Assembly: GCA_019096065.1 (NCBI GenBank)
Contig: JAGUCH010000009.1
Coordinates: 692,001 to 756,000 of the forward strand
Origin: Paracyclopina nana
Lineage: Eukaryota > Arthropoda > Copepoda > Cyclopoida > Cyclopettidae
Direction of reading: 5' to 3'
Length of the DNA: 64,000 nt
Below are positions 1 through 64,000 of the stretch, piece by piece (the stretch's first letter is position 1; every line of letters starts with the position of its first letter). The notes beneath the pieces were generated by a model, which had not been told where the DNA came from, ran no database searches, and was given only the letters and a program-made list of their open reading frames with translations. Made by a program: the position numbers and the translations under genes.

Positions 1-393
1 TGTAAAATGCACTAAAGTTGAGATATTTGCTACTAAGCTTATTATGTAAAATTAATCTAGTTGGTAGTAATCCACTTTTAGCGTAGCTATATCTCCCTTT
101 CTGTTCATCCTAGCGATTTTACTATGAAGTAACTAAAGTTATATTTTTGAATTTTAGTGGGGGTCATTGAAGCTAACTATCCCCAAAAAATGAGCCGTTT
201 TTGCGCTAGACGTTTTTTTAAATTTTATGTTATTGGAAGCGATAGGCCAGGATTTTTATTTTATCACCAAATGAACCCTTGGGACATAAGCTTTCAGAAA
301 ATATATAATTCTTGGGTGTTGTAAGTAGTTTGGGTTAGGTCCTTAGTCAAGTCAATGTGACTATTTGGTGGCAACATTTATCGAACCTACACG
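1..393. other. Left flank, no gene seen
   Basis: AT-rich sequence without a supported reading frame. It precedes the D1 gag and may be the LTR or leader of D1. The second copy of the family (D2) is not similar here, so the boundary cannot be fixed from this window. Confidence 0.4.
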
Positions 394-771
394 CCTGCCT
401 ACCCTGGGGAGGGGTATACATAAGTATTTTTACCACAGACAGAAATTAATTATCTAGTTCCAAAATGGCAACAAATGATCCTCAACCGCCTGCCCCTACG
501 GCAATGGAGAGAAGAAGCATAAAAGGTATTGACATCCCTAATTGGAATGGTGACCCTGAAATTGATCAACTCGGCGCCAGAGGGTGGACTCAACAAATTG
601 ACATTTGTAAGAAGATAGGGAACTGGGATTCCCAGCTGACGGCCCAATATGCTGGCATGGCTCTGTGAGGGCCCGCGGGCATTTGGTACCAAGGCCTATT
701 AGAGCAAGTTCCACAACCCTTTGAAGCAACCAATTGGGACGACAATGGAAACTGAAAAAAAGGAATGAAAT
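394..771 (+). pseudogene. Element D1 gag, 5' part (Ty3/gypsy type), split by element A
   Basis: The reading frame starts at ATG 465 and is closely similar to the gag start of element D2 at 48015. It ends at a TGA after residue 67 (669 is the next base). The same TGA is present in D2, and behind it the D2 frame stays open, so the family appears to have carried this stop before the copies separated. At 771 the gag is cut by the LTR of element A and resumes at 32572. The four bases AAAT (768-771) are repeated at 32572-32575, and D2 has a single AAAT at the equivalent place. The piece would encode the N-terminal part of a capsid precursor. It is a dead copy. Confidence 0.85.
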
Positions 772-1666
772 TGATGGGCAACGAGCACATCACTTCCTTG
801 GAACGGAACATAGCTGGAATAAGACTGGACTGGACTGGATCTTCCCTGTGGAGCCCGTGGAGGCCAGGAGGCCATGTCTATTCAACGCAACATCACCACC
901 TCAAAATCACCTAAACCTCCCTTCTTCCATCATCAATTCATCACCTCTAAACTCACTGCTGCTGCTGCTGCCTGCTAATGTGAGCCGTGCATGGGCACTC
1001 TACCTGACCTTGGTTAGAGGAGAAGTGGCTAGCCAGTGCACAGAGGATTTGCTAGCTGCTACATAGAGAAGCTGCATGCTGCCGCATGATGATGGGGAGA
1101 AGCAGATGGAAGCTGATGGAAAAGACCGCCTGCGCATCGACTGAAAAAGGGAGAAAAGACTCGGGGAGTTCGATGGGAGACTTCAGAGAAGCAAGATGTA
1201 GGCCTTAGAGCTCAAGGCCTACTGAGTGAGCTCTGCCTTGCTACTGTCTACCCAGAGTTTCTCCATAGTGTGCTGAGGCATGAAGAAGATGGCCACAAGA
1301 ATATTTACTGCTGTATTTAGTTCATTGTGCTAGTAGCCATTAATTTGTGTGATGTTGCAAACTGAGTGAATAGACTGACACCTGACCATAAATCGTATAT
1401 TGGTTCTCCTGGGCAGTTTTGCATTCAAGTCTGAGGTAGTTGAGGACGTCGAGGTCGAGGACTTGGATAGGGGACCTAATCACAGGTCTACAGCACTGTA
1501 GCTTGCCAAGAGATGTCCTCGCCAGAGTTGGAGCTCTGAGGTTGCGACTTCAGGTCCAAGGCGAGTGGAGCATCCGGTACAGCACCCGATGGCTGCGACC
1601 GGTACCGAGGCCATAAAGCCGATGCTAACCTTCCTAGGCTTTAGAGGGTGTGACCGTCGCACATCA
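772..1666 (+). repeat. Element A 5' LTR (895 bp)
   Basis: Starts TGATGGGCAA and ends GCACATCA, giving a short inverted terminus. It matches 31729-32571 except for about four substitutions, a 9-bp duplication (GTGGAGCCC region), a CTG microsatellite length difference, and about 70 bp near 1286-1365 that the 3' copy lacks. It contains the palindromic-loop hairpin at 1198-1222. Confidence 0.93.
1198..1222 (+). ncRNA. Dimer-initiation-like hairpin in A 5' LTR
   Basis: A perfect 9-bp stem (arms GTAGGCCTT and AAGGCCTAC) closes a 7-nt loop AGAGCTC, whose last six bases GAGCTC are self-complementary. The same position in the related solo LTR at 17647-17671 has a completely different but again perfect stem and another palindromic loop. 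The 3' LTR copy is at 32175-32199. The layout matches retroviral dimer initiation (kissing-loop) hairpins. That function is inferred, not shown. Confidence 0.75.
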
Positions 1667-1669
1667 TTT

Positions 1670-1689
1670 TGGAGGCCCCGGAGGGATTG
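1670..1689 (+). promoter_or_regulatory. Element A primer-binding site
   Basis: After the LTR end at 1666 and a TTT spacer, the sequence begins TGGAGGCCCCGGAGGG. TGG plus a 3-nt spacer is repeated exactly in element C at 52732, which supports the assignment. I did not match it to a particular tRNA. Confidence 0.65.
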
Positions 1690-2887
1690 AGGCCACTTTC
1701 TCTCCAGATGGTTTGATCACCAAAGAAGAAAAGTCCCGTAAAATGTCTTGGTAGTGGATCAAGGCTCCTGTGCTGCCGGAGAGCAAGGAGGCAGATGGAG
1801 CGCAGGTTGGGCGGCACCCTGCTTGCGACCAGGGTGTGATAAAGTAAAAAGTCCCGAAGGCTGACGAGCTGATGTGGGCCGCTGTTCCAATGGCATGTGG
1901 GATCCTGAGCTATGGAAGCTATCGATAGAAGCTATGCTTGGAACCCATGTGTGCATTGATGCCTTTGCCGAGTCGAGGAGCACATGGATAATAGAGGCCA
2001 TGTTGACCCGGCCCCGTGAAGATGTCTTCCATGGACCATTTGTTATGAAGATGAGCCTACGCTGATTGACGATGACCTTGTATTCCTGGGGGTGAATGCA
2101 CGAGGTGCAGTCCCCGCTTGGCATAGCTTGGAGTATGGGTGCCAAGGCAGCCGGAGTGCAAGCCAAGGTGCAGGTTGCTGACCTGTGCCTCTGTGAACTT
2201 TTGGAGGGGCGAGCGAGCGCGAGTGGGAGCCATGAGGTACCTTGCCCAAAGATTGGTCGTTGCAGATGGAAGAAGATATAATTGTGGCTCGATGATGAGC
2301 CGAAACCCCAAGTAGGTCACCCATGGAGCCTGCATTGGATGCCACAAAGGAACATGCGTGTTGGGGACCAGAAAAAAACTGGCTAACCGGAGATCTGATG
2401 CCGAGGGCGTGTGGATGGTTGGCCGGCCCGCACTCGAGGAGGAGTGGGCAAACTTCTTTTTTTTTCATTCACTAAGTCGACACTGGTTGGCGAAGTGGCA
2501 TACCTTTTGTTGAAAGTTTATGCACCCTTTGTTCTTTTTCAGAAACCTTGTGAACCTTAGAACCTTTGATAATATCATCACCTTATACAGGCGCTCTGTG
2601 TGCTCCCCTTGAACCCAAAAAACCTTCCATATTGAGAGTTAGAGAGTGAGTGTGTGTGTGAATTGTCTGGGCCGCTCATAGCCCTGATAATTATAACAAA
2701 TAAACGAGCTTAGTAATTGCACCCTTTTTCTCTGTGTCACTTGACGCGGCGTAGTAAGTAGGAAAAGCTTCCCTGTGCTTTGAACAGTGTATAGTTTGTT
2801 CTGTAATACCGAATTTAGTACAATTAAAAGTTGTACTAGGACCAGAAAATTTGAGTGTGACTCCGTTGCACCAATAAAGAACTAGAA
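1690..2887 (+). other. Element A leader, noncoding
   Basis: About 1.2 kb between the primer site and the gag ATG. Short overlapping frames on both strands (for example near 1760-2470) have no family resemblance and are treated as chance. A GTGTGTGTG run lies near 2650. Packaging signals would be expected here but none is identifiable. Confidence 0.5.
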
Positions 2888-5195
2888 ATGGCTTCCCGAG
2901 ATTCTCGCAGGAACAATTTGGAGGACGAGGTCATGATGACCAAGGAACGACTCTTGGCTCATATGAAAGTGAGTGAGGAGGAGCTTAAAACTTTGCTGAA
3001 GGCTTGCTCACCTACTGGCTCTTGCCAGCAGGCTGTGGTGGAATTCTACCAATATGTGGCTATACCAGAAGGGTTAGAATATGTTTCAGTAACAACTGAA
3101 CAGGTCGCAGCAAAGTGGTCGAACATGAGGGTTAACGTGGTCCCTAGGGAACCCATCAAACCGCTGGATGAGCACATTAAGGCTATCCTCAGTACCATGC
3201 CCAAACGGGATCCGGTTGGTCAGGTAGTGACATTGATTAAGTACATTGATGAGTTGGATCCTGTAACAATGACAAGCATAACTTGCGCTATGTTAAGTAT
3301 CTGCTTTGGTATAGAAGGGATTTTGGATATCTTGGAGGAGAAGAAGGAGAAAGGATCGCTTGCTGTAATACTTGAGGCTTCAGCTGAAGGTGCTCGACTT
3401 ATGGGAGAGCAATTGTCGAGAACTCATGGTATTATTGCTAAATTAATAACCGATGAATGGCGACAGATACGAAAGTATGGAAATGGGTTTAGGATAGCTG
3501 CCGTTTTGTTTGGATTAGAACAGGAGTTCTTCTTTAAGAAGGCCCCTACAACTGGGCAAAAGGTGAAGTTCGACGACACGACTGTGGGAGGAGGCAATGC
3601 TGATATGTCTTCTATTGTCGGGCCACCCGGTAACAGGCACACTGACATAACTCACGGACAGGACGATGGGAACTGTTCAGTTTTAACCTCGACGAAAATG
3701 AATCCTAGGGACCTGCATAATATAACACAGTCGGTAACACTGCCGCCTGCTGATATTGTTCACAGGACTGTAAAGAAGTTGTTGATTGGGGGACAGCTGA
3801 ATTTGCAGGAATTGAGTATGGTGAAAGCGTATTGTACCAAGATGCATGATGCTTCCACAGCCAATAAAATCGTTGCCTCTGCCCAGGTCACGGCAAGGCA
3901 CATGATTGGGGCAACTGTAGATGCTATATATGAGAAAAATCTAGAAAGGACCTTGAAGATTGTGGATGCTGCCACTAAAGAGTGGTTGGTACCACAGTCT
4001 GATGTGGTGTATGATGAGTCAGCCCCACTTGAGGAACGGCTTAAGATAATAAACATTGACGAAATACGGGATGTGGAATCTGCCAGACGAGTGGTGCTCC
4101 AAATGGTAGACCCTAATATGTCCTCAGCTAGGAAAATTATAGAGATGCAAAAGTTGTTTAGTGTACTTAGTACATGGGACGAGTTTACTTCCCTTCAAAA
4201 GCAAATATTGGCTGAAGGTTACTTGAAAAGTCCTGAGATCAGTGTTGCTTCCAGTACGAGTCATGATACGTCACGTAGTGTTTATGACCCAACTAGTAAG
4301 AAGGGGTACATTGCACTGCCACCTGCTGGAAATGTCAAGCATGCCAGCATGCAGGCTTTGAAGGATGTCCGATCAAAATTCACTAAACGTTTTGACTTGC
4401 ATAGTTCCTCGCTAACAGCAGAGAACATACAGGACTTTTTGACATACTTTTCCAGAACCGCATGTGGAAATGATTGGACTCATGAAGCCCTCTTAGAGGC
4501 AATGTGTGAAGGTTCTACTTCAAACACTAGCCTCTACTTTAGAGGCATGGCTGCTGATGGAATGGATTTATTGTGGCAAGATATCTTTGACGACTGATAT
4601 CTAGTGATGAGAACAATATTGCACCTAGGAGTGCGTTGGCTTTTAAAATTATGGGAAATCTCATTGGTAGCGACCTCGGGACTTATGTCCCTAGGATCGT
4701 GAACGTGCTCACAGAGATGATAGGCTGCCCATGAACCCAGCTATGAGGGCTAAGCCTAGGATTGCTATGATCGAAGCAACTGAGGAAGATATGCTCGATA
4801 GCGCTAGTGTAATGTCGGTAGCATCCGGACGCAGAACCGAAAGTGCAAAAATTATAAATGAACTTCAAAGTGAGCTTGCTAGAGCTAATTTTGAATTGGG
4901 AAAACAGGCAGTTGAAGTAGCAATGCTAAAAACTGAGACTTCCTCCGAAAGGGTCAAAAGGTAAGGCAAAACCTTCAATATCAACACCGAAAAGCTTCCG
5001 GAAGGTCATCCACTCCAAACAGGTGGATGCATCTTCTGCAACGAACTACATTCTGCCCTGAGATGCACTAATTATCCTGGCACAAGTCTTGATAGCATTA
5101 GAGATGATGGTTCACTCTGCTCGTTATGTAAAGGACTGCATAGAGAGTTTAGAGGGGAAGTTTGTTGGAAAACTCGTGCTACCCGCAAACGATGA
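2888..5195 (+). pseudogene. gag: Element A gag (capsid and nucleocapsid precursor), broken
   Basis: Starts at ATG 2888. A 569-codon frame runs to a TGA at 4595-4597. Sequence matching the C-terminal part of the element C Gag then continues in another frame (4731-4964), has an in-frame TAA at 4962-4964, and ends with the nucleocapsid region at about 4965-5195. The segment between 4597 and 4731 looks shortened against element C. The end shows two Cys-His motifs: CIFCNELHSALRC, in which the usual CX2CX4HX4C spacing is one residue short, and a second CX2CX3HX7C followed by Trp, shared with elements B and C. The stop TGA (5193-5195) overlaps the pol start ATG (5192-5194). The product would assemble particles and bind RNA. 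This copy cannot make full-length protein. Confidence 0.82.
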
Positions 5196-6966
5196 TCGAA
5201 CGAACTACTAACGATACAAAAGATAATAATGATTACATTCTTCCTTCTTTTATGAGGGGAGAATGTAACAAAGAGGTTGGAAGAGCTTACTTTGACTACT
5301 TAAAGGAACGCTCTGAAAAGAATGCATTAACACTTACAAAAGATAAGAAAGAAGAAAAGGTATTGGTACTTGATGTAAGGAGTGACATTCCCCTTGAATC
5401 ATGTAATAATAATAATACAGTTCTATTGATACTGCTGTATGCAGTAATATTTGGACAGTATTGCCTTGTCGGCTGGTATTATTGGCCAATTACCATCTTT
5501 TCTTGCCTAGGCATATGTGTGTTTTGGGATAGATATGTAAATAAAATTAGACCTGTTATTTCTAAAAAGAGAAATAAACCAGTCGCCCAACTAGCAGCAA
5601 TCGAAGTGGAAGGAGCTAAACTAGAAGTTCCACTTGAGCAAGCTGCTGGACCAGAACAGGATGACGACACCCTGAGCATATATTCCTTGAAACTGCATAA
5701 TGTTTGTGAAAGGTACTATATTCCAGTAGAAATCACTGGGAAAATAAGGCTCCATGCCTTGTTTGATAGTGGAGCAATGGTACAAATAATATCACGTACT
5801 CTGGTTGGATTAATTGAAAGTAAGATAGGTTATACTCTACCACGGGTCGAGACAAACTATGTAATAAAGAACTTAAATGGGGAAGAATTCCCAGGGAACG
5901 AGGCTGTATCTATCCAACTAGCTTTTGGAAACCGTGTGATAATTAGGCAAGCTATATTTCTTGTATCTGATTGTGAAACCCTTCTTATGATTGGGAATTC
6001 TTTGTTAGTAGATAATAATGTCAGGATGACTAGTAAAGATGGAAAACATTTTATGGACTTCCCAGGGAAATCCAAGTATAAAAAGATACCACTCTTATTG
6101 TCTAAGGAGGCTTTCTACCCAGTAGCCATAAACGAAGGGATCACACTATATCCTGGTCAAGAGGTGACAACTTTGGCCAGTATGCCTCATGATTTACCTG
6201 TCATTGAAAATGACATTGAACTAGATACTGAATCAGATGAAGATGAAGGTGATGAGTACCACACCAGACATAAGAATGTTTATTCCGGATTGGCAGATAA
6301 GTGCTTAGAATTTATGCCCTTTAAAGATTACCGGAGCCAAACATCTGGTGGGGTACTTACTTCCGTTACCCGAAAGGGACACTTTCCAGTGAACATTGGT
6401 AATCATACTAGTGAGCCCATTTATATTAATGCCCATGCAGTAATCGGGAGGGCCAGTATTGTTAAAAAGCACAAATACAAGAGTACTGTAACAGCCCACA
6501 TGGTGAACCTTAGTCTAAAGTCTCATGAACATGAAATGGACTCTTGTTACTGTCCTTACATTGACACACATGTAATAGTACAGTTCGTTGACATAAATGG
6601 ACTCTCATTAACAGATATGCATGTGTTCAACGCACATGAACCATTGAAAGGAAACTATAAGCCTATGATTTGTAGAAAATGGAATAATGTCTATATATCC
6701 TCAAACCAAGTTGATGGATACGAAGGGATTACCGATTCTATCATTGCAAAGTTTATGAACAGAGAAAAGTGGGACAACCTCCCATTGGCTGTCCTTGTAC
6801 CTGGGAACAAAATGTTATCAGGTGAACAAAAACGAATTATATTAAAAATCAATACATTGGTTGATAAACTCAAGGTGGTGTGGATGAAGTGCAAGAATAT
6901 TTGCCCAAGGTGTTTGACTATAGCATTGTGTCCAATTGGAGATTATTTAAGGGGAATGGATAGAGT
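5192..6966 (+). pseudogene. pol: Element A pol, part 1: membrane segments, protease, Cys-rich spacer
   Basis: The ATG at 5192 overlaps the gag stop as ATGA. About 590 codons are open up to the B insertion. Near residues 14-34 is a motif (LPSFMRGxCNKEVGxAxF) shared with element C Pol. Residues about 75-112 are strongly hydrophobic, enough for one or two membrane passes. A DSG aspartic-protease site follows at about residue 192 (FDSGAMVQII), with the downstream LLMIGNSLLVDN as the second conserved protease block. The rest is a spacer with Cys clusters, including a CPxCLxIxLCP motif just before the break, that I cannot assign to a family. GAGT at 6963-6966 is the target duplicated by element B; the frame resumes at 14239. 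Confidence 0.82.
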
Positions 6967-7573
6967 TGATATGTGATATCTGGTGGGGTCCAGATAGAAC
7001 GCAGGCGCAGGCCAAGGCAAGTAGGCCGCTGGCTTAGGAGATGCGAGACGTCGCCACCATCACGCAACAATGAGGAGAGGAACTCGAGGAGTCGCTTCAG
7101 GGACGCCGAAGAGCGATGTCCACCAAGAAGTTTAGCTGTACTTTGAGGTTTGCAGACTCTGGTTTCCACCGAAGTTACCGTGTGTCGGAGATAGCAAATA
7201 AAGCAGCTCATTGAATGATAAAACAGTGTTTTTAGTGAACGAACTCCATCGAGAACTCAGCCTTTCAACCTGAGTTGTTCGCGCAGCGCTGACTTGAAGC
7301 CTCAGTTCATCCAGAGGCCTCTCATTTCGGTAGTGATCCTACAGTGTGGGATATCTCGCCTCTCCAGAGTCTCGTCTCCGGATATGGGAGTGCATTGACG
7401 CTACAGAGCTCCAGGGGGCCAACCAGGACTGTCGTACTTGCCAGTCCACGAGGAGACCAAAGTGGTAGACTAGAGAGGTAGAGGCCCCTCGTCTCAAGGG
7501 GAAGGTCGATCCAGCCTCAGAGTGCAGAATACGTATTTAGGCATCTGAGGCCCCGGTCATCCAGACCCTTTCA
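6967..7573 (+). repeat. Element B 5' LTR (607 bp)
   Basis: TGATATG to CCTTTCA. Matches 13632-14238 with three substitutions. It contains an AATAAA near 7197 and the conserved-loop hairpin at 7514-7551. Confidence 0.95.
7514..7551 (+). ncRNA. Conserved-loop hairpin, B 5' LTR copy
   Basis: Arms GCCTCAGA and TCTGAGGC enclose a loop with the motif GCAGAATACGTATTTAGG. The loop motif recurs at 12397-12437 and 13387-13427 on different stems, and in the 3' LTR at 14179-14216. Confidence 0.8.
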
Positions 7574-7574
7574 A

Positions 7575-7592
7575 TGGTGCCGCGACCCGGGA
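7575..7592 (+). promoter_or_regulatory. Element B primer-binding site
   Basis: TGGTGCCGCGACCCGGGA begins one base after the LTR end. TGG start and position fit a tRNA primer site. The tRNA is not identified. Confidence 0.8.
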
Positions 7593-8218
7593 GAAGACAT
7601 TCATGCAGAAGGTGTTAGCATGAATTGACCTCTAGGGAGTCTTATTTGTCAGACCTGTTGGCTTTGCGGGGGCAAGTTGTGAACCTAACTGCCCGACTCG
7701 CGGACAGGCAAATCCCTTGTGGTACAGGGGAAGAAAGAAGAAACGTGAGGGGCGGATTAGCTACCCGCTGCCTAAAGAGAAAACACAGTAGTCTGGTGGT
7801 GCGTCTGACTGCGGGAAGGTATTAAGGACCTTTAGCTTACGCGATTCGAGCCACACTCCCTGAAGACAAAGCCAAGGTCGGAAGTTTGGGGCCAAGCTTT
7901 GGACTCACAGATCGGACAAATCCGGAAGAAAGGTCGAGATTGGGCGAGATTTACGACCTCGAACCTGCGACCCAGAGGTTGGAGGAGACCGTGAAGAGGG
8001 GAGAGACAAGACGAACTCAAGAAAGCCGAACTCAGGACGAGTTCACAGGAATTGCCGCAACAGTCGGGCGAAAGTCGCAGCAGACCGCCGCAAACTCCCA
8101 AAAGTTAAGCACAATTAAAATACAGTATTTTGCCCTAGAAACTGCTAACGAAACGCTTTGCTTATTTCTAGCACCACGGAAAAATCCGGGAAAGTTTTAC
8201 AAAAAGCTTTTCCCTCTT

Positions 8219-8417
8219 CTCAAGTTCACACTTGAGACACGCTCTGCTCACTGCTCACGTAGCTTTTTCTGGTTTTTGCTATAAAAAACCTTCCTCTCTC
8301 AAGCCCAGCCTTGAGATACGCCTTGCTCACGTAGCTTTTATTGGTTTTTGCTGCAAAAAACCATTTGTCTCCCATCTCAAGCCCAGCCTTGAGACACGTC
8401 ACGCTTTGCTCACACAC
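8219..8417 (+). repeat. Three tandem hairpin repeats, about 79 bp period
   Basis: Units begin at 8219, 8298 and 8376. Each has CTCAAG, six bases, CTTGAG (a perfect 6-bp hairpin). The first two are followed by a second hairpin with arms GGTTTTT and AAAAACC. GCTCACGTAGCTTTT is shared between the units. Confidence 0.75.
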
Positions 8418-8807
8418 AATTAATTACCACTTCAAATAAAAAACGAAAAAATATTTGCCAAATTAAAACCACATTTCTGCTCAAATTCATACGCAAATTT
8501 TCACCAACTTTGCACACTTTGCGCATCAAAAAAGAGACCTCTTTTACAGTGCAATTAAACTGCAAATTTACTCAGCATAAAAAACAGATTATTTGAACAA
8601 TTGAATAAACACTCAGCAAAACTTTGCCCAGCAACCCACTTTCAAAAGTTGCGGAGCCAAGCTTAGCTTTACACAAAAAACTCTTTCTCACCAGCCAAAA
8701 CCAGTTTGCTTCCAGCTCACAATCCAAGCAAGACAAGCCCATAAATATACTTGAAGGGCCCATTATCTTGCCAACTCACGCATACAACTTTGCAACCTTT
8801 TTGCTAT

Positions 8808-9465
8808 CTTCAAGCGTGGGCCACAAATTGTGTAGCCCCAAGTCATCTCAGCTCTGAAAAGAAAAACAGGTTTTTGCCCAGCCAAATCTTGATATCTGCT
8901 TCACGCATTCTTGCAATCAGTGGGTCCCTTTTTCAAAAAGAACCCATTATATTGCCAAGTCACGAACACAACCACAACTCTTGCTAAGCCATCCTGCCTT
9001 GAGCTATCATCATAAAACTAGCTAGAAGGTTTTAAAGGAACGGCTTAAACTGCACTTGCCAAACCACTTTTGCAACAATAAAACAGCCAAACTCAACCTC
9101 AACAATCCTTTTTACACTGGCTTAATTTAGCACAGTAATCCACTTGGAAAAGTGTCAAGCCAAATTTAGCCACACACACAAAAAAAAACCATTGTCATCT
9201 TTAAGTGTGGGCCACAAATTGGGCCCAAGCCTTTTCACTTCCATCTAGAGTGAAAAAACAGGTTTTTGCATAGCCAAAAGTCACTATCTGCATCCCACAC
9301 ATTTAACAACGAGTCGGCCCAGCAAAATAAATTGCACAGGGGGCCCATTATTCTGCGTAGTCACGACCCCCTGCTGAGCCCTCCTGCCTCAAGCTATCAT
9401 CCTAAATCTAGCCAGAAGGTTTAAAAGGAGCGGCTTAAACTGCACCAGCCAAACCACTTTGCTCA
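8808..9465 (+). repeat. Diverged direct repeat, about 389 bp period, in B leader
   Basis: Copy 1 (about 8808-9076) and copy 2 (about 9197-9465) share ordered blocks: GTGGGCCACAAATTG, ACAGGTTTTTGC, CCCATTAT, GAGCTATCATC or CAAGCTATCATC, AGAAGGTTT, and CGGCTTAAACTGCAC. Confidence 0.75.
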
Positions 9466-9509
9466 CGCGTAACTTGGAAACCTGAAATAAAAACTTTTTG
9501 CAACCAAAC

Positions 9510-11741
9510 ATGGCATCTAATGAACTTATTGACATACAGGACGATGTGACTCGAGCTCTTTACATTGCCAGGATTGCCAGTCACCTTGAGCGGGACCAAG
9601 AACAGCTCGACCAGGAAATCAAGGCCCTTACAATCCTAAGAGGGCCCATTGAAAATGTCATGCCACTGTATACGAGACGCTCGCATTTTCCTGAGGAACT
9701 ACCGAACTCCCAATTAAACCCGCAACAATTAATTGAAGCCTGGAACACTGCCGGCAGTGAGGAAAATGACATCTGGCCGCGCGAGGAGTCAGCCTCCACT
9801 TCTGAGCATATTGCTACGATCATGACAGGCTTGAGAGAGGGATCCGCATTAATGCAACTCATGCAAGTCATCCGCTACATTCTGCACATAAAAAACGCCG
9901 GAGTTGACCCAATCATTGTCCAGATCATCACGTACTTTTTTGGCCTAGAGGCTCTAGCTGAGCTTATGGCCGTAAAGAGCAAGATCAGCTCAGTAGATAA
10001 CATTCGCACTGCCCTCATTACTGCGCTACCGAATCCTCGACAAAATATACTGCCTCTGGCCAAAGGAATTGAAACAGTTTCAGTTATACTTAACCAACAA
10101 CAAATGCCAAGCCAGGAAACTGCCCCACAGGCAACACAACTGGGAGCCATGGACAGACCTCGCCTCTCATCGGGCAAAACAGCCACCAATATCAGAGAAG
10201 CCCACCGACTCCTGGCTACCCAGGAGACACACGATGGCATTGCTCCTCCTCTGCTTTTTGATGATGATGCAGTAGCTAAAGCTCAAAGCCGACTGTACAG
10301 TGGTCAACAAATTGGCAATGAGGAGGAGGTAGTCCTCCACAGTCACCTCACAAAATTGTACAATGTTCAGACAGCCACTGCAGTAATCACAGCCATTCGC
10401 ACCGTTTACAAAAGAATGCCAGGAGCCGATATGTGCTCCCATAGGGCAACTGAGATAAAATCTCGCATCAACTCGATAACTCATGATGTAATTGCCCTGG
10501 CTGAAAGCAAAACTTTAGCCAAACAATATCGCGAGCCTGCCTACCGCAAATTGAGTCAACTTGACTTCTCATCAGTCCAAGGACCTGAGTCTGCTCTCCG
10601 AGTACTAGACCAAGTGATTGACCCTACAGCACCAGAACACAATAGAAAAAGAGAAGTTGACAATGCACTGCTTGTGCTGGCCACAGATTCCTCCTTAACC
10701 CCGCTACAGCATGCATCCTTCATGCAGGCCTTTCTGGCCAATGGGGGATTGCTTTCCAATCACACGGAAGCCGCTAGCAACTCTACCTATTCGGTTGAGA
10801 GACACGAACTGTACGTCCCTCCTCCACCAAATGGTACCGTAGAGCACCCATGTGGAAAAGTTATTAAGACAATAAAACTATCCCTTTACACGGATCGCTT
10901 CAATGTGCATGATCCCCTTATTACTGATAGCAATACCAATACCTTTTTCAAGGCACTAGCAGGGCAGGCAGCCCAAAAGCACTGGTCATGGCAAGCCACA
11001 ATAGAAGCCCTCTGCCTTATGTGCAATCCAAGCACTGTTCGCCTAATTCAGACATTAATGCTTGAACCCAATGCCTTCAAAACTGTGTGGGCCCATTTGC
11101 AATCCACTAGCCATACAAAACCAGCTTACGGTGATGTCCAATCAAGAATAAACAGGCTGCAACTTAACGGACAATTAACCTTCTCAGACGTCATGTCCCA
11201 GTTCTTAGATTTGCGGACCCTCATGTACAAAGGGAACCGCACAAAGGGAGCTGCGATTGCGGCTGCCGTCTTGGATGGCAAATCATGGCTATCAACCTTT
11301 CACTCATCGAACTTTAACTTGATTGAAGATGCCTACGACACCCAAATAATGAGACAAAACATCCCATACAATGAAATCAAAGCATTCACCACTCTCACTG
11401 CAATCGCTACCAGCTTTGTTGGCAACAGCCCCCCACAAGCAGCTAGTACAGAGGCCCAGTCATTGTCCAGTCTACACTCTATACAGGCTGGCACTGCTTC
11501 CCATGACCCCACTAAACTCTCTACCAGGTCTCAAAGTAAACATACAGTTAGCACACAGCCAACTGACCCTGAGCAGACAGGGGCATGTCTCCTATGCAAC
11601 ACACAGGGCCATTTGTATAAAGTTTGCAAACAGTATCCTAATACGCCTAGAAAATTCTTCAGAGTAAATAATGGCCGATGTGACCTCTGTGGAGGCTACC
11701 ATCGCGTCTTAGAAAATCTAAGGTGTTGGAAAGAAAGATAG
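9510..11741 (+). CDS. gag: Element B Gag polyprotein (intact, 743 codons)
   Basis: I chose ATG 9510; the frame is open a few codons upstream but without another ATG. It is related to the Gags of A and C: a central FFGLEAL block, a block around YVPPPPNGTVEHP (compare YVSLPPDGSVLQP in C), then a Trp-rich helix region. The C-terminal end is a canonical zinc knuckle CLLCNTQGHLYKVC followed by CX2CX3HX7C-Trp. It would form particles and package element RNA. It is the only coding region of element B. That this frame is intact while A's is broken suggests B kept a selected or recently copied Gag. No protease or polymerase follows. Confidence 0.88.
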   Translation: MASNELIDIQDDVTRALYIARIASHLERDQEQLDQEIKALTILRGPIENVMPLYTRRSHFPEELPNSQLNPQQLIEAWNTAGSEENDIWPREESASTSEHIATIMTGLREGSALMQLMQVIRYILHIKNAGVDPIIVQIITYFFGLEALAELMAVKSKISSVDNIRTALITALPNPRQNILPLAKGIETVSVILNQQQMPSQETAPQATQLGAMDRPRLSSGKTATNIREAHRLLATQETHDGIAPPLLFDDDAVAKAQSRLYSGQQIGNEEEVVLHSHLTKLYNVQTATAVITAIRTVYKRMPGADMCSHRATEIKSRINSITHDVIALAESKTLAKQYREPAYRKLSQLDFSSVQGPESALRVLDQVIDPTAPEHNRKREVDNALLVLATDSSLTPLQHASFMQAFLANGGLLSNHTEAASNSTYSVERHELYVPPPPNGTVEHPCGKVIKTIKLSLYTDRFNVHDPLITDSNTNTFFKALAGQAAQKHWSWQATIEALCLMCNPSTVRLIQTLMLEPNAFKTVWAHLQSTSHTKPAYGDVQSRINRLQLNGQLTFSDVMSQFLDLRTLMYKGNRTKGAAIAAAVLDGKSWLSTFHSSNFNLIEDAYDTQIMRQNIPYNEIKAFTTLTAIATSFVGNSPPQAASTEAQSLSSLHSIQAGTASHDPTKLSTRSQSKHTVSTQPTDPEQTGACLLCNTQGHLYKVCKQYPNTPRKFFRVNNGRCDLCGGYHRVLENLRCWKER

Positions 11742-12396
11742 ATGGCAGCACTCCCAAGCAAACTAACAAGCTCTACTGCGCTACACAATACTGCACACCA
11801 GAATGGTAACAACTAACTGAAGTCGACCTTTCTGCAAACTATCATGTAAGCTCAAAAATGGCAACACAGGTCTTAAACGACTAGGTGATGCCATGCTACA
11901 AGTGCATAGTATTGAATAAGTATTCAGTAAAGGTCTCGAATTTCTATCACAATAAGAGCCGGTTTCAGGATTGCCACACACTCTCTTACAGGCACTGCAA
12001 CACACAGTCTTCACCACAAAATCAGTTGGGGTGACACCACACCAGCTTGCCGCTTGGACAGCTTTCTTCTCCAAGCACTAGACAGCACAGCCGCACTTAA
12101 AGTCTCGAAAGGCACATGTGTCCACAGTCTTCACCAAAATCAGTTGGGGTGACGAAGCCTTGGACACTTATAGTTCACTTCGATCCCAGCTGAGGCGCTG
12201 ATTGAAGCTTGGAAAATTGGCCTTGATACCCAGCCGGCGAACCTCACACTTGATATGACCCTGCAACAAGCAACCATCAGTACACTTAACAGTCAGATTT
12301 AGTATATACTCACAAGACACTGCCAGTACAGCAATAAGATACTAAGAAGCTTCATGATGATCCCTGTCTCCCTGTTAGTAATGTAGAGTATGGATG

Positions 12397-12437
12397 CCTT
12401 GCTTAGGGCAGAATACCTATTTAGGCTCTAAGCAAGG
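12397..12437 (+). ncRNA. Conserved-loop hairpin, B internal copy 1
   Basis: A perfect 10-bp stem (CCTTGCTTAG and CTAAGCAAGG) around a loop GGCAGAATACCTATTTAGG. The stem shares no arm sequence with the LTR copy, but the loop motif is conserved. Confidence 0.82.
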
Positions 12438-13386
12438 ATGACACCCAGCCTCTACCAAGGGAGATGTGGCAGCTGGAGCTTACTGCAGCCTGAAAAAGAA
12501 GAAAAAAACGCTTAAATTGAGAACTAGAAAGGACCAAAAAGCAGCAAACTTTGACGCATCATATCTCCGCAACGAAGCGTCACAGCCGACTACTTTTTGC
12601 ATCCCTGTATTCGCCTTGCAAGTCTCTACAACTTTTATTACTTGACCAAACCTCTCAGACCACTTTCATTTCGAAGTTGGTCACTGCTATAAAGCTCAAA
12701 AAACGGAAAATTTTTAACAAAACTCGGAAAATAGCTTACCCAATTTGGGGGCATCCAGGCCTCCAGAGGCGTAGTTGTAGCTTGTCCCAGTTGACAAGTA
12801 TATGCTTTGGCCCAACTCCTCCATTAAAGGCCCTCAAGGTCTCTCCACATTCTTCAAAACCACACAGGAACAACGTTTTCACTATGTGTAGCAGCTGGCT
12901 GCTACAGCTAACAGTGGTACTTGACACTGAAGAGTAAATGAGCCACAATTGCAGCAAAAAAGCCTAACGCAGTCGCAACAGTAGCTCTGTGCAACATTTG
13001 GTACTTGGTAGGTCTGGAAAAGTGACGCGCATCATGCTAACAGCACTACCAGATCGTTGACGACCCTTTTTAACCGACAGTTTCCAGAAAGAGCCAAAAT
13101 GTCATAGGCCGATCAACTATGACATCTGGCAGCGCTGCAAGACAGCGCGGCAAACCACACAGAATACCAAAGTGGCCAAAACGGGTTCAAAAAAGCCAGA
13201 ATTGAATACACACACAAGACGCGATGACGATAACCCAATAGGTAAAATACGATGTCCATGAAAATAAGCGAGTACAATATGGACACCATGATATCATGAT
13301 GTCAACAAAGCAACTGCATTTGCTAAGACGCCTGTTTTTCACCACGACAAGACCCAACGAGATCATGCTCATGCCCAGTTTGGATG

Positions 13387-13427
13387 CCCTGCTCGGGGCA
13401 GAATACATATTTAGGCCCCCTACAGGG
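13387..13427 (+). ncRNA. Conserved-loop hairpin, B internal copy 2
   Basis: Outer stem CCCTG and CAGGG, a 3-by-3 internal loop, inner stem GGGG and CCCC, loop CAGAATACATATTTAGG. This is a third independent stem on the same loop motif. Confidence 0.78.
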
Positions 13428-13631
13428 ACACCCAACCTTGCTAGTAGGTAACAGCCGATGACAATACATAACATACTTCCAGCTTTGCCCCACAGCACTC
13501 AACTGACAGCCAAAAACCACTGACTCTCCTAGCAGTCCCCTGCTTTCTCTTTTCTTTTCTTTTAGGGACCCGTGACGCCATCAACCTCATCAAGAGCGAG
13601 GCTTTCTGGAGTCAAAAATAGTTGAGGTGAT

Positions 13632-14238
13632 TGATATGTGATATCTGGTGGGGTCCAGATAGAACGCAGGCGCAGGCCAAGGCAAGTAGGCCGCTGGCTT
13701 AGGAGATGCGAGACGTCGCCACCATCACGCAACAATGAGGAGAGGAACTCGAGGAGTCGCTTCAGGGACGCCGAAGAGCGATGTCCACCAAGAAGTTTAG
13801 CTGTACTTTGAGGTTTGCAGACTCTGGTTTCCACCGAAGTTACCGTGTGTCGGAGATAGCAAATAAAGCAGCTCATTGAATGATAAAACAGTGTTTTTAG
13901 TGAACGAACTCCATCGAGAACTCAGCCTTTCAACCTGAGTTGTTAGCGCAGCGCTGACTTGAAGCCTCAGTTCATCCAGAGGCCTCTCATTTTGGTAGTG
14001 ATCCTACGGTGTGGGATATCTCGCCTCTCCAGAGTCTCGTCTCCGGATATGGGAGTGCATTGACGCTACAGAGCTCCAGGGGGCCAACCAGGACTGTCGT
14101 ACTTGCCAGTCCACGAGGAGACCAAAGTGGTAGACTAGAGAGGTAGAGGCCCCTCGTCTCAAGGGGAAGGTCGATCCAGCCTCAGAGTGCAGAATACGTA
14201 TTTAGGCATCTGAGGCCCCGGTCATCCAGACCCTTTCA
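13632..14238 (+). repeat. Element B 3' LTR (607 bp)
   Basis: Partner of 6967-7573 (offset 6665). Contains the conserved-loop hairpin at 14179-14216. Followed by the duplicated GAGT. Confidence 0.95.
14179..14216 (+). ncRNA. Conserved-loop hairpin, B 3' LTR copy
   Basis: Same sequence as 7514-7551, with the loop motif GCAGAATACGTATTTAGG. Confidence 0.8.
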
Positions 14239-17200
14239 GAGTTGTTTAACCCTTATGATACACGAGTATGAAAACTTTCCTCTGGTTTACCAACGTAATG
14301 AAATTGACAAATACTTTGAGCTGAATGTACTTGGGCACATGGTATTATGTTTAAACTGGCTAACAATATTGAACTGATATTTCATGTACCCGATGAGTAC
14401 TCCACAAATGTAGGGTACTTAACTACTCTTGTATACATGATATTTGGCCAATTGCGATATCAAAATGTTGCAGATAATGTGTGGATACGCACTCTCATGG
14501 ATGGTGATGTATCGGTAGGGGATCCTCTGTTGTGCATGGCTACAACGGCTGCCCTACTTGTACTTTCTGGTTTACAAATGTACCCTGATGACCTCACTAA
14601 GGAGGACATTAAAACAAAGTTTGGTAAATTCATTCCGTTTACTTTAGCTCCTCCGGAATGCACCTGTAAAGTATGCTTAGCGAAGGACAGAAACAAGCAA
14701 GTACCACTAAAAAGTTTCACTACAATTTATGAGGGACCCATTGCGGACACCAGTACGAGGCAAACCGTCTTGAAAAATCCGTCTGAGTTAGATCTGGTAT
14801 CAGCCAGCTTAGAACTTTCTAAGGACGAATTGAATAACCAAAAGTTGTATGACGAAGTGTATAACCTGCTGCTAAAGTTCCCGAGTGAGTTTGACCCACT
14901 ACGAGTACTGAACAGAGTAGCAGGTTATACCTTCCCGTTGAGTGCGGAAACAATATTAAATATGGACTTAGAACACCTCCCTGACGAAGTGAGGGAGGAT
15001 TTCAGAGACCTTTTAATGGAATACAAATGTATCTTTTCTGATGACCCCAGGTCATATCGTTTGTGGAATGTAGAACCAATGAAGTTCCAACTAAAAGATG
15101 ATAAACCATTGGTACCAAAAGTATTCAATATGTCTGGATACGAGACTACACAAGTGGATCGAAAAATTTCACTTATGTTGTCATCAGGTTTGATTGAGAT
15201 TGTGGACAAATCATTGAATAGATATTCTGCATGCCCTTGCTTTCTAACATCGAGACCAAATGACGATAAGTTACCAATGAAGCAAAGGAAACCACGTCTG
15301 TTGGTGGACCTTACTTCATTCAATAAGAATTTGATATTTACCACATCCGAACATATTGTGCCCCCCATACCTACACTGTTGGGGATGTTGTCTAATTCAT
15401 GTTTACTTTCGTCTTTTGATGTAACTTCTGGATATGACAACTTGCCTGTGGATTCAGAAAGTGCAGATATGTGCTGCTTCGCGGTAACGTCCCATCGGAG
15501 CCAATACAGATCTGTATTCTTAAAAAGCAAGAGTTGCCTGCAAGGTATTGCAATTGCTCCAAGAATGTTTGCAGAACTACTGCAACAGGCCATAAACCCT
15601 GAAATATTGCCCTTTACATGCGTATATGTAGACGATTTGGTTGTGGCCTGCAAAAACAGGGACAAACCTAGGCCTGCTACTATAGATGACTACGAACGAC
15701 ATTTAGGAGATCTTAGGAAATTATTCCAAAGCCTTAAAGATTTGAATGCGCTTTTGCAAATTAAAAAGACTCAATTAGGTGTCAAAGAGGCTACCGTCTT
15801 AGGGCACCTAATTAGTATTGATGAAAATGGGGTAATGACAATGCGGATGCCTGACAAGTTCAGGTCTGCATTTTATAACTTCCCAATGCCTACGACTAAG
15901 AAACAATTGCAGAAGTTCATTGGTATGACAAATTGGTTGGGGCAATATTGCCCTAATATGGCTACTTATACTGCACCACTACTAGATGTAATGCAAACAG
16001 CACAAGGAAGGACAGGGAAGTTTACTTTCTCTGCATTCCAGGAAAAATGTTTTTACAAAGTGATAGACGAAATTAAACAAGGTATGTCGTTAGCACTACC
16101 ACGTTTTAAAGAAGGTTACTTAGTAGTTGATTCAGGAGTAATCAGTACTTCAGCCTTACTAATGGAAATTGATGCGAACGGAAAATCAGTGTGTGTTGGT
16201 GCACACAGTGCCCGATTCCCATTGTCAGTTTGCCTGTCGTATCACTCCTTCCAACGAGAAGCCTTAGGAGTCCTAACCATGATAAACCATTTTAAGAGTA
16301 TATTATTTGCATATGAACGATTGGTAGTCGTTACCGACTGCATAGCTATTGCCAGTGTATTAGCTAGTTCCTTCACAGGAAAAGATGCTTTTACGCACAG
16401 ACTTGCAGCCAGCATATATTCTCTGCCTGTGGCTTGGAAATTACGTGCTGTACCACGTACCGAGGTAGAAGTAGTAGATGTATTACTGAACAAATACCAT
16501 CAGACTCCTGAAGACGAAACAGTTTTCTTTGCCCCACACTCCATTGCTGGGCAAATCACACGTGATATATATTCGAATAAATATCCGTTACCTGATGCAG
16601 TAAAGGACAAAGTCCTTACTACCCAGGAACTGCTTACACATGTGTATGACACTCTAGTGAATTCTGGGACCATGAGTAAATCATTGCTCCAGAAACGACT
16701 GCAGTGTCTGAACGATAAATGGGTGGATATGATTGGCACCAAACCCCCATTCATACACAATGACACATCCACATTGCTCCATGCGAAACACGATGATGAT
16801 AACGAATATCTTGAAGAAGAGGTACTCTCGAAAGTCACTCACTCATTCCATGGGGAGGCTGACTTTGATTCACCAGTTTACGATATAGAAAACAACTTAA
16901 AGGTAGATGCAATTACTGTGAAGCGCCGAATTTCGCCACATTTACCAGGAATAACACGCAACCTCCTCATTAAATTACAACAAAATTGTGAGGAAACGCA
17001 GAAAATAGTTAACTTAATGGTGTTGTCTTCCCCGGAAGATGTGCCGTTAGAATTCGCTGTAAAATACAGAGTAATTGATGCTGCCCTGTTAGTAATACGG
17101 AAAAATGTGAAATTACCCTTTAGTGTTGCTACTAATACTAAAGTGTACATGAGCATGCCGAATTGTGTGTATCTTATGGCCTGTATACACCTATTACACA

Positions 17201-17403
17201 ACCATTTAGGTAGTAAAAAGACAAATACATTGTTCACTCAATCTATGTATTCCACTTATTCCGCCAGGATTAGTCGCATCATTGTTGGTGCATGCATGCA
17301 CTGTGCTTTATATCGACAAGCAAATACTAGGTTTGTGGGGAAAGGGCGCGTCCGCATCCCGACCCAACCCTTTGAGCTTGCTATGATTGATTTGGCAAAG
17401 TTT
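14239..17403 (+). pseudogene. pol: Element A pol, part 2: spacer, reverse transcriptase, RNase H, integrase zinc domain
   Basis: Continues pol after element B. Homology to C shows a frame change between 14239 and 14347; the main frame is 14347-17406. The spacer holds a CxCxVCLxK motif (near 14661). The reverse transcriptase follows with LLVDLTSFN, FDVTSGYD and the catalytic YVDD at 15625-15636. The connection block KKQLQKFIGMTNWL and an RNase H-like block (VVDSGVISTSALLMEI, VVTDC) are next. The integrase zinc-binding domain is at the end (His pair, then CMHC near 17300). The order PR-RT-RNaseH-IN is that of Ty3/retrovirus-type Pol. The frame is cut by solo LTR F, whose first bases supply a TGA. 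Confidence 0.87.
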
Positions 17404-18113
17404 TGATGGACGACAAGTTCATCATGGCTCTTTGTTATGGAATGACAGAAAAAGAAGGAAGAAGAAGATGGCTATTCAACGCAACAGTATCAACTATAAC
17501 CTCGCAACCTCCCGTTCTATTTCATCAGAAATTCGCAGATGAGAAAAGGATGAAGCTACCTGGACGAGTGGGGGTTAGCCTTGAGAGGACAAGGCAGGAC
17601 TGCGAGGAAAGAGGGAGTTCTTCGGGGGACTTCAGAGAAGCAACATGTCAACCTCACAGCTGGAGGTTGACTGGTGTGAACTCTGCCAGCAGCTGAAGCC
17701 TGAAGATCCTCACAAAGTTTGAAGAGTACAGTACTGAAGAGACAGCCACAGAGAAGAAACTTTATTGTCATATATATTGTTTTGAGCTCTGATTAGAGGC
17801 AGCTGTTATGATGTGTTGTGCCAGCTAATGAATAGAAAATACCACCAGACCTTAATGAAGTATATTAGTGCTCAGACTCATAGCGAGGTCCTGATCCCTG
17901 GGATGATCAGGGTGAAAGGGCGAGACTTAACCACTGGTCAACTGTACATAAGCGTGCCGAGAGGTTCCTTATCAGGAGTAGTGTATGTGAGGCTGCGGCC
18001 TCTGCGCTGCGGTGAGGATGACCTGGCAGCTCCGGTTGATGCGAATTAGTACTGGACTTGGGACCGATGCTTAACCTTCCTAGGTTCCTGAAGGGAGTAC
18101 GAATTGTAAACTA
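17404..18113 (+). repeat. Solo LTR F (710 bp), related to the A LTR
   Basis: GTTT at 17400-17403 is repeated at 18114-18117, and the host pol frame closes exactly when one copy is removed. It starts TGATGGACGAC and ends AAACTA, so the usual terminal CA is TA. It is similar in plan to the A LTR (GACTTCAGAGAAGCAA block, CTAACCTTCCTAGG-type end). A single LTR without internal sequence indicates recombination between two LTRs of a former full element. Confidence 0.85.
17647..17671 (+). ncRNA. Dimer-initiation-like hairpin in solo LTR F
   Basis: Arms GTCAACCTC and GAGGTTGAC (9 bp, perfect) close loop ACAGCTG, whose CAGCTG is palindromic. It is flanked by the same GACTTCAGAGAAGCAA block as the A LTR hairpin, so it is the positional equivalent. 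Confidence 0.78.
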
Positions 18114-20676
18114 GTTTGACCAGACTTTAGTAAAAGGGAAAGCAGCACACCACTGCTTAGTTTTTGTAGATGTGTATTCTAAAATGATAATTGCGAAACC
18201 TCTCCTCAACGATAAATATAAAGAAGTTGCAAACGCGATGGAAGAGGTTATCTCCTTATTTGGAGTACCGAAAACATTATTGGCCGACAATGGAGCCCAA
18301 TTGACAAGTAACAAAGCACTGCAACGACTGGTTGACAGGTATAAGATTAAAGAATTATGCCATTATCGGGCACTATCTCCGTATAAACACTCGAACGCAT
18401 ATGCTGAAAACACCATACAAATAATCCGGAGTGCTTTAGTATTGAATTCTAATTCATACGGTATGCCTATAAGTGAAGTGTTTAAAACATCTATTTATGC
18501 CATTAATAACCGACCACTGACATATTTGACATATACAGATAAAAATGGGGTTAAAGTAACCCCTACACCATTTTCGTTATTCTTTGACAAGATGCCCACA
18601 TACCACTTAGGACGCGATGTATTTGAGATACTTAGTGAGAGTGAAGACCAAATACATAAGGCTGAGTGGCAGCAACGAATGCTAGAATATGACCAAGAGG
18701 AGCAATTCCAGCTGGAAAAAATGAAGGCCACCGAAAGACCATCATTTAAACCGGAAATTGGGTCGTTAGTATTGATTATAAAACATCCTATTAATAAACA
18801 GAGATACAAATTTATGGAAGACCTATTCGAGGTCATTGATATTGGTTAACACTCTACAGTGACCGTCAAACCGTATTTGCATGATGGCTTGAGTAGGGAA
18901 GTCAGTTTGGACCATGTAAAACTGTACAGATTCCATAAGTTATATCGCTTTCTCCCGAGTAAATTGGCGGAGCTATTAAAAACGCCATATACCCCTGAGG
19001 AAATTGTACGTTGAAAGGCGAGAAACGAAACTATAGAGTTTTTAAGGGAAGAATCACCTGAAGCCCATGATTATAACTTGAGAAATAAAACTGAAGCATC
19101 CAGTGTGAATACCTCGTCTGGGTCTCTCGTTTCCCAATCTACGTCTACTAATACAAGTATTAGTGCTAAGCACCAAACTTATAAACGATCTGGTTCTATA
19201 TTAATGCAAAAGGCTGCAAATATGTTCAAGCCAACAGATATAGCCCGCATACAAGATGAGAACAAGGCCATTGTTCAAAAACAATGGGAACAGTATGACA
19301 GGAGAAAGTTAGAAGAAAAGTACCTAAGAAAAAAGGAAGCTCTCGATCGCACGAACAGCCTACTTGGTAGTGATGAGCAATCCGGAAAAGATACTGATGA
19401 TGAAATCGACAGAATAGTTGCACTAAGCAAAAACTCTGGTCAAGACGAAGCTTTTTATGATGACCTGCTTGCATTGAGCGAACGAGGACCTCCTACATTT
19501 GCTGAAATGGCCCAAAACGAGCGCCTATATGACAATTTACCACCGGCTGGACCTGACTACATTAGTACACCCGACCGCACAAATTTTAGCGAAGGCACCT
19601 TAACAGGCTTTAGTCCTGTTTCTAGAGCCTTCAGAGGTCAATACAGGGAGCAACATGACCCTGACATTCTGGATAGCCCAGAAAAGGACGATGCTAACAA
19701 CATTGAAGAAGTTGTGGAATATGCTAATTCGCTAATTACTCCAACAAAATTCGATATTGATTTAGAGTCCCTTTCAGCCGGTTTAAATAGCCTCAACTTG
19801 GCGTTGCCGGCTGATCCAAACAATGGAGCTGTTCACGAACCAATTGATAGTGATACAGATAGCGATAGTTCGCCATCTGTTTATTCTACGGCAAAACGGT
19901 ATATTAAAAGTAGTCCAAAAGGGCAAGGTATTAGGGGTACTATTCGAAGCGTTTTAGACGTTGTCCGCCGCCAGTTAACCCTATCGCCGAGACAACGAGC
20001 CTCCTCACGGTCTAGTTCTGTCCCTGTCGATGAGCCAAGTGCTCCAAAGGATGACGCCGAAAGCGATGACCAGGAAAATCAGGAACCACAAGTCCGATAC
20101 ACTGTAATGAGATCACCAATTAAAGAAAGTGTTCCTAACACTGAAAATGTTGAAGTACCTGCTGGAGATAATAGCCCATCAGGTCCTGAAGCGGAAGTGG
20201 AGGAAGCAGGCGAGGTCGCAACGACCCCAAATGACCCTCCCGGTGTCCCGGACCCTGTCCCATCTCCTGTACGTATCCTTCGACAACCAGGGCTACGTGA
20301 TAGAAAAAAGGATATTAATTATAGAGAATTGGCAGGAATACGTAAATACGACAAAAGCAAAAGTAAAACTGTGAAAAAGCAGGGATACTTTCCTAACATT
20401 CCACGTCGTACTCCACTGGAAAAGGAGGATGCTGAGTTAGTACGGGTTAAATATACAAATACCAACACCGACCCAAGCCCAGGAGAAGAGGAAATTTTGA
20501 AAGAAGTGATCCAAAAGTGGAAGAGAAATAAGAATGTAGCTACAGTTCCGGACTACATCCAGTTTCTGAAAGCTACTGGCATGGATCATCATGATGATGG
20601 CAACATAAATGAGATGAAAAGGATGTGCCTCACCTATGATGAGCTAAACCAGTTAGCTTTCAGAAAGTTTCGTTAG
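18114..20676 (+). pseudogene. pol: Element A pol, part 3: integrase core, C-terminal domain and long polar tail
   Basis: Resumes at the F duplication. Integrase core residues are visible: the first Asp is just before F (MIDLAKF), the second is in LADNGAQLTS, and the Glu is in AENTIQIIRSALV. A small beta-rich integrase C-terminal region follows (GSLVLIIKH, FMEDLFEVI, VKLYRFHKLY) and a YNLRNK motif resembling YNLRSR of other Ty3-type elements. Two in-frame stops, TAA 18847-18849 and TGA 19013-19015, break it. Then come about 530 codons of charged, low-complexity sequence with a coiled-coil-like MFKPTDIARIQDENKAI block and a PVSRAFRGQ motif, both shared with element C. This tail is foreign to ordinary Ty3 Pol. 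Its role is unknown. Confidence 0.83.
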
Positions 20677-21532
20677 CGAAACCAGTGCATGAAAAGATAC
20701 TTGCTAGGTATCTCACATAATGCCATGATTGACATACACACTAGAGTACGTATACTGGAACTTTTACTGGATTAAACCCAGAAAAGTATATGGCAATGAA
20801 CAATAATAGACACCTCATTGCTGAGTTCCCTCGTACACAATAGGCTTAAACCTGTACGGTGTATGTATGAGCTCGCCTAATGCGAAGAACGTATTACTTT
20901 AAGCCCAAGAAAATCAGTGCACCATCAATATTACCAAATAATGATGATGGTGCAGCTTAAGTGATCAAGATTGAGCAACTTGAATAACTGGAGGCAGCCA
21001 GCAGATTTCACTTCAGTTCACCTCTGCAGGCCCACCAGTAAATGATACGAATACGACAAACAAAGTGGCACTTATCCTTGATGTTGCTGTAAAAAGGCAA
21101 TCAAGATTGCTAAGCTTTAGTGACAAACCGGTGTGGTAGAATGCACTACTTCCGAAATATGATCTGCTTAAATAACTCTATAGTTACCAACAACTGAGAG
21201 TGGCTGTGACATACACACAGGACTCACCTATGTGCAATGTATAGTTCAATGGTATAATAAAAATCACGTCGTGCATTGTACTAAGTACTTAGATGACATA
21301 TATGGCATACAAAGCTCTGTGTAATAATAAAATATTTTGTTATCTTTGCTTTGTTGGTCCATTTTACTTGACATAAAATAGCAATTACAACGGTATACTA
21401 TCAGTAATTCCCAGTCCCTTGCGTGTTGCTGAGGACCAGCGGGAAATTTCCTGTAAAAAGTATTAAAGTCCTTACACAAACCTTAAGTAGGGATTATATC
21501 ATGACAAACTTAAGGGTACACCTCGGACCTCA
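20677..21532. other. Noncoding spacer after A pol
   Basis: No supported frame. A few hairpins are present (for example arms GATAC and GTATC near 20697). Begins the noncoding region that leads into the hairpin array. Confidence 0.45.
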
Positions 21533-22990
21533 AGGAAAGACTTTCCTCTAGCGGTTTGTAAACTAACAATGTCCTTGTTAGACACACCCTTCAAATCAGT
21601 TGCACACACATCATTGTGAGGTTGCGATAGCAAAACAAGAAAATCCTTACGTATTCAAAGGGTTACCAACTTTGAATTGTAAGTCCATGATTTTAGACTC
21701 CGAAAATAAAATTGTACTAAGTTACAAGTAATGGAATGTTAGGGATAACTTCGTTAGCCTTTGGCACATCTGCCAAAGCCTGTTTGAAAATGCCCCGATT
21801 AATCAGTTCCAAAAAATGAAGATTAACCGACAGCAATCGGTGCTTCAAAATTGTTGCACGACTGGCAACATAACCTGTCCTGCTACACATATACGGTAAA
21901 AATTATTCAAATTAGTGTGTCCACACTAACTCCGAAGAGGGAAAAAACTTATCTTTTGAGCTCTAGCTGTCAAAGCTCGAAAATGTAATGAAGAAAATGT
22001 TATTGAGGAGTGCTAAACAGGCACCCTCAAAAGCAATATAAGAACCAAAAAATTCTCAAATGTCCTTGTTTAATTTTCTGCACCTCAAGGTTGCGTTGAG
22101 GGAAATAAAGTTTCTTTGCGCCCAACATGTTAGTAACATGGTGGCCAATAAATATAGTTGATTACCACCAAGAAATCGGTGCTTCCAAATCCGATTTTTA
22201 ACAAAAGCACGGTTATATAGTGCTTTCGGATACTTTAGAACCCTTGAAAAATATCTTGTGCATACAAGTCGTTACAAAAAATAAAATTGGTGCATGCGTT
22301 CCACTCATATTGGACCTGCATCACTGAGTACGTAGCGACGTATGCTATCAAGCCTGCGAAGCTTGAAAAGATCATGGAAAAAATACTAACGAGACCTGCG
22401 CTGCAGCACTCTTGAAAGTAATTCTAGTTATTTATAAAAACGTTTAGATGCCATCGAAACGCATCAGAAGCTTGAAAAAACCTTCACAACTCCACCTGGA
22501 GCCAAATGGCGCCAAGGTTTGTGTAGGTAACATAATTGGTTAAAGTTAACCTCCAGGTTGTTTTCTTGGAATGGGTAAAGTAATGGCTGTTTCTTTTCTG
22601 TCCCGCTGAAAAAGCCATACTTGCTATAAATATGCTCACCCCCTATTATAACTTAGGGAGGTAGAGCTTACAATATGTCCGGTACGAACCGTCACTTTTA
22701 GCATCTTGAACCGGTCGATTTATGTCGACCATAAAATATGCTCGCCCCTATTTGTAAAACTGAGGAGTTGGAGCCTACATTATTTCGGTGCACGCCAATT
22801 TACGTGTTGCGAATATAGCAACCTAAGCTGCGTGACCTTAGTCTTGAAGGACTTTATGGTGCTAAATTCCATGAAGATGAAAACAAGGGAACACCCACAT
22901 GTTCGCCATGTACGGGAGTTAAATACTGGTATTAATTACAATGAAAATCAGAATCAGGGAGCCCCTACATGTCATTACATGTACCGGGGC
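21533..22990 (+). ncRNA. Hairpin array inside element A
   Basis: More than 20 short, perfect or near-perfect hairpins follow one another, each with a different sequence. Clear members: 21533-21547, 21563-21581, 21654-21676, 21712-21727, 21759-21778 (8 bp), 21826-21841, 21852-21870, 21912-21929 (8 bp), 21958-21978, 22005-22028, 22083-22101, 22126-22140, 22204-22226, 22255-22268, 22329-22342, 22349-22365, 22447-22465, 22538-22551, 22713-22730, 22806-22822, 22894-22916, 22961-22990. Many are followed by an A-rich linker such as TTGAAAA or TTCAAAA. No protein frame explains the region. Function is unknown; a structured RNA region of the genomic transcript is the simplest reading. Confidence 0.6.
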
Positions 22991-23505
22991 ATTATTTTAC
23001 TTTCTCGCTCATAAAAAATGGCGTGCTCCACAACAAAAAAGTGCATGATTGACTGTTTCGGTACCTGGCACTCCAATGCTATATTGGCCTATATATTTAA
23101 ATTTGAATTATTCAAATTATACCTAGGCTTATTGTGCTTTTAAGAGTACTAAGCAAATTTATACTTACCTCCTCCCATATTTTTTACAAATGACTCCATC
23201 GCTTTGTACAAAATCTGTGAATTTAAGGGGGGGTGGGACATATATACGTGACTGTAGAAAATGCGGGAGCACGCTCAAATTTCCAAACGACTATGAGTGA
23301 GCTCGTGAAAGTAACGCCAAAAACCTAGAACTCTGGATACACTGACATCTCTTGAATTCTGGAAAAATCTGGAAATGTGTAAGATGGATGAGGGAGAAGC
23401 CATGCTGTTATAGTACAGCCTGCGCCCAAAAATTTTCCATTAATCATTGAGTGCACCCGTCTCTGAGAAAGTAACGTACACACAGAGTCTGGAAAAAACC
23501 CAGAC
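22991..23505. other. Noncoding, nothing assigned
   Basis: AT-rich, with a short run of Gs near 23227. No coding or repeat feature supported. Confidence 0.4.
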
Positions 23506-23685
23506 ATGGCCAAACATGATGACTTAGATGACTTAGAGGCCAAACTACGACAAGAAAAAGAGACTATTCTAAGACTATTACATGACATTATCGAACGGGA
23601 AAAACAAATGCTGGCTCACTTACAAGCGCGCCTAGAATTGAGGAAATTGTTCTTACTGATTATTCAGGAAAAAGACAAGAAATAA
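23506..23685 (+). CDS. Possible small coiled-coil protein (59 codons)
   Basis: ATG 23506 to TAA 23683-23685. The product is rich in Leu, Glu, Lys and Arg with heptad-like Leu spacing (DDLDDLEAKLRQEKETILRL), so a single amphipathic helix is likely. A second open frame overlaps its end and runs on to about 23750 (DRFAKLFQPSKTNKGYEPR), without its own ATG. It may be an exon of a spliced accessory gene, or chance. No family recognised. Confidence 0.3.
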   Translation: MAKHDDLDDLEAKLRQEKETILRLLHDIIEREKQMLAHLQARLELRKLFLLIIQEKDKK

Positions 23686-24003
23686 AAGATCGATTCGCTA
23701 AATTGTTTCAACCTAGTAAAACGAATAAAGGCTATGAGCCCAGATTATGAGTAATAAATGGCGATCATCAAATGCTCAGGTGTAACAAACACGTTGAGCT
23801 TCGGAAATATCGCGAAATCAGGTTAAAACCGCATAAAAGTGAGTGATTCTTAGAGTCTTAATACTGTTCATAATGAGGTCATGAATCGTCAATTGGCAAG
23901 ATACATAATAATTAAAAGTGCTAACCGAAATTAGCTGAAAAGATGTGCTGTTAGTTAAACCTTTTAAATTAATTTCGGTTAAAAGCACCCGGCTTTATGC
24001 GTG

Positions 24004-25146
24004 CACCAAGACTGAGCTGGAATGCAGAGCTATATCTAGCAAAACATTTCAGTGATAACGAGACATAAAACAATACACGGGTCTGTTAAAAATGGCTAGA
24101 CAAAACTCATTTAAGTGAGATAGCTAGCAAAGGGAGTTGTGTTGCGCAAACGCTGAGCCAGTGCTTGTCAATCAGATACCCGACACCAGGGGGGCAAAAA
24201 AAAAACTTTTTTTTGTCCGAAGAATCCAGAGACGCTCTTATACTAGAAAAATCCAGTTGAAGAGGCTGGGTATAACAAAGGAAAATGGTAGCGCCCCCTA
24301 GCGACGAACCTTGTACTGAAAACGTTTTGCTCAAAGCTAAACGATGTGATGGAATCCATTGGTGCACCTACACAATTCACCTGTTCGAACCCACCTGAAC
24401 GCCGAGCGACCGCACTTGGCTCTGGTGGCTACCCAGTTTTCTAAATCCTACAAATAAACGAATTGTGGATAGTATAGGAAAATTTGAGAGAATGTTATAA
24501 CGAGCGATTAATCAGACAGCACTAAATAAGTGCCAGATGGAGCTGCAGGCTAAGAGATTAATACATGTGTAGAAAATGAAATGCTCATACTAAAGAAAAA
24601 CTCAATAAAAGTGATGATTGAGCTATTTCAACATGACCTCTGTCAACTTTAATGTAAAACGAAACATGCTATGAACATGACACCAGCTGAGTTCACCTTA
24701 GCTAGCAGTATTTGTGGACTGACATGTGATATTGTAAAAATATATGGTAGACACGTGAAGTATGCCTCATCATATCCTACAATGCTCAATGACATACGGC
24801 TGGTTTTCCGGTCCTGTAGCATGAGTTACTGTACACCAAGGCTGAGCCGGAATGCCAAAGGAAAAAATGCTGCAATGGGGTTGCATTGCATTGGTACCCC
24901 ATAAGCACCAAACCTTAGCATTTAGAAGTCACATACGCTCAAATATGACGCACTGCGCCATGGCCAAGCTGGAATGCAGGCTCGCAATCAGGCCCAAAAG
25001 CTGTTCTTGAACATGGATGCATAGTTTGCATTATATTCCCCCAGAGCTCATGCTGGTACAGCAAGGCCGAGCTGGAATGCCTAGTCCAATGAATGGCCAT
25101 TTGTGGCTATTGGCAGTATGTACCAAGGCCTAGCTGGAATGCAGGC
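24004..25146 (+). repeat. Five dispersed copies of a ~22-nt motif
   Basis: Near-copies of ACCAAGGCTGAGCTGGAATG occur at about 24005-24025, 24834-24855, 24958-24979, 25058-25080 and 25121-25144. The core GAGCTGGAATGC (one copy GAGCCGGAATGC, two AGCTGGAATGC) is kept while the sequence between copies is not. The surrounding 23.7-25.68 kb holds no supported gene. Confidence 0.65.
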
Positions 25147-25691
25147 TTATATCTAGGCCCGAATCTGCGGATTTGGGCCACTAATACTAGAATTTATTAT
25201 ACAAAAAAGGAGTGGGAGTAATGTGAAATACGCAGGAAATAACAGTAATTGTTCTGCGCAGCCAAATCGGAATGAATTAGCCACATGTACTTCCTGTACA
25301 GTTGAAATTGTAGTAAAAGATTTCCGGGCTTTGACGTCTGTTGCGAGCGTGCCGTAGTATTCCACGTTAAAAATACCTCGACATCGTCAATGGCACCTTT
25401 GTACTTGAGCTAAACTAGATTGTTCGTTGGAATCGAACTGCCAATACAATATATGCAGTATGTAAATCATGAATGAGACGAGTGACAGCAGCTGCGACAC
25501 ATAGTGGCGAAAAGGATGCCCTGTAGCCGCTCGTGGTTATGCCAGATGATTGGGGAATTACTGAGATGGCTGAGGCCCAGCACTGGATTCCACTGAGATT
25601 CGATATGCAGTCAAGGCTGGCAAATTGTGAATCAAACGCGAAATGAGTTGCGATGAACACAGTAGACACAAAAAGTACTAGACACGTGGAC

Positions 25692-26359
25692 TTTTATTCC
25701 CAAAAGGGAGGCCTCCAATTGGGGGAGGCTGGCCATGGGCCACGTTGGGGCCAGCCTGGCCGGTGCGGCGGCCTACCGGGGAACGCGATGAGTTCTGCAA
25801 AAGATAAGACAAATATAGTGTAGCTATAATAGCTTAAGTGAATAAGTTAGACTTACTAAACGACCCCCTCCATGGGGTCCTCCTCCGCCACGAAGAGGCG
25901 GAGGACCCACGCCGAAATGGGGGCCTGTAGAGGCCTCTGGGCCTCGCCCGGTGGACCCAGGCGAGGGCAGGGAGAGCCACCAAATAATAGGTGGCCGCCC
26001 CTGCCACGTTCAGGGCCACACCCTAGAGAATCTCTTCGGCCTGTAATACGAGAAAAAGTCGAGCTTTCGAGCCTCAAATACTTAGACAATGAAATGTGCA
26101 CTTACGAAGCCCTGAACGGGGCAGGGAGGGCATTCCTCGTGGCCCAAGGGGGCTGCGGGCGGGGCCGCAGGTGCCTGGGGCCACCCCGCCGCGGACTCGG
26201 CCGCGGGGGGCGCCCCTTCGGTCGCCGACGCAGTCTGGTGCCGGTGTTGTTGTTGTTGGGTTCTACATTTATCGTGGAAAAACACAGTATTACGAAAGGA
26301 TGCATTGGATTTGAGTTGAAATAAAAACTTACGAACAGTCCTTCAAGGAATCCCGCCAT
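25692..26359 (-). CDS. Minus-strand spliced gene 2 (four exons, predicted)
   Basis: Read on the minus strand: exon 1 from ATG 26359 to 26333, exon 2 26262-26106, exon 3 26040-25857, exon 4 from 25794. The introns are 70, 65 and 62 bp. All three begin GTAAGT and end in AG (TGTAG, TACAG, GCAG). The predicted product is about 122 residues, rich in Arg, Gly and Pro, and ends at a TAA formed across the last junction. The exons are much more GC-rich than the introns. A poly(A) signal AATAAA lies at 25692-25697. TATAAAAA at 26371-26378 is only about 12 nt from the ATG, so exon 1 may not be the true start, and genes 1 and 2 might share one transcript. No family recognised. Confidence 0.55.
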
Positions 26360-26951
26360 GTTTTGCACTATTTTTATAAACAAGGCGAGCTACCAGATAG
26401 TTCCGGATCGAAACCGGCCAAAGTCTACTTGAAAAAGCCAGGATTATAACGCAAGTTCTAACTTAAGTCTGGAAGCTCTGGAGGATGAAGGCAACTGCTA
26501 AAGGATATCGACTTCCCCACTTGAATTTGAATCCTTTATTATATATAAATAAGACGCAAGTAATATAGTATAGTCTCGAGTAATTTGGATAAGTACAGAA
26601 TCAAAATAAAAACAAGACGAGCTTACGAGACCGAGCCGGCCTCAAAATACGCGAATTCAAGGAATAGTATTACGAAATACAAACAGTCACAGTCAAAGCT
26701 GCAAAATACGAGGACTCGTCTCGTGGAATTATTGAAGGCAAAGTGCGAGGATTATTTGGTCTCCATGCCTGAAGACTGAGACTCAGAGATGATGTCGCGA
26801 TCAGGATTGTCTGGGTTACGTCCGTCTGGGCCTCGTCCGTAGCCTGCCCCATGTGCAAACCCACAACAGAGCAAGAACCAGTGTCCTCAACGGACTTGTC
26901 CACGGCCTCGTCTGAAGCAAGGTTATGCCGGCGATTCTCCCGGTTTTGAGC
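26360..26951 (-). other. 3' region of minus-strand gene 1
   Basis: Downstream of the gene 1 stop the same frame reads on for about 70 codons and a second frame ends at a TAA near 26754, so the tail may be longer than annotated. AATAAA on the minus strand at 26535-26540 could end the transcript. A further candidate exon (acceptor TTTTGCAG near 26704, donor GTAAGC near 26626) is weaker. Confidence 0.35.
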
Positions 26952-27834
26952 TCAGCGAGAGCGGCGTTTCAAAGTCTGTCGACCATATCCTTCGACAGCA
27001 GGTACCTGAAAGAATTCACCAAGATATTAAATAAGTAACCATGCGTACTATGTGGATTTTAGTTAGAACTTACCCATCCATGAGGATTGGGCACCTTGTA
27101 CAAGTGTGCCAAACCGGACATGACGCTGGGGTTTCGCCTCAAGGTACCGAACGGATCCATGGCAGCCATAGCCATTTGCAGCGACTGGAGATCGGCTTTG
27201 GGCGTGACAGGTGCCCGTGGAAGGGGCCTGCACTCTTGAGCAGTGCAACAGGAATAAGTCACAGAGGTCTCTGCACGAGGCTTGGTAGTTACCATCTCCA
27301 TGACCCCACTTGATGAGGCCTCTTGATGCGCGCGAGTTACCACTTGGTACCGCCGGCAAAAACGGATGACACGAATGCACCCATAGATTATGAAGCCCAA
27401 CAGAATCTAATAATAAGGGATGGAATCTTAGCTAATTGGGGCTAAGAGAACCAAAATGAGAAACTCACCAAGACCACACCGATGGAAGCGCCTAAGCCTA
27501 TCCATCCCATGACACCATAGCGATGGTAATTGAATATTTCGTTGACCCAGTCGCGCTGCGAGGGTCTAGGTACGAAGTTGCCTGGCAATGCAGAAGCAAA
27601 GTCCCTAGGGTTGAATACCTCAACCCCAAATGGATCTTCTTCTGGCATCGGAGTAGATACATCAATGCCAATTGACCCGTCAACCTCTGGGCTCTCCACT
27701 GCAGGCCCTTCAGGGGCCATTGCTTCGGTATTGGACAAGGAAGAGGCCTCTGTAGAAGCCTCGAAAGGAATTGCTGTTGAAGCCACCTGTGTAGCTTCCT
27801 CAGGAATCAGAGAAATCCATGCCAAAGTTGCCAT
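26952..27834 (-). CDS. Minus-strand spliced gene 1: single-pass membrane protein (three exons, predicted)
   Basis: Exons on the minus strand: 27834-27469 (122 codons), 27406-27074 (111 codons), 27005-26952 (17 codons and TGA). The introns are 62 and 68 bp, with donors GTGAGT and GTAAGT and acceptors TTATTAG and TTTCAG. All junctions are in phase 0, and the outer two exon lengths divide by three. The N-terminal 90 residues are acidic, rich in Ser, Thr, Pro and Glu, without a signal peptide or Cys. Intron 1 falls inside a hydrophobic stretch, and joining the exons completes one membrane helix (about residues 106-133), followed by an Arg- and Cys-rich stretch. An ATG at 27846 in the same frame is an alternative start. 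The membrane anchor resembles the end of an envelope protein, but no ectodomain is seen. Family unknown. Confidence 0.6.
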
Positions 27835-28110
27835 CTTAAAATGCAATCTTATTAGAACTGCTTAATAGACGACTGAACTGAACGGGATCCGATGGGGGAA
27901 TGTCCAGCAACAAGTGAAAGCAGAGAGCAATACTGGGGCAGCTCGCACCCTCGTTGCATTACTTGCACAAGGAAGAGGGCTACCCTATTAGTAAAAAGTG
28001 CGATGACTTAGGAGCGCGCGCTCTGAGGCGTCAGGAAGAAGCGTTACTACAACATGTCCTAGACAAAACCAACCTTGGGTTTTTTAAAGGGACCTACCCA
28101 CGCACTTTAA
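27835..28110. promoter_or_regulatory. Possible divergent promoter between gene 1 and gene X
   Basis: Gene 1 (minus) and X (plus) diverge from this 276-bp gap. TTTTTTAAAG lies about 30 bp before the X ATG and might serve as a TATA-like element. There is no stronger motif. Confidence 0.3.
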
Positions 28111-29481
28111 ATGCCCGTGAGTAAAGGGCATGATCTTGAGCTTGCCTATAAAAAGGGCACATCTTATGTTACGAGCCACAGTTCAGCAATGAGCAACAGC
28201 TTGTCTACCCTTGACAAGTTGCTTGTGGCATTGTTTACTGAACCTGATAGTGGAGAACCCAAGATGGTTGCCAAGGATCTAGAAGAGAAGGAGTTGGACG
28301 AAATTGAGGTTCAAGACCTCCTTAGAGACGACGAACCTGCTCCAACTGCTGATAACGAACAAAACTCTACGAATGGAGGCCAAAGCCGTGAAACTCCGGA
28401 TCATGACAATGGAGATAGCGAGGAACCCATCCCTTTGGGACTCATTTCCGCAAGTTTGGGTTACCCTTTGCCATTAACTGATCTTGTCAGGCCACCCCAT
28501 GTGGCGGCATTGCAAGAGTATTCGAGGATGGCTTCAAGATTCAGATCGACCACTCAGAAACCTTTCAACGAAGGTCTACTGAAAATAGCCACAAAGGAGG
28601 TCATGACTGTTGGCAAGGAAGTACCATTTGACATCACCATAAGGATTAATGGTGAACCTTACGAAAGGACGGAGCCCCGTAGGCCGTTAAAGGTTAGAAA
28701 TTATGACTGTATCGAACTACTAATTGAGCCAGTAGCCAAAGGAGGGGAGATCCCTGACTTCCTGGTTATATTTCCTATGATTGACAATTTGCCGGATTAT
28801 AATCTACCGGAAAAGATGGAGTTCAATGAACAAGTTCATAAGCTGGCCAATGTTTGAGGATGGTCTGCCGTCCAGAGCCCCACTGCCGTGGGATATTATG
28901 TCCATGGAATTTGAGGTCAGGGCGCAACCCACCTGCCTGTGGTTGTGTCTAAACACTATACTGGACGTGGGTGTATCCAGATCATGCCCACTTTGGAGTC
29001 TTCATTCTTGAACCCTAACCTGTTCAATGATTTGACTTCGATGCAACTACAACTGTACGTAGGCCCACCGTCATGCCTTAACCACGGTGTGGCCCAAGCT
29101 CCTCGAAAAATTGACGAGAAGGTCGACATGTCTGCCCTTCTACCTGACACGGTGGTCCAGTTTGTTGATCGAGCAATCAGCGAGTACCCGCAGTGTGTGA
29201 GGTACATTGCAGGAGCCAGACCCCAAAAGGTAGCTGCGTTTGTGGAAAAGGCCTGGCAACAAAAGTCTAGACGAGGAGCGCGCTCCTATTCTGATGTGGC
29301 TGGTGGGCGCCCGTATGGGTTGCCACCTAATGGCATGGATTTGGTTCAAGCTAAGCGGTCCAAAGTTGACAAGAACAAGGAGCGAGTGAGCCAACTTCTC
29401 CAAGCAAAAATGGAGGAGATGACCCCTAGCGACATCAAGGTATTCTCTGAAGCTATTGGAGGTTTTGTTGGACAATTCTGA
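28111..29481 (+). pseudogene. Gene X of element A, unknown, with two in-frame TGA codons
   Basis: A single frame of 457 codons from ATG 28111 to TGA 29479-29481, interrupted by TGA at 28855-28857 and 28912-28914. The sequence between and after the stops keeps a protein-like composition (THLPVVVSKHYTGRGCIQI), so these look like point mutations of one gene. The N-terminal third is acidic and low-complexity. The middle (PFDITIRINGEPYERTEPRR) looks like a beta-rich domain. The C-terminal part is basic (KKSRRGARSYS-like and LVQAKRSKVDKNKERV) and may bind nucleic acid. No signal peptide or membrane segment. It sits just before env, like the accessory and matrix-type genes of complex viruses. I recognise no family; an AATAAA follows at 29610. 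Confidence 0.6.
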
Positions 29482-29609
29482 AATGATGATTCCACATCAC
29501 CTCTAAAAAAATGACCACATTCATTGGATTTTTGTACATAAAATGAATTACCTTTATTTGGTGTTGGCAAGATTAGTACTGTACAACATACATGTGCACA
29601 TGTTATGTA

Positions 29610-29677
29610 AATAAACGGGATAGCAAAAACTGCACAAAAACTCAAGGTTTGGATGGGCCTGCCCCTGCCTATAAGTA
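29610..29677 (+). promoter_or_regulatory. Gene X poly(A) signal and env internal promoter candidate
   Basis: AATAAA at 29610-29615 lies 129 bp after the X stop. TATAAGTA at 29670-29677 lies 55 bp before the env ATG. The pair suggests that X and env are separate transcription units, comparable in principle to the internal promoter of foamy viruses. Confidence 0.4.
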
Positions 29678-29731
29678 GGACCAGCAACCGTCCATGCTAT
29701 ATAGTTGCATACAAACCTTTGTCGGGTTAAG

Positions 29732-31625
29732 ATGGTACAGTTCGTGATCTTTGCCATAATTGTTGTTGGGAACATTGCCCTGTGTGATGGTGATTACCCA
29801 AGTACTCTTATTTTGGATGAGGCCTTGTGCCATTCTGGCCATGGTTTGGTTCCATTACGCGAAATCTACCATCCAAAAACGGTAAAGAAGGCTGTAGTCG
29901 TGGACACGGAGGACTATTACAAACTTCTGCAAAAAACGGTGGGCACAATAAGTAATCTAGAATCAGTGGTTGAGACTGTGGAATTAGTCAACGAAGGTAC
30001 AAGTATGGTCCGGAAAGGAAATATGGTGATCATGGGTGAAGCCAGTACCCCTAGTACAATTGATGAAGCCTGTGCTCGACGTAGTGGTTTTGTGCCTTTC
30101 GTTCTCCGAACTCATGAAGATATGAATATATTCCTAGACCTATTAATATTTACCTCCAAGTACAACAGAAATGCCACCAAGGTAACTTTGTGTGTAAAGT
30201 TTCAAATTAGGAATGGGGTGCCAATGTCGTTGGATGGGAACACAGTGTTTTCCCAAGTACCCTACGAGGCCAAGCCGAATGATCAGATTATACCAGGGTA
30301 CCCCTGCATCACTGGACTATTCGCCATAGTCCAGGGTAAGATGAAGATGACGTCTGCTAAAGCCCATGAGGCTCATGCCGATGGGATAGCAACTTTATGC
30401 GTGCAAAATGACTTCGTGGTAACGCATAAACAATTTGTCAAGACAGAACTTTCTAAACGCAAAAACTTTCTGGAGAAAGCTTTCAATGCAGTGTTGGCTT
30501 TGGTAGAATCGGGACAATCATTAAAATTCACCGAGCAAATGTTGACTGGGAAATCATCCTTGTTAATTCCGCCTAAAGTATCTCTAGCCTTACGATTAAT
30601 GAATAGGTTTGGTGACGTTTTCATCAAATCTGGATTGTTACCTAATGATCTTCAACAAGTGTTGCAACAAGCTGACACTATTGTACAATTTGCTAAAAGC
30701 TTTAGACAGTCAGGAAAGCGCTTTAGCATTCCAACAATGTCACTTGATAAGGAAAGTAAAGAAACAGCTATAGTTACAAATACATATGAACCTCTAGCAA
30801 ACACTGAAGTCAGTGGAGATTTTATTTCACAAGGCGTAGTTGGATACAATGTATTGGAGAGCTCTCCTGAGATCACCTATAAAATAGTGAGCAGAAGCAA
30901 GAATGGACTTTTGATTCGAGATAGGTACCTAACACGCCGCAATGACGTGGCCTTTGTATCACGTGAAATACCTATCTACAGTGAATGTTATGTTCACAAG
31001 CATAACCTTACTGTTTGTGAAATACGGGATTTTGATTTGACGGAAGAAGTGCAAGTGTGTGCTAAGGTGCTTCTAGGACTTTCTCTTGGGGACCCCTTTG
31101 ACAATTGTGCCCTAGAAACCCTCAAAACTAACACCCTCACTGATGTGGGTTGTGCGAACTATAAGGGTTTCCTGAACTTAGTGTCTAGTGCCATGGTCAA
31201 CCTAACATGCCTAAACGACTTTAAAAACTCTTTAGTGCTCGATCCCGGATCCTATCAGATTCTTAGCAATTGTAGTGTCCCTAGGGTCACAAAGCACTGG
31301 CTTTGAGGACTCTCCATGGGAAAGTGATATGGTGAAATTCTTTACGAAATTCCCAGATGATGATTTGGATGGTATATTTAACAACTGGGAGATCATCCTC
31401 ACGGTGAGCTTGTTATCTACTGCCTTGGGATTTACTTGTCTGGGTATAGTAGTATGGAAGAGACAGAAGATTTGTCGTCGTTGCTACAGGGATGAAGGGT
31501 ACATGCTACCCAACACCGCCCGGTCACGACGACGATATTCTAGGGATGATCGCAAGAGAGATGCTGACCAAAACCAGCGTCTTACTGTGCGAATGGGTGG
31601 ACTCGGTGGTGCTACATTAGTATAG
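29732..31625 (+). pseudogene. env: Element A envelope-like glycoprotein, one frameshift
   Basis: I chose ATG 29732 because it starts a signal peptide (MVQFVIFAIIVVGNIALCDG). The first frame runs 524 codons to TGA 31304-31306. The membrane anchor lies in the next frame (stop 31623-31625), so one frameshift near 31275-31306 separates ectodomain from anchor. Seen in the ectodomain: multiple Cys, N-glycosylation sequons (NRNAT, HNLTVC, MVNLTC, LSNCSV) and a helical middle region around LNRFGDVF-type sequence. The second frame has one hydrophobic segment (EIILTVSLLSTALGFTCLGI) followed by a basic Arg-rich tail. It would be a type I surface glycoprotein, presumably for cell entry. I cannot place it in a viral family, and it is not similar to the glycoprotein of element E. 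This copy is broken. Confidence 0.7.
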
Positions 31626-31710
31626 CTAATTGTATCATATTTGTATTTTGACAGAGCTGGTGATAATCACTTTTTCATATTTTAGTGCTTAAAATATTGC
31701 AAAAGCTGAC

Positions 31711-31728
31711 AAAGTTAGGGCCGGGGAA
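31711..31728 (+). promoter_or_regulatory. Element A polypurine tract
   Basis: AAAGTTAGGGCCGGGGAA ends directly at the 3' LTR. It fits a plus-strand primer tract although two pyrimidine pairs interrupt it. 31626-31710 between env and here is otherwise featureless. Confidence 0.6.
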
Positions 31729-32571
31729 TGATGGGCAACGAGCACATCACTTCCTTGGAACGGAACATAGCTGGAATAAGACTGGACTGGACTGGATCTT
31801 CCCTGTGGAGCCCGTGGAGCCCGTGGAGGCCAGGAGGCCATGTCTATTCAACGCAACATCACCACCTCAAAATCACCTAAACCTCCCTTCTTCCATCATC
31901 AATTCATCTCCTCTAAACTCACCAATCTACTGCTGCTGCTGCTGCTGCCTGCTAATGTGAGCCGTGCATGGGCACTCTACCTGACCTTGGTTAGAGGAGA
32001 AGTGGCTAGCCAGTGCACAGAGGATTTGCTAGGTGCTACATAGAGAAGCTGCATGCTGCCGCATGATGATGGGGAGAAGCAGATGGAAGCTGATGGAAAA
32101 GACCGCCTGCGCATCGACTGAAAAAGGGAGAAAAGACTCGGGGAGTTCGATGGGAGACTTCAGAGAAGCAAGATGTAGGCCTTAGAGCTCAAGGCCTACT
32201 GAGTGAGCTCTGCCTTGCTACTGTCTACCCAGAGTTTCTCCATAGTGTGCTGAGGCATGAAGAAGATGGCCACAAGACACTGACACCTGACCATAAATCG
32301 TATATTGGTTCTCCTGGGCAGTTTTGCATTCAAGTCTGAGGTAGTTGAGGAAGTCGAGGTCGAGGACTTGGATAGGGGACCTAATCACAGGTCTACAGCA
32401 CTGTAGCTTGCCAAGAGATGTCCTCGCCAGAGTTGGAGCTCTGAGGTTGCGACTTCAGGTCCAAGGCAAGTGGAGCATCCGGTACAGCACCCGATGGCTG
32501 CGACCGGTACCGAGGCCATAAAGCCGATGCTAACCTTCCTAGGCTTTAGAGGGTGTGACCGTCGCACATCA
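31729..32571 (+). repeat. Element A 3' LTR (843 bp)
   Basis: Partner of 772-1666, with the same termini and the palindromic-loop hairpin at 32175-32199. It lacks about 70 bp present in the 5' copy and has a longer CTG run. Followed by the duplicated AAAT and D1 gag. Confidence 0.93.
32175..32199 (+). ncRNA. Dimer-initiation-like hairpin, A 3' LTR copy
   Basis: Same arms and GAGCTC loop as 1198-1222. Confidence 0.75.
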
Positions 32572-34026
32572 AAATCAAGATTTTGGCTTGGTTTGATTAT
32601 GAAGTTACTTTGGCGGACAGAGCAGCAATCATCCAAGACCTGACAAAAAGGCAGACGAGAAGGTAAAACGATTCTATGACAGGTGTGTGTTACAGGTAGC
32701 AAAAACCTAACAACCAGCCTGCCTGCCCTGCCAAAAGTGCCCAGTATCAGCAGCTCCTTGGTAAACACAGATGTTGGACGCTTTATCCAAAACATCAACA
32801 ACATCCATGAAAATGCAATATACCAGTGGACACTGCAGAATACTTTTCTCCAAGGACTGAGGGACGACATCAAGCAAGCAGTCATCGCACGAGACCCCAA
32901 GAACCTTGACAAATTAGTCCAAAGCGCCATCAGTGCGGAAAAGGCAAATGAAGCCGTTGACAAAAAGGTAAAACCTAAAGTTCCCCCACCAGAAATCCAC
33001 TCTATTCAGGCTGGCCAAGACAACAAGGACGAAAAATTGGACAAAATGGACGAGTTGGCTAACCTTATCAAAGGATTGAGGTCATCTAGAGGAGGATTTC
33101 GTGGCGGAGCCCGTGGTCGAGGCCGTGGAGGAAATCAACAGAACATTAGTGTTGTCTGTTATTATTGCAACAAGCCGAACCACATTTCATCTGGAGTGCA
33201 GATAAAAGATAAGGGACAACCTTCAAGGATTGAATCAACCTGCTCAAGGGAGCAAATGGTCCAGAGAAGCTCAGCAAAAGCAAATCTTAGCTTTGGATTA
33301 TGAACAGGATCAAGGGGAATCTTATTATTTAAACTTGTAGGCGGCTTCCAAACCCCTAAAAGCCGCTACTCACAAAGGGTAACCAACGTATATGAAGTAA
33401 GAAGCGGATCCAAGCGACCCTTTGTGACTCTCACATTATCCCCCACCAGAAAAATTAATTTATTATATTACACAGGTGCCACTATTAGCCTACTAGGAAC
33501 AAGGGCTCTTAGACAACATTTACCCGAGGCCAGAATAACTCCATGCACTCATCCAATGACTGCAAAATGTGCTTCTAGATCAAAACTCAACATCAAGGGC
33601 CTCCACAAGCTGCATTTCAAACTTAAGGACAAGGACTTTGACCATGAATTTTATGTGGCTGACAACCTCTAAGTGGATGGTATCATTGGAATGGACTTAA
33701 TCAAAAAAGGAAAATTGGCTTATGATGCAGTGACTGATAAAGTGTTTATTTCAGAGCCTCAACAAGTGTGCCTCATGCATGATCTCTATGTACCTCAGAG
33801 GTCTGCGTTAATAACATCAATTAAGGCACCCCTCTACTACTGTAAAAAGGACGTGGGAGTGGCCCTCCGAATACCAACAAAAACTATCTGTAATAATGAC
33901 TTTGTAGTGAGACCTGGTGAAGATGGAAAAGCTTGGATCAATTTAGTAAACTACGGCCTGGAACCAGTACAATTGAAGAAAGGTACTACAATTGGCGAAG
34001 TGTTCCCCTGCGACAACCTTATGGAA
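32572..34026 (+). pseudogene. Element D1 gag-protease, continued and broken off
   Basis: Resumes the gag cut at 771 and parallels D2 from about 48317. Frameshifts separate pieces at 32683-33303, 33424-33672 and 33673-34035. The nucleocapsid motif starts CYYCNKPNH but its last Cys is lost by a frameshift. The protease site reads YYTGATISLLG, where the catalytic Asp of the DTG triad is Tyr; D2 has the same change. Similarity to D2 stops at about 34026, before the reverse transcriptase, so D1 is truncated. Confidence 0.82.
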
Positions 34027-34272
34027 CCCCACTAAACAAAATGAAAATCGGTCCAGATAAAATTGGGATTTACTACCGATGAAAATTCACTATTCTATTA
34101 GGGAAAAGTCCGAGATTACCGTGACGCTTTGATTAAATAAATCAATCGGAGGATACCGACTTTTTCAATTTTGTTGTATGACTTTTTTATCGTTTTAATT
34201 GTTATCTATGGGCTGTTATATGCATGCGCTACAATATATTTTTTTTAAATTTCGCTTATTGGAAAAGTTATT
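34027..34272. other. No feature seen
   Basis: AT-rich sequence after the D1 break, without frame or repeat. Confidence 0.4.
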
Positions 34273-34470
34273 GTAGATTGGTGAGTTTAGAGGAGATGAA
34301 TTGATGATGGAAGAAGGGAGGTTTAGGTGATTTTGAGGTGGTGATGTTGCGATGAATAGACATGGCCTCCTGGCCTCTGGGTGGCTCCACAGGCTCCACA
34401 GGTCCAGTCCAGTCCAGTCTTATTCCAGTTATGTTACGATCCAAGGATGTGATGTGCTCATTGCCCATCA
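34273..34470 (-). repeat. Truncated A-type LTR fragment, reversed
   Basis: The minus strand matches the first ~200 bp of the element A LTR. The LTR terminus (TTGCCCATCA on the plus strand) is intact at 34470. The match ends at the CTG microsatellite position, which may be where the break occurred. Confidence 0.85.
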
Positions 34471-34801
34471 CCGATCAAAAATACGTACTAAATTAGGATC
34501 AAATCGGTATGGTTTGCGGATTTGTTTTGTGGGGCAAAACTGTCTTTGTTTATTCTTTTTTCCCGCAAGCGCAAAACGGTACAAATTATATCGCGCAACC
34601 TTGATCAGTCTAGTCTGCCTTGACAACATGGAGACTGAAAAAACATCCTACCCGACTTTCAGCTGAAGCAAAAGTTGTTAAAAGTTCTTTTGCATAAAAG
34701 AAGCTCAGTAGGAAGTTTTTTCAAACGTGGATTCTCAACTAAAGTAAGAATTCAAACAGGGTTTCCCAAGTTGAGATTTTCAAATAAAACACTGGCCCCA
34801 G
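34471..34801. other. No feature seen
   Basis: No supported coding or repeat signal. Confidence 0.4.
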
Positions 34802-35217
34802 TTCAGAGAAAATTGCAGACCTCAGGTAGCAGGTGAAAGCCGGTACCCATTTAACATTCCTCCTTTGTATGTGAAGGATTTGAAGGAGAAGGCCATGGAC
34901 ATTGGGTCTGCCTTTTTTGATCCTAAAAACAGGATTCTCGCAACGCCCAGAGATGTCTGGCCACTATGCGAAACTCTCGGTATAACAGCTCAAGCAGAGT
35001 TTGCCTTGGACGAGGTTGGATGAGACTCGGCTGATCTACTTAGCTAAGACTCGATTTAGGATGCAATAAGGCTTTATCCAGAGTTGTATAAGTCTTATAC
35101 CAACGAAGCTAAAGCTCTAGGAATGACAGGAGACCTTTTTAAGCTCAGACGTGAGTGGCAGAAGGAGGCCGACCAGGAATTGACTTTGAAGGGTCATGAA
35201 TACCTGAAAAAGGAGTG
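34802..35217 (+). pseudogene. Decayed coding fragment, unknown family
   Basis: One frame reads as plausible protein to TGA 35021-35023 (for example DPKNRILATPRDVWPLCETL). After several stops and shifts, protein-like sequence reappears to about 35217 (for example MTGDLFKLRREWQKEADQEL). No start codon or family recognised. Probably a remnant of a transposon or viral gene. Confidence 0.4.
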
Positions 35218-36634
35218 AGAGACACTAGAATGCATGATCAACGAGAAGACAGGGGGAAGCACCTGAGTAAGGAAGTCAAACTGGACCCAGTGAGGATAAA
35301 GGGCGCAAATCCAGAGATGTCTGAGTACCACAACTCCTTAAGCTCAGATGTGAGTGACAGATCAAAGTAGATAGATGCACTGTATGCGGGGAATGAAACC
35401 CATGCAACAGGCTTAAAAATGAAAAGTGAATAGTCGAATTGGTCTCAATTGTGGAACAAGGAATTACAATGACCTTGTAATTGCGGGGAAGCATGACAAA
35501 TTACTACCAACTCCAACAGATCTGAGGTGGACCCAGATTATCTGCCAAACAGAAGCTAGCTGGACATGAGGTCACATGAGGAAGCCAACTCTCCAACAAC
35601 TGCACCAGCTACAGATCCAAGGCTTTATCAGCATCATCCAATGGCTCTAAGTTCATATGAGTCTGAGGACTCACTCAGCTACACTTCCAAGATGAAGCCT
35701 ATGGAGACCAAAACGCCAATGCTGCTGCAAAGTCCAATCCTGACTTTGACAAAGGAGACCTAGAAGAGCTCACCAAGGAACATTTCAACAAGATTCAAGA
35801 TTCCTTGAATGTGGGGAATGATGAGAAATGTTCCGTAACTACGATCACGCAACCCGATACTCGCATAGACCTCTGTAGAGCTTACTGCTAAATAGAGTAG
35901 TTCCGTTTGTTTTTCCATACCAACAACTTGTCCATTTATTACATCGCTTTTGTACAAAGTTCTGATCACAGACTTTGGCTATATCCGTGTAGTAAGGCCG
36001 CCTTCCAGAGGCACAGTTTCTCTGCGAAGCCTTCCTTTCATGTTTCTTGACTCATTCAAGCTTGAGGTCATGATTCCAAATTTTGAAATGTGAAATGACT
36101 GTTGCTCTTAATTCTCTAAGTTATACTTGCATGGTTGCTCAATGCTTTTTACAATTCGAATCACATCTACATCACAGATCGGATCAGCCTGAAATTTTTT
36201 GCCGGACTGTACCCTGAAACAGACATGAGAACAGAACATTTTTAATAGTAGTTTCAGAGTACACTAATAGAACATGTTCACATTTTATTTATTTCTATGT
36301 CATGGAAGGTTTTTATAATGTAAGCGTCACATGAACCTAATGTAAACATTTCTGGTGGGGGACATTTTGACCAAAAACTGGACATTTTGATCTGTAATAG
36401 GAAAGGAGCTGTCCACATTGGAACTAGTACAATTATTTGGGAGCCCTGTGCATATACTTTGAGCAGGCAACCTGAAATTTGGCACATACATTCCTCTCCC
36501 CATCGCGCATGATCTTTATTAGCTGCAATTCTTGATTTCCTGCCAAATGACCGACTTCCATTTTTCTCCGCTCCTAATTAACTAAATGAGCTGAATTTTT
36601 GTGTGTCTCCCATTTTGCCAGGGCTTCAGCTTTT
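35218..36634. other. No gene seen
   Basis: Short frames (35566-35763 and others) have no support. TTTT at 36631-36634 is the target duplicated by element E. Confidence 0.4.
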
Positions 36635-36833
36635 TGTAGGAGGTTCGTATAGACCCCCCGAGGGTGACACGTGCGCCCGCGGGTAGCGATGGAAGAACGT
36701 GCTACTAGAAACTAGTCGAGGTGTTTACTCGAGTGCGTCCGTTTATTAACTGATTCTGTACAATTAGCTTCACCGGGACGTCGCGCCCGCTGCGCGTCTG
36801 CGAGCACGCCCGTCTACCCGTGTTCCTGCTACA
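36635..36833 (-). repeat. Element E 3' LTR (199 bp)
   Basis: Identical to 46624-46822. The purine tract GTAGGGGGAAGT (minus strand, 36834-36845) ends directly at it. Confidence 0.95.
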
Positions 36834-36845
36834 ACTTCCCCCTAC

Positions 36846-37001
36846 TGAAGGGTTGTCGTGTCCTCACGACGGGGGCCTACGATCCTTTGCCTTGGCGTAG
36901 CAGGCCACCAGGGAGGCTGGGGGTGCTCCCGCAGTCTCGACTTCGGGGAATGGTTTTAAAGGCGTCGATGCACGAAGGCACCATGGCTGCGGGCAGGACC
37001 G
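36846..37001 (-). other. Element E 3' untranslated region
   Basis: Between the end of env and the purine tract. No gene. Confidence 0.5.
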
Positions 37002-39108
37002 TCATGAGATAATGGTGCATCGACTTGCTCTGTCGAGCCAGCACGTCCACTTGGGCTTGTAGGTTCTTGTAGCCCTAATTGTGTTCCTGGAACAGGGTCT
37101 CGCACAGTTGTTGGAGAAGGCCTTGGGGGATGTCCGGTGCGGCGTCGTCAGCCTCCCCGTCTCCCGCTGAGCCGGCGGCGGCCGTAGCATACTTGGGCGG
37201 TGCATCCTCATTCTCACCATCGTCATTGGAGCTGCCCAAGTTAGCCAGGCAGAAGGCCTGAGTCGTCCCGCCCCGGGGTGGTGACGTCCTCGCCTGGAGG
37301 GCCGCTCGTCGTCACTGTCGCCCCTGGGAAGAGGATCCGGTCTTGCCTCAGATTGGTCACCATTCTCCATGTCATCTTCTCCATCAAGAATGCCGTGTGC
37401 CAAACCGCCAACAGCATCCACCACCCTAAGCCACGCCGGCGGTATAAGACCACCATGCGCAGCAGAGCTCCGAGGATCAGTCTCAGGAGGCCCACCGTAA
37501 TGAGGAATCCTGTGAAGTACAAGTAGTACTTCCCTGCCAAGCTGAAGAAGGGGATGATGGCACTTCCCACATGGTCGACCATCTGATCAATGTCTCCCTG
37601 AGACCAGAAGGTGGTGGAGCGGCTGCCAGTGGTGAGCGAGTTGTGAAGCACGTTGCTGGTGATCATGTTGACGACAGCCCCCCTGGCTGCTGAAGAGGTG
37701 GAGATAGAGGATGTGGTTGGCCTGCCGCTCGGCTGAGAAACACCTCCACCCAGTCCACGGCTGACGTCGTATTGATGATTACGAGGAGCAGCATCCAACA
37801 TGGGGTTGAGCTGGGCATTTGATGGGCGTGATGGAGTTGCATGGGACAATGCTGGGCCGGTCCGTCAGGATGAACAACAGCAGGTCCGCGAAGCGAGTCT
37901 CGTGGCTCACCAATACCGCGATCTCTTGGGTGCAGTTGTTGATGGACCAGGTGACTGCCTGCACCGGGTAGCACGAGGTCACATTGGCCACTGCTCCGGC
38001 CCGGGTGACGAGGTGACCTGGCCCATGACTGTTCAGGGTAGCATACGTTGACGACCCCGAGGCAATGCTCTGCAACTTATAACATATCAATTCCTGCAGA
38101 AACTTTGAACCGGTCCTGGATGTGCAATGCATGTTGAGGGTGAACGAGTGCCGGTTGGGTTTGGATATTGGCCCCGTCCATGTCTTCCTGGTGCAGATAC
38201 TTGGCCGGAAGGGGCCCCATCTCCAGGTTTGATCAACAGCATCACGAAGTCTCTCAACTGCGTGGTGAATAGCTTCTGCTGGCACATTGACTGCGCGCCC
38301 TTGAGGGCAAATCCGGCAAATCGGGACTCCTCCTCAGGGGCTAGCAGGAGGAGGTCGCCAAGGTGCCCAGTTCCTCCCAGTGAGCTGGTGGCATTTCGAT
38401 GGGGGAAGAGCACCGCAGGTCCCTGGTAGACTTCACTCAGTTGATCCTCACAGCGTGGAGACTTGCGTTGGGCCACACGATCATGCCCTCAGCGTCGTCC
38501 TGCACGATGAGGTCCTGGAAGTTCGCGGTCAGGTGGTTGGAGAACACCACCCGCCCGTTAGCCGTGTTCAACTTCCCGTAGATGGGCTCGACCAAGGCGT
38601 GGATCGTGGTGGTCTCATTTGATTTGTAGAAGGTCACGCCCCCGCTGGTGAAGGTGGTCGCGGTGCACTTGTGGTCCTTGTCCAAGTCTCCCTTGGAGAA
38701 GTATGAGAGCAACGTCGGGTTGTTCAGCGCCACCGCTACCTTCTTGTTCTCCACAATCAGGTAGTGCTTTTCGGTGGCCTCTTGGTAAGCTTGTGGAGTC
38801 ACCAAGTAGGGCTTGTTGACGTCCGTCATCTGACTGCCGTAACTGATGCTCTCTCGTACCCACACCTAGTCACAAGCTCCGGCTGACTTAGATTGATGGC
38901 CTCGTGGATTGCATCGGGGTGTGCGCAGTCGTAGGTTGTGAACAAGGCCGCTTTAGCCTCAGGCTTATACAGGTCTGCGCTTCTACCTGCCAATGATTTG
39001 ACCTTGGAGGATGGCTTCCAGTGCCACCTCATTGAGGAGGACCCAGTAGCCATACATGAAGAGGGCCAGCAGCAGAAAAGAAGCGTTGCACCACATTGGC
39101 ATGGGCAT
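37002..39108 (-). pseudogene. env: Element E envelope, chuvirus-like glycoprotein, frameshifted
   Basis: Minus strand, from ATG 39108 with a signal peptide (MPMPMWCNASFLLLALFMYG). The frame changes several times (pieces near 39053-38826, 38865-38437, 38285-37779, 37849-37241 and a tail to about 37002). Features typical of glycoproteins of chuviruses (Jingchuvirales) and of envs captured from them: FTTYDCAHPDAIHEAINLS near the N-terminus, a YLVTPQAYQEA block, VVFSNHLTANFQDLIV, then CYPVQAVTWSINNCTQEIAV followed by IVPCN before the C-terminal part. A membrane segment (KYYLYFTGFLITVGLLRLIL) and a cytoplasmic tail follow. It would mediate entry as a type I fusion glycoprotein. Family assignment is from pattern memory, without a search. 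As it stands it cannot be translated whole. Confidence 0.72.
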
Positions 39109-42100
39109 GGTTAGCGTTCATATTTGGTACTGTTGGCTAGATTATTGTGATAGTTAGTAACTCAGACTGTAAGAGAGAGAGAGTAGAGTGTGAGTGTTAT
39201 GTAAAACTGTAACTTGTGCGACCAAAATACTGAAGTTTTGTACATGAGTTCAACATAAAAACATTTTGTTTTGTGGTGATGCGATGCACCCCCCCAAACT
39301 TCGTGTTGAGGGAGCACCAATATGTCCCGATTACTTATTAAACACTTATCTGCATTGTTTGTGGCGTTAATGGTCTTGTCATCTTGCATGGTGTTGTCTT
39401 TGTTGTCATTGAGTTAGCTGGGAACTCAAGGACATCATACTCATGTATCGTGGGGTCATGATTGAACTGTGGTATTGGGTCGTCTCTGGTACGAGGGAAC
39501 CTGTATTCCCGGGTTAGTGGGCGCCATTGCAGACTCGAAAGAATGGGCAACTTCTCCATTGGTGCAGTTTCCACTTTTATCGCTGTTTTTAGGTACTCTT
39601 AGACTTATGTCTATCATGTCGAAGTCCATGTTGTCCTTGGGAGGTGCAGAAGGTTTTTCAACTGCAAATTTGGTGGTAGTGAGTTTGTTGATTGTTTCTC
39701 AATAGTCCAGGGCCTTTGTCGTGGGGTGAAAGCCTGTTTGTCCCTGTGATAAGCATGTGGCTGTTTCTCAATAGATGCAGAGATGTTTTGTGGGGGCTTA
39801 TTCATACGCTAGTTGGATGCGCTTAGCAGATGTTTGGCATCAACCTGTTTCCGTTGCTTGCTCGCTGGGAATCCCCAAAGATGAGGTCTGAGTTGGTGGT
39901 AGGCTGCCGTTCAACACTATCTTATATGGGGCCAGACCAGTTGACCGATTTTCGGTAATGCTTGTAGTGGGCAGGACAACCAGGGTGAAGGGCACCACTC
40001 TGCCCATTGGGCGTAGTGCCCTGTGATCATCTTATGAATGAGTTCTTTAAGGTTTCGATGATGTCGCTCCACCAGAATGCTCCGAGGTTCGCAGGACATC
40101 GTGGTTGTGGCCTTGATACCCAGAGCAGCGCACACCACACCTGTTTCATTAGATGGGTCTTGAAATGCGTGCCTTAACCGGTGTGCAGCCATTCTGGCAA
40201 CCAGAACTTGCATGGAAAAGCCTCTATCCACACATTACACATGCATTTTTGTGAATGATGCTGACTGGAGATCTTGAAGGGTCTCATATAATCAAGGCTG
40301 GAATCGCCAGTTCTGTTGTCGGCAGAGCGATCATGACTAGACAACCTCATCAGCTCTCTTTGCCATCCATGGGAAATAAAAGTAATAAAAGTGCTGGGCT
40401 GTCCTGTGTAACAGGGTTTCCTTCCTTGGCGCCCGGTGGTCTCGTGATTATGCAGCAGGCTGGCTTCTTCCCATTTGCTTGGCACGACCAGCCAGGAAAA
40501 TGAATCGGCCTTGGTGCCTTGGAGCTGCAATGCCCTTTGCTGATCCAGAGGTGAGCTGTCAAACTAATCTAGTAGGACCCTATCGCGGGCTGAAGCGGCT
40601 TCCAAGGGCTCGCAATGGGGTTTGTCGCAGCTGCGCTAGTTTACGCAAGGTGACAAGGTCATCGTCTTCTTCCTGGGCCTCCGCCCACAGTTCTGGCTTT
40701 GTGGGGATGAGCTTAGGTTTGCTACTCTGAAGAAGTCATCGTTGGAGACCTCTGAGCTGGGGTGATTGCTGGCCCGATCAAGGGCGGGGCCTGGCTCAGG
40801 GAATCTGCGTTGCTGTGTTTGGTGCCGGTTCAATGCACCATTTCGAAGTCCTAATTGGAGATGGTACCGAGCAATCTGGCTAGCATGCTGGTGGGGGGAT
40901 CAGCTTCCTAGCCCCATAAAGGATGACTCTTTCCTTGCTGCCTTGAACTTGCAACAGCAAAGCCCCCACAGCTCCGTTCTCCTGCTAGAAACCAGTGTCC
41001 AAGATGAACATGTTAGGTGACACGAAGTCAGGGCAAGCCAGCACCAGGGCCGACACAAGGCGTCGTATATTCTCCCCAAAGGCTTCTCGATACTCTTGAG
41101 TAGGCGGGTAGGTGTGCATAGCTGCTGTGCCATTATCCCTCAAGAGCTTGGCACTCAGATGGGCGGTGACATGCTGGTACTTCTCGATGCAAGCCTGATA
41201 GTAGTTGGCCTTGCCCATGAACACTTTCAATAGCTTGCGGGTGTTGGCAAGGGCCATTTGCAGATCAGGTCGACGTAGGCTGACACGACCTCCAGTCCCT
41301 TGGGCGTGACAACATGCCCCGAATAGCTTACTTGGGTCTGGAACACGTGGCACTTGGTCAGCGCAATCAGTAGGCCTGCCCTTTGGTGGTCTTTCAGCAC
41401 GGCCCGAAGGTAGTGAAGGTGTGACTCTAAGTCAGGGGAGTAGAGCAGGCTATCGTCCAAGGTTGGAAGAGCTACCTCTCACAAGACACTCCCTCTAGTA
41501 CTAGGCATTAGAGCCGGCTGTAAGTCTTGGGGGCATTGGTGAGCCCACATGGCATCTTCAGAAAAGGGTGGGAGCCATCTCTGATTGAGAAGGTGGTCTC
41601 CTCCATGTCCCCAGGCTTGATGGGCACCACATTGAAGGGCTTGACAGCGTCCAGGGTGGAGAAGACGGTAGAGCGGCCAATTGGCTCAGATTATCCAGAA
41701 CATCCTCGATCGGGTTGGATTCGACAACAGTGGCCTTGTTGAGCTCGCGATAATCCAGGCACGGCAGGAGGCTCCCGTCCCTTTTTCCGGATGTGGACTT
41801 GTGGGGTGGACCACAGCAAGGAGGTTGGGGTGATGACCTCTTGTCCAACCCCTTTTGGGTCTTCTCCTTTAAAGAGGCTTCCACGCTGGGATTGATTGGC
41901 GTAGATGAATATTGATTGGCCTGGTTACAGGCTTGAGGTCGATGGCGTGTTCTACCAGCTTGGTCTGGCCAGAACGACCGTCGAAGGATAAGGCCCCTAG
42001 ATACACAGTGAGGAGTGAGGCAGCTGCCTTCAACTGCCAGGGGTCCCTCCGGATGAGGTCGTTTTCTTCCAGCTTGTAGGCCCGTATGGCAAACTCAATT

Positions 42101-42940
42101 TTCTCTTGCGGGCCAGCATCGGGAGGTGGTCCCTTGTAGGGCTGGCCCTCCACGTCCCGTCGGGGTGGATAGCTTGTACTTGCGGCTCTGGACCCTTGTA
42201 GGGCCGACGGCCGGAGGCACATACTCCCGGAGGGTGCCGTAGCAAACACCTCCTTTCACCTGCAGAGAGTAATCCAGCTTGTTTGACAATTCACCATCAG
42301 GTGTCCTCCTGCGGCTGGCTGACCCACTACGCATGGCCAAGGAGCCAGCTGGGTCTCCTCAGCAACTGGCCTCAGCTTCGGGCGCTGCTTACTTGGCCTT
42401 CCCATGGGGCCACTGGGTCGCGACGGCTGCAACCAGGACCGCGGTGCACCATGGGACCGTAGTGGGTCATGTCACATGGATGGCAGATTCCACGGTTGGG
42501 GTGTCAGCAGCGTCGTGCAAGGCTCCGACAATCGGGAGGTACTTGGCATGGATCTGGAGGGCACCTTGAGAATGAAGCTTATTGATGTGATGATGGCTCT
42601 GGAAAGGCCCACACATGTTGAAGTCTATGGACGGCTGTGTACTACCGTGGGCCGGATAGAGAACATATGAGGGTGCTTTCCGATCTGGACTCTCAGGGGC
42701 TGTCCGAGCTCTCCCAACACTTGCGGCCGGTGCCGCTTGTGGGCAGTGCCCACCACGGTCATGTCGCAGAGGGGCCATAGGTTGTGTGGCAGGACCCCAA
42801 AGCATTGGGCTAAGGCCTCAGAAATGCAGGTATGCCAGCTATGGCCGCTGTCAACTAGGGCACGGGTCTTGATCCAGCCAATACGCACAGGTACCCGTGC
42901 TGTAAAATTGTTTATGTTCGGTGATGTGATCAAGGGCAGC
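39109..42940 (-). pseudogene. pol: Element E pol: protease, reverse transcriptase, RNase H, integrase, broken
   Basis: Minus strand. Protease site RALVDSGHSW near 42850. Then a block around IDFNMCGPF near 42610. The reverse transcriptase shows DYRELNKATVVESNPIEDVL (near 41740) and the catalytic box as MDDSLLYSPDLESH (near 41455). RNase H begins MFILDTGFQQENGAVGALLL (near 41010). Integrase remnants lie at 39917-40560, with the catalytic-Glu block VERHHRNLKELIHKMI near 40040. Between integrase and env (39109-39900) are Pro- and Thr-rich decayed frames, probably the Pol C-terminus. Numerous frame changes make it nonfunctional. The order fits Ty3/gypsy. Confidence 0.75.
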
Positions 42941-44160
42941 TAGCAGGAGGGATATTAGAGAGGCTCGGTCAGAACCCTCTACAACCGGGTCAGTTGTTTC
43001 CTGCCAGCGTGGCCCACGTGGGCTCTGCCTCGCCCTTGGGCCTTGCTTCACAAACCTCGTTGACCCTGGGGTTGCTGGTTGTTGGTGGTCTGGGGCTGAG
43101 TCCTGGCTTGCGGTCACCCTCAATACAATATTTGAGATGGAGCGCTCTTGCATGCCGAGGACCGTTGTTGCTGCTGGCTCTCAGCCCGGTACCATTTGTT
43201 GGTTTTGGGGTTGTAGCGTTTGTTGGGCTCGTCCCGGTCAAGGGCCCGGCATTCGGCTTACCAATGACCCTTCCTCTCTCAGTGGTAGCAGATAATTTTG
43301 GTGTCGGCATCAGACAAGAGCATAGCGGAGACTTGGCCTTTGCCCAGCCCAATGGACAACAAATACTCTGCCTGGCAAGCCGCCTCTAGGGCCTCAACCA
43401 TGGTGGCAACTTGTGCCCCAAGATGCCCGCCACTACGTCCTTCCTGTACATCTTAATGACAAGATGTGTACGAGGTCCAGGGCGAGTTAGGGCCTGGCCC
43501 TCACAAGGATGCTCCACAGGCGGCATGCCACTGAGGGATGGCCTGGTCAGACCACTGCTGGGCGGTTTCCAGCACAATGTGAGCCGCCTGAGATGAGGTA
43601 ACCATGGCTTACACGTCTAGCAAGTGTATGAAGGTGAAAGCCTCATTGTCAAGGCGTAGAGGTCAACCTCATTGACTGTTTGCAGTGCCATGCCTACCAA
43701 GGCGTGCTTGGTCTCCATATTCTTGGTCGCCTTTGTTGCTTGCAACCCCAAGAAGGTAGCCTCGACAGGTAGGTGGGATGTGAGCCACTTATCGGCCTCA
43801 GTGTCCTCAAACTTCCTAGCTTGCATTTCCGCCAAGATTGGACAGCTGCTGCCTTGGCTTCAAAATGGCAGGTCCCAGCCTCCAGCCAGAGCAGCTCTAC
43901 TCCCTGTTGTTGGGTATGGAGGTCGGCCTGGCGCTGGGCCTTGAGCCCTTGCATGAGCGGAAGCATCATTACTTGCATATCGGCGGGAACAGCAGCCGCG
44001 TTCTCGGGGCCCCGGCCAGGAGCCTTCCTGAGGCGAGCAGCCCAGAGCCCCCTGCGCATCTAGATCCTCCACAATTGCTGCTGTGGGCCTTGAAAGCACC
44101 GCCGCTGGGTGGTAAGTCGGGGGCCTCGTTTGCAGAGGAGGAGTGCAGCGGCGAAGGCTG
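42941..44160 (-). pseudogene. gag: Element E gag, broken
   Basis: Minus strand pieces at 44059-43694, 43835-43617 (SHLPVEATFLGLQATKATKN region) and on to a zinc knuckle near 43290-43245. There the second Cys position is TGA, and a TAA stands before the last part (CYH, stop, ERKGHW, stop, AECR), so the motif carries two nonsense codons. Identification rests on position, the knuckle and the helical capsid-like sequence. The start is not certain. Confidence 0.55.
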
Positions 44161-46621
44161 ATATCTAGTGCTCAAAAGTAACGTAGCATAGTTAATGAAG
44201 AAGCAAGAGTGGGTGTGGTAGCCTTGGGAGACCCCAGAGAGCTGCACACAACCCCTCCAATCTAATCACTCTTTTTAGTGTCATTGGATCAGCGCAACGG
44301 CTGCTCTCACGGCCAGCAGGGGATTTCTGGCCCCTCTGACACTCTCGAGATTGTTTACGCGATCTGGTTTATGACCGGAGATTTAGACGGCCAATTTTAG
44401 CTATTTGGCTATTAGCGGAGCTTCATTAGCGACAGGATGCGAGATTTAGTTTACAACTTCTTGCAGCTGCAAACAGCAGTCGATCTCCCTTGTTACTAAG
44501 AGTAACCTTGGGAATTTGGCCATAAAGAGGCCAGCAGCTTGGTCTGTTTGCGACCGTATTTGCGCAACACAATGCTAGGTCTCAGAGTGACCATTTATGG
44601 CCATATTTTGTGCCTGACAATATCAAATCTCGAAAGTGACCGTGAGCGGATTAGCGATAAGCAGTTGAGCCGACCCATCTACGGGTCAAGGGATTAACTT
44701 CCCTATTAGTACATTGCTCAGTGATCCTTGACCGATCCTCAAGAGCCAAGCCTTTCCGGCCTTCGCCTTGCGGCCCGCCGCTGGGGTCCGCCTGACGGCT
44801 TCCCGAGGTATGTTTCTCGGGGGTAATCGATAGTCGTGGCCTGATTTCTTTTGACTGCGCGCGCGCACAGTATTTGGGAGCGTGTAGTTAGTTGTTGTTT
44901 ATTGATCTTAATGCAATCATTAACATGAATCGTTCTGACAAATGCGCGTTTTTCTGCAAAGTAACGCGGCCTCCCTGCCAAGGCTTCAATGGTGGCCTTG
45001 TTGCGAGGGCGAGGCTGTGATGGCGACTCAGGTGTCCAGCGATCTTGCTGCCTGAGGGCCCGTGCTCTCCTGGTGATGCCCGCCATTCTCTGTGGCGCAG
45101 CCTCAGCCGAGGACAAGCGAGGTGGTTCTGGCGACTCAGGTGTACAGCGATCTTGCTGCCTGAGGGCCTGTGCTCTCCTGGTGATGCTCGCCATTCTCTG
45201 TGGCGGCCTCAGCCGAGGACAAGCTTGCTCGGCGTACGATAGCCGGCTGGCAGCGTATTCGCGATTTTCTGCTAAAGTGTCGCGATGCCTACTGCCACAA
45301 CACCTCCAAGTGACCCGGGCATACGACCTCGAGGGGCGCGCCCGGCCTCGACCTGGGGTGGATATTGTACTTTCTGCTCTCCAGACGAGGGCACTCGACT
45401 GGCGCAAGCAACGACTCGCTGTCGGCGTTGCTGGTGGCTTTGATAATTGCCTGGGGTGTGGCCTTCTTGCCACGCCCGTTCAGGCGGTCTTTAACCATAT
45501 TGCTGTCCCTAATTTGCGGGTGGTTCATTGGTGTCTCGTATTCGCGTTTTTCTGCTAGAGTGACGCGATTCCTACTGTTACTACATCTCTGGTGACCCGG
45601 GGGTTGTGCGACCTCTCTCAATAGTGGTGCGCCCCGGCCTCGACCCAGAGATGGGGTATCTTGGCATACTTTCAGCCATACTTTTCACATTGTAAAAGCT
45701 GATTTTGAATTTATCATGGTAAATGGCACCACCATAGAGTAGTGCATCAGGTTGTGCTTTTAGTGGAAAAGTGGGGAAAATACTTTTTGCCTCTGCACAG
45801 TGGATCAAAAAGCCGATTTCACGCGCACAAGAAATTACGTCAAATCACAGATTTCCGATTTTAGCACCCATTTTTAGCTTCCAATTTGTAGGACTTCTAG
45901 GCTACCTAAAGAGCACAAATTAATGTTAATTGACAGATAAAGGTTTAAATTTGGTAAAGAACTCATAATTTTTGGGCAAAAGTTGATTTTGACGAATTAT
46001 GCAGAACAGCAATTTTGCACAATTTGAGCAGAAATTGGCTCTCCCATAACTTTTATTCCAAATGACTCCAATTGAGTGACCAAGTCGAGGAAGTCAAGCT
46101 TATAGCATAAATTGAAGAATTGGCTGCTCTTACTTGCTCTCCTGGTTGCCAGGATGGCATATTTTTAGCTTACCGCTAATAAGAAAAAGGTGCTATGTTG
46201 ATTTTGCGACTTTTTCCGTGTGCGTGAAATGAAATCAGCAAACAAACCCACTGTGCTCTGGAGTGAACGCATGTGTAGTGGCTTTTCACACTAGACAGGA
46301 TGACCAGGTGTGGCTATTTATAGCTAAGTGGCTATTTTTTTTTTTTTTTTGCTTTGTTTACTACAATTGTGGCTACAGTGATTTAAGCCGAATAGCCATA
46401 GCCATTTGTGGCCACTTTTAGTCTTTTCCTTCAAAGATAACCAAATGTGGCTTTTTTTTTTGGAAGATTTTCAAATGTTCTGGTCACCCTGCTACTAGGG
46501 CGTTGTCGCCGCCATTGTTCCTTTGTTCCTGTATTGCTCTATGGTCCTCTTTTACCTCTAGCAGCGTTCTTGGGAGCAAGGTGTCGAGAAACTCGGGGAG
46601 TTGTCCTCAGCACCGAGCCAA
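44161..46621 (-). other. Element E leader with repeats and primer site
   Basis: 2.5 kb between the 5' LTR and gag. The primer site on the minus strand starts TGGCTCGGTGCTGAGGAC at 46621 after a 2-nt spacer. Contains three related CGCG-stem hairpins (44945-44968, 45260-45284, 45543-45567), a tandem duplication (45022-45118 and 45130-45224, about 108 bp apart) and a poly-T run near 46337. Long frames here (for example 44739-45473) follow the GC-rich repeats and are not accepted as genes. Confidence 0.6.
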
Positions 46622-46623
46622 CT

Positions 46624-46822
46624 TGTAGGAGGTTCGTATAGACCCCCCGAGGGTGACACGTGCGCCCGCGGGTAGCGATGGAAGAACGTGCTACTAGAAA
46701 CTAGTCGAGGTGTTTACTCGAGTGCGTCCGTTTATTAACTGATTCTGTACAATTAGCTTCACCGGGACGTCGCGCCCGCTGCGCGTCTGCGAGCACGCCC
46801 GTCTACCCGTGTTCCTGCTACA
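46624..46822 (-). repeat. Element E 5' LTR (199 bp)
   Basis: Identical to 36635-36833. Followed on the right by TTTT (46823-46826), the target duplication. Confidence 0.95.
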
Positions 46823-46907
46823 TTTTATTAATAATTTTTCCAGATTTAGACTCCCAAGGGCACTTGTTTATGAGCGTTTTTTGTAATTTCATGGGGTCTG
46901 TATAAAT

Positions 46908-47221
46908 ACAGTATGAGGCTCCAAAACTGCACACAGTGGGCTGCTCTGAAGTAGTAAATAAACCGACCGAACTGGCTGTAGTACAGTTGCATATTGGTGC
47001 TGCACCCTGTATAGATGCGTTAGATGATTTAGATGACTTAGATGATCATCTCTGTTATCTATATTTGTGCCGTTTTTGGTCCAAATACAGATGAATTTTG
47101 CTGATTGTCATCTATACAGTATGAGGCTCCGAAACTGCACACAGCGGGCTGCTCTGAAGTAGTAAATAAACCGGCCCAATTGGCTGTAGCACGGTTGCAT
47201 TTTTGGCGCTGCACCCTGTAT
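46908..47221 (+). repeat. Pair of ~105-bp direct repeats
   Basis: 46908-47012 and 47116-47221 share ACAGTATGAGGCTCC, GGGCTGCTCTGAAGTAGTAA, and GCTGCACCCTGTAT with few differences, 208 bp apart. The spacer and right edge carry TTAGATGATTTAGATGACTT-type repeats. Possibly a remnant of a tandem array or of an LTR of another element. Confidence 0.75.
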
Positions 47222-47939
47222 TTGTACCACCAATCACCTGCACTTACAAGATGATTTTTTGCTGTCATCTATATTTGGACTAATTTAGATGATTGCAATT
47301 AGCTATGATGAGCTACTCTAAAGCTAATATTAAGCTGGACCCAAAATATTTCTAAAATATACTCTACTTGCCAATTGACCAAACAACATAAAAACTAAAT
47401 AAAATTATTTAATATTAAGAGTTTCACAAGAATTTCCAAAATAAATTGTACTTTCCAAAATATTACTAAGCTTCATCAATGAAGCATGAGCAAGTAAGCC
47501 AAAAAAACCAACTTTTTGAATGCTTTTTTGGAACAAAAATCAAGTGAAATATTGAACTTATGGTTCAAAATGTTTCTAACTTTTTGGCCCTTATAAATTA
47601 GAGCTATTATTTTAGTTCTTTAATAAGTTATTCTTGGATTTTCCTTACCATGAAATGAAAAGTAATTATAATTGTTCTGATTATTTTTCCTAAATCAGGT
47701 TTTAATAGAGCTACATATTTATTATAAGTTAATGTGCAAAATGGACTTGCACATTGCGTCTTCCTTCTTCCTTGCAACCTTGAATTCCGCATAGCAACCC
47801 TTCCACAATTGAGCTGACTTTACCTTTACACTTCCCTGTTGGAGTCTATAAATATGCTTGGTCCATCAAATAAAGTAACTAGTTATATTCAGAGATTCGC
47901 AGAGACTTGGCCATTTTGTACCGCATTACTCAAACCTTG
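47222..47939. other. Flank of element D2, possible LTR
   Basis: AT-rich. TATAAATA near 47848 and AATAAA near 47870 are placed as in a retroelement LTR just before the D2 leader, but no second LTR copy is in the window to confirm it. Confidence 0.4.
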
Positions 47940-48014
47940 ACGCCTCGCCTAACCTGGGGAGGGATATACATAAGTATTTTTACCACAGACAGAAATTAAT
48001 TAACTAGTTCCAAA

Positions 48015-49091
48015 ATGGAAACAAATAATCCCCAACCGCCTGCCCCTACGGCAATGAAGAGAAGAAGCATAAAAGGTATTGACATCCCTAATTGGAACGG
48101 TGACCCTGAAATTGATCAACTCGGTTCCAGAGGGTGGACTCAACGCATTGACATCTGTAAGAAGATAGAAAACTGGGATTCCCAGTTGACGGCCCAATAT
48201 GCCGGCATGGCTCTATGAGGGCCCGCAGGCGTTTGCTACCAAGGCCTATTAGAGCAAGTCCCACAGCCCTTTGAAGCAACCAATTGGGACGACGATGGGA
48301 ACTCAAATAAAAGAATGAAATCAAGATTTTTGGCTTGGTTTGATTACGAAGTTACATTGGCGGACAGAGCAGCAATCATCCAAGACCAGGCTCAAAAAGC
48401 AGACGAGAAGGTAAAAAGGTGTGTTACAGGTAGCAAAAACCTAACAACCGGCCTACCCACCCTGCCAAAAGTGCCCAGCGTCAGCAGCTCCTTGGTAAAC
48501 ACAGAAGTTGGACGTTTTATCCAAAACATCAACAATCTCCACGAAACGGAAATATGCCAGTGGATACTGAAGAAAACTTCTCACGAGGGACTGAGGGACG
48601 AAATCAAACAAGCAGTCATCGCAAGAGACCCAAAGACACTTGCAAAATTAGGACAAAGCGCAATCAGAGCGGAGAAGGCAAATGAAGCTGTCTACTAAAT
48701 GGTAAAACCTAAAGTTCCTCCACCAGAAATCTACTCTATTCAGGCTGGCCAAGACAACTAAGACAAAAAATTGGAAAAGATGGACGAATTGGTGAACCTT
48801 ATTAAAGGATTGAGGTCATCTAGAGGAGGATTTCGAGGCCGTGGTGGAGGAGCTTGTGGTCAAGGCCGTGGAGGAAATCGGCAAAATCGGCAGAACACCA
48901 ATGTTGTCTGTTATTATTGCAAAAAGCCGAACCACATTTCATTTGAGTGCAGACAAAAGACAAGGGACAATCAACAAGGACTGAATCAACCTGATCAAGG
49001 GAGCAAATGGTCCAGAGAAGCTCAGCAAAAGCAAATCCTAGCCTTGGATTACGAGCAGGAGCAAGGGGAATCTTATTATTTAAACTTGTAG
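48015..49091 (+). pseudogene. gag: Element D2 gag, broken
   Basis: Start ATG 48015. TGA after codon 67 (48216-48218), shared with D1, in an otherwise continuous frame; a further TAA near 48696 and a frame change follow. The C-terminal zinc knuckle CYYCKKPNHISFEC (CX2CX4HX4C) near 48909 is preceded by an Arg-Gly-rich stretch (RGGFRGRGGGACGQGRGGN), both typical of an RNA-binding nucleocapsid. Confidence 0.8.
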
Positions 49092-52000
49092 GCGGCTTCC
49101 AAACCCCTAAAAGCCGCTACTCACAAATGGTAACCAACGTATATGAAGTAAGAAGCGGATCCAAGCAACCCTTTGTGACTCTCACATTATCCCCCACCAG
49201 AAAAATTAATTTATTATATTACACAGGTGCCACTATTAGCCTACTAGGAACAAGGGCTCTTAGACAACATTTACCCGAGGCCAGAATAACTCCATGCACT
49301 CATCCAATGACTGCAAAATGTGCTTCTAGATCAAAACTCAACATCAAGGGCCTCCACAAGCTGCATTTCAACCTTAAGGACAAGGATTTTGAACATGGAT
49401 TTTACTTGGCTGAAAACCTGCAAGTGGATGGTATCATTAGAATGGACTAAATCAAAAAAGGCAAATTGGCTTATGAATGCAGTGACTGACAAGGTGTTTA
49501 TTTCAGAACCTCAACAAGTGTGCCTCACGCATGATCTCTATGTACCTCAGAGGTCTGCGTTAATAACATCGATTAAGGCACCCCTTAACTACTGCAAAAA
49601 GGACATGGGAGTGGCCCTCCGAATACCGACAGAGACTATCTGTAATAAGGACTTTGTAGTGACACCTGGCGAGGATGGAAAAGCTTGGATCAACTTGGTA
49701 AACTACGGCCTGGAACCAGTACAATTGAAGAAAGGTACTATAATTGGAGAAGTGTTCCCCTGCGACACACTTATGGAAGTTGGCGAATTGCTAAGTTCAA
49801 GGGCACACAAAGCCTTATGCAATCCCAGGCACACTAGGAATAAGCCATGGAGGAAGAAATGGGGACTCCAGCGTAAAGGTAAGACCACAACAAAAGGTGG
49901 CACCGCTAGACTATGAGGAAAAGGCACTTTTACAACTCATAGAAGACTCAAAATGTTTGAGAAATATTTGTGACGAGGACGTACAAAAAGCTTATGTTAT
50001 ATTACTCGTGGAGAATGCTGATGTTATCTTTATGTCAGAATACGACTTGAGAAGAAGTACCTTTGGCAAGCACCATATCGAGTTGCTAAATAATTCACTA
50101 GTTTATCAGAAACAATTTCCTATTCCCCAAGCTCATTTGGAGACTATTCAGGACAGTGTCAAACAATGGTTAAAAGTCGGAGTAATCAAGAAAAGCACCA
50201 GCAAATATTCATCGCCCATTTTTTGTGTCCCAAAGAAACTAGGAGACGGATCTACAGGTTATCGCCCAGTGGTGGATTATAAACAAATCAACGCAATCAC
50301 CAAAACCTTCTAATTATCATCTTCCCCTCATCAATGAATGCCTCGATGACATAGGCAGGTCAGGTACTAAATTGTTTTCACAATTAGACCTTAGGTGGGG
50401 ATTTCACTAAATGGAAATGGCACCTAAGTCTAGACCAGTGACATCTTTCAATGTGCCAGGCTTGGGGCACTACCATTTCAAAAGAGCACCTTTTGGGCTT
50501 TCCTCAATGCCACTCAGCTTTCAGAAGAAGATAAACAGAATTTTTGATGGACTTACACCAACTAGAGTGCTACTATACCTTGATGATATCCTGATGAAAG
50601 CAACGGATCATAACGACATGCTACAAGGACTAAAGGAGTACGCCAAGCGAATCTCAAGCTCAACCTCTCAAAGTGTGAGTTTGGTACGCCAAAATGTACG
50701 TATCTAGGTTTTGAGCTTGGTCCTGATGGACAAAAGAAAACTGGCGGCTATTAAGAACGCAAAATCACCTCAAACTGTGAAGGACATCAGGGCTTTCCTT
50801 GGTATGTGTAACTTCTTTTGCAGCTGTATTCTGCATTTCAGCCAATTAGAAAAGCCATTGACTGCGCTAACTTGCAAAAATTCGGAATGGGCAAGAGGGG
50901 CATTACCTTCTGAGGCTCAACAAGCTTTCAACTCATTAGTGACAGCTTTGTGCGACCAACCAGTTCTAGGGTATCCTAATCCAAAACTCCCTTACCATCT
51001 GTTTGTTGACGCAGCCCAAGGCAACATGGGGTTGAACAATGGAGGATTGGGAGCGGTTCTCATGCAATACCAAAATGGAAAGCCTACAGCTATCAGCTAT
51101 GCTTCAAGAAGCCTCCTAAAGCATGAAGCAAATTACACTCCTTACTTACTGGAATTACTGGCAGCCACTTGGGCCATATTACTCCACTTATCTAACTGGT
51201 ACGAAATTTATATTATACACTGATCACAAGCCATTGGAAAATTTGGGGAAACAACACACCAGGACACTGAACAGGCATCAATATCAAATGTGTCAATACG
51301 ACTTTGTGGTACGACACTGGCCAGGTAAGGCTAACCCAGGAGATTATTTCTCCCAAAATGTACCCGAGCTCATGGAGAAGAGCAAAGCCCTCAAAAATGA
51401 AGAAGTTTACTCACATGAGGCAAAAGAAGACAATATGGATCTATTTGAACTGCAAAAAGAAGATGGGTTATGCAATGCAATTATTAAATGGTTAAAGAAA
51501 GAAGATATGACGAAAATGTCCAATGACTTAAGAAAGCTGGCCGAGAAAATTGGGGCACACTGCGAATTATTGAATGAAATACTTTTTTACAAAGATCGAC
51601 CCCTAGGAAAAAAGATAATACTAGCTCCAGCCATTACACATGCAGATTTAATGGCATCTGCCCATTCTGCTGTTGGTCACAAGGCAATATACAAGACTCT
51701 GGAACAGCTAAAAGAAGAATTTTACTGGCCCAGAATGCAAAAGGATGTCCAAGACTATATAGCTCAATGCTGGAAATGTGAGAAAAATAAACCTTGGCCT
51801 TACAAGCACAATGCCCACTTGCGACCGCATGAACAACCTCGAGGACCATTTGAACGCGTTCATGCCGATTTGATGGTTCCCTTACGTACAAGTGAGACAA
51901 ACAAAAAGTTTATTCTAGTGATTACAGATGCATTCACCAAGTTTGCTGAATTTGTGGCACTCCCGGACAAAACTCCCGTGACTGTGGCCCATGCATTGTT

Positions 52001-52105
52001 CAATCGGTGGATATGCAGATTTGGACCTCCTTTTGTATTTGTGACAGACCAAGGAAAGGAATTCACATCAAATTTAAGCAAGGCACTGTACAAATACATG
52101 GAAAT
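49092..52105 (+). pseudogene. pol: Element D2 pol: protease, reverse transcriptase, RNase H, integrase part
   Basis: Protease region 49130-49450 with YYTGATISLLG (catalytic Asp replaced by Tyr). Reverse transcriptase in pieces 49897-50313 and 50411-50707, with YRPVVDYKQIN and the catalytic YLDD (near 50575). RNase H at 50711-51223 (LFVDAAQGNMG, YTDHKPLE after a frame change). The integrase zinc domain AHSAVGH plus CWKC lies near 51660-51780, and the core has HADLM and VTDQGKEFTS. The catalytic Glu lies beyond the C insertion. Domain order and motifs are classic Ty3/gypsy. Several stops and frameshifts inactivate it. Confidence 0.85.
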
Positions 52106-52728
52106 TGATAAGAGGTGGAGGACGCTTACTTGCCCTCCCTAAAAAACCGCAAGAAAGAAGAAGGTATATGGCTAGAGCTTAAACTGGCGGCGCACACAAG
52201 TTTACCTATGGAAGGCTGGTATGGGGCCGCGGCTGACGGAGACGAGCGATGGGAAGCGCGGAAGAGAGGAGCGAGACTGGAGGAGTCACGAAGAGGGTGT
52301 CAGACAGTCAACGTACCCTCCTGCAATAGAGGGGCTCTTTCTGTGACAACTTTATTCCTGGCTCTGCTTGAATAAATGGATTATGTACTGAGACTAGCTA
52401 TACTATATTCTAAGAGGTAGAACCTGCAGAGCTCCTTAGTGAATGTAGGAAGCTGGGTTAAGCCTAGGGCTTTCTCAGTTGGAGTGATTTGGAACACATT
52501 GGTGGGAGGACAAGTGCTGGGCACTGCCACTTCCTCCTTATGGTGGTGCTGATTTGGAGGATTGGTACTCTGTCTACCCAAAAACATTGTATATATGCCA
52601 TCAGGCTCAGTCCCGACCAGAGTGATTCTACAGAGGATTGAGATATTTGCTAGACTCGAGTGCCTCCGCTTAGAGTTGGAGTTGGCCCTGGCTTTAGGTG
52701 CAGAGTAAAGGCACAGTGTCGCAGAGCA
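52106..52728 (+). repeat. Element C 5' LTR (about 623 bp)
   Basis: The left end is set where the D2 integrase similarity stops and TGATAAG begins, like the TGAT starts of A, B and F. The right end is set at CA before TTT plus the primer site. The second LTR is outside the window, so the borders are inferred. Confidence 0.7.
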
Positions 52729-52731
52729 TTT

Positions 52732-52749
52732 TGGGGGCTCAACCGGGAT
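52732..52749 (+). promoter_or_regulatory. Element C primer-binding site
   Basis: TGGGGGCTCAACCGGGAT, after a TTT spacer as in element A. It differs at two positions from the tRNA-Pro primer site known from murine leukemia virus, so tRNA-Pro is a reasonable guess. Confidence 0.75.
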
Positions 52750-54019
52750 CCCTGCAGAAGCATCCGGGGATCCCACCCTCGATCGGCAATTGAGTGAGAA
52801 GTGAGAGGACTATCATTTCAAGATATCATTGTCTGGCACAAGACGGTGCGTGGTCCTTTGGGTGATTGGCAAAGGTAAAGTGAGTCCTACAACCCATCGG
52901 ACAGTGATCGGAGAAGAGCAATTCAGGGCGAACTTGAGGAGTAGAGGTGGAGTTGGGTAGAGGCAAGTGGTACGGTAAAGAGAAAATAAAATGGCGACGA
53001 TTGTTGTCAGAACTTCGATCACCCCTCGAGACAGCACACCATCGCCTTTTGGTCGACCTGAAGAAGGCGTCTCGTTGCCAAGTGTGTGTGCAATTTAAGG
53101 TACCAGGTACTGGCGCACATATTTGAAGACCACATAAGTCCAAGGAGGCGAAATTAGAGACAAAGAGCGCATATCCCAGCGTTTGGACGTCTAGTAGCTC
53201 CGGAGCAGTGGTGCCCTCCCCCCTCTTCTTGCTATACCAAACACTGACTCTTTGGCGAGTGGATTTAAAAGTTAATCAGGGCTTGGACAATCGCACGACG
53301 ACCCTTACGCTAATCTGGGAGGCCACAGATGCGAAAAGAAAGTCAGTGGGCCAAAAGTTTGAAGGAAGTGCTACGACCATTGTGCTTCTGGACTGGGAAG
53401 AGAAGATCACCTATTAGAGAGGTGATAGTGTGCTAGTGAATTTAGTGCGAACCAATTTTAACAAGTGTTAGTGAAGGGCCTTGGACTGGTAATCAGACTG
53501 GTCCATGTACAGGTCGCAAAAAGTGTTTTTTATCTTTCACCTTGCTACAACAGCTGGTAGTTTGGTGGGAACGAGGTTCCAAAAACTGTTTCTGTTCAAA
53601 ACCCCCACGCAACATCTGGATTACCTTGGTGCACTAGTCGACAGGAGCATCAAGAGGTCCGCCTGGTTAAACAAAACAGGCTCCCAAGGGAGCCAGCAAC
53701 CCTGTTCTTTGTGTGCTTGAGATTGTGTGAGCGTGTTGTGAGCGTGTTGGGGAGAGCATCTGGGTTGTGCCTGTCTGCATAACCTAAGAACCAATTGCTT
53801 TCCAAGTTTCCCTGTACTAAACAGGAGGAGGTTCTGTTGTTGAACCTCTCATTGAAAAACTAGTTCTCTAGTTTTGTATTGATAACTGGTTTACCAGTTT
53901 GGTATTAGTGCTGTTCTACAGCCTTTTCTATTAAAAAGGTTTATCCTAGTGATAATCTTTGAATTTTAATTTATCTTCTAGTTTGAGCACTGATAAGAAC
54001 TCGTTCTGGAATTTAAAAA
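52750..54019 (+). other. Element C leader, noncoding
   Basis: About 1.27 kb. Short frames (53208-53417, 53505-53720) lack support. Confidence 0.5.
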
Positions 54020-56563
54020 ATGGCAATGGCGACAAATATGCAAGCCAAGGTTAACCCCTTGTATGTGATTTTGTCTGCTGTGACTGGATTGGAGGAGGCA
54101 GCTATTGATGCTGTAGTCCAGACTCTTACTTTTGATGTGAGTGAGCTGTCAAGCCAAACCAAGGCAGGACTTGCAGCTCTAAATTGGACTGAAACGATTG
54201 TCAAGGCCTCAATTGATGCTGACACAGTCGGTGGTCTTTGGATGAGAGCCCTTGATGTGCAATTATCTAGAGATTCCACTGTCTCTACTGAAATTTCTGT
54301 GAGTGTGACAAAACATATTGATGTCATCTTCACCAACATGATGAAATATATTGCAAATCCATATCTTATGGTAATTCTGGTACTCAAGTATATTACTAAG
54401 CTGGTTCAAAAAACACGGCAAAGTAATCCCTTGTTGATACTTGCTGGATTGATTCTGGGGACTTTTGGACTCCACCGTTTTGCAGGCATAATAAGTATTG
54501 CAAAACGTGCAGAGTTTGAATTTGAGGAGCTGTATAAAGCAATTGCTGATGGTTTTAACAATTCTGAGGCACAATGGAGCCCTGGAAGCCAGAGTTTGAC
54601 AAGTGTTGCTGCATTATTTGGAACAAATGCAGCCAACCTTGGTTTAGATTCCACAGGAAATGAATCTGTTAGTGAGCCTGACAATTTGGAACAATCGCAG
54701 AATGCCTCCAAATCTGTCCACTTTGGTAATATGTCTTCTATTTTGGGACCACCGCAAATCGGTGGCATGCTTGCTAGTACTATGATTGATGAGAATAAAA
54801 GGAGTAATGCAGGAGGTTTTGATACCACCACTGGATCAAAAGCTGCATCACTTAATGATTCCATCATAATAAAAAAGTTGTACAATGGAGATGATCTGAA
54901 CGCTGATGAGGAACAGCGGGTATTTGCTTATTTTGCAAAACGTTTTGATAGCAAAACCGCTGAACGCATTATTACTCAGATAAATGAATTACATGACATA
55001 TTTCCAGGAGATATGCTTGATATGAGACGAAAACACATTGAGTCAAAAATTATGGCTATTGTGTCTGGTTTTCGTGATCGTACAAAGAAACAGGATGTGG
55101 CTCCAGCCCACAACCTGTCATTTAGTGAAAAAGTTGCTCGAGTGAATACAGAGGAAATTACCAGCATTGAGTCAGCCAAGAGGGCTATATCTCAGGTGAT
55201 TAACCCTCGACTCACTCACGCTGAGCAAGTTAATGAAATGAAAGGTATCCTTGGATATCTCCAAGGGGATCCTGGTTTAGATGCAAAATTGCGTGTCATT
55301 TTAGCAGAGACCAATTATGGCTTGAAAGCCTTAAATGAGTCTGCTCAAGATGCAAATAGGTCCTCAATGGACATTTCATTGCATGCACTGTATGTGAGCC
55401 TTCCTCCTGATGGGTCAGTTTTACAACCTTCCCACAGTGATATAAGGAATGTGCTCAAATCACAAAGAAATAATTATTTCAATGTCGATCAGTCACACAG
55501 TGCTACATTTGTTAATATCTTTTTGACTGCAATTTACAATGCAGCCGTGACAAACAACTGGGCACATCAAGCTACTATGCATGTGCTTTGTTCTTTATCA
55601 ACTGAAAGGACTGCTGATCGTCTCCGTTTAATGTGGTCTCGAAACCAAAGGTTATCAACCATTTGGGACTACATTCAAATGGGACATCAAATGGTCATTG
55701 ATGTTGGAGCTGTCCAACGCAAAATTCATGAAACCATTGCTGATAAGACTAAAAACTTCTATTCAGTCATGGGTACTCTCATGGAACTTGAAACCAAGTT
55801 GTTTGAAGCTAAGGGTTCCTTGGGATCTGATGACACATGTTTCGCTAACACCATTAATAATGGAATGGCATTCATCCAGATGCACTATCCATATGTGTAC
55901 ACTGCGGTCTTACGTGAGTTTGACACATTATGCTTTGAAAAGGGCATCTCAGCAGGAAGTGCTGAGGCCTACAACGCATTTATTAATGTTGTTAATAAAC
56001 TTGTGGTTCAGTCCCATGTGCGCTCCTCGAGAAAGGATCCTGAAAAAGAAAAGGATCAAAGAGGAGCTCGTGATCATAGGCTTCCTGTTCTCCCTGATAT
56101 TGGACGTAAAGCAAAAATTGCTGCCATTGATGTCTATCCTGAAGACTCAGTCAGTCAGGTTGGCAGTGTTATTTCTAGTTCATCTAGAGCTTCAAATAGC
56201 TCCAAGGTGAGTGTGTCTGCAGAAATGGTTGAGACCATATTAAAACAGACACATGAGTTACAAAATGCAAAAATTGCTGCTATGCAAGTAGCAAATGACC
56301 GGCAAAAAGCTGGGAAAAATGTAGTTAATGCTGCTGGAGCAGCTGGTAAGAAATATGGCCCCTGGATAACGGGCACTTGTATATTTTGCAATGAGGCTTC
56401 ACATATTGCCAAGGATTGTCCTCACTATGTGAATATGCCCTTTAGTGCAGCAAGAGCTGATGGAACTTGTTGTGATATTTGTGGTGGCCTGCATAAGGCC
56501 ATGGATGGTTTGGATTGCTGGAAAAATAAACCAGGACGTAAAGAACCATCTATTAAGAAATAA
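54020..56563 (+). CDS. gag: Element C Gag polyprotein (intact, 847 codons)
   Basis: ATG 54020 to TAA 56561-56563. About residues 112-160 are rich in hydrophobic residues (LLILAGLILGTFGLHRF) and could touch membrane or form the capsid core. A YVSLPPDGSVLQP block and a Trp-containing helix region are shared with A and B. Near the C-terminus are CIFCNEASHIAKDC (CX2CX4HX4C, about residues 787-800) and CDICGGLHKAMDGLDCW (CX2CX3HX7C-Trp, from about 818). The second motif recalls the paired Cys-His motifs of BEL/Pao Gags, though the Pol is Ty3-like. It would form particles and package RNA. Its stop is directly followed by the pol ATG in the same frame (TAAATG). Confidence 0.9.
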   Translation: MAMATNMQAKVNPLYVILSAVTGLEEAAIDAVVQTLTFDVSELSSQTKAGLAALNWTETIVKASIDADTVGGLWMRALDVQLSRDSTVSTEISVSVTKHIDVIFTNMMKYIANPYLMVILVLKYITKLVQKTRQSNPLLILAGLILGTFGLHRFAGIISIAKRAEFEFEELYKAIADGFNNSEAQWSPGSQSLTSVAALFGTNAANLGLDSTGNESVSEPDNLEQSQNASKSVHFGNMSSILGPPQIGGMLASTMIDENKRSNAGGFDTTTGSKAASLNDSIIIKKLYNGDDLNADEEQRVFAYFAKRFDSKTAERIITQINELHDIFPGDMLDMRRKHIESKIMAIVSGFRDRTKKQDVAPAHNLSFSEKVARVNTEEITSIESAKRAISQVINPRLTHAEQVNEMKGILGYLQGDPGLDAKLRVILAETNYGLKALNESAQDANRSSMDISLHALYVSLPPDGSVLQPSHSDIRNVLKSQRNNYFNVDQSHSATFVNIFLTAIYNAAVTNNWAHQATMHVLCSLSTERTADRLRLMWSRNQRLSTIWDYIQMGHQMVIDVGAVQRKIHETIADKTKNFYSVMGTLMELETKLFEAKGSLGSDDTCFANTINNGMAFIQMHYPYVYTAVLREFDTLCFEKGISAGSAEAYNAFINVVNKLVVQSHVRSSRKDPEKEKDQRGARDHRLPVLPDIGRKAKIAAIDVYPEDSVSQVGSVISSSSRASNSSKVSVSAEMVETILKQTHELQNAKIAAMQVANDRQKAGKNVVNAAGAAGKKYGPWITGTCIFCNEASHIAKDCPHYVNMPFSAARADGTCCDICGGLHKAMDGLDCWKNKPGRKEPSIKK

Positions 56564-59500
56564 ATGGCGGAAAAAAGCTATGAACTTCCCTCATTTATGA
56601 GGGGTATTTGTAATAAAGAAGTTGGCAAAGCCAGCTTCAGTGTTTTGGAGCATAAGGCAAAATTGAGACAATTAGCCAAAGCCCATTTGAATAATGATGG
56701 TAAAGTTAATGCACTATGTCATTATGTTAATGAAAAAAGTGAACCCATTACAGTTAAATGTGATGAGGTAAAGGTTCAACCTGAAAAATGTGACACCATA
56801 CAAATAAATAAATATCTATTTTATGGTGCTTTGGGCGCAGCAGCACTGCCAGCTATATTTATGTTGTCGCTACCAAATAAACTAGCGTTAGCAAGTATTG
56901 CTGTAGGAATTATTACTATGCTCGATCAACCTCCAACAAAGGAAGTTGAAACGGATGGTTCACATGAAATTACGACTGATAATGATTGTGAAGCCAAATT
57001 ACTTTCCCACCATGATGGTGATTTAAAATCTGAAGCTAGCTGCCAGGAAAATGTGGCATATGTTTCAGAATTGCTTGTGGAAAAACAAAGTGAAACTTCA
57101 CAGCTTGAAACCACATGTGACGATGATACCATGAGTGTTCATTCTATGAGACTAACGGGTCTGCAAGAGAGATTTTTCATACCAGTGAAAACTCCAGGAC
57201 CAGTTAGCCTTCATGCTCTGTTTGATTCTGGGTCAATGATCCAAGTCATGTCATATACTTTGTTGAATATAATTGAGAGAAAACTAGGGCACAAACTACC
57301 TAGGGTTCATCAAAATTATATTATAAAGAATTTTAGTGGAGAAAATGTACCTTCCACAGAAGCAGTTGACATACAATTGATAATTGGGTCAAATATGCTT
57401 GTTAGGAAGGCAACATTTATTTTGACTAATTGTGAACCTTTAATGTTAATCGGCAATGCACTTTTTGTCGATAATGATGTAAGGTTAACCAGCAGACAAG
57501 GAAAATATTTTCTTGACTTTCCTGGAAAACCTAAGTACAAAAAGATACCCTTAACCTTATCTGGAGAGGATTTTTACCCTGTGGCAATAACTGCTAGTAT
57601 TTCATTATTACCAGGTGAAGAAAAGGTTGTTAATGCACATTTTGTGCATGAAGCGCCTCTAATCCCTGAATTGGATTCTTCTGATGAGGAAGATGATACT
57701 CCTGACAACTTAGACAGCGAAGGAAATGTTTATACAAACTTCCATGGCAAATGTGTAGAATTTGTTCCTTCTGATGACTTTGAAGGTGTGTCATCTATGG
57801 GAAATGTTAGCTTAATTGATAGGCATGGATCCTTTCCCATCATGATTGGAAATAAATCCGATATGCCGTTTAGGCTTGATGCCATTACTGTGGTAGGAAC
57901 TGCTAAGGTAGTTTCTAAAACGAATTATCGTAGCACTTCCAAAGTTCATGAGTTGAATTTTAGCATCAGGTCAATAAAGGCTGATGACTCGCAGTGCTAT
58001 TGTAATTATGTAAATGACAAGAATAACATTATAGCCCAATTTACCGACATAAATGGGCTTACATTTTCTAATCACCATGTATTTGGTGAGTATAAACCAA
58101 TGACTGGGCAAACAAGGCCAAAAATGTCACGCATTGATAATTTTGTGTTTGTTGCCTCTAATCAATCTGATTCATTTAAAGAGGTAACTGATAACTATAT
58201 TGGTGAATTTCTTACTAAGCATAACCTCCAAACTAAGAAGTGGGTTTTCTTACTTCCATTTGGAGTTATGTTAGCTGGAGAACAAAAACGTATTTTACGC
58301 CACTGCAATAAATTAGTAAAACAGCTAACTATTGCATGGATGAAGTTTAATAACACCTGTCCAGAGTGTCTTAGCATTGGGTTGTGCCCAATAGACACAT
58401 ACCTGGAAGGGTATGAATATATTGAGCTAATAATCATGCATGAAAAGTATGAGAACTTTGGCTTTGTGTATAAACGAAATATTGATGCTCCATTTTATGA
58501 ATTGAATTTAAATGGATCACCATTGATAATGTATAAATTAGCCAATAATATCAATATTATTGTGCATGTTGATGTAAACAGGCGTACCCATTGGGGGTAT
58601 ATTGCTACATTAGTATATACCATACTTGGCCAACTGAGGTTCAAGGGTAGTGGTAGTAAAGTTTTGATTAAAACATTAATGAACGCAGAGCCCTGTGCTA
58701 CAGAGCCGGTTTGTTTTGCAGTCTCAGCTGCACTTACTCTCCTCTCAGCACTGGCTTTTTATCCCCATCCTAGTGTTTCTAATGATATTAAAACACAGTA
58801 TACTTTCAAAAGCTTCAGGTACAATCCTGAGCTTTGTGGTTGTGCAGTGTGCTTGGGGAAATTGAATGATGAGTATGTTCCTCCTAAGTCGCACACAAAT
58901 GTATTTGAAGGCCAGATAGAAGATCACCGATATCGACAAACAATATTACGTGATACTTCTGATTTGGACCTTGTTTCTGCTCATCTTGAATATACCCAAG
59001 ATGAAGCAAATAATCAGGAATTATATGATGAAGTTTACAACCTTTTGTTGAGCTATCCAAGCGAGTTTAGCTCATCCAAGGTTATGAATGGAATCAATGG
59101 ATATGTTATCCCAATTAGGGAAAAGACATTGAATGAGTTCGATTTGGACCATATACCAGAGGAAATACGGTCTGAATACAGAAAGGTGTTATTTGAGTAC
59201 TCAGATATTCTAAGTGAGGATCCGAGAAACTTTCGCTTATGGGCAAATGAGCCTATTAAATTTCAATTAAAAGATGACACTCCTCTAGTGCCAAAGCTAT
59301 TTAATATGGGGCAGGATGCTACTGCTTTACTTGATAGAAAAATAGCTTTGATGTTGTCTTCAGGCTTGATTGAAGTTGTGGACAAGTCTCTGAATAAATA
59401 TTCAGCCAGTCCTTGTTTTCTTACTTCGCGTCCCAATGATGCACAATTACCTTACAAAGAAAGGAAACCAAGGTTATTGGTTGACCTCACTGCATTTAAT

Positions 59501-60874
59501 CGTAACTTGATTTTTAATACATCTGAACATATGGTTCCTCCATTGGACTCCCTTATGTCAATGTTTTCACGTGCATGTTTACTATCTGCCTTTGATGTAA
59601 GTGGAGGGTATGATAATGTACGAGTTGACTCTGACTCAGCTGACATGTGTTGCATGGCAGTGACGTCACCAAGGTCAATTTATAGAGGCTTTTATTTTAA
59701 ATCTAAGTCATTATTTCAAGGCAGCGCAGTCGCTCCATTTGAGTTTTCAACCTTAATCCAGCAAGCGATCGATCCCAAGATCCTTGATCGCACTGGAACA
59801 TACATTGATGACTTGGTTCTTGCTTGTAAGTATCATGGGCCTACAAGGCCTGCAAGTCTAGATGATTATAAACAGCATCTTGAGGATATCAAGATTCTTT
59901 TTGAAAGCATGAGGAAATTAAATGCCCTACTAGCAATTAAAAAGACAAAAATAGCTGTTAAAGAAATGATTGTGCTTGGACATCAATTAACAATTGATGA
60001 ACATGGTGTTCTCCTTATGTGTATGCCGGAAAAGTATCGCACATCATTTAAGGATTATCCAATACCTAAAACTCGCAAGCAATTGCAAAAGTTTTTAGGA
60101 ATGGCAAATTGGTTGAGCCAGTACTGTCCCAGTATGGCAACATTTACTAGCCCTATGCTGGATGTATTTGCTACTAAAGAAGGAAAAACCGGGAGGTTTA
60201 TCTTCACACCTTTTCAAGAAAAATGTTTTTATAAGGTATTAGAGGAAATTCAAAATGGATTATCTCTTGCAATGCCTTCTTATGAAGAATGTTTCTTAAT
60301 AGTTGATTCAGGTGTAATATCTACATCTGCTTTAATTATGGAGATTGGCGCTGATGGCAAAGCTATGTGCATCGGAGCGCATTCTGCAAGATTTCAATTA
60401 AGTGTGTGCTTGTCTTATCATAGTTTCCAAAGGGAAGCCCTAGGAATTATTATGATGGTCACTCATTTTAAACGTCTCTTGTATGCTTATGAGAGAGTAG
60501 TTATTGTAACTGACTGTTTGGCAATTGCAAGCGTATTAGCAAGCTCATTCACAGGGAAAGATGCTTATACTAATAGGCTTGCAGCCAGACTTTATTCTCT
60601 GCCATTTTCATGGAAATTACGAGCAGTGCCTCGTACTGAAATAGAAGTGGTAGATGTGTTACTAAATAAGTATCATCAAACTGATGGTGAAACCTTATTT
60701 TTTGCACCTTATTCAATAAGTTCGCAAATTACTAAGGATATTTATAATGGTAAATACCCTCTTCCTGAGCATATAGCCAAAGGTATCTTGACAACCCAAG
60801 AGCTTCTTACACATGTTTATGATACTTTGGTTAATAGTGGAACTATGTCCAAGTCGCTATTAAAAAAGCGATTG
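56564..60874 (+). CDS. pol: Element C Pol, part 1: membrane segments, protease, spacer, RT, RNase H
   Basis: ATG 56564 directly follows the gag TAA. Residues 7-25 carry the LPSFMRGxCNKEVG motif. Residues about 84-121 are hydrophobic (LFYGALGAAALPAIFMLSL and on). DSG protease site at about residue 221 (FDSGSMIQVMS) with LMLIGNALFVDN downstream. A spacer of about 600 residues has conserved Cys groups (CPECLSIGLCP; CGCAVCLGK) and an acidic stretch. The reverse transcriptase has LLVDLTAFN, FDVSGGYD and YIDD at about residue 1080. RNase H follows (IVDSGVISTSALIMEI, VTDCLAIASVLASSF). The frame is cut at 60874 by a transposon; without it the frame would run on at 61336. Pol spans more than 2,300 codons in the window, about twice the usual Ty3 length. 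Confidence 0.87.
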
Positions 60875-61330
60875 CACAGTGGTTCAAAATCCCTTCTAGA
60901 CGCGCACGGGGAAAAAACTCGCGAAATCGTCGAAGTCAATTTTCATAGGGCTCTAAGCTAAAAATTGACTTTCAGAGCTCCCAATTCCGCACATTTCCGC
61001 AGCCAATTTTGATGAATAATCATTAAATGGGGTCTGATTATCATGATAGCAATAATATCTAAATGTCATTCAATGTCAAAGGAAAGTTATAGAATCCTGA
61101 AAGTAGGCAAAATTTGCTGTTCTACTGTTTTTCCTCATGGAAACTTTTTCAAACAAATTTTCATTTTAAAGATGAATTTCAACTCTTTTCTGTCATTTTT
61201 CACTAATTTGAGCTATTTTCATGGCTAAGAAGCTCTCCCAAAAAGAATCTGAAAATTGGCGTCAAAATGAGAATTTGGCGATTTGGCGGAATTTCACATG
61301 AGCGTGAAAATGGCTTTTTGAACCACCGTG
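60875..61330 (+). mobile_element. 456-bp inverted-repeat transposon (MITE-like) in C pol
   Basis: Left end CACAGTGGTTCAAAA, right end TTTTGAACCACCGTG: 15-bp inverted termini with one mismatch. GATTG flanks both sides (60870-60874 and 61331-61335). No transposase frame. The CAC start and 5-bp duplication fit Transib-type elements best. An 8-bp duplication expected for hAT is absent. Confidence 0.85.
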
Positions 61331-64000
61331 GATTGGATTGTCTAAATGATAAATGGGTGGAACTTATTGGTGAAAATCCTCCATTTTGTTATGATGATAA
61401 TGCTTCCATACTTGTGGATAGCAAATCCGAAGATGTGGTTGCATATTCTAGTGTTGATGAACTCACACGTAATTCATGTGTGAATTTAGTAGAAAATGTG
61501 GTATCTGTGGCAGGTGTGAATGTGAAATTCAATATTTCGCCTAACTTGCCTGGAATTACCAGAAATTTGATTCTCCGACTCCAATCAAGGTGTGAGGAGA
61601 CTCAAAAAATAATTAATGTCATGATGATGGCTGATCGAAACTCTATTCCAACAGAGTTTATGAGCAAATATCGTGTTTTAGATGCTTCCTTACTAGTCGT
61701 AAGGAAAAATGTAAAGTTACCCTTTACGACACCCTCTAATACAAAGGTGTATATGTCGTTACCTAACTGTGTGTATCTTATGGCTATAATACACCTCTTG
61801 CATAACCATTTGGGGAGTAAAAAGACACATTTGATCTTTACCCAGACTATGTATTCAACTTACTCAGCAAAAGTGAGCAGAGTAATTATTGGAGCCTGTG
61901 TACACTGTGCACTTTACAGGCAGTCTAATACTAGGTTTTTAGGGACAGGAAGATTTCCTCTCCCATCTAAGCCTTTTGACCTTGCAATGCTGGACTTGGC
62001 TTCTTTTCGGGAAACTCTGATAAAAGGCCAAGATGCAACAAATTGTCTTGTAATGGTAGATATTTATTCTAAGCTTATTATTGCTCGGCCCTTACTAAGC
62101 ACGAAATATGTGCATGTAGCTGAAGCAATGGAAGATATTTTTAGTGCCTTTGGGCGTCCTAAGGTGCTTGTAAGTGATAATGGGAGTCAGTTGTTACCCA
62201 ATCATGCGCTACAAAAGTTGATTGAAACTTATGGGGTCCACCCAGTAGGCATGTATACAACCAGCCCGCATGTCCACAGTAACGTATATGCTGAAGGCAG
62301 CATTAAGTTTTTACGAAATGCATTAATATTAAACGCAAAGACTTACAATAAGCCTATGAGTGAAATATTCAAGTTAACAGTATACTCTCTGAACCATCGT
62401 CCTTTGACATCACTGAGTTATACTGATAAAAATGGGGTTAAGGTTATTCCTACCCCTTTTTCTTTGTTTTTGTCAAGGGCTCCTGTTCATTACCTTGGTC
62501 AGGATGTACTCGACATTTTAGATGAAACTCATGAAAAACTATATGAGATTAATTGGCAAGAGATTATAAAGGAACATGATAAAGAGGAACGAGAAAAACT
62601 CGCTATCATGAAAGCTACTGAACGCTTATCACTTCAGCCTGAAGTGGGAAGTTTTTGCTATGTAAAGGATCTACCTGGGTCTAAACATTCCTACAAGTTC
62701 TTAAAAGAGCTATATGAAGTTGTTCGAATACATAATACTCATGTATATGTGAAACCTTATCTGGGCACTGGACGTGAACGTCGATTTCATTTCAGCCAGC
62801 TCAAGATTTATAGATTTCACAAATTGTATCAATTCTTGCCTGAGAAAGTTACTAAACTTTTAATGCGTACTTATTCACCTAGTGAATTAAAAGCAAAGTA
62901 TTCTAGAGGAGAAATCCTGCATTTTCTGGAATCTGTTGATGGTAGCGTAAAATCTTATAATTTGCGCAATAAGCCTGAAAAGGAAGGTACAGCCTCCATT
63001 AATGAAGATTTAGTTACTACTACATCTTCAACTGGTGTTTCAACACATCATAGTTTACAAACACACCATAGGACTCAGTCCACATTGGTGAAGAAAACTA
63101 TTAATATGTTTAAGCCTGACGATGTGCTCCGGATTCAAGCTGAAAATAAGGCTATGATTCTGGACGATTGGAAACAGTATACAAAAGATAATAGAAATGA
63201 ATCTAAAGTTGGAAATGAGGATCCAGGTGAACAATTGCCCGCAAAGGCGCTTAGCCAAGATCCTCCTGCACTTTCACCTTTAGAACCTGTTACGGTCCAG
63301 CCGGTTAATGACCAATTAAGTATGCAATATCAGCTGCCAATAGACAATAAGGTTGAGGTTGGGCAGCTTGAATCTCCTGTTTATGCCTCACCTTATGTAG
63401 CGTCAAACGCATCTGGTAATGTAACATCATCTGGATCTGGATCTCATATCTATGAGGACATTGATACAGTTGGTTTTGATGAATTAGCTAGTGCTCGAAG
63501 TGGACTGCCAGCTGATCCACCAGAAGCTGGATCTACCCCAGTCCATGATACTTCTAATTATTCTTTACCTGAAATACCAAGCCCTATTGGTAGAGCTTTT
63601 CGTGGCAGACGTGATGCTGGCAACAGCATTGCTTCTAACCTGTCTCTTGATGAATCTTATTCTGTAATCGATGATGTGGTTTCAAAGTTGGAATCTCCAT
63701 CAAAAAATCTTGATAAGGAAATTCAAGACCTTGCAAATAAGATTAATACAGATTATTTTGACGATGACCTCTCTGGTGTAGGTACATCTTTGGGCCATTT
63801 GAGGCTGTCAGAGGACTTCAAAGTATTTGAGAGTGAGCAGGATTTCCTAACTCACTTGGACAAAAACTTTGCAGATTCTCATCGTTTTTCACCTGCTACT
63901 CGTGAAAGTTTAATACATCTTTATCGGATGTCTAATGAACCAAGACAATCATCCATTGGAGCTGAATTAAAGTTGGCTCCGGATTATCTTGAAGTTTTGC
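61331..64000 (+). CDS. pol: Element C Pol, part 2: integrase and polar tail, open to the window edge
   Basis: Read from 61336 the frame is open to 64000. The integrase zinc domain has His residues in LLHNHLGSKKT and CVHC. Core residues: Asp in MLDLASF, Asp in VSDNGSQLL, Glu in AEGSIKFLRNAL. A C-terminal domain follows (GSFCYVKDL, LKELYEVV, LKIYRFHKLYQFL) and YNLRNK. Then comes a long polar, Ser- and Asp-rich tail with MFKPDDVLRIQAENKAM and SPIGRAFRGR, parallel to the end of A Pol. All catalytic positions are present, so apart from the transposon this Pol looks functional. Confidence 0.86.

What the first reader, a model, noticed from the sequence alone, without database searches (positions are those of the whole stretch)
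772..32571. A 31.8-kb LTR retroelement with accessory and envelope genes, recovered from nested insertions
Matching LTRs, an AAAT duplication and the split D1 gag on both sides show that everything from 772 to 32571 went in as, or later into, one element. After removing B and F about 24 kb remain: gag, a double-length pol, hairpin field, antisense spliced genes, X and env. This is far beyond typical Ty3 size and has a complex-retrovirus-like gene set. Size and boundaries are seen; shared ancestry of all internal genes is inferred.
Basis: partly seen in the sequence, partly recalled or inferred. Interest (0 to 1): 0.92.

Follow-up and report, generated by a model that had tools for sequence, protein, structure and literature searches.

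The report
Giant retrovirus-like element with antisense genes
The window holds a damaged copy of a 23-kb retrovirus-like element, probably from a copepod, that besides the usual replication genes carries an envelope-like gene and a companion gene, each apparently with its own promoter, and spliced genes on the opposite strand; many relatives in the same genome carry the same set.

Summary
Paired LTRs (772-1666, 31729-32571), an AAAT duplication and a second, uninterrupted copy of the D element show one 31.8-kb insertion. Two later insertions (B 6967-14238, F 17404-18113) leave 23.8 kb by arithmetic. It belongs to a family: five fetched copies, picked as LTR pairs, are 22,955-23,433 bp with LTRs 99.8-100% identical and 4-bp duplications. 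X and env lie downstream of 62 of 63 RT copies of the three nearest subfamilies, so the 3' part is standard. Pol is Ty3-like and about 2,660 aa. One antisense gene (AS1) is well supported: three exons, conserved splice sites in 11 of 11 copies read, dN/dS 0.12-0.26 between young copies; a second (AS2) is probable. A TATA box sits 60-62 nt before the env ATG in 11 of 13 sequences, and X has a similar site, which suggests internal promoters. No relative of env or X was found outside this genome (X: PDB and Pfam only). The host is probably a copepod. Verdict: new variant of a known kind, possibly an infectious retrovirus; the window copy is dead.

The parts
772..1666 (+). 5' LTR (TGATGGGC...GCACATCA), flanked by AAAT 768-771
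1670..1690 (+). primer-binding-site-like sequence TGGAGGCCCCGGAGGGATTG; the same stretch (one base varies) follows the LTR in 5 of 5 fetched copies; tRNA not identified
2861..4594 (+). gag open frame, shortened (578 aa against 863 in 5 of 5 fetched relatives)
5192..5195 (+). gag stop / pol start overlap (ATGA); relatives have TAATG, element 2 has TAA-ATG
5192..6966 (+). pol part 1, aspartic protease (weak Pfam match, below cut-off; DSG read in a relative)
6967..14238 (+). nested element B: LTR - 751-aa gag - LTR, no pol frame; GAGT duplication. Not part of the element
14243..17403 (+). pol part 2: RT, RNase H, integrase HHCC (YVDD and HHCC read in a relative)
17404..18113 (+). nested element F: solo LTR, 88.7-90.4% identical over 705-711 query positions to the stretch downstream of env in 6 loci of the 40% env subfamily; GTTT duplication. 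Not part of the element
18118..20676 (+). pol part 3: integrase core and long C-terminal extension without known domain
23918..23988 (+). hairpin: both arms identical in window and one relative, loop variable
   Evidence: 2 sequences, no covariation in the arms
25692..25697 (-). AATAAA at the end of the probable antisense gene AS2
25859..26359 (-). probable antisense spliced gene AS2 (exons about 26359-26333, 26262-26106, 26022-25859; GTAAGT donors); window copy broken by a frame shift and a 37-base deletion
26880..27834 (-). antisense spliced gene AS1: exon A 27834-27469, exon B 27406-27074, exon C from about 27004; window copy has a stop in exon C
28147..28183 (+). X promoter-like TATA + initiator, 42 nt before the chosen ATG
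28189..29478 (+). gene X (two TGA in this copy; 35 of the 36 matches that cover residues 1-457 are free of stops)
29670..29706 (+). env promoter-like TATA + initiator, 62 nt before the ATG
29732..31303 (+). env-like membrane protein, C-terminal membrane anchor lost in this copy (relatives 637 aa)
31715..31728 (+). polypurine tract-like sequence
31729..32571 (+). 3' LTR, followed by AAAT 32572-32575

Best explanation
A dead copy of a giant (about 23 kb) Ty3-like LTR retroelement, probably of a copepod, one of a lineage that multiplies as a retrovirus-like unit with gag, an extra-long pol, X, env and antisense spliced genes. Shown: one insertion, the family, colinearity, selection on RT, X, env and AS1. 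Inferred mechanism: the LTR drives full-length RNA for gag and pol; pol is translated by re-initiation at an ATG that overlaps or abuts the gag stop; X and env are made from their own TATA-initiator promoters inside the element; AS1 (and probably AS2) are made from the other strand by splicing and yield small membrane proteins that may help assembly, exit or evasion; the env-like protein lets particles pass between cells, perhaps between animals.
For: Pair of LTRs, target duplication and uninterrupted D relative. Five copies of 22,955-23,433 bp with near-identical LTRs (chosen because one search showed them as pairs). X and env with 62 of 63 RT copies. RT nearest Ty3 RT among solved structures, E 4e-19. 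AS1: GT...AG intron of 61-91 nt inside the membrane segment at the same place in 11 of 11 copies read, from 4 subfamilies, third exon with Arg-rich stretch, synonymous excess, mismatches 15/2/42 by codon position in two AS1 segments. Stop-start junction in 3 of 3 subfamilies seen, though in different frames. TATA 60-62 nt before the env ATG in 11 of 13 sequences of 4 subfamilies, with [CT]AGT[TC] at the right spacing; TATA 37-42 nt before the chosen X ATG in three subfamilies.
Against: No transcript, protein or particle data. Env and X have no homologue found outside this genome, so entry function is unproven. The TATA-initiator pattern is common by chance (15 seen, about 9 expected in 56.6 kb, single-base shuffle); only its fixed position speaks for it, and several of the sequences are near-identical copies, so the independent cases are the four subfamilies. 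Two of 13 env sequences lack the TATA; the env start of element 2 could not be placed. For X I chose the ATG downstream of the TATA, in element 2 the distance is 71, and the pattern is absent upstream of X in L039. No consistent promoter was found for AS1, and AS1 was not recognised in the 27% env subfamily (L039, L040). A pyrimidine-rich AG upstream of X would also allow splicing of X from the LTR transcript.
Confidence: 0.72

Rival explanations
1. The element and its family are real, but X and env are expressed as in ordinary retroviruses, by splicing from the LTR transcript; the TATA boxes are incidental.
For: A pyrimidine-rich AG lies upstream of X in the family copy; the motif is frequent by chance.
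Against: The TATA sits at 60-62 nt before the env ATG in 11 of 13 sequences, with an initiator at canonical spacing in 4 subfamilies.
Confidence: 0.2
2. The env-like protein is not an entry protein but another membrane protein, e.g. for budding or for signalling in the host; the element is a plain retrotransposon.
For: No homologue among 5.8 billion proteins (the 7,999 best candidates scored), PDB sequences (best E 0.28) or Pfam (best E 0.13); no RxKR/RxRR-type furin motif in 9 of 9 sequences.
Against: Hydrophobic N-terminus in 5 of 9 rows, one C-terminal membrane segment in 8 of 9 rows (lost in the window copy), conserved cysteines, 2-5 glycosylation sites, the place of env before the 3' LTR, and strong selection.
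Confidence: 0.25
3. The 3' part (20.7-31.7 kb) is separate insertions or host genes that happen to lie in one copy.
For: The window has nested insertions (B, F), and B is indeed foreign.
Against: X and env in 62 of 63 copies; colinear alignment over that part.
Confidence: 0.01
4. The antisense frames are chance open frames over a conserved RNA element.
For: The AS2 block is conserved at nucleotide level beyond coding need (up to 96% in 100 bases) and folds better than shuffles (z -4.8, 20 shuffles).
Against: AS1 shows a conserved intron and synonymous excess; AS2 exon 3 mismatches fall 4/5/18 by codon position. AS2 is less certain: exon 2 has only 4 mismatches in 120 bases, none at the third position in the frame tested (that frame may be the wrong one), and a conserved TAG precedes exon 3 unless a second splice acceptor is used.
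Confidence: 0.06

Closest known systems
Burro giant Ty3/gypsy elements of planarians (PMC6431247, passages seen)
   Same: Giant LTR element with internal region above 20 kb, Ty3-like pol, env-like part, many copies.
   Different: Burro fuses env and host-like domains into one 4,873-aa polyprotein with env between gag and pol; here env and X are separate 3' genes, there are antisense genes, and Pfam scans of the proteins given showed no apoptosis-type domain.
Retand/Tat and Ogre elements of plants (PMC11963269, abstract and passages; PMC6431247, passages)
   Same: Long region between pol and the 3' LTR with antisense coding frames.
   Different: Retand antisense frames mostly carry TRP28 and no sense frame there has membrane segments; Ogre owes much of its size to long LTRs; here LTRs are 0.6-0.9 kb and the AS1 product is a spliced membrane protein.
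Errantiviruses (gypsy, ZAM; features recalled)
   Same: Ty3-like, arthropod host, env-like third gene, short duplication.
   Different: No Pfam match to an envelope family, no furin motif, about three times the size (recalled), extra X and antisense genes.
Complex retroviruses: HTLV HBZ antisense gene, foamy virus internal promoter (recalled; HBZ also in a passage of PMC11963269)
   Same: Antisense gene; promoter inside the provirus.
   Different: No homology seen; here the TATA-initiator sits before X and env themselves.
Cer1 of C. elegans with CERV (PMC10309623, abstract and passages)
   Same: Ty3-like element with an orphan extra protein.
   Different: CERV is a nuclear sense-strand protein from a spliced 5-exon mRNA; X here has a separate promoter-like start and lies next to env.
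Troyka, Odin and lokiretroviruses (PMC12440569, abstract and passages; PMC9040795, passages)
   Same: Divergent LTR elements near Metaviridae.
   Different: Troyka has 3-bp duplications and CG...CG ends; here 4 bp and TG...CA. Dual RNase H was not tested.

Membership tests
Metaviridae / Ty3-gypsy | PR-RT-RH-IN order | tested here: met
   (PR and RH matches below the curated cut-offs in the window copy and the relative scanned)
Metaviridae / Ty3-gypsy | RT closer to Ty3 than to retroviral or caulimoviral RT | tested here: met
   Ty3 RT 4e-19, caulimovirus type 9e-11, foamy type about 1e-10 to 6e-9 (last two labels recalled). Best hits only; no tree was built
Metaviridae / Ty3-gypsy | TG...CA LTR ends and 4-6-bp duplication | tested here: met
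   Window element, element 2 and 5 of 5 family copies show 4 bp
Metaviridae / Ty3-gypsy | GPY/F motif after integrase (absent in some gypsy lineages) | tested here: not met
   read by eye in one copy; not a required feature
Errantivirus | env related to baculovirus F / fusion protein | tested here: not met
   No such Pfam match for 9 of 9 env rows at E up to 1
Retroviridae / lokiretroviruses | second RNase H with the old one degraded to a tether | not tested
   The roughly 270 aa between RH and the integrase HHCC were not analysed
Retroviridae | infectious particles, env mediating entry | not testable with these tools
   sequence only
Burro | env inside the gag-pol polyprotein | tested here: not met
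   env is a separate 3' frame
Retand | antisense TRP28 domain | tested here: not met
   No TRP28 (PF04195) match in the 7 antisense pieces scanned: 4 (L010, L011), 3 (L037, L017)
Troyka | 3-bp duplication and CG...CG termini | tested here: not met

The most novel reading that the evidence does not exclude
A separate lineage of infectious Ty3-like retroviruses of copepods with a gene layout otherwise seen in DNA viruses: several TATA-initiator promoters inside one provirus, pol made by stop-start re-initiation, an entry protein and partner (X) from an unknown viral source, and spliced antisense membrane proteins. Its size would follow from giving up single-promoter expression.
Probability: 0.4. 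Interest if true: 0.93.

Novelty: new variant of a known kind. Interest (0 to 1): 0.82.

Why it matters
Retroelements are usually taken to be held near 10 kb (so also PMC6431247, passage) and, from general knowledge, to run from one promoter. A young, multi-copy family of giant elements (19.4 and 23.0-23.4 kb measured) with conserved promoter-like sites inside, antisense spliced genes and an orphan env would show another way to build a complex retrovirus, outside vertebrates, probably in an abundant group of plankton animals. Env and X look like protein families without known relatives. The promoter and antisense claims can be tested directly with transcriptome data of the host.

Tried and rejected
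Separate insertions as the source of X-env: rejected. Chance antisense frames: rejected for AS1. Rfam match in the window: none at gathering scores. Known fold or family for env or X: none convincing in PDB sequences or Pfam; for env none in the protein collection; X was not searched there. Relatives in viral contigs: none for env (31 pattern stretches, 0 confirmed) or for pol of element 2 (4, 0). TATA in the LTRs: none in the family LTR; TATAT in the window and element-2 LTRs, not followed up. A promoter for AS1: inconclusive. Host naming beyond copepod: Oithona is only a guess from genome size; one search listed no Oithona paper. Covariation of the hairpins: two sequences only, no power.

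Counts: I gave 75 of the 76 RT rows (one 22-aa fragment dropped), 78 of 82 env rows, 73 of 97 X rows (second fragments of the same copies dropped) and 56 of 83 antisense rows plus one row that I mistyped (a C3 position not); it lies near no RT on the matching strand and changed no count.
Full report
1. The observation. The two LTRs, 772-1666 and 31729-32571, are a direct repeat. Aligned, they show 2 mismatches in 549 columns (20 gap columns) and 2 in 293 columns; about 73 bases are missing from the 3' copy. They begin TGATGGGC, end GCACATCA and are flanked by AAAT. The sequence on the two sides is the gag region of another element (D). A second D copy in the window matches 375-771 with 47924-48321 (91%) and 32572-34026 with 48318-49778 (90%); the two matches overlap by 4 bases, which is the target duplication. 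So everything between went in as, or later into, one element.

2. The two later insertions. Family copies run through pol where the window copy is interrupted: L009 position 7012 matches window 6966 and 7018 matches 14247; L010 1965 matches 17402 and 1962 matches 18113. B is 6967-14238 with LTRs 99.5% identical over 608 columns and GAGT on both sides; F is 17404-18113, a single LTR with GTTT on both sides, 88.7-90.4% identical to the stretch downstream of env in six loci of the 40% env subfamily. The element without them is 23,810 bp by subtraction.

3. The family. The LTR search gave 41 matches, many in pairs about 22.3 kb apart. Five such pairs were fetched. Lengths are 22,955, 23,093, 23,197, 23,199 and 23,433 bp with duplications GAAA, TTGC, TATG, GAAG and GGTT, and LTR identities are 99.8-100%. 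These five were chosen because they were pairs, so they over-represent young copies. All five have an 863-aa gag frame. Pol is one frame of about 2,660 aa in several copies: among the RT rows, twelve at 96-98% identity lie in frames of 2,646-2,669 aa without a stop inside the match. Grouped by RT identity to one family copy, there are 50 copies at 94-100%, 3 at 84-89% (with the window copy), 10 at 76-83%, 7 at 65-70% (with element 2 of the window) and 5 at 51%. Only 75 of 381 first-look candidates were scored, so these are lower bounds.

4. Is the 3' part standard? For 63 RT copies of the three nearest groups, X and env lie downstream on the same strand in 62; antisense exon A lies with 52 of the 53 copies of the two nearest, and with 0 of 10 in the third, where the query is too distant but AS1 can be read directly in L033, L034, L036 and L037. 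The one exception (RT 94%) has none of them. In the 51% group env is within reach in 3 of 5. In the 65-70% group the single-sequence queries found none of 7, but element 2, one of the seven, has an env relative (tblastx 34-35% identity, E 3e-45) and an X relative seen only by profile comparison (hhalign E 5e-12; tblastx showed none); the X of the 51% group matches at 4e-12. Thus the order gag-pol-X-env is shared by lineages whose X proteins are only 19-20% identical in the alignment. AS1 was read in the main family, the window copy, the 40% env group and element 2, not in the 51% group.

5. Gag and pol. RT matches RVT_1 at 8e-14; protease and RNase H matches are weak, and the integrase core passes its cut-off in the window copy but not in the relative scanned. 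Among solved structures RT is nearest Ty3. The protein collection gave 13 relatives among the 7,999 candidates scored, best identity 25% over part of the query. YVDD, DSG and an HHCC finger are present in a relative. The pol ATG overlaps or abuts the gag stop: TAATG in 4 of 5 family copies (the fifth was not found by the exact string), ATGA in the window, TAA-ATG in element 2. In element 2 the two frames are in phase, so readthrough is possible there, and in the others they are not; yet the ATG always sits at the stop, which favours re-initiation over frameshift (inference).

6. Env and X. Env is 637 aa in many copies: 35 of 82 rows state exactly 637, 34 of them without a stop inside the match. 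By simple hydropathy it has a hydrophobic start in 5 of 9 rows, one C-terminal membrane segment in 8 of 9 (the window copy has lost it), 2-5 glycosylation sites and no RxKR/RxRR-type site. Between window and family, synonymous sites are saturated (pS 0.74) while pN is 0.22. X covers residues 1-457 in 36 rows, 35 of them without a stop; it has no membrane segment in the main family, one weak segment in the 40% env group. No relative was found outside this genome for env; for X only PDB sequences and Pfam were searched.

7. Internal promoters. A TATA box lies 60-62 nt before the env ATG in 11 of 13 sequences examined (L041 reads TTTAAA, L035 has none), in four subfamilies; several of the 13 are near-identical. 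TATA plus [CT]AGT[TC] at the spacing usual for arthropod initiators (recalled) occurs there in the family, the window, the 40% env group and the 27% env group. In element 2 a TATAAG lies in the region but the env start could not be placed. X has TATA 42 nt before its ATG in L011, L017 and the window, 37 in L033, L036 and L037, and 71 in element 2; the pattern is absent upstream of X in L039. In L011 and the window this moves the likely X start to the methionine of MSDSL/MSNSL, a choice that I made. The bare pattern is common (15 seen, 9 expected in 56.6 kb), so the case rests on position.

8. Antisense genes. AS1 has three exons. Exon A ends inside a membrane segment at a donor GTAAGT, GTGAGT or GTAAGC; exon B starts after a C/TAG acceptor and carries the rest of the segment and, in the 40% env group, YETL and YDVL-type motifs; exon C is Arg-rich and ends in a stop. 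Donor and acceptor of the first intron were read in 11 of 11 copies from 4 subfamilies; the intron is 61-91 nt. In the genome-wide table 22 rows end at residue 148 of the exon-A query after starting at residue 1, and 21 of them hold a stop; in L017 the stop is three codons past the donor, as expected for an intron. Between young copies dN/dS is 0.25-0.26 (exon A) and 0.12-0.17 (exon B) for two pairs each. Between window and family and within the 40% env group pN is 0.18-0.34 at pS 0.41-0.81; one pair (L036-L037, exon A) has a ratio of 0.45. Between the main family or the window and the 40% group pN is 0.51-0.59 with synonymous sites saturated or nearly so, which says little. AS2, in 25.7-26.4 kb, has three GTAAGT donors, a short first exon MAGFL(H/E)GLF, a Pro/Ala-rich second and a membrane-like third, and AATAAA at the end. 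The block is found in 39 other places, 77-81% identical to the window (40 of 73 candidates scored). A TAG before exon 3 needs a second acceptor, and exon 2 varies too little to test, so I call it probable.

9. Hairpins. Two stretches fold better than shuffles (z -4.8 and -3.5, 20 shuffles each). One hairpin (23918-23988) keeps both arms unchanged between window and family with a variable loop. The wider 'hairpin field' was not tested.

10. Host. A chaperonin (CCT-delta) exon of this genome is 94% identical to an unnamed metagenome protein. Of the named matches among the 120 listed of 8,000, Tigriopus californicus (a copepod) has the highest identity, 85%; the copepod Lepeophtheirus salmonis and two horseshoe crabs follow at 78%, and one Ladona fulva record (73%) ranks higher by score. 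The host is most likely a copepod; one gene is thin evidence and the species is unknown.

11. State of the window copy: gag shortened, pol cut by B and F, X with two stops, env without its anchor, AS1 with a stop in exon C, AS2 shifted and deleted. It is dead; the family has young copies.

12. Literature. Ten searches ran. The listings that I saw, several of them only the top 6-15 of up to 339 papers, named no giant LTR element of a copepod, no env-bearing one with spliced antisense membrane genes, and no TATA-initiator sites before env. The library holds open-licence papers only.

Noticed in passing
window 6967-14238: B is an LTR element with a 751-aa gag and no pol frame. Seven other gags in the genome are 53-55% identical, and five of the seven lie about 3.8 kb upstream of an RT of the 51% giant subfamily: B may be a gag-only, helper-dependent derivative of that lineage.
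   Followed up: partly
window 52116 to G000:C9:763494: A second giant element (19,379 bp, LTRs 613 bp, 100% identical, GAGG duplication), with gag 848 aa, and with X and env relatives beyond the window end; the pol frame is broken near 61 kb.
   Followed up: partly
window 34281-34470: A 190-bp piece of the element's LTR in inverted orientation, 90% identical, 1.7 kb downstream of the 3' LTR.
   Followed up: no
window 36000-46000: GC-rich stretch (51-57%) with an antisense RT-like frame (by eye) and a 108-bp tandem repeat: perhaps another, decayed element.
   Followed up: no
L037:1-103, L036:1-51: Part of the AS2 block is conserved (83-86%) in the 40% env subfamily too, where little else of the block matched: an RNA or regulatory role besides coding is possible.
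   Followed up: partly
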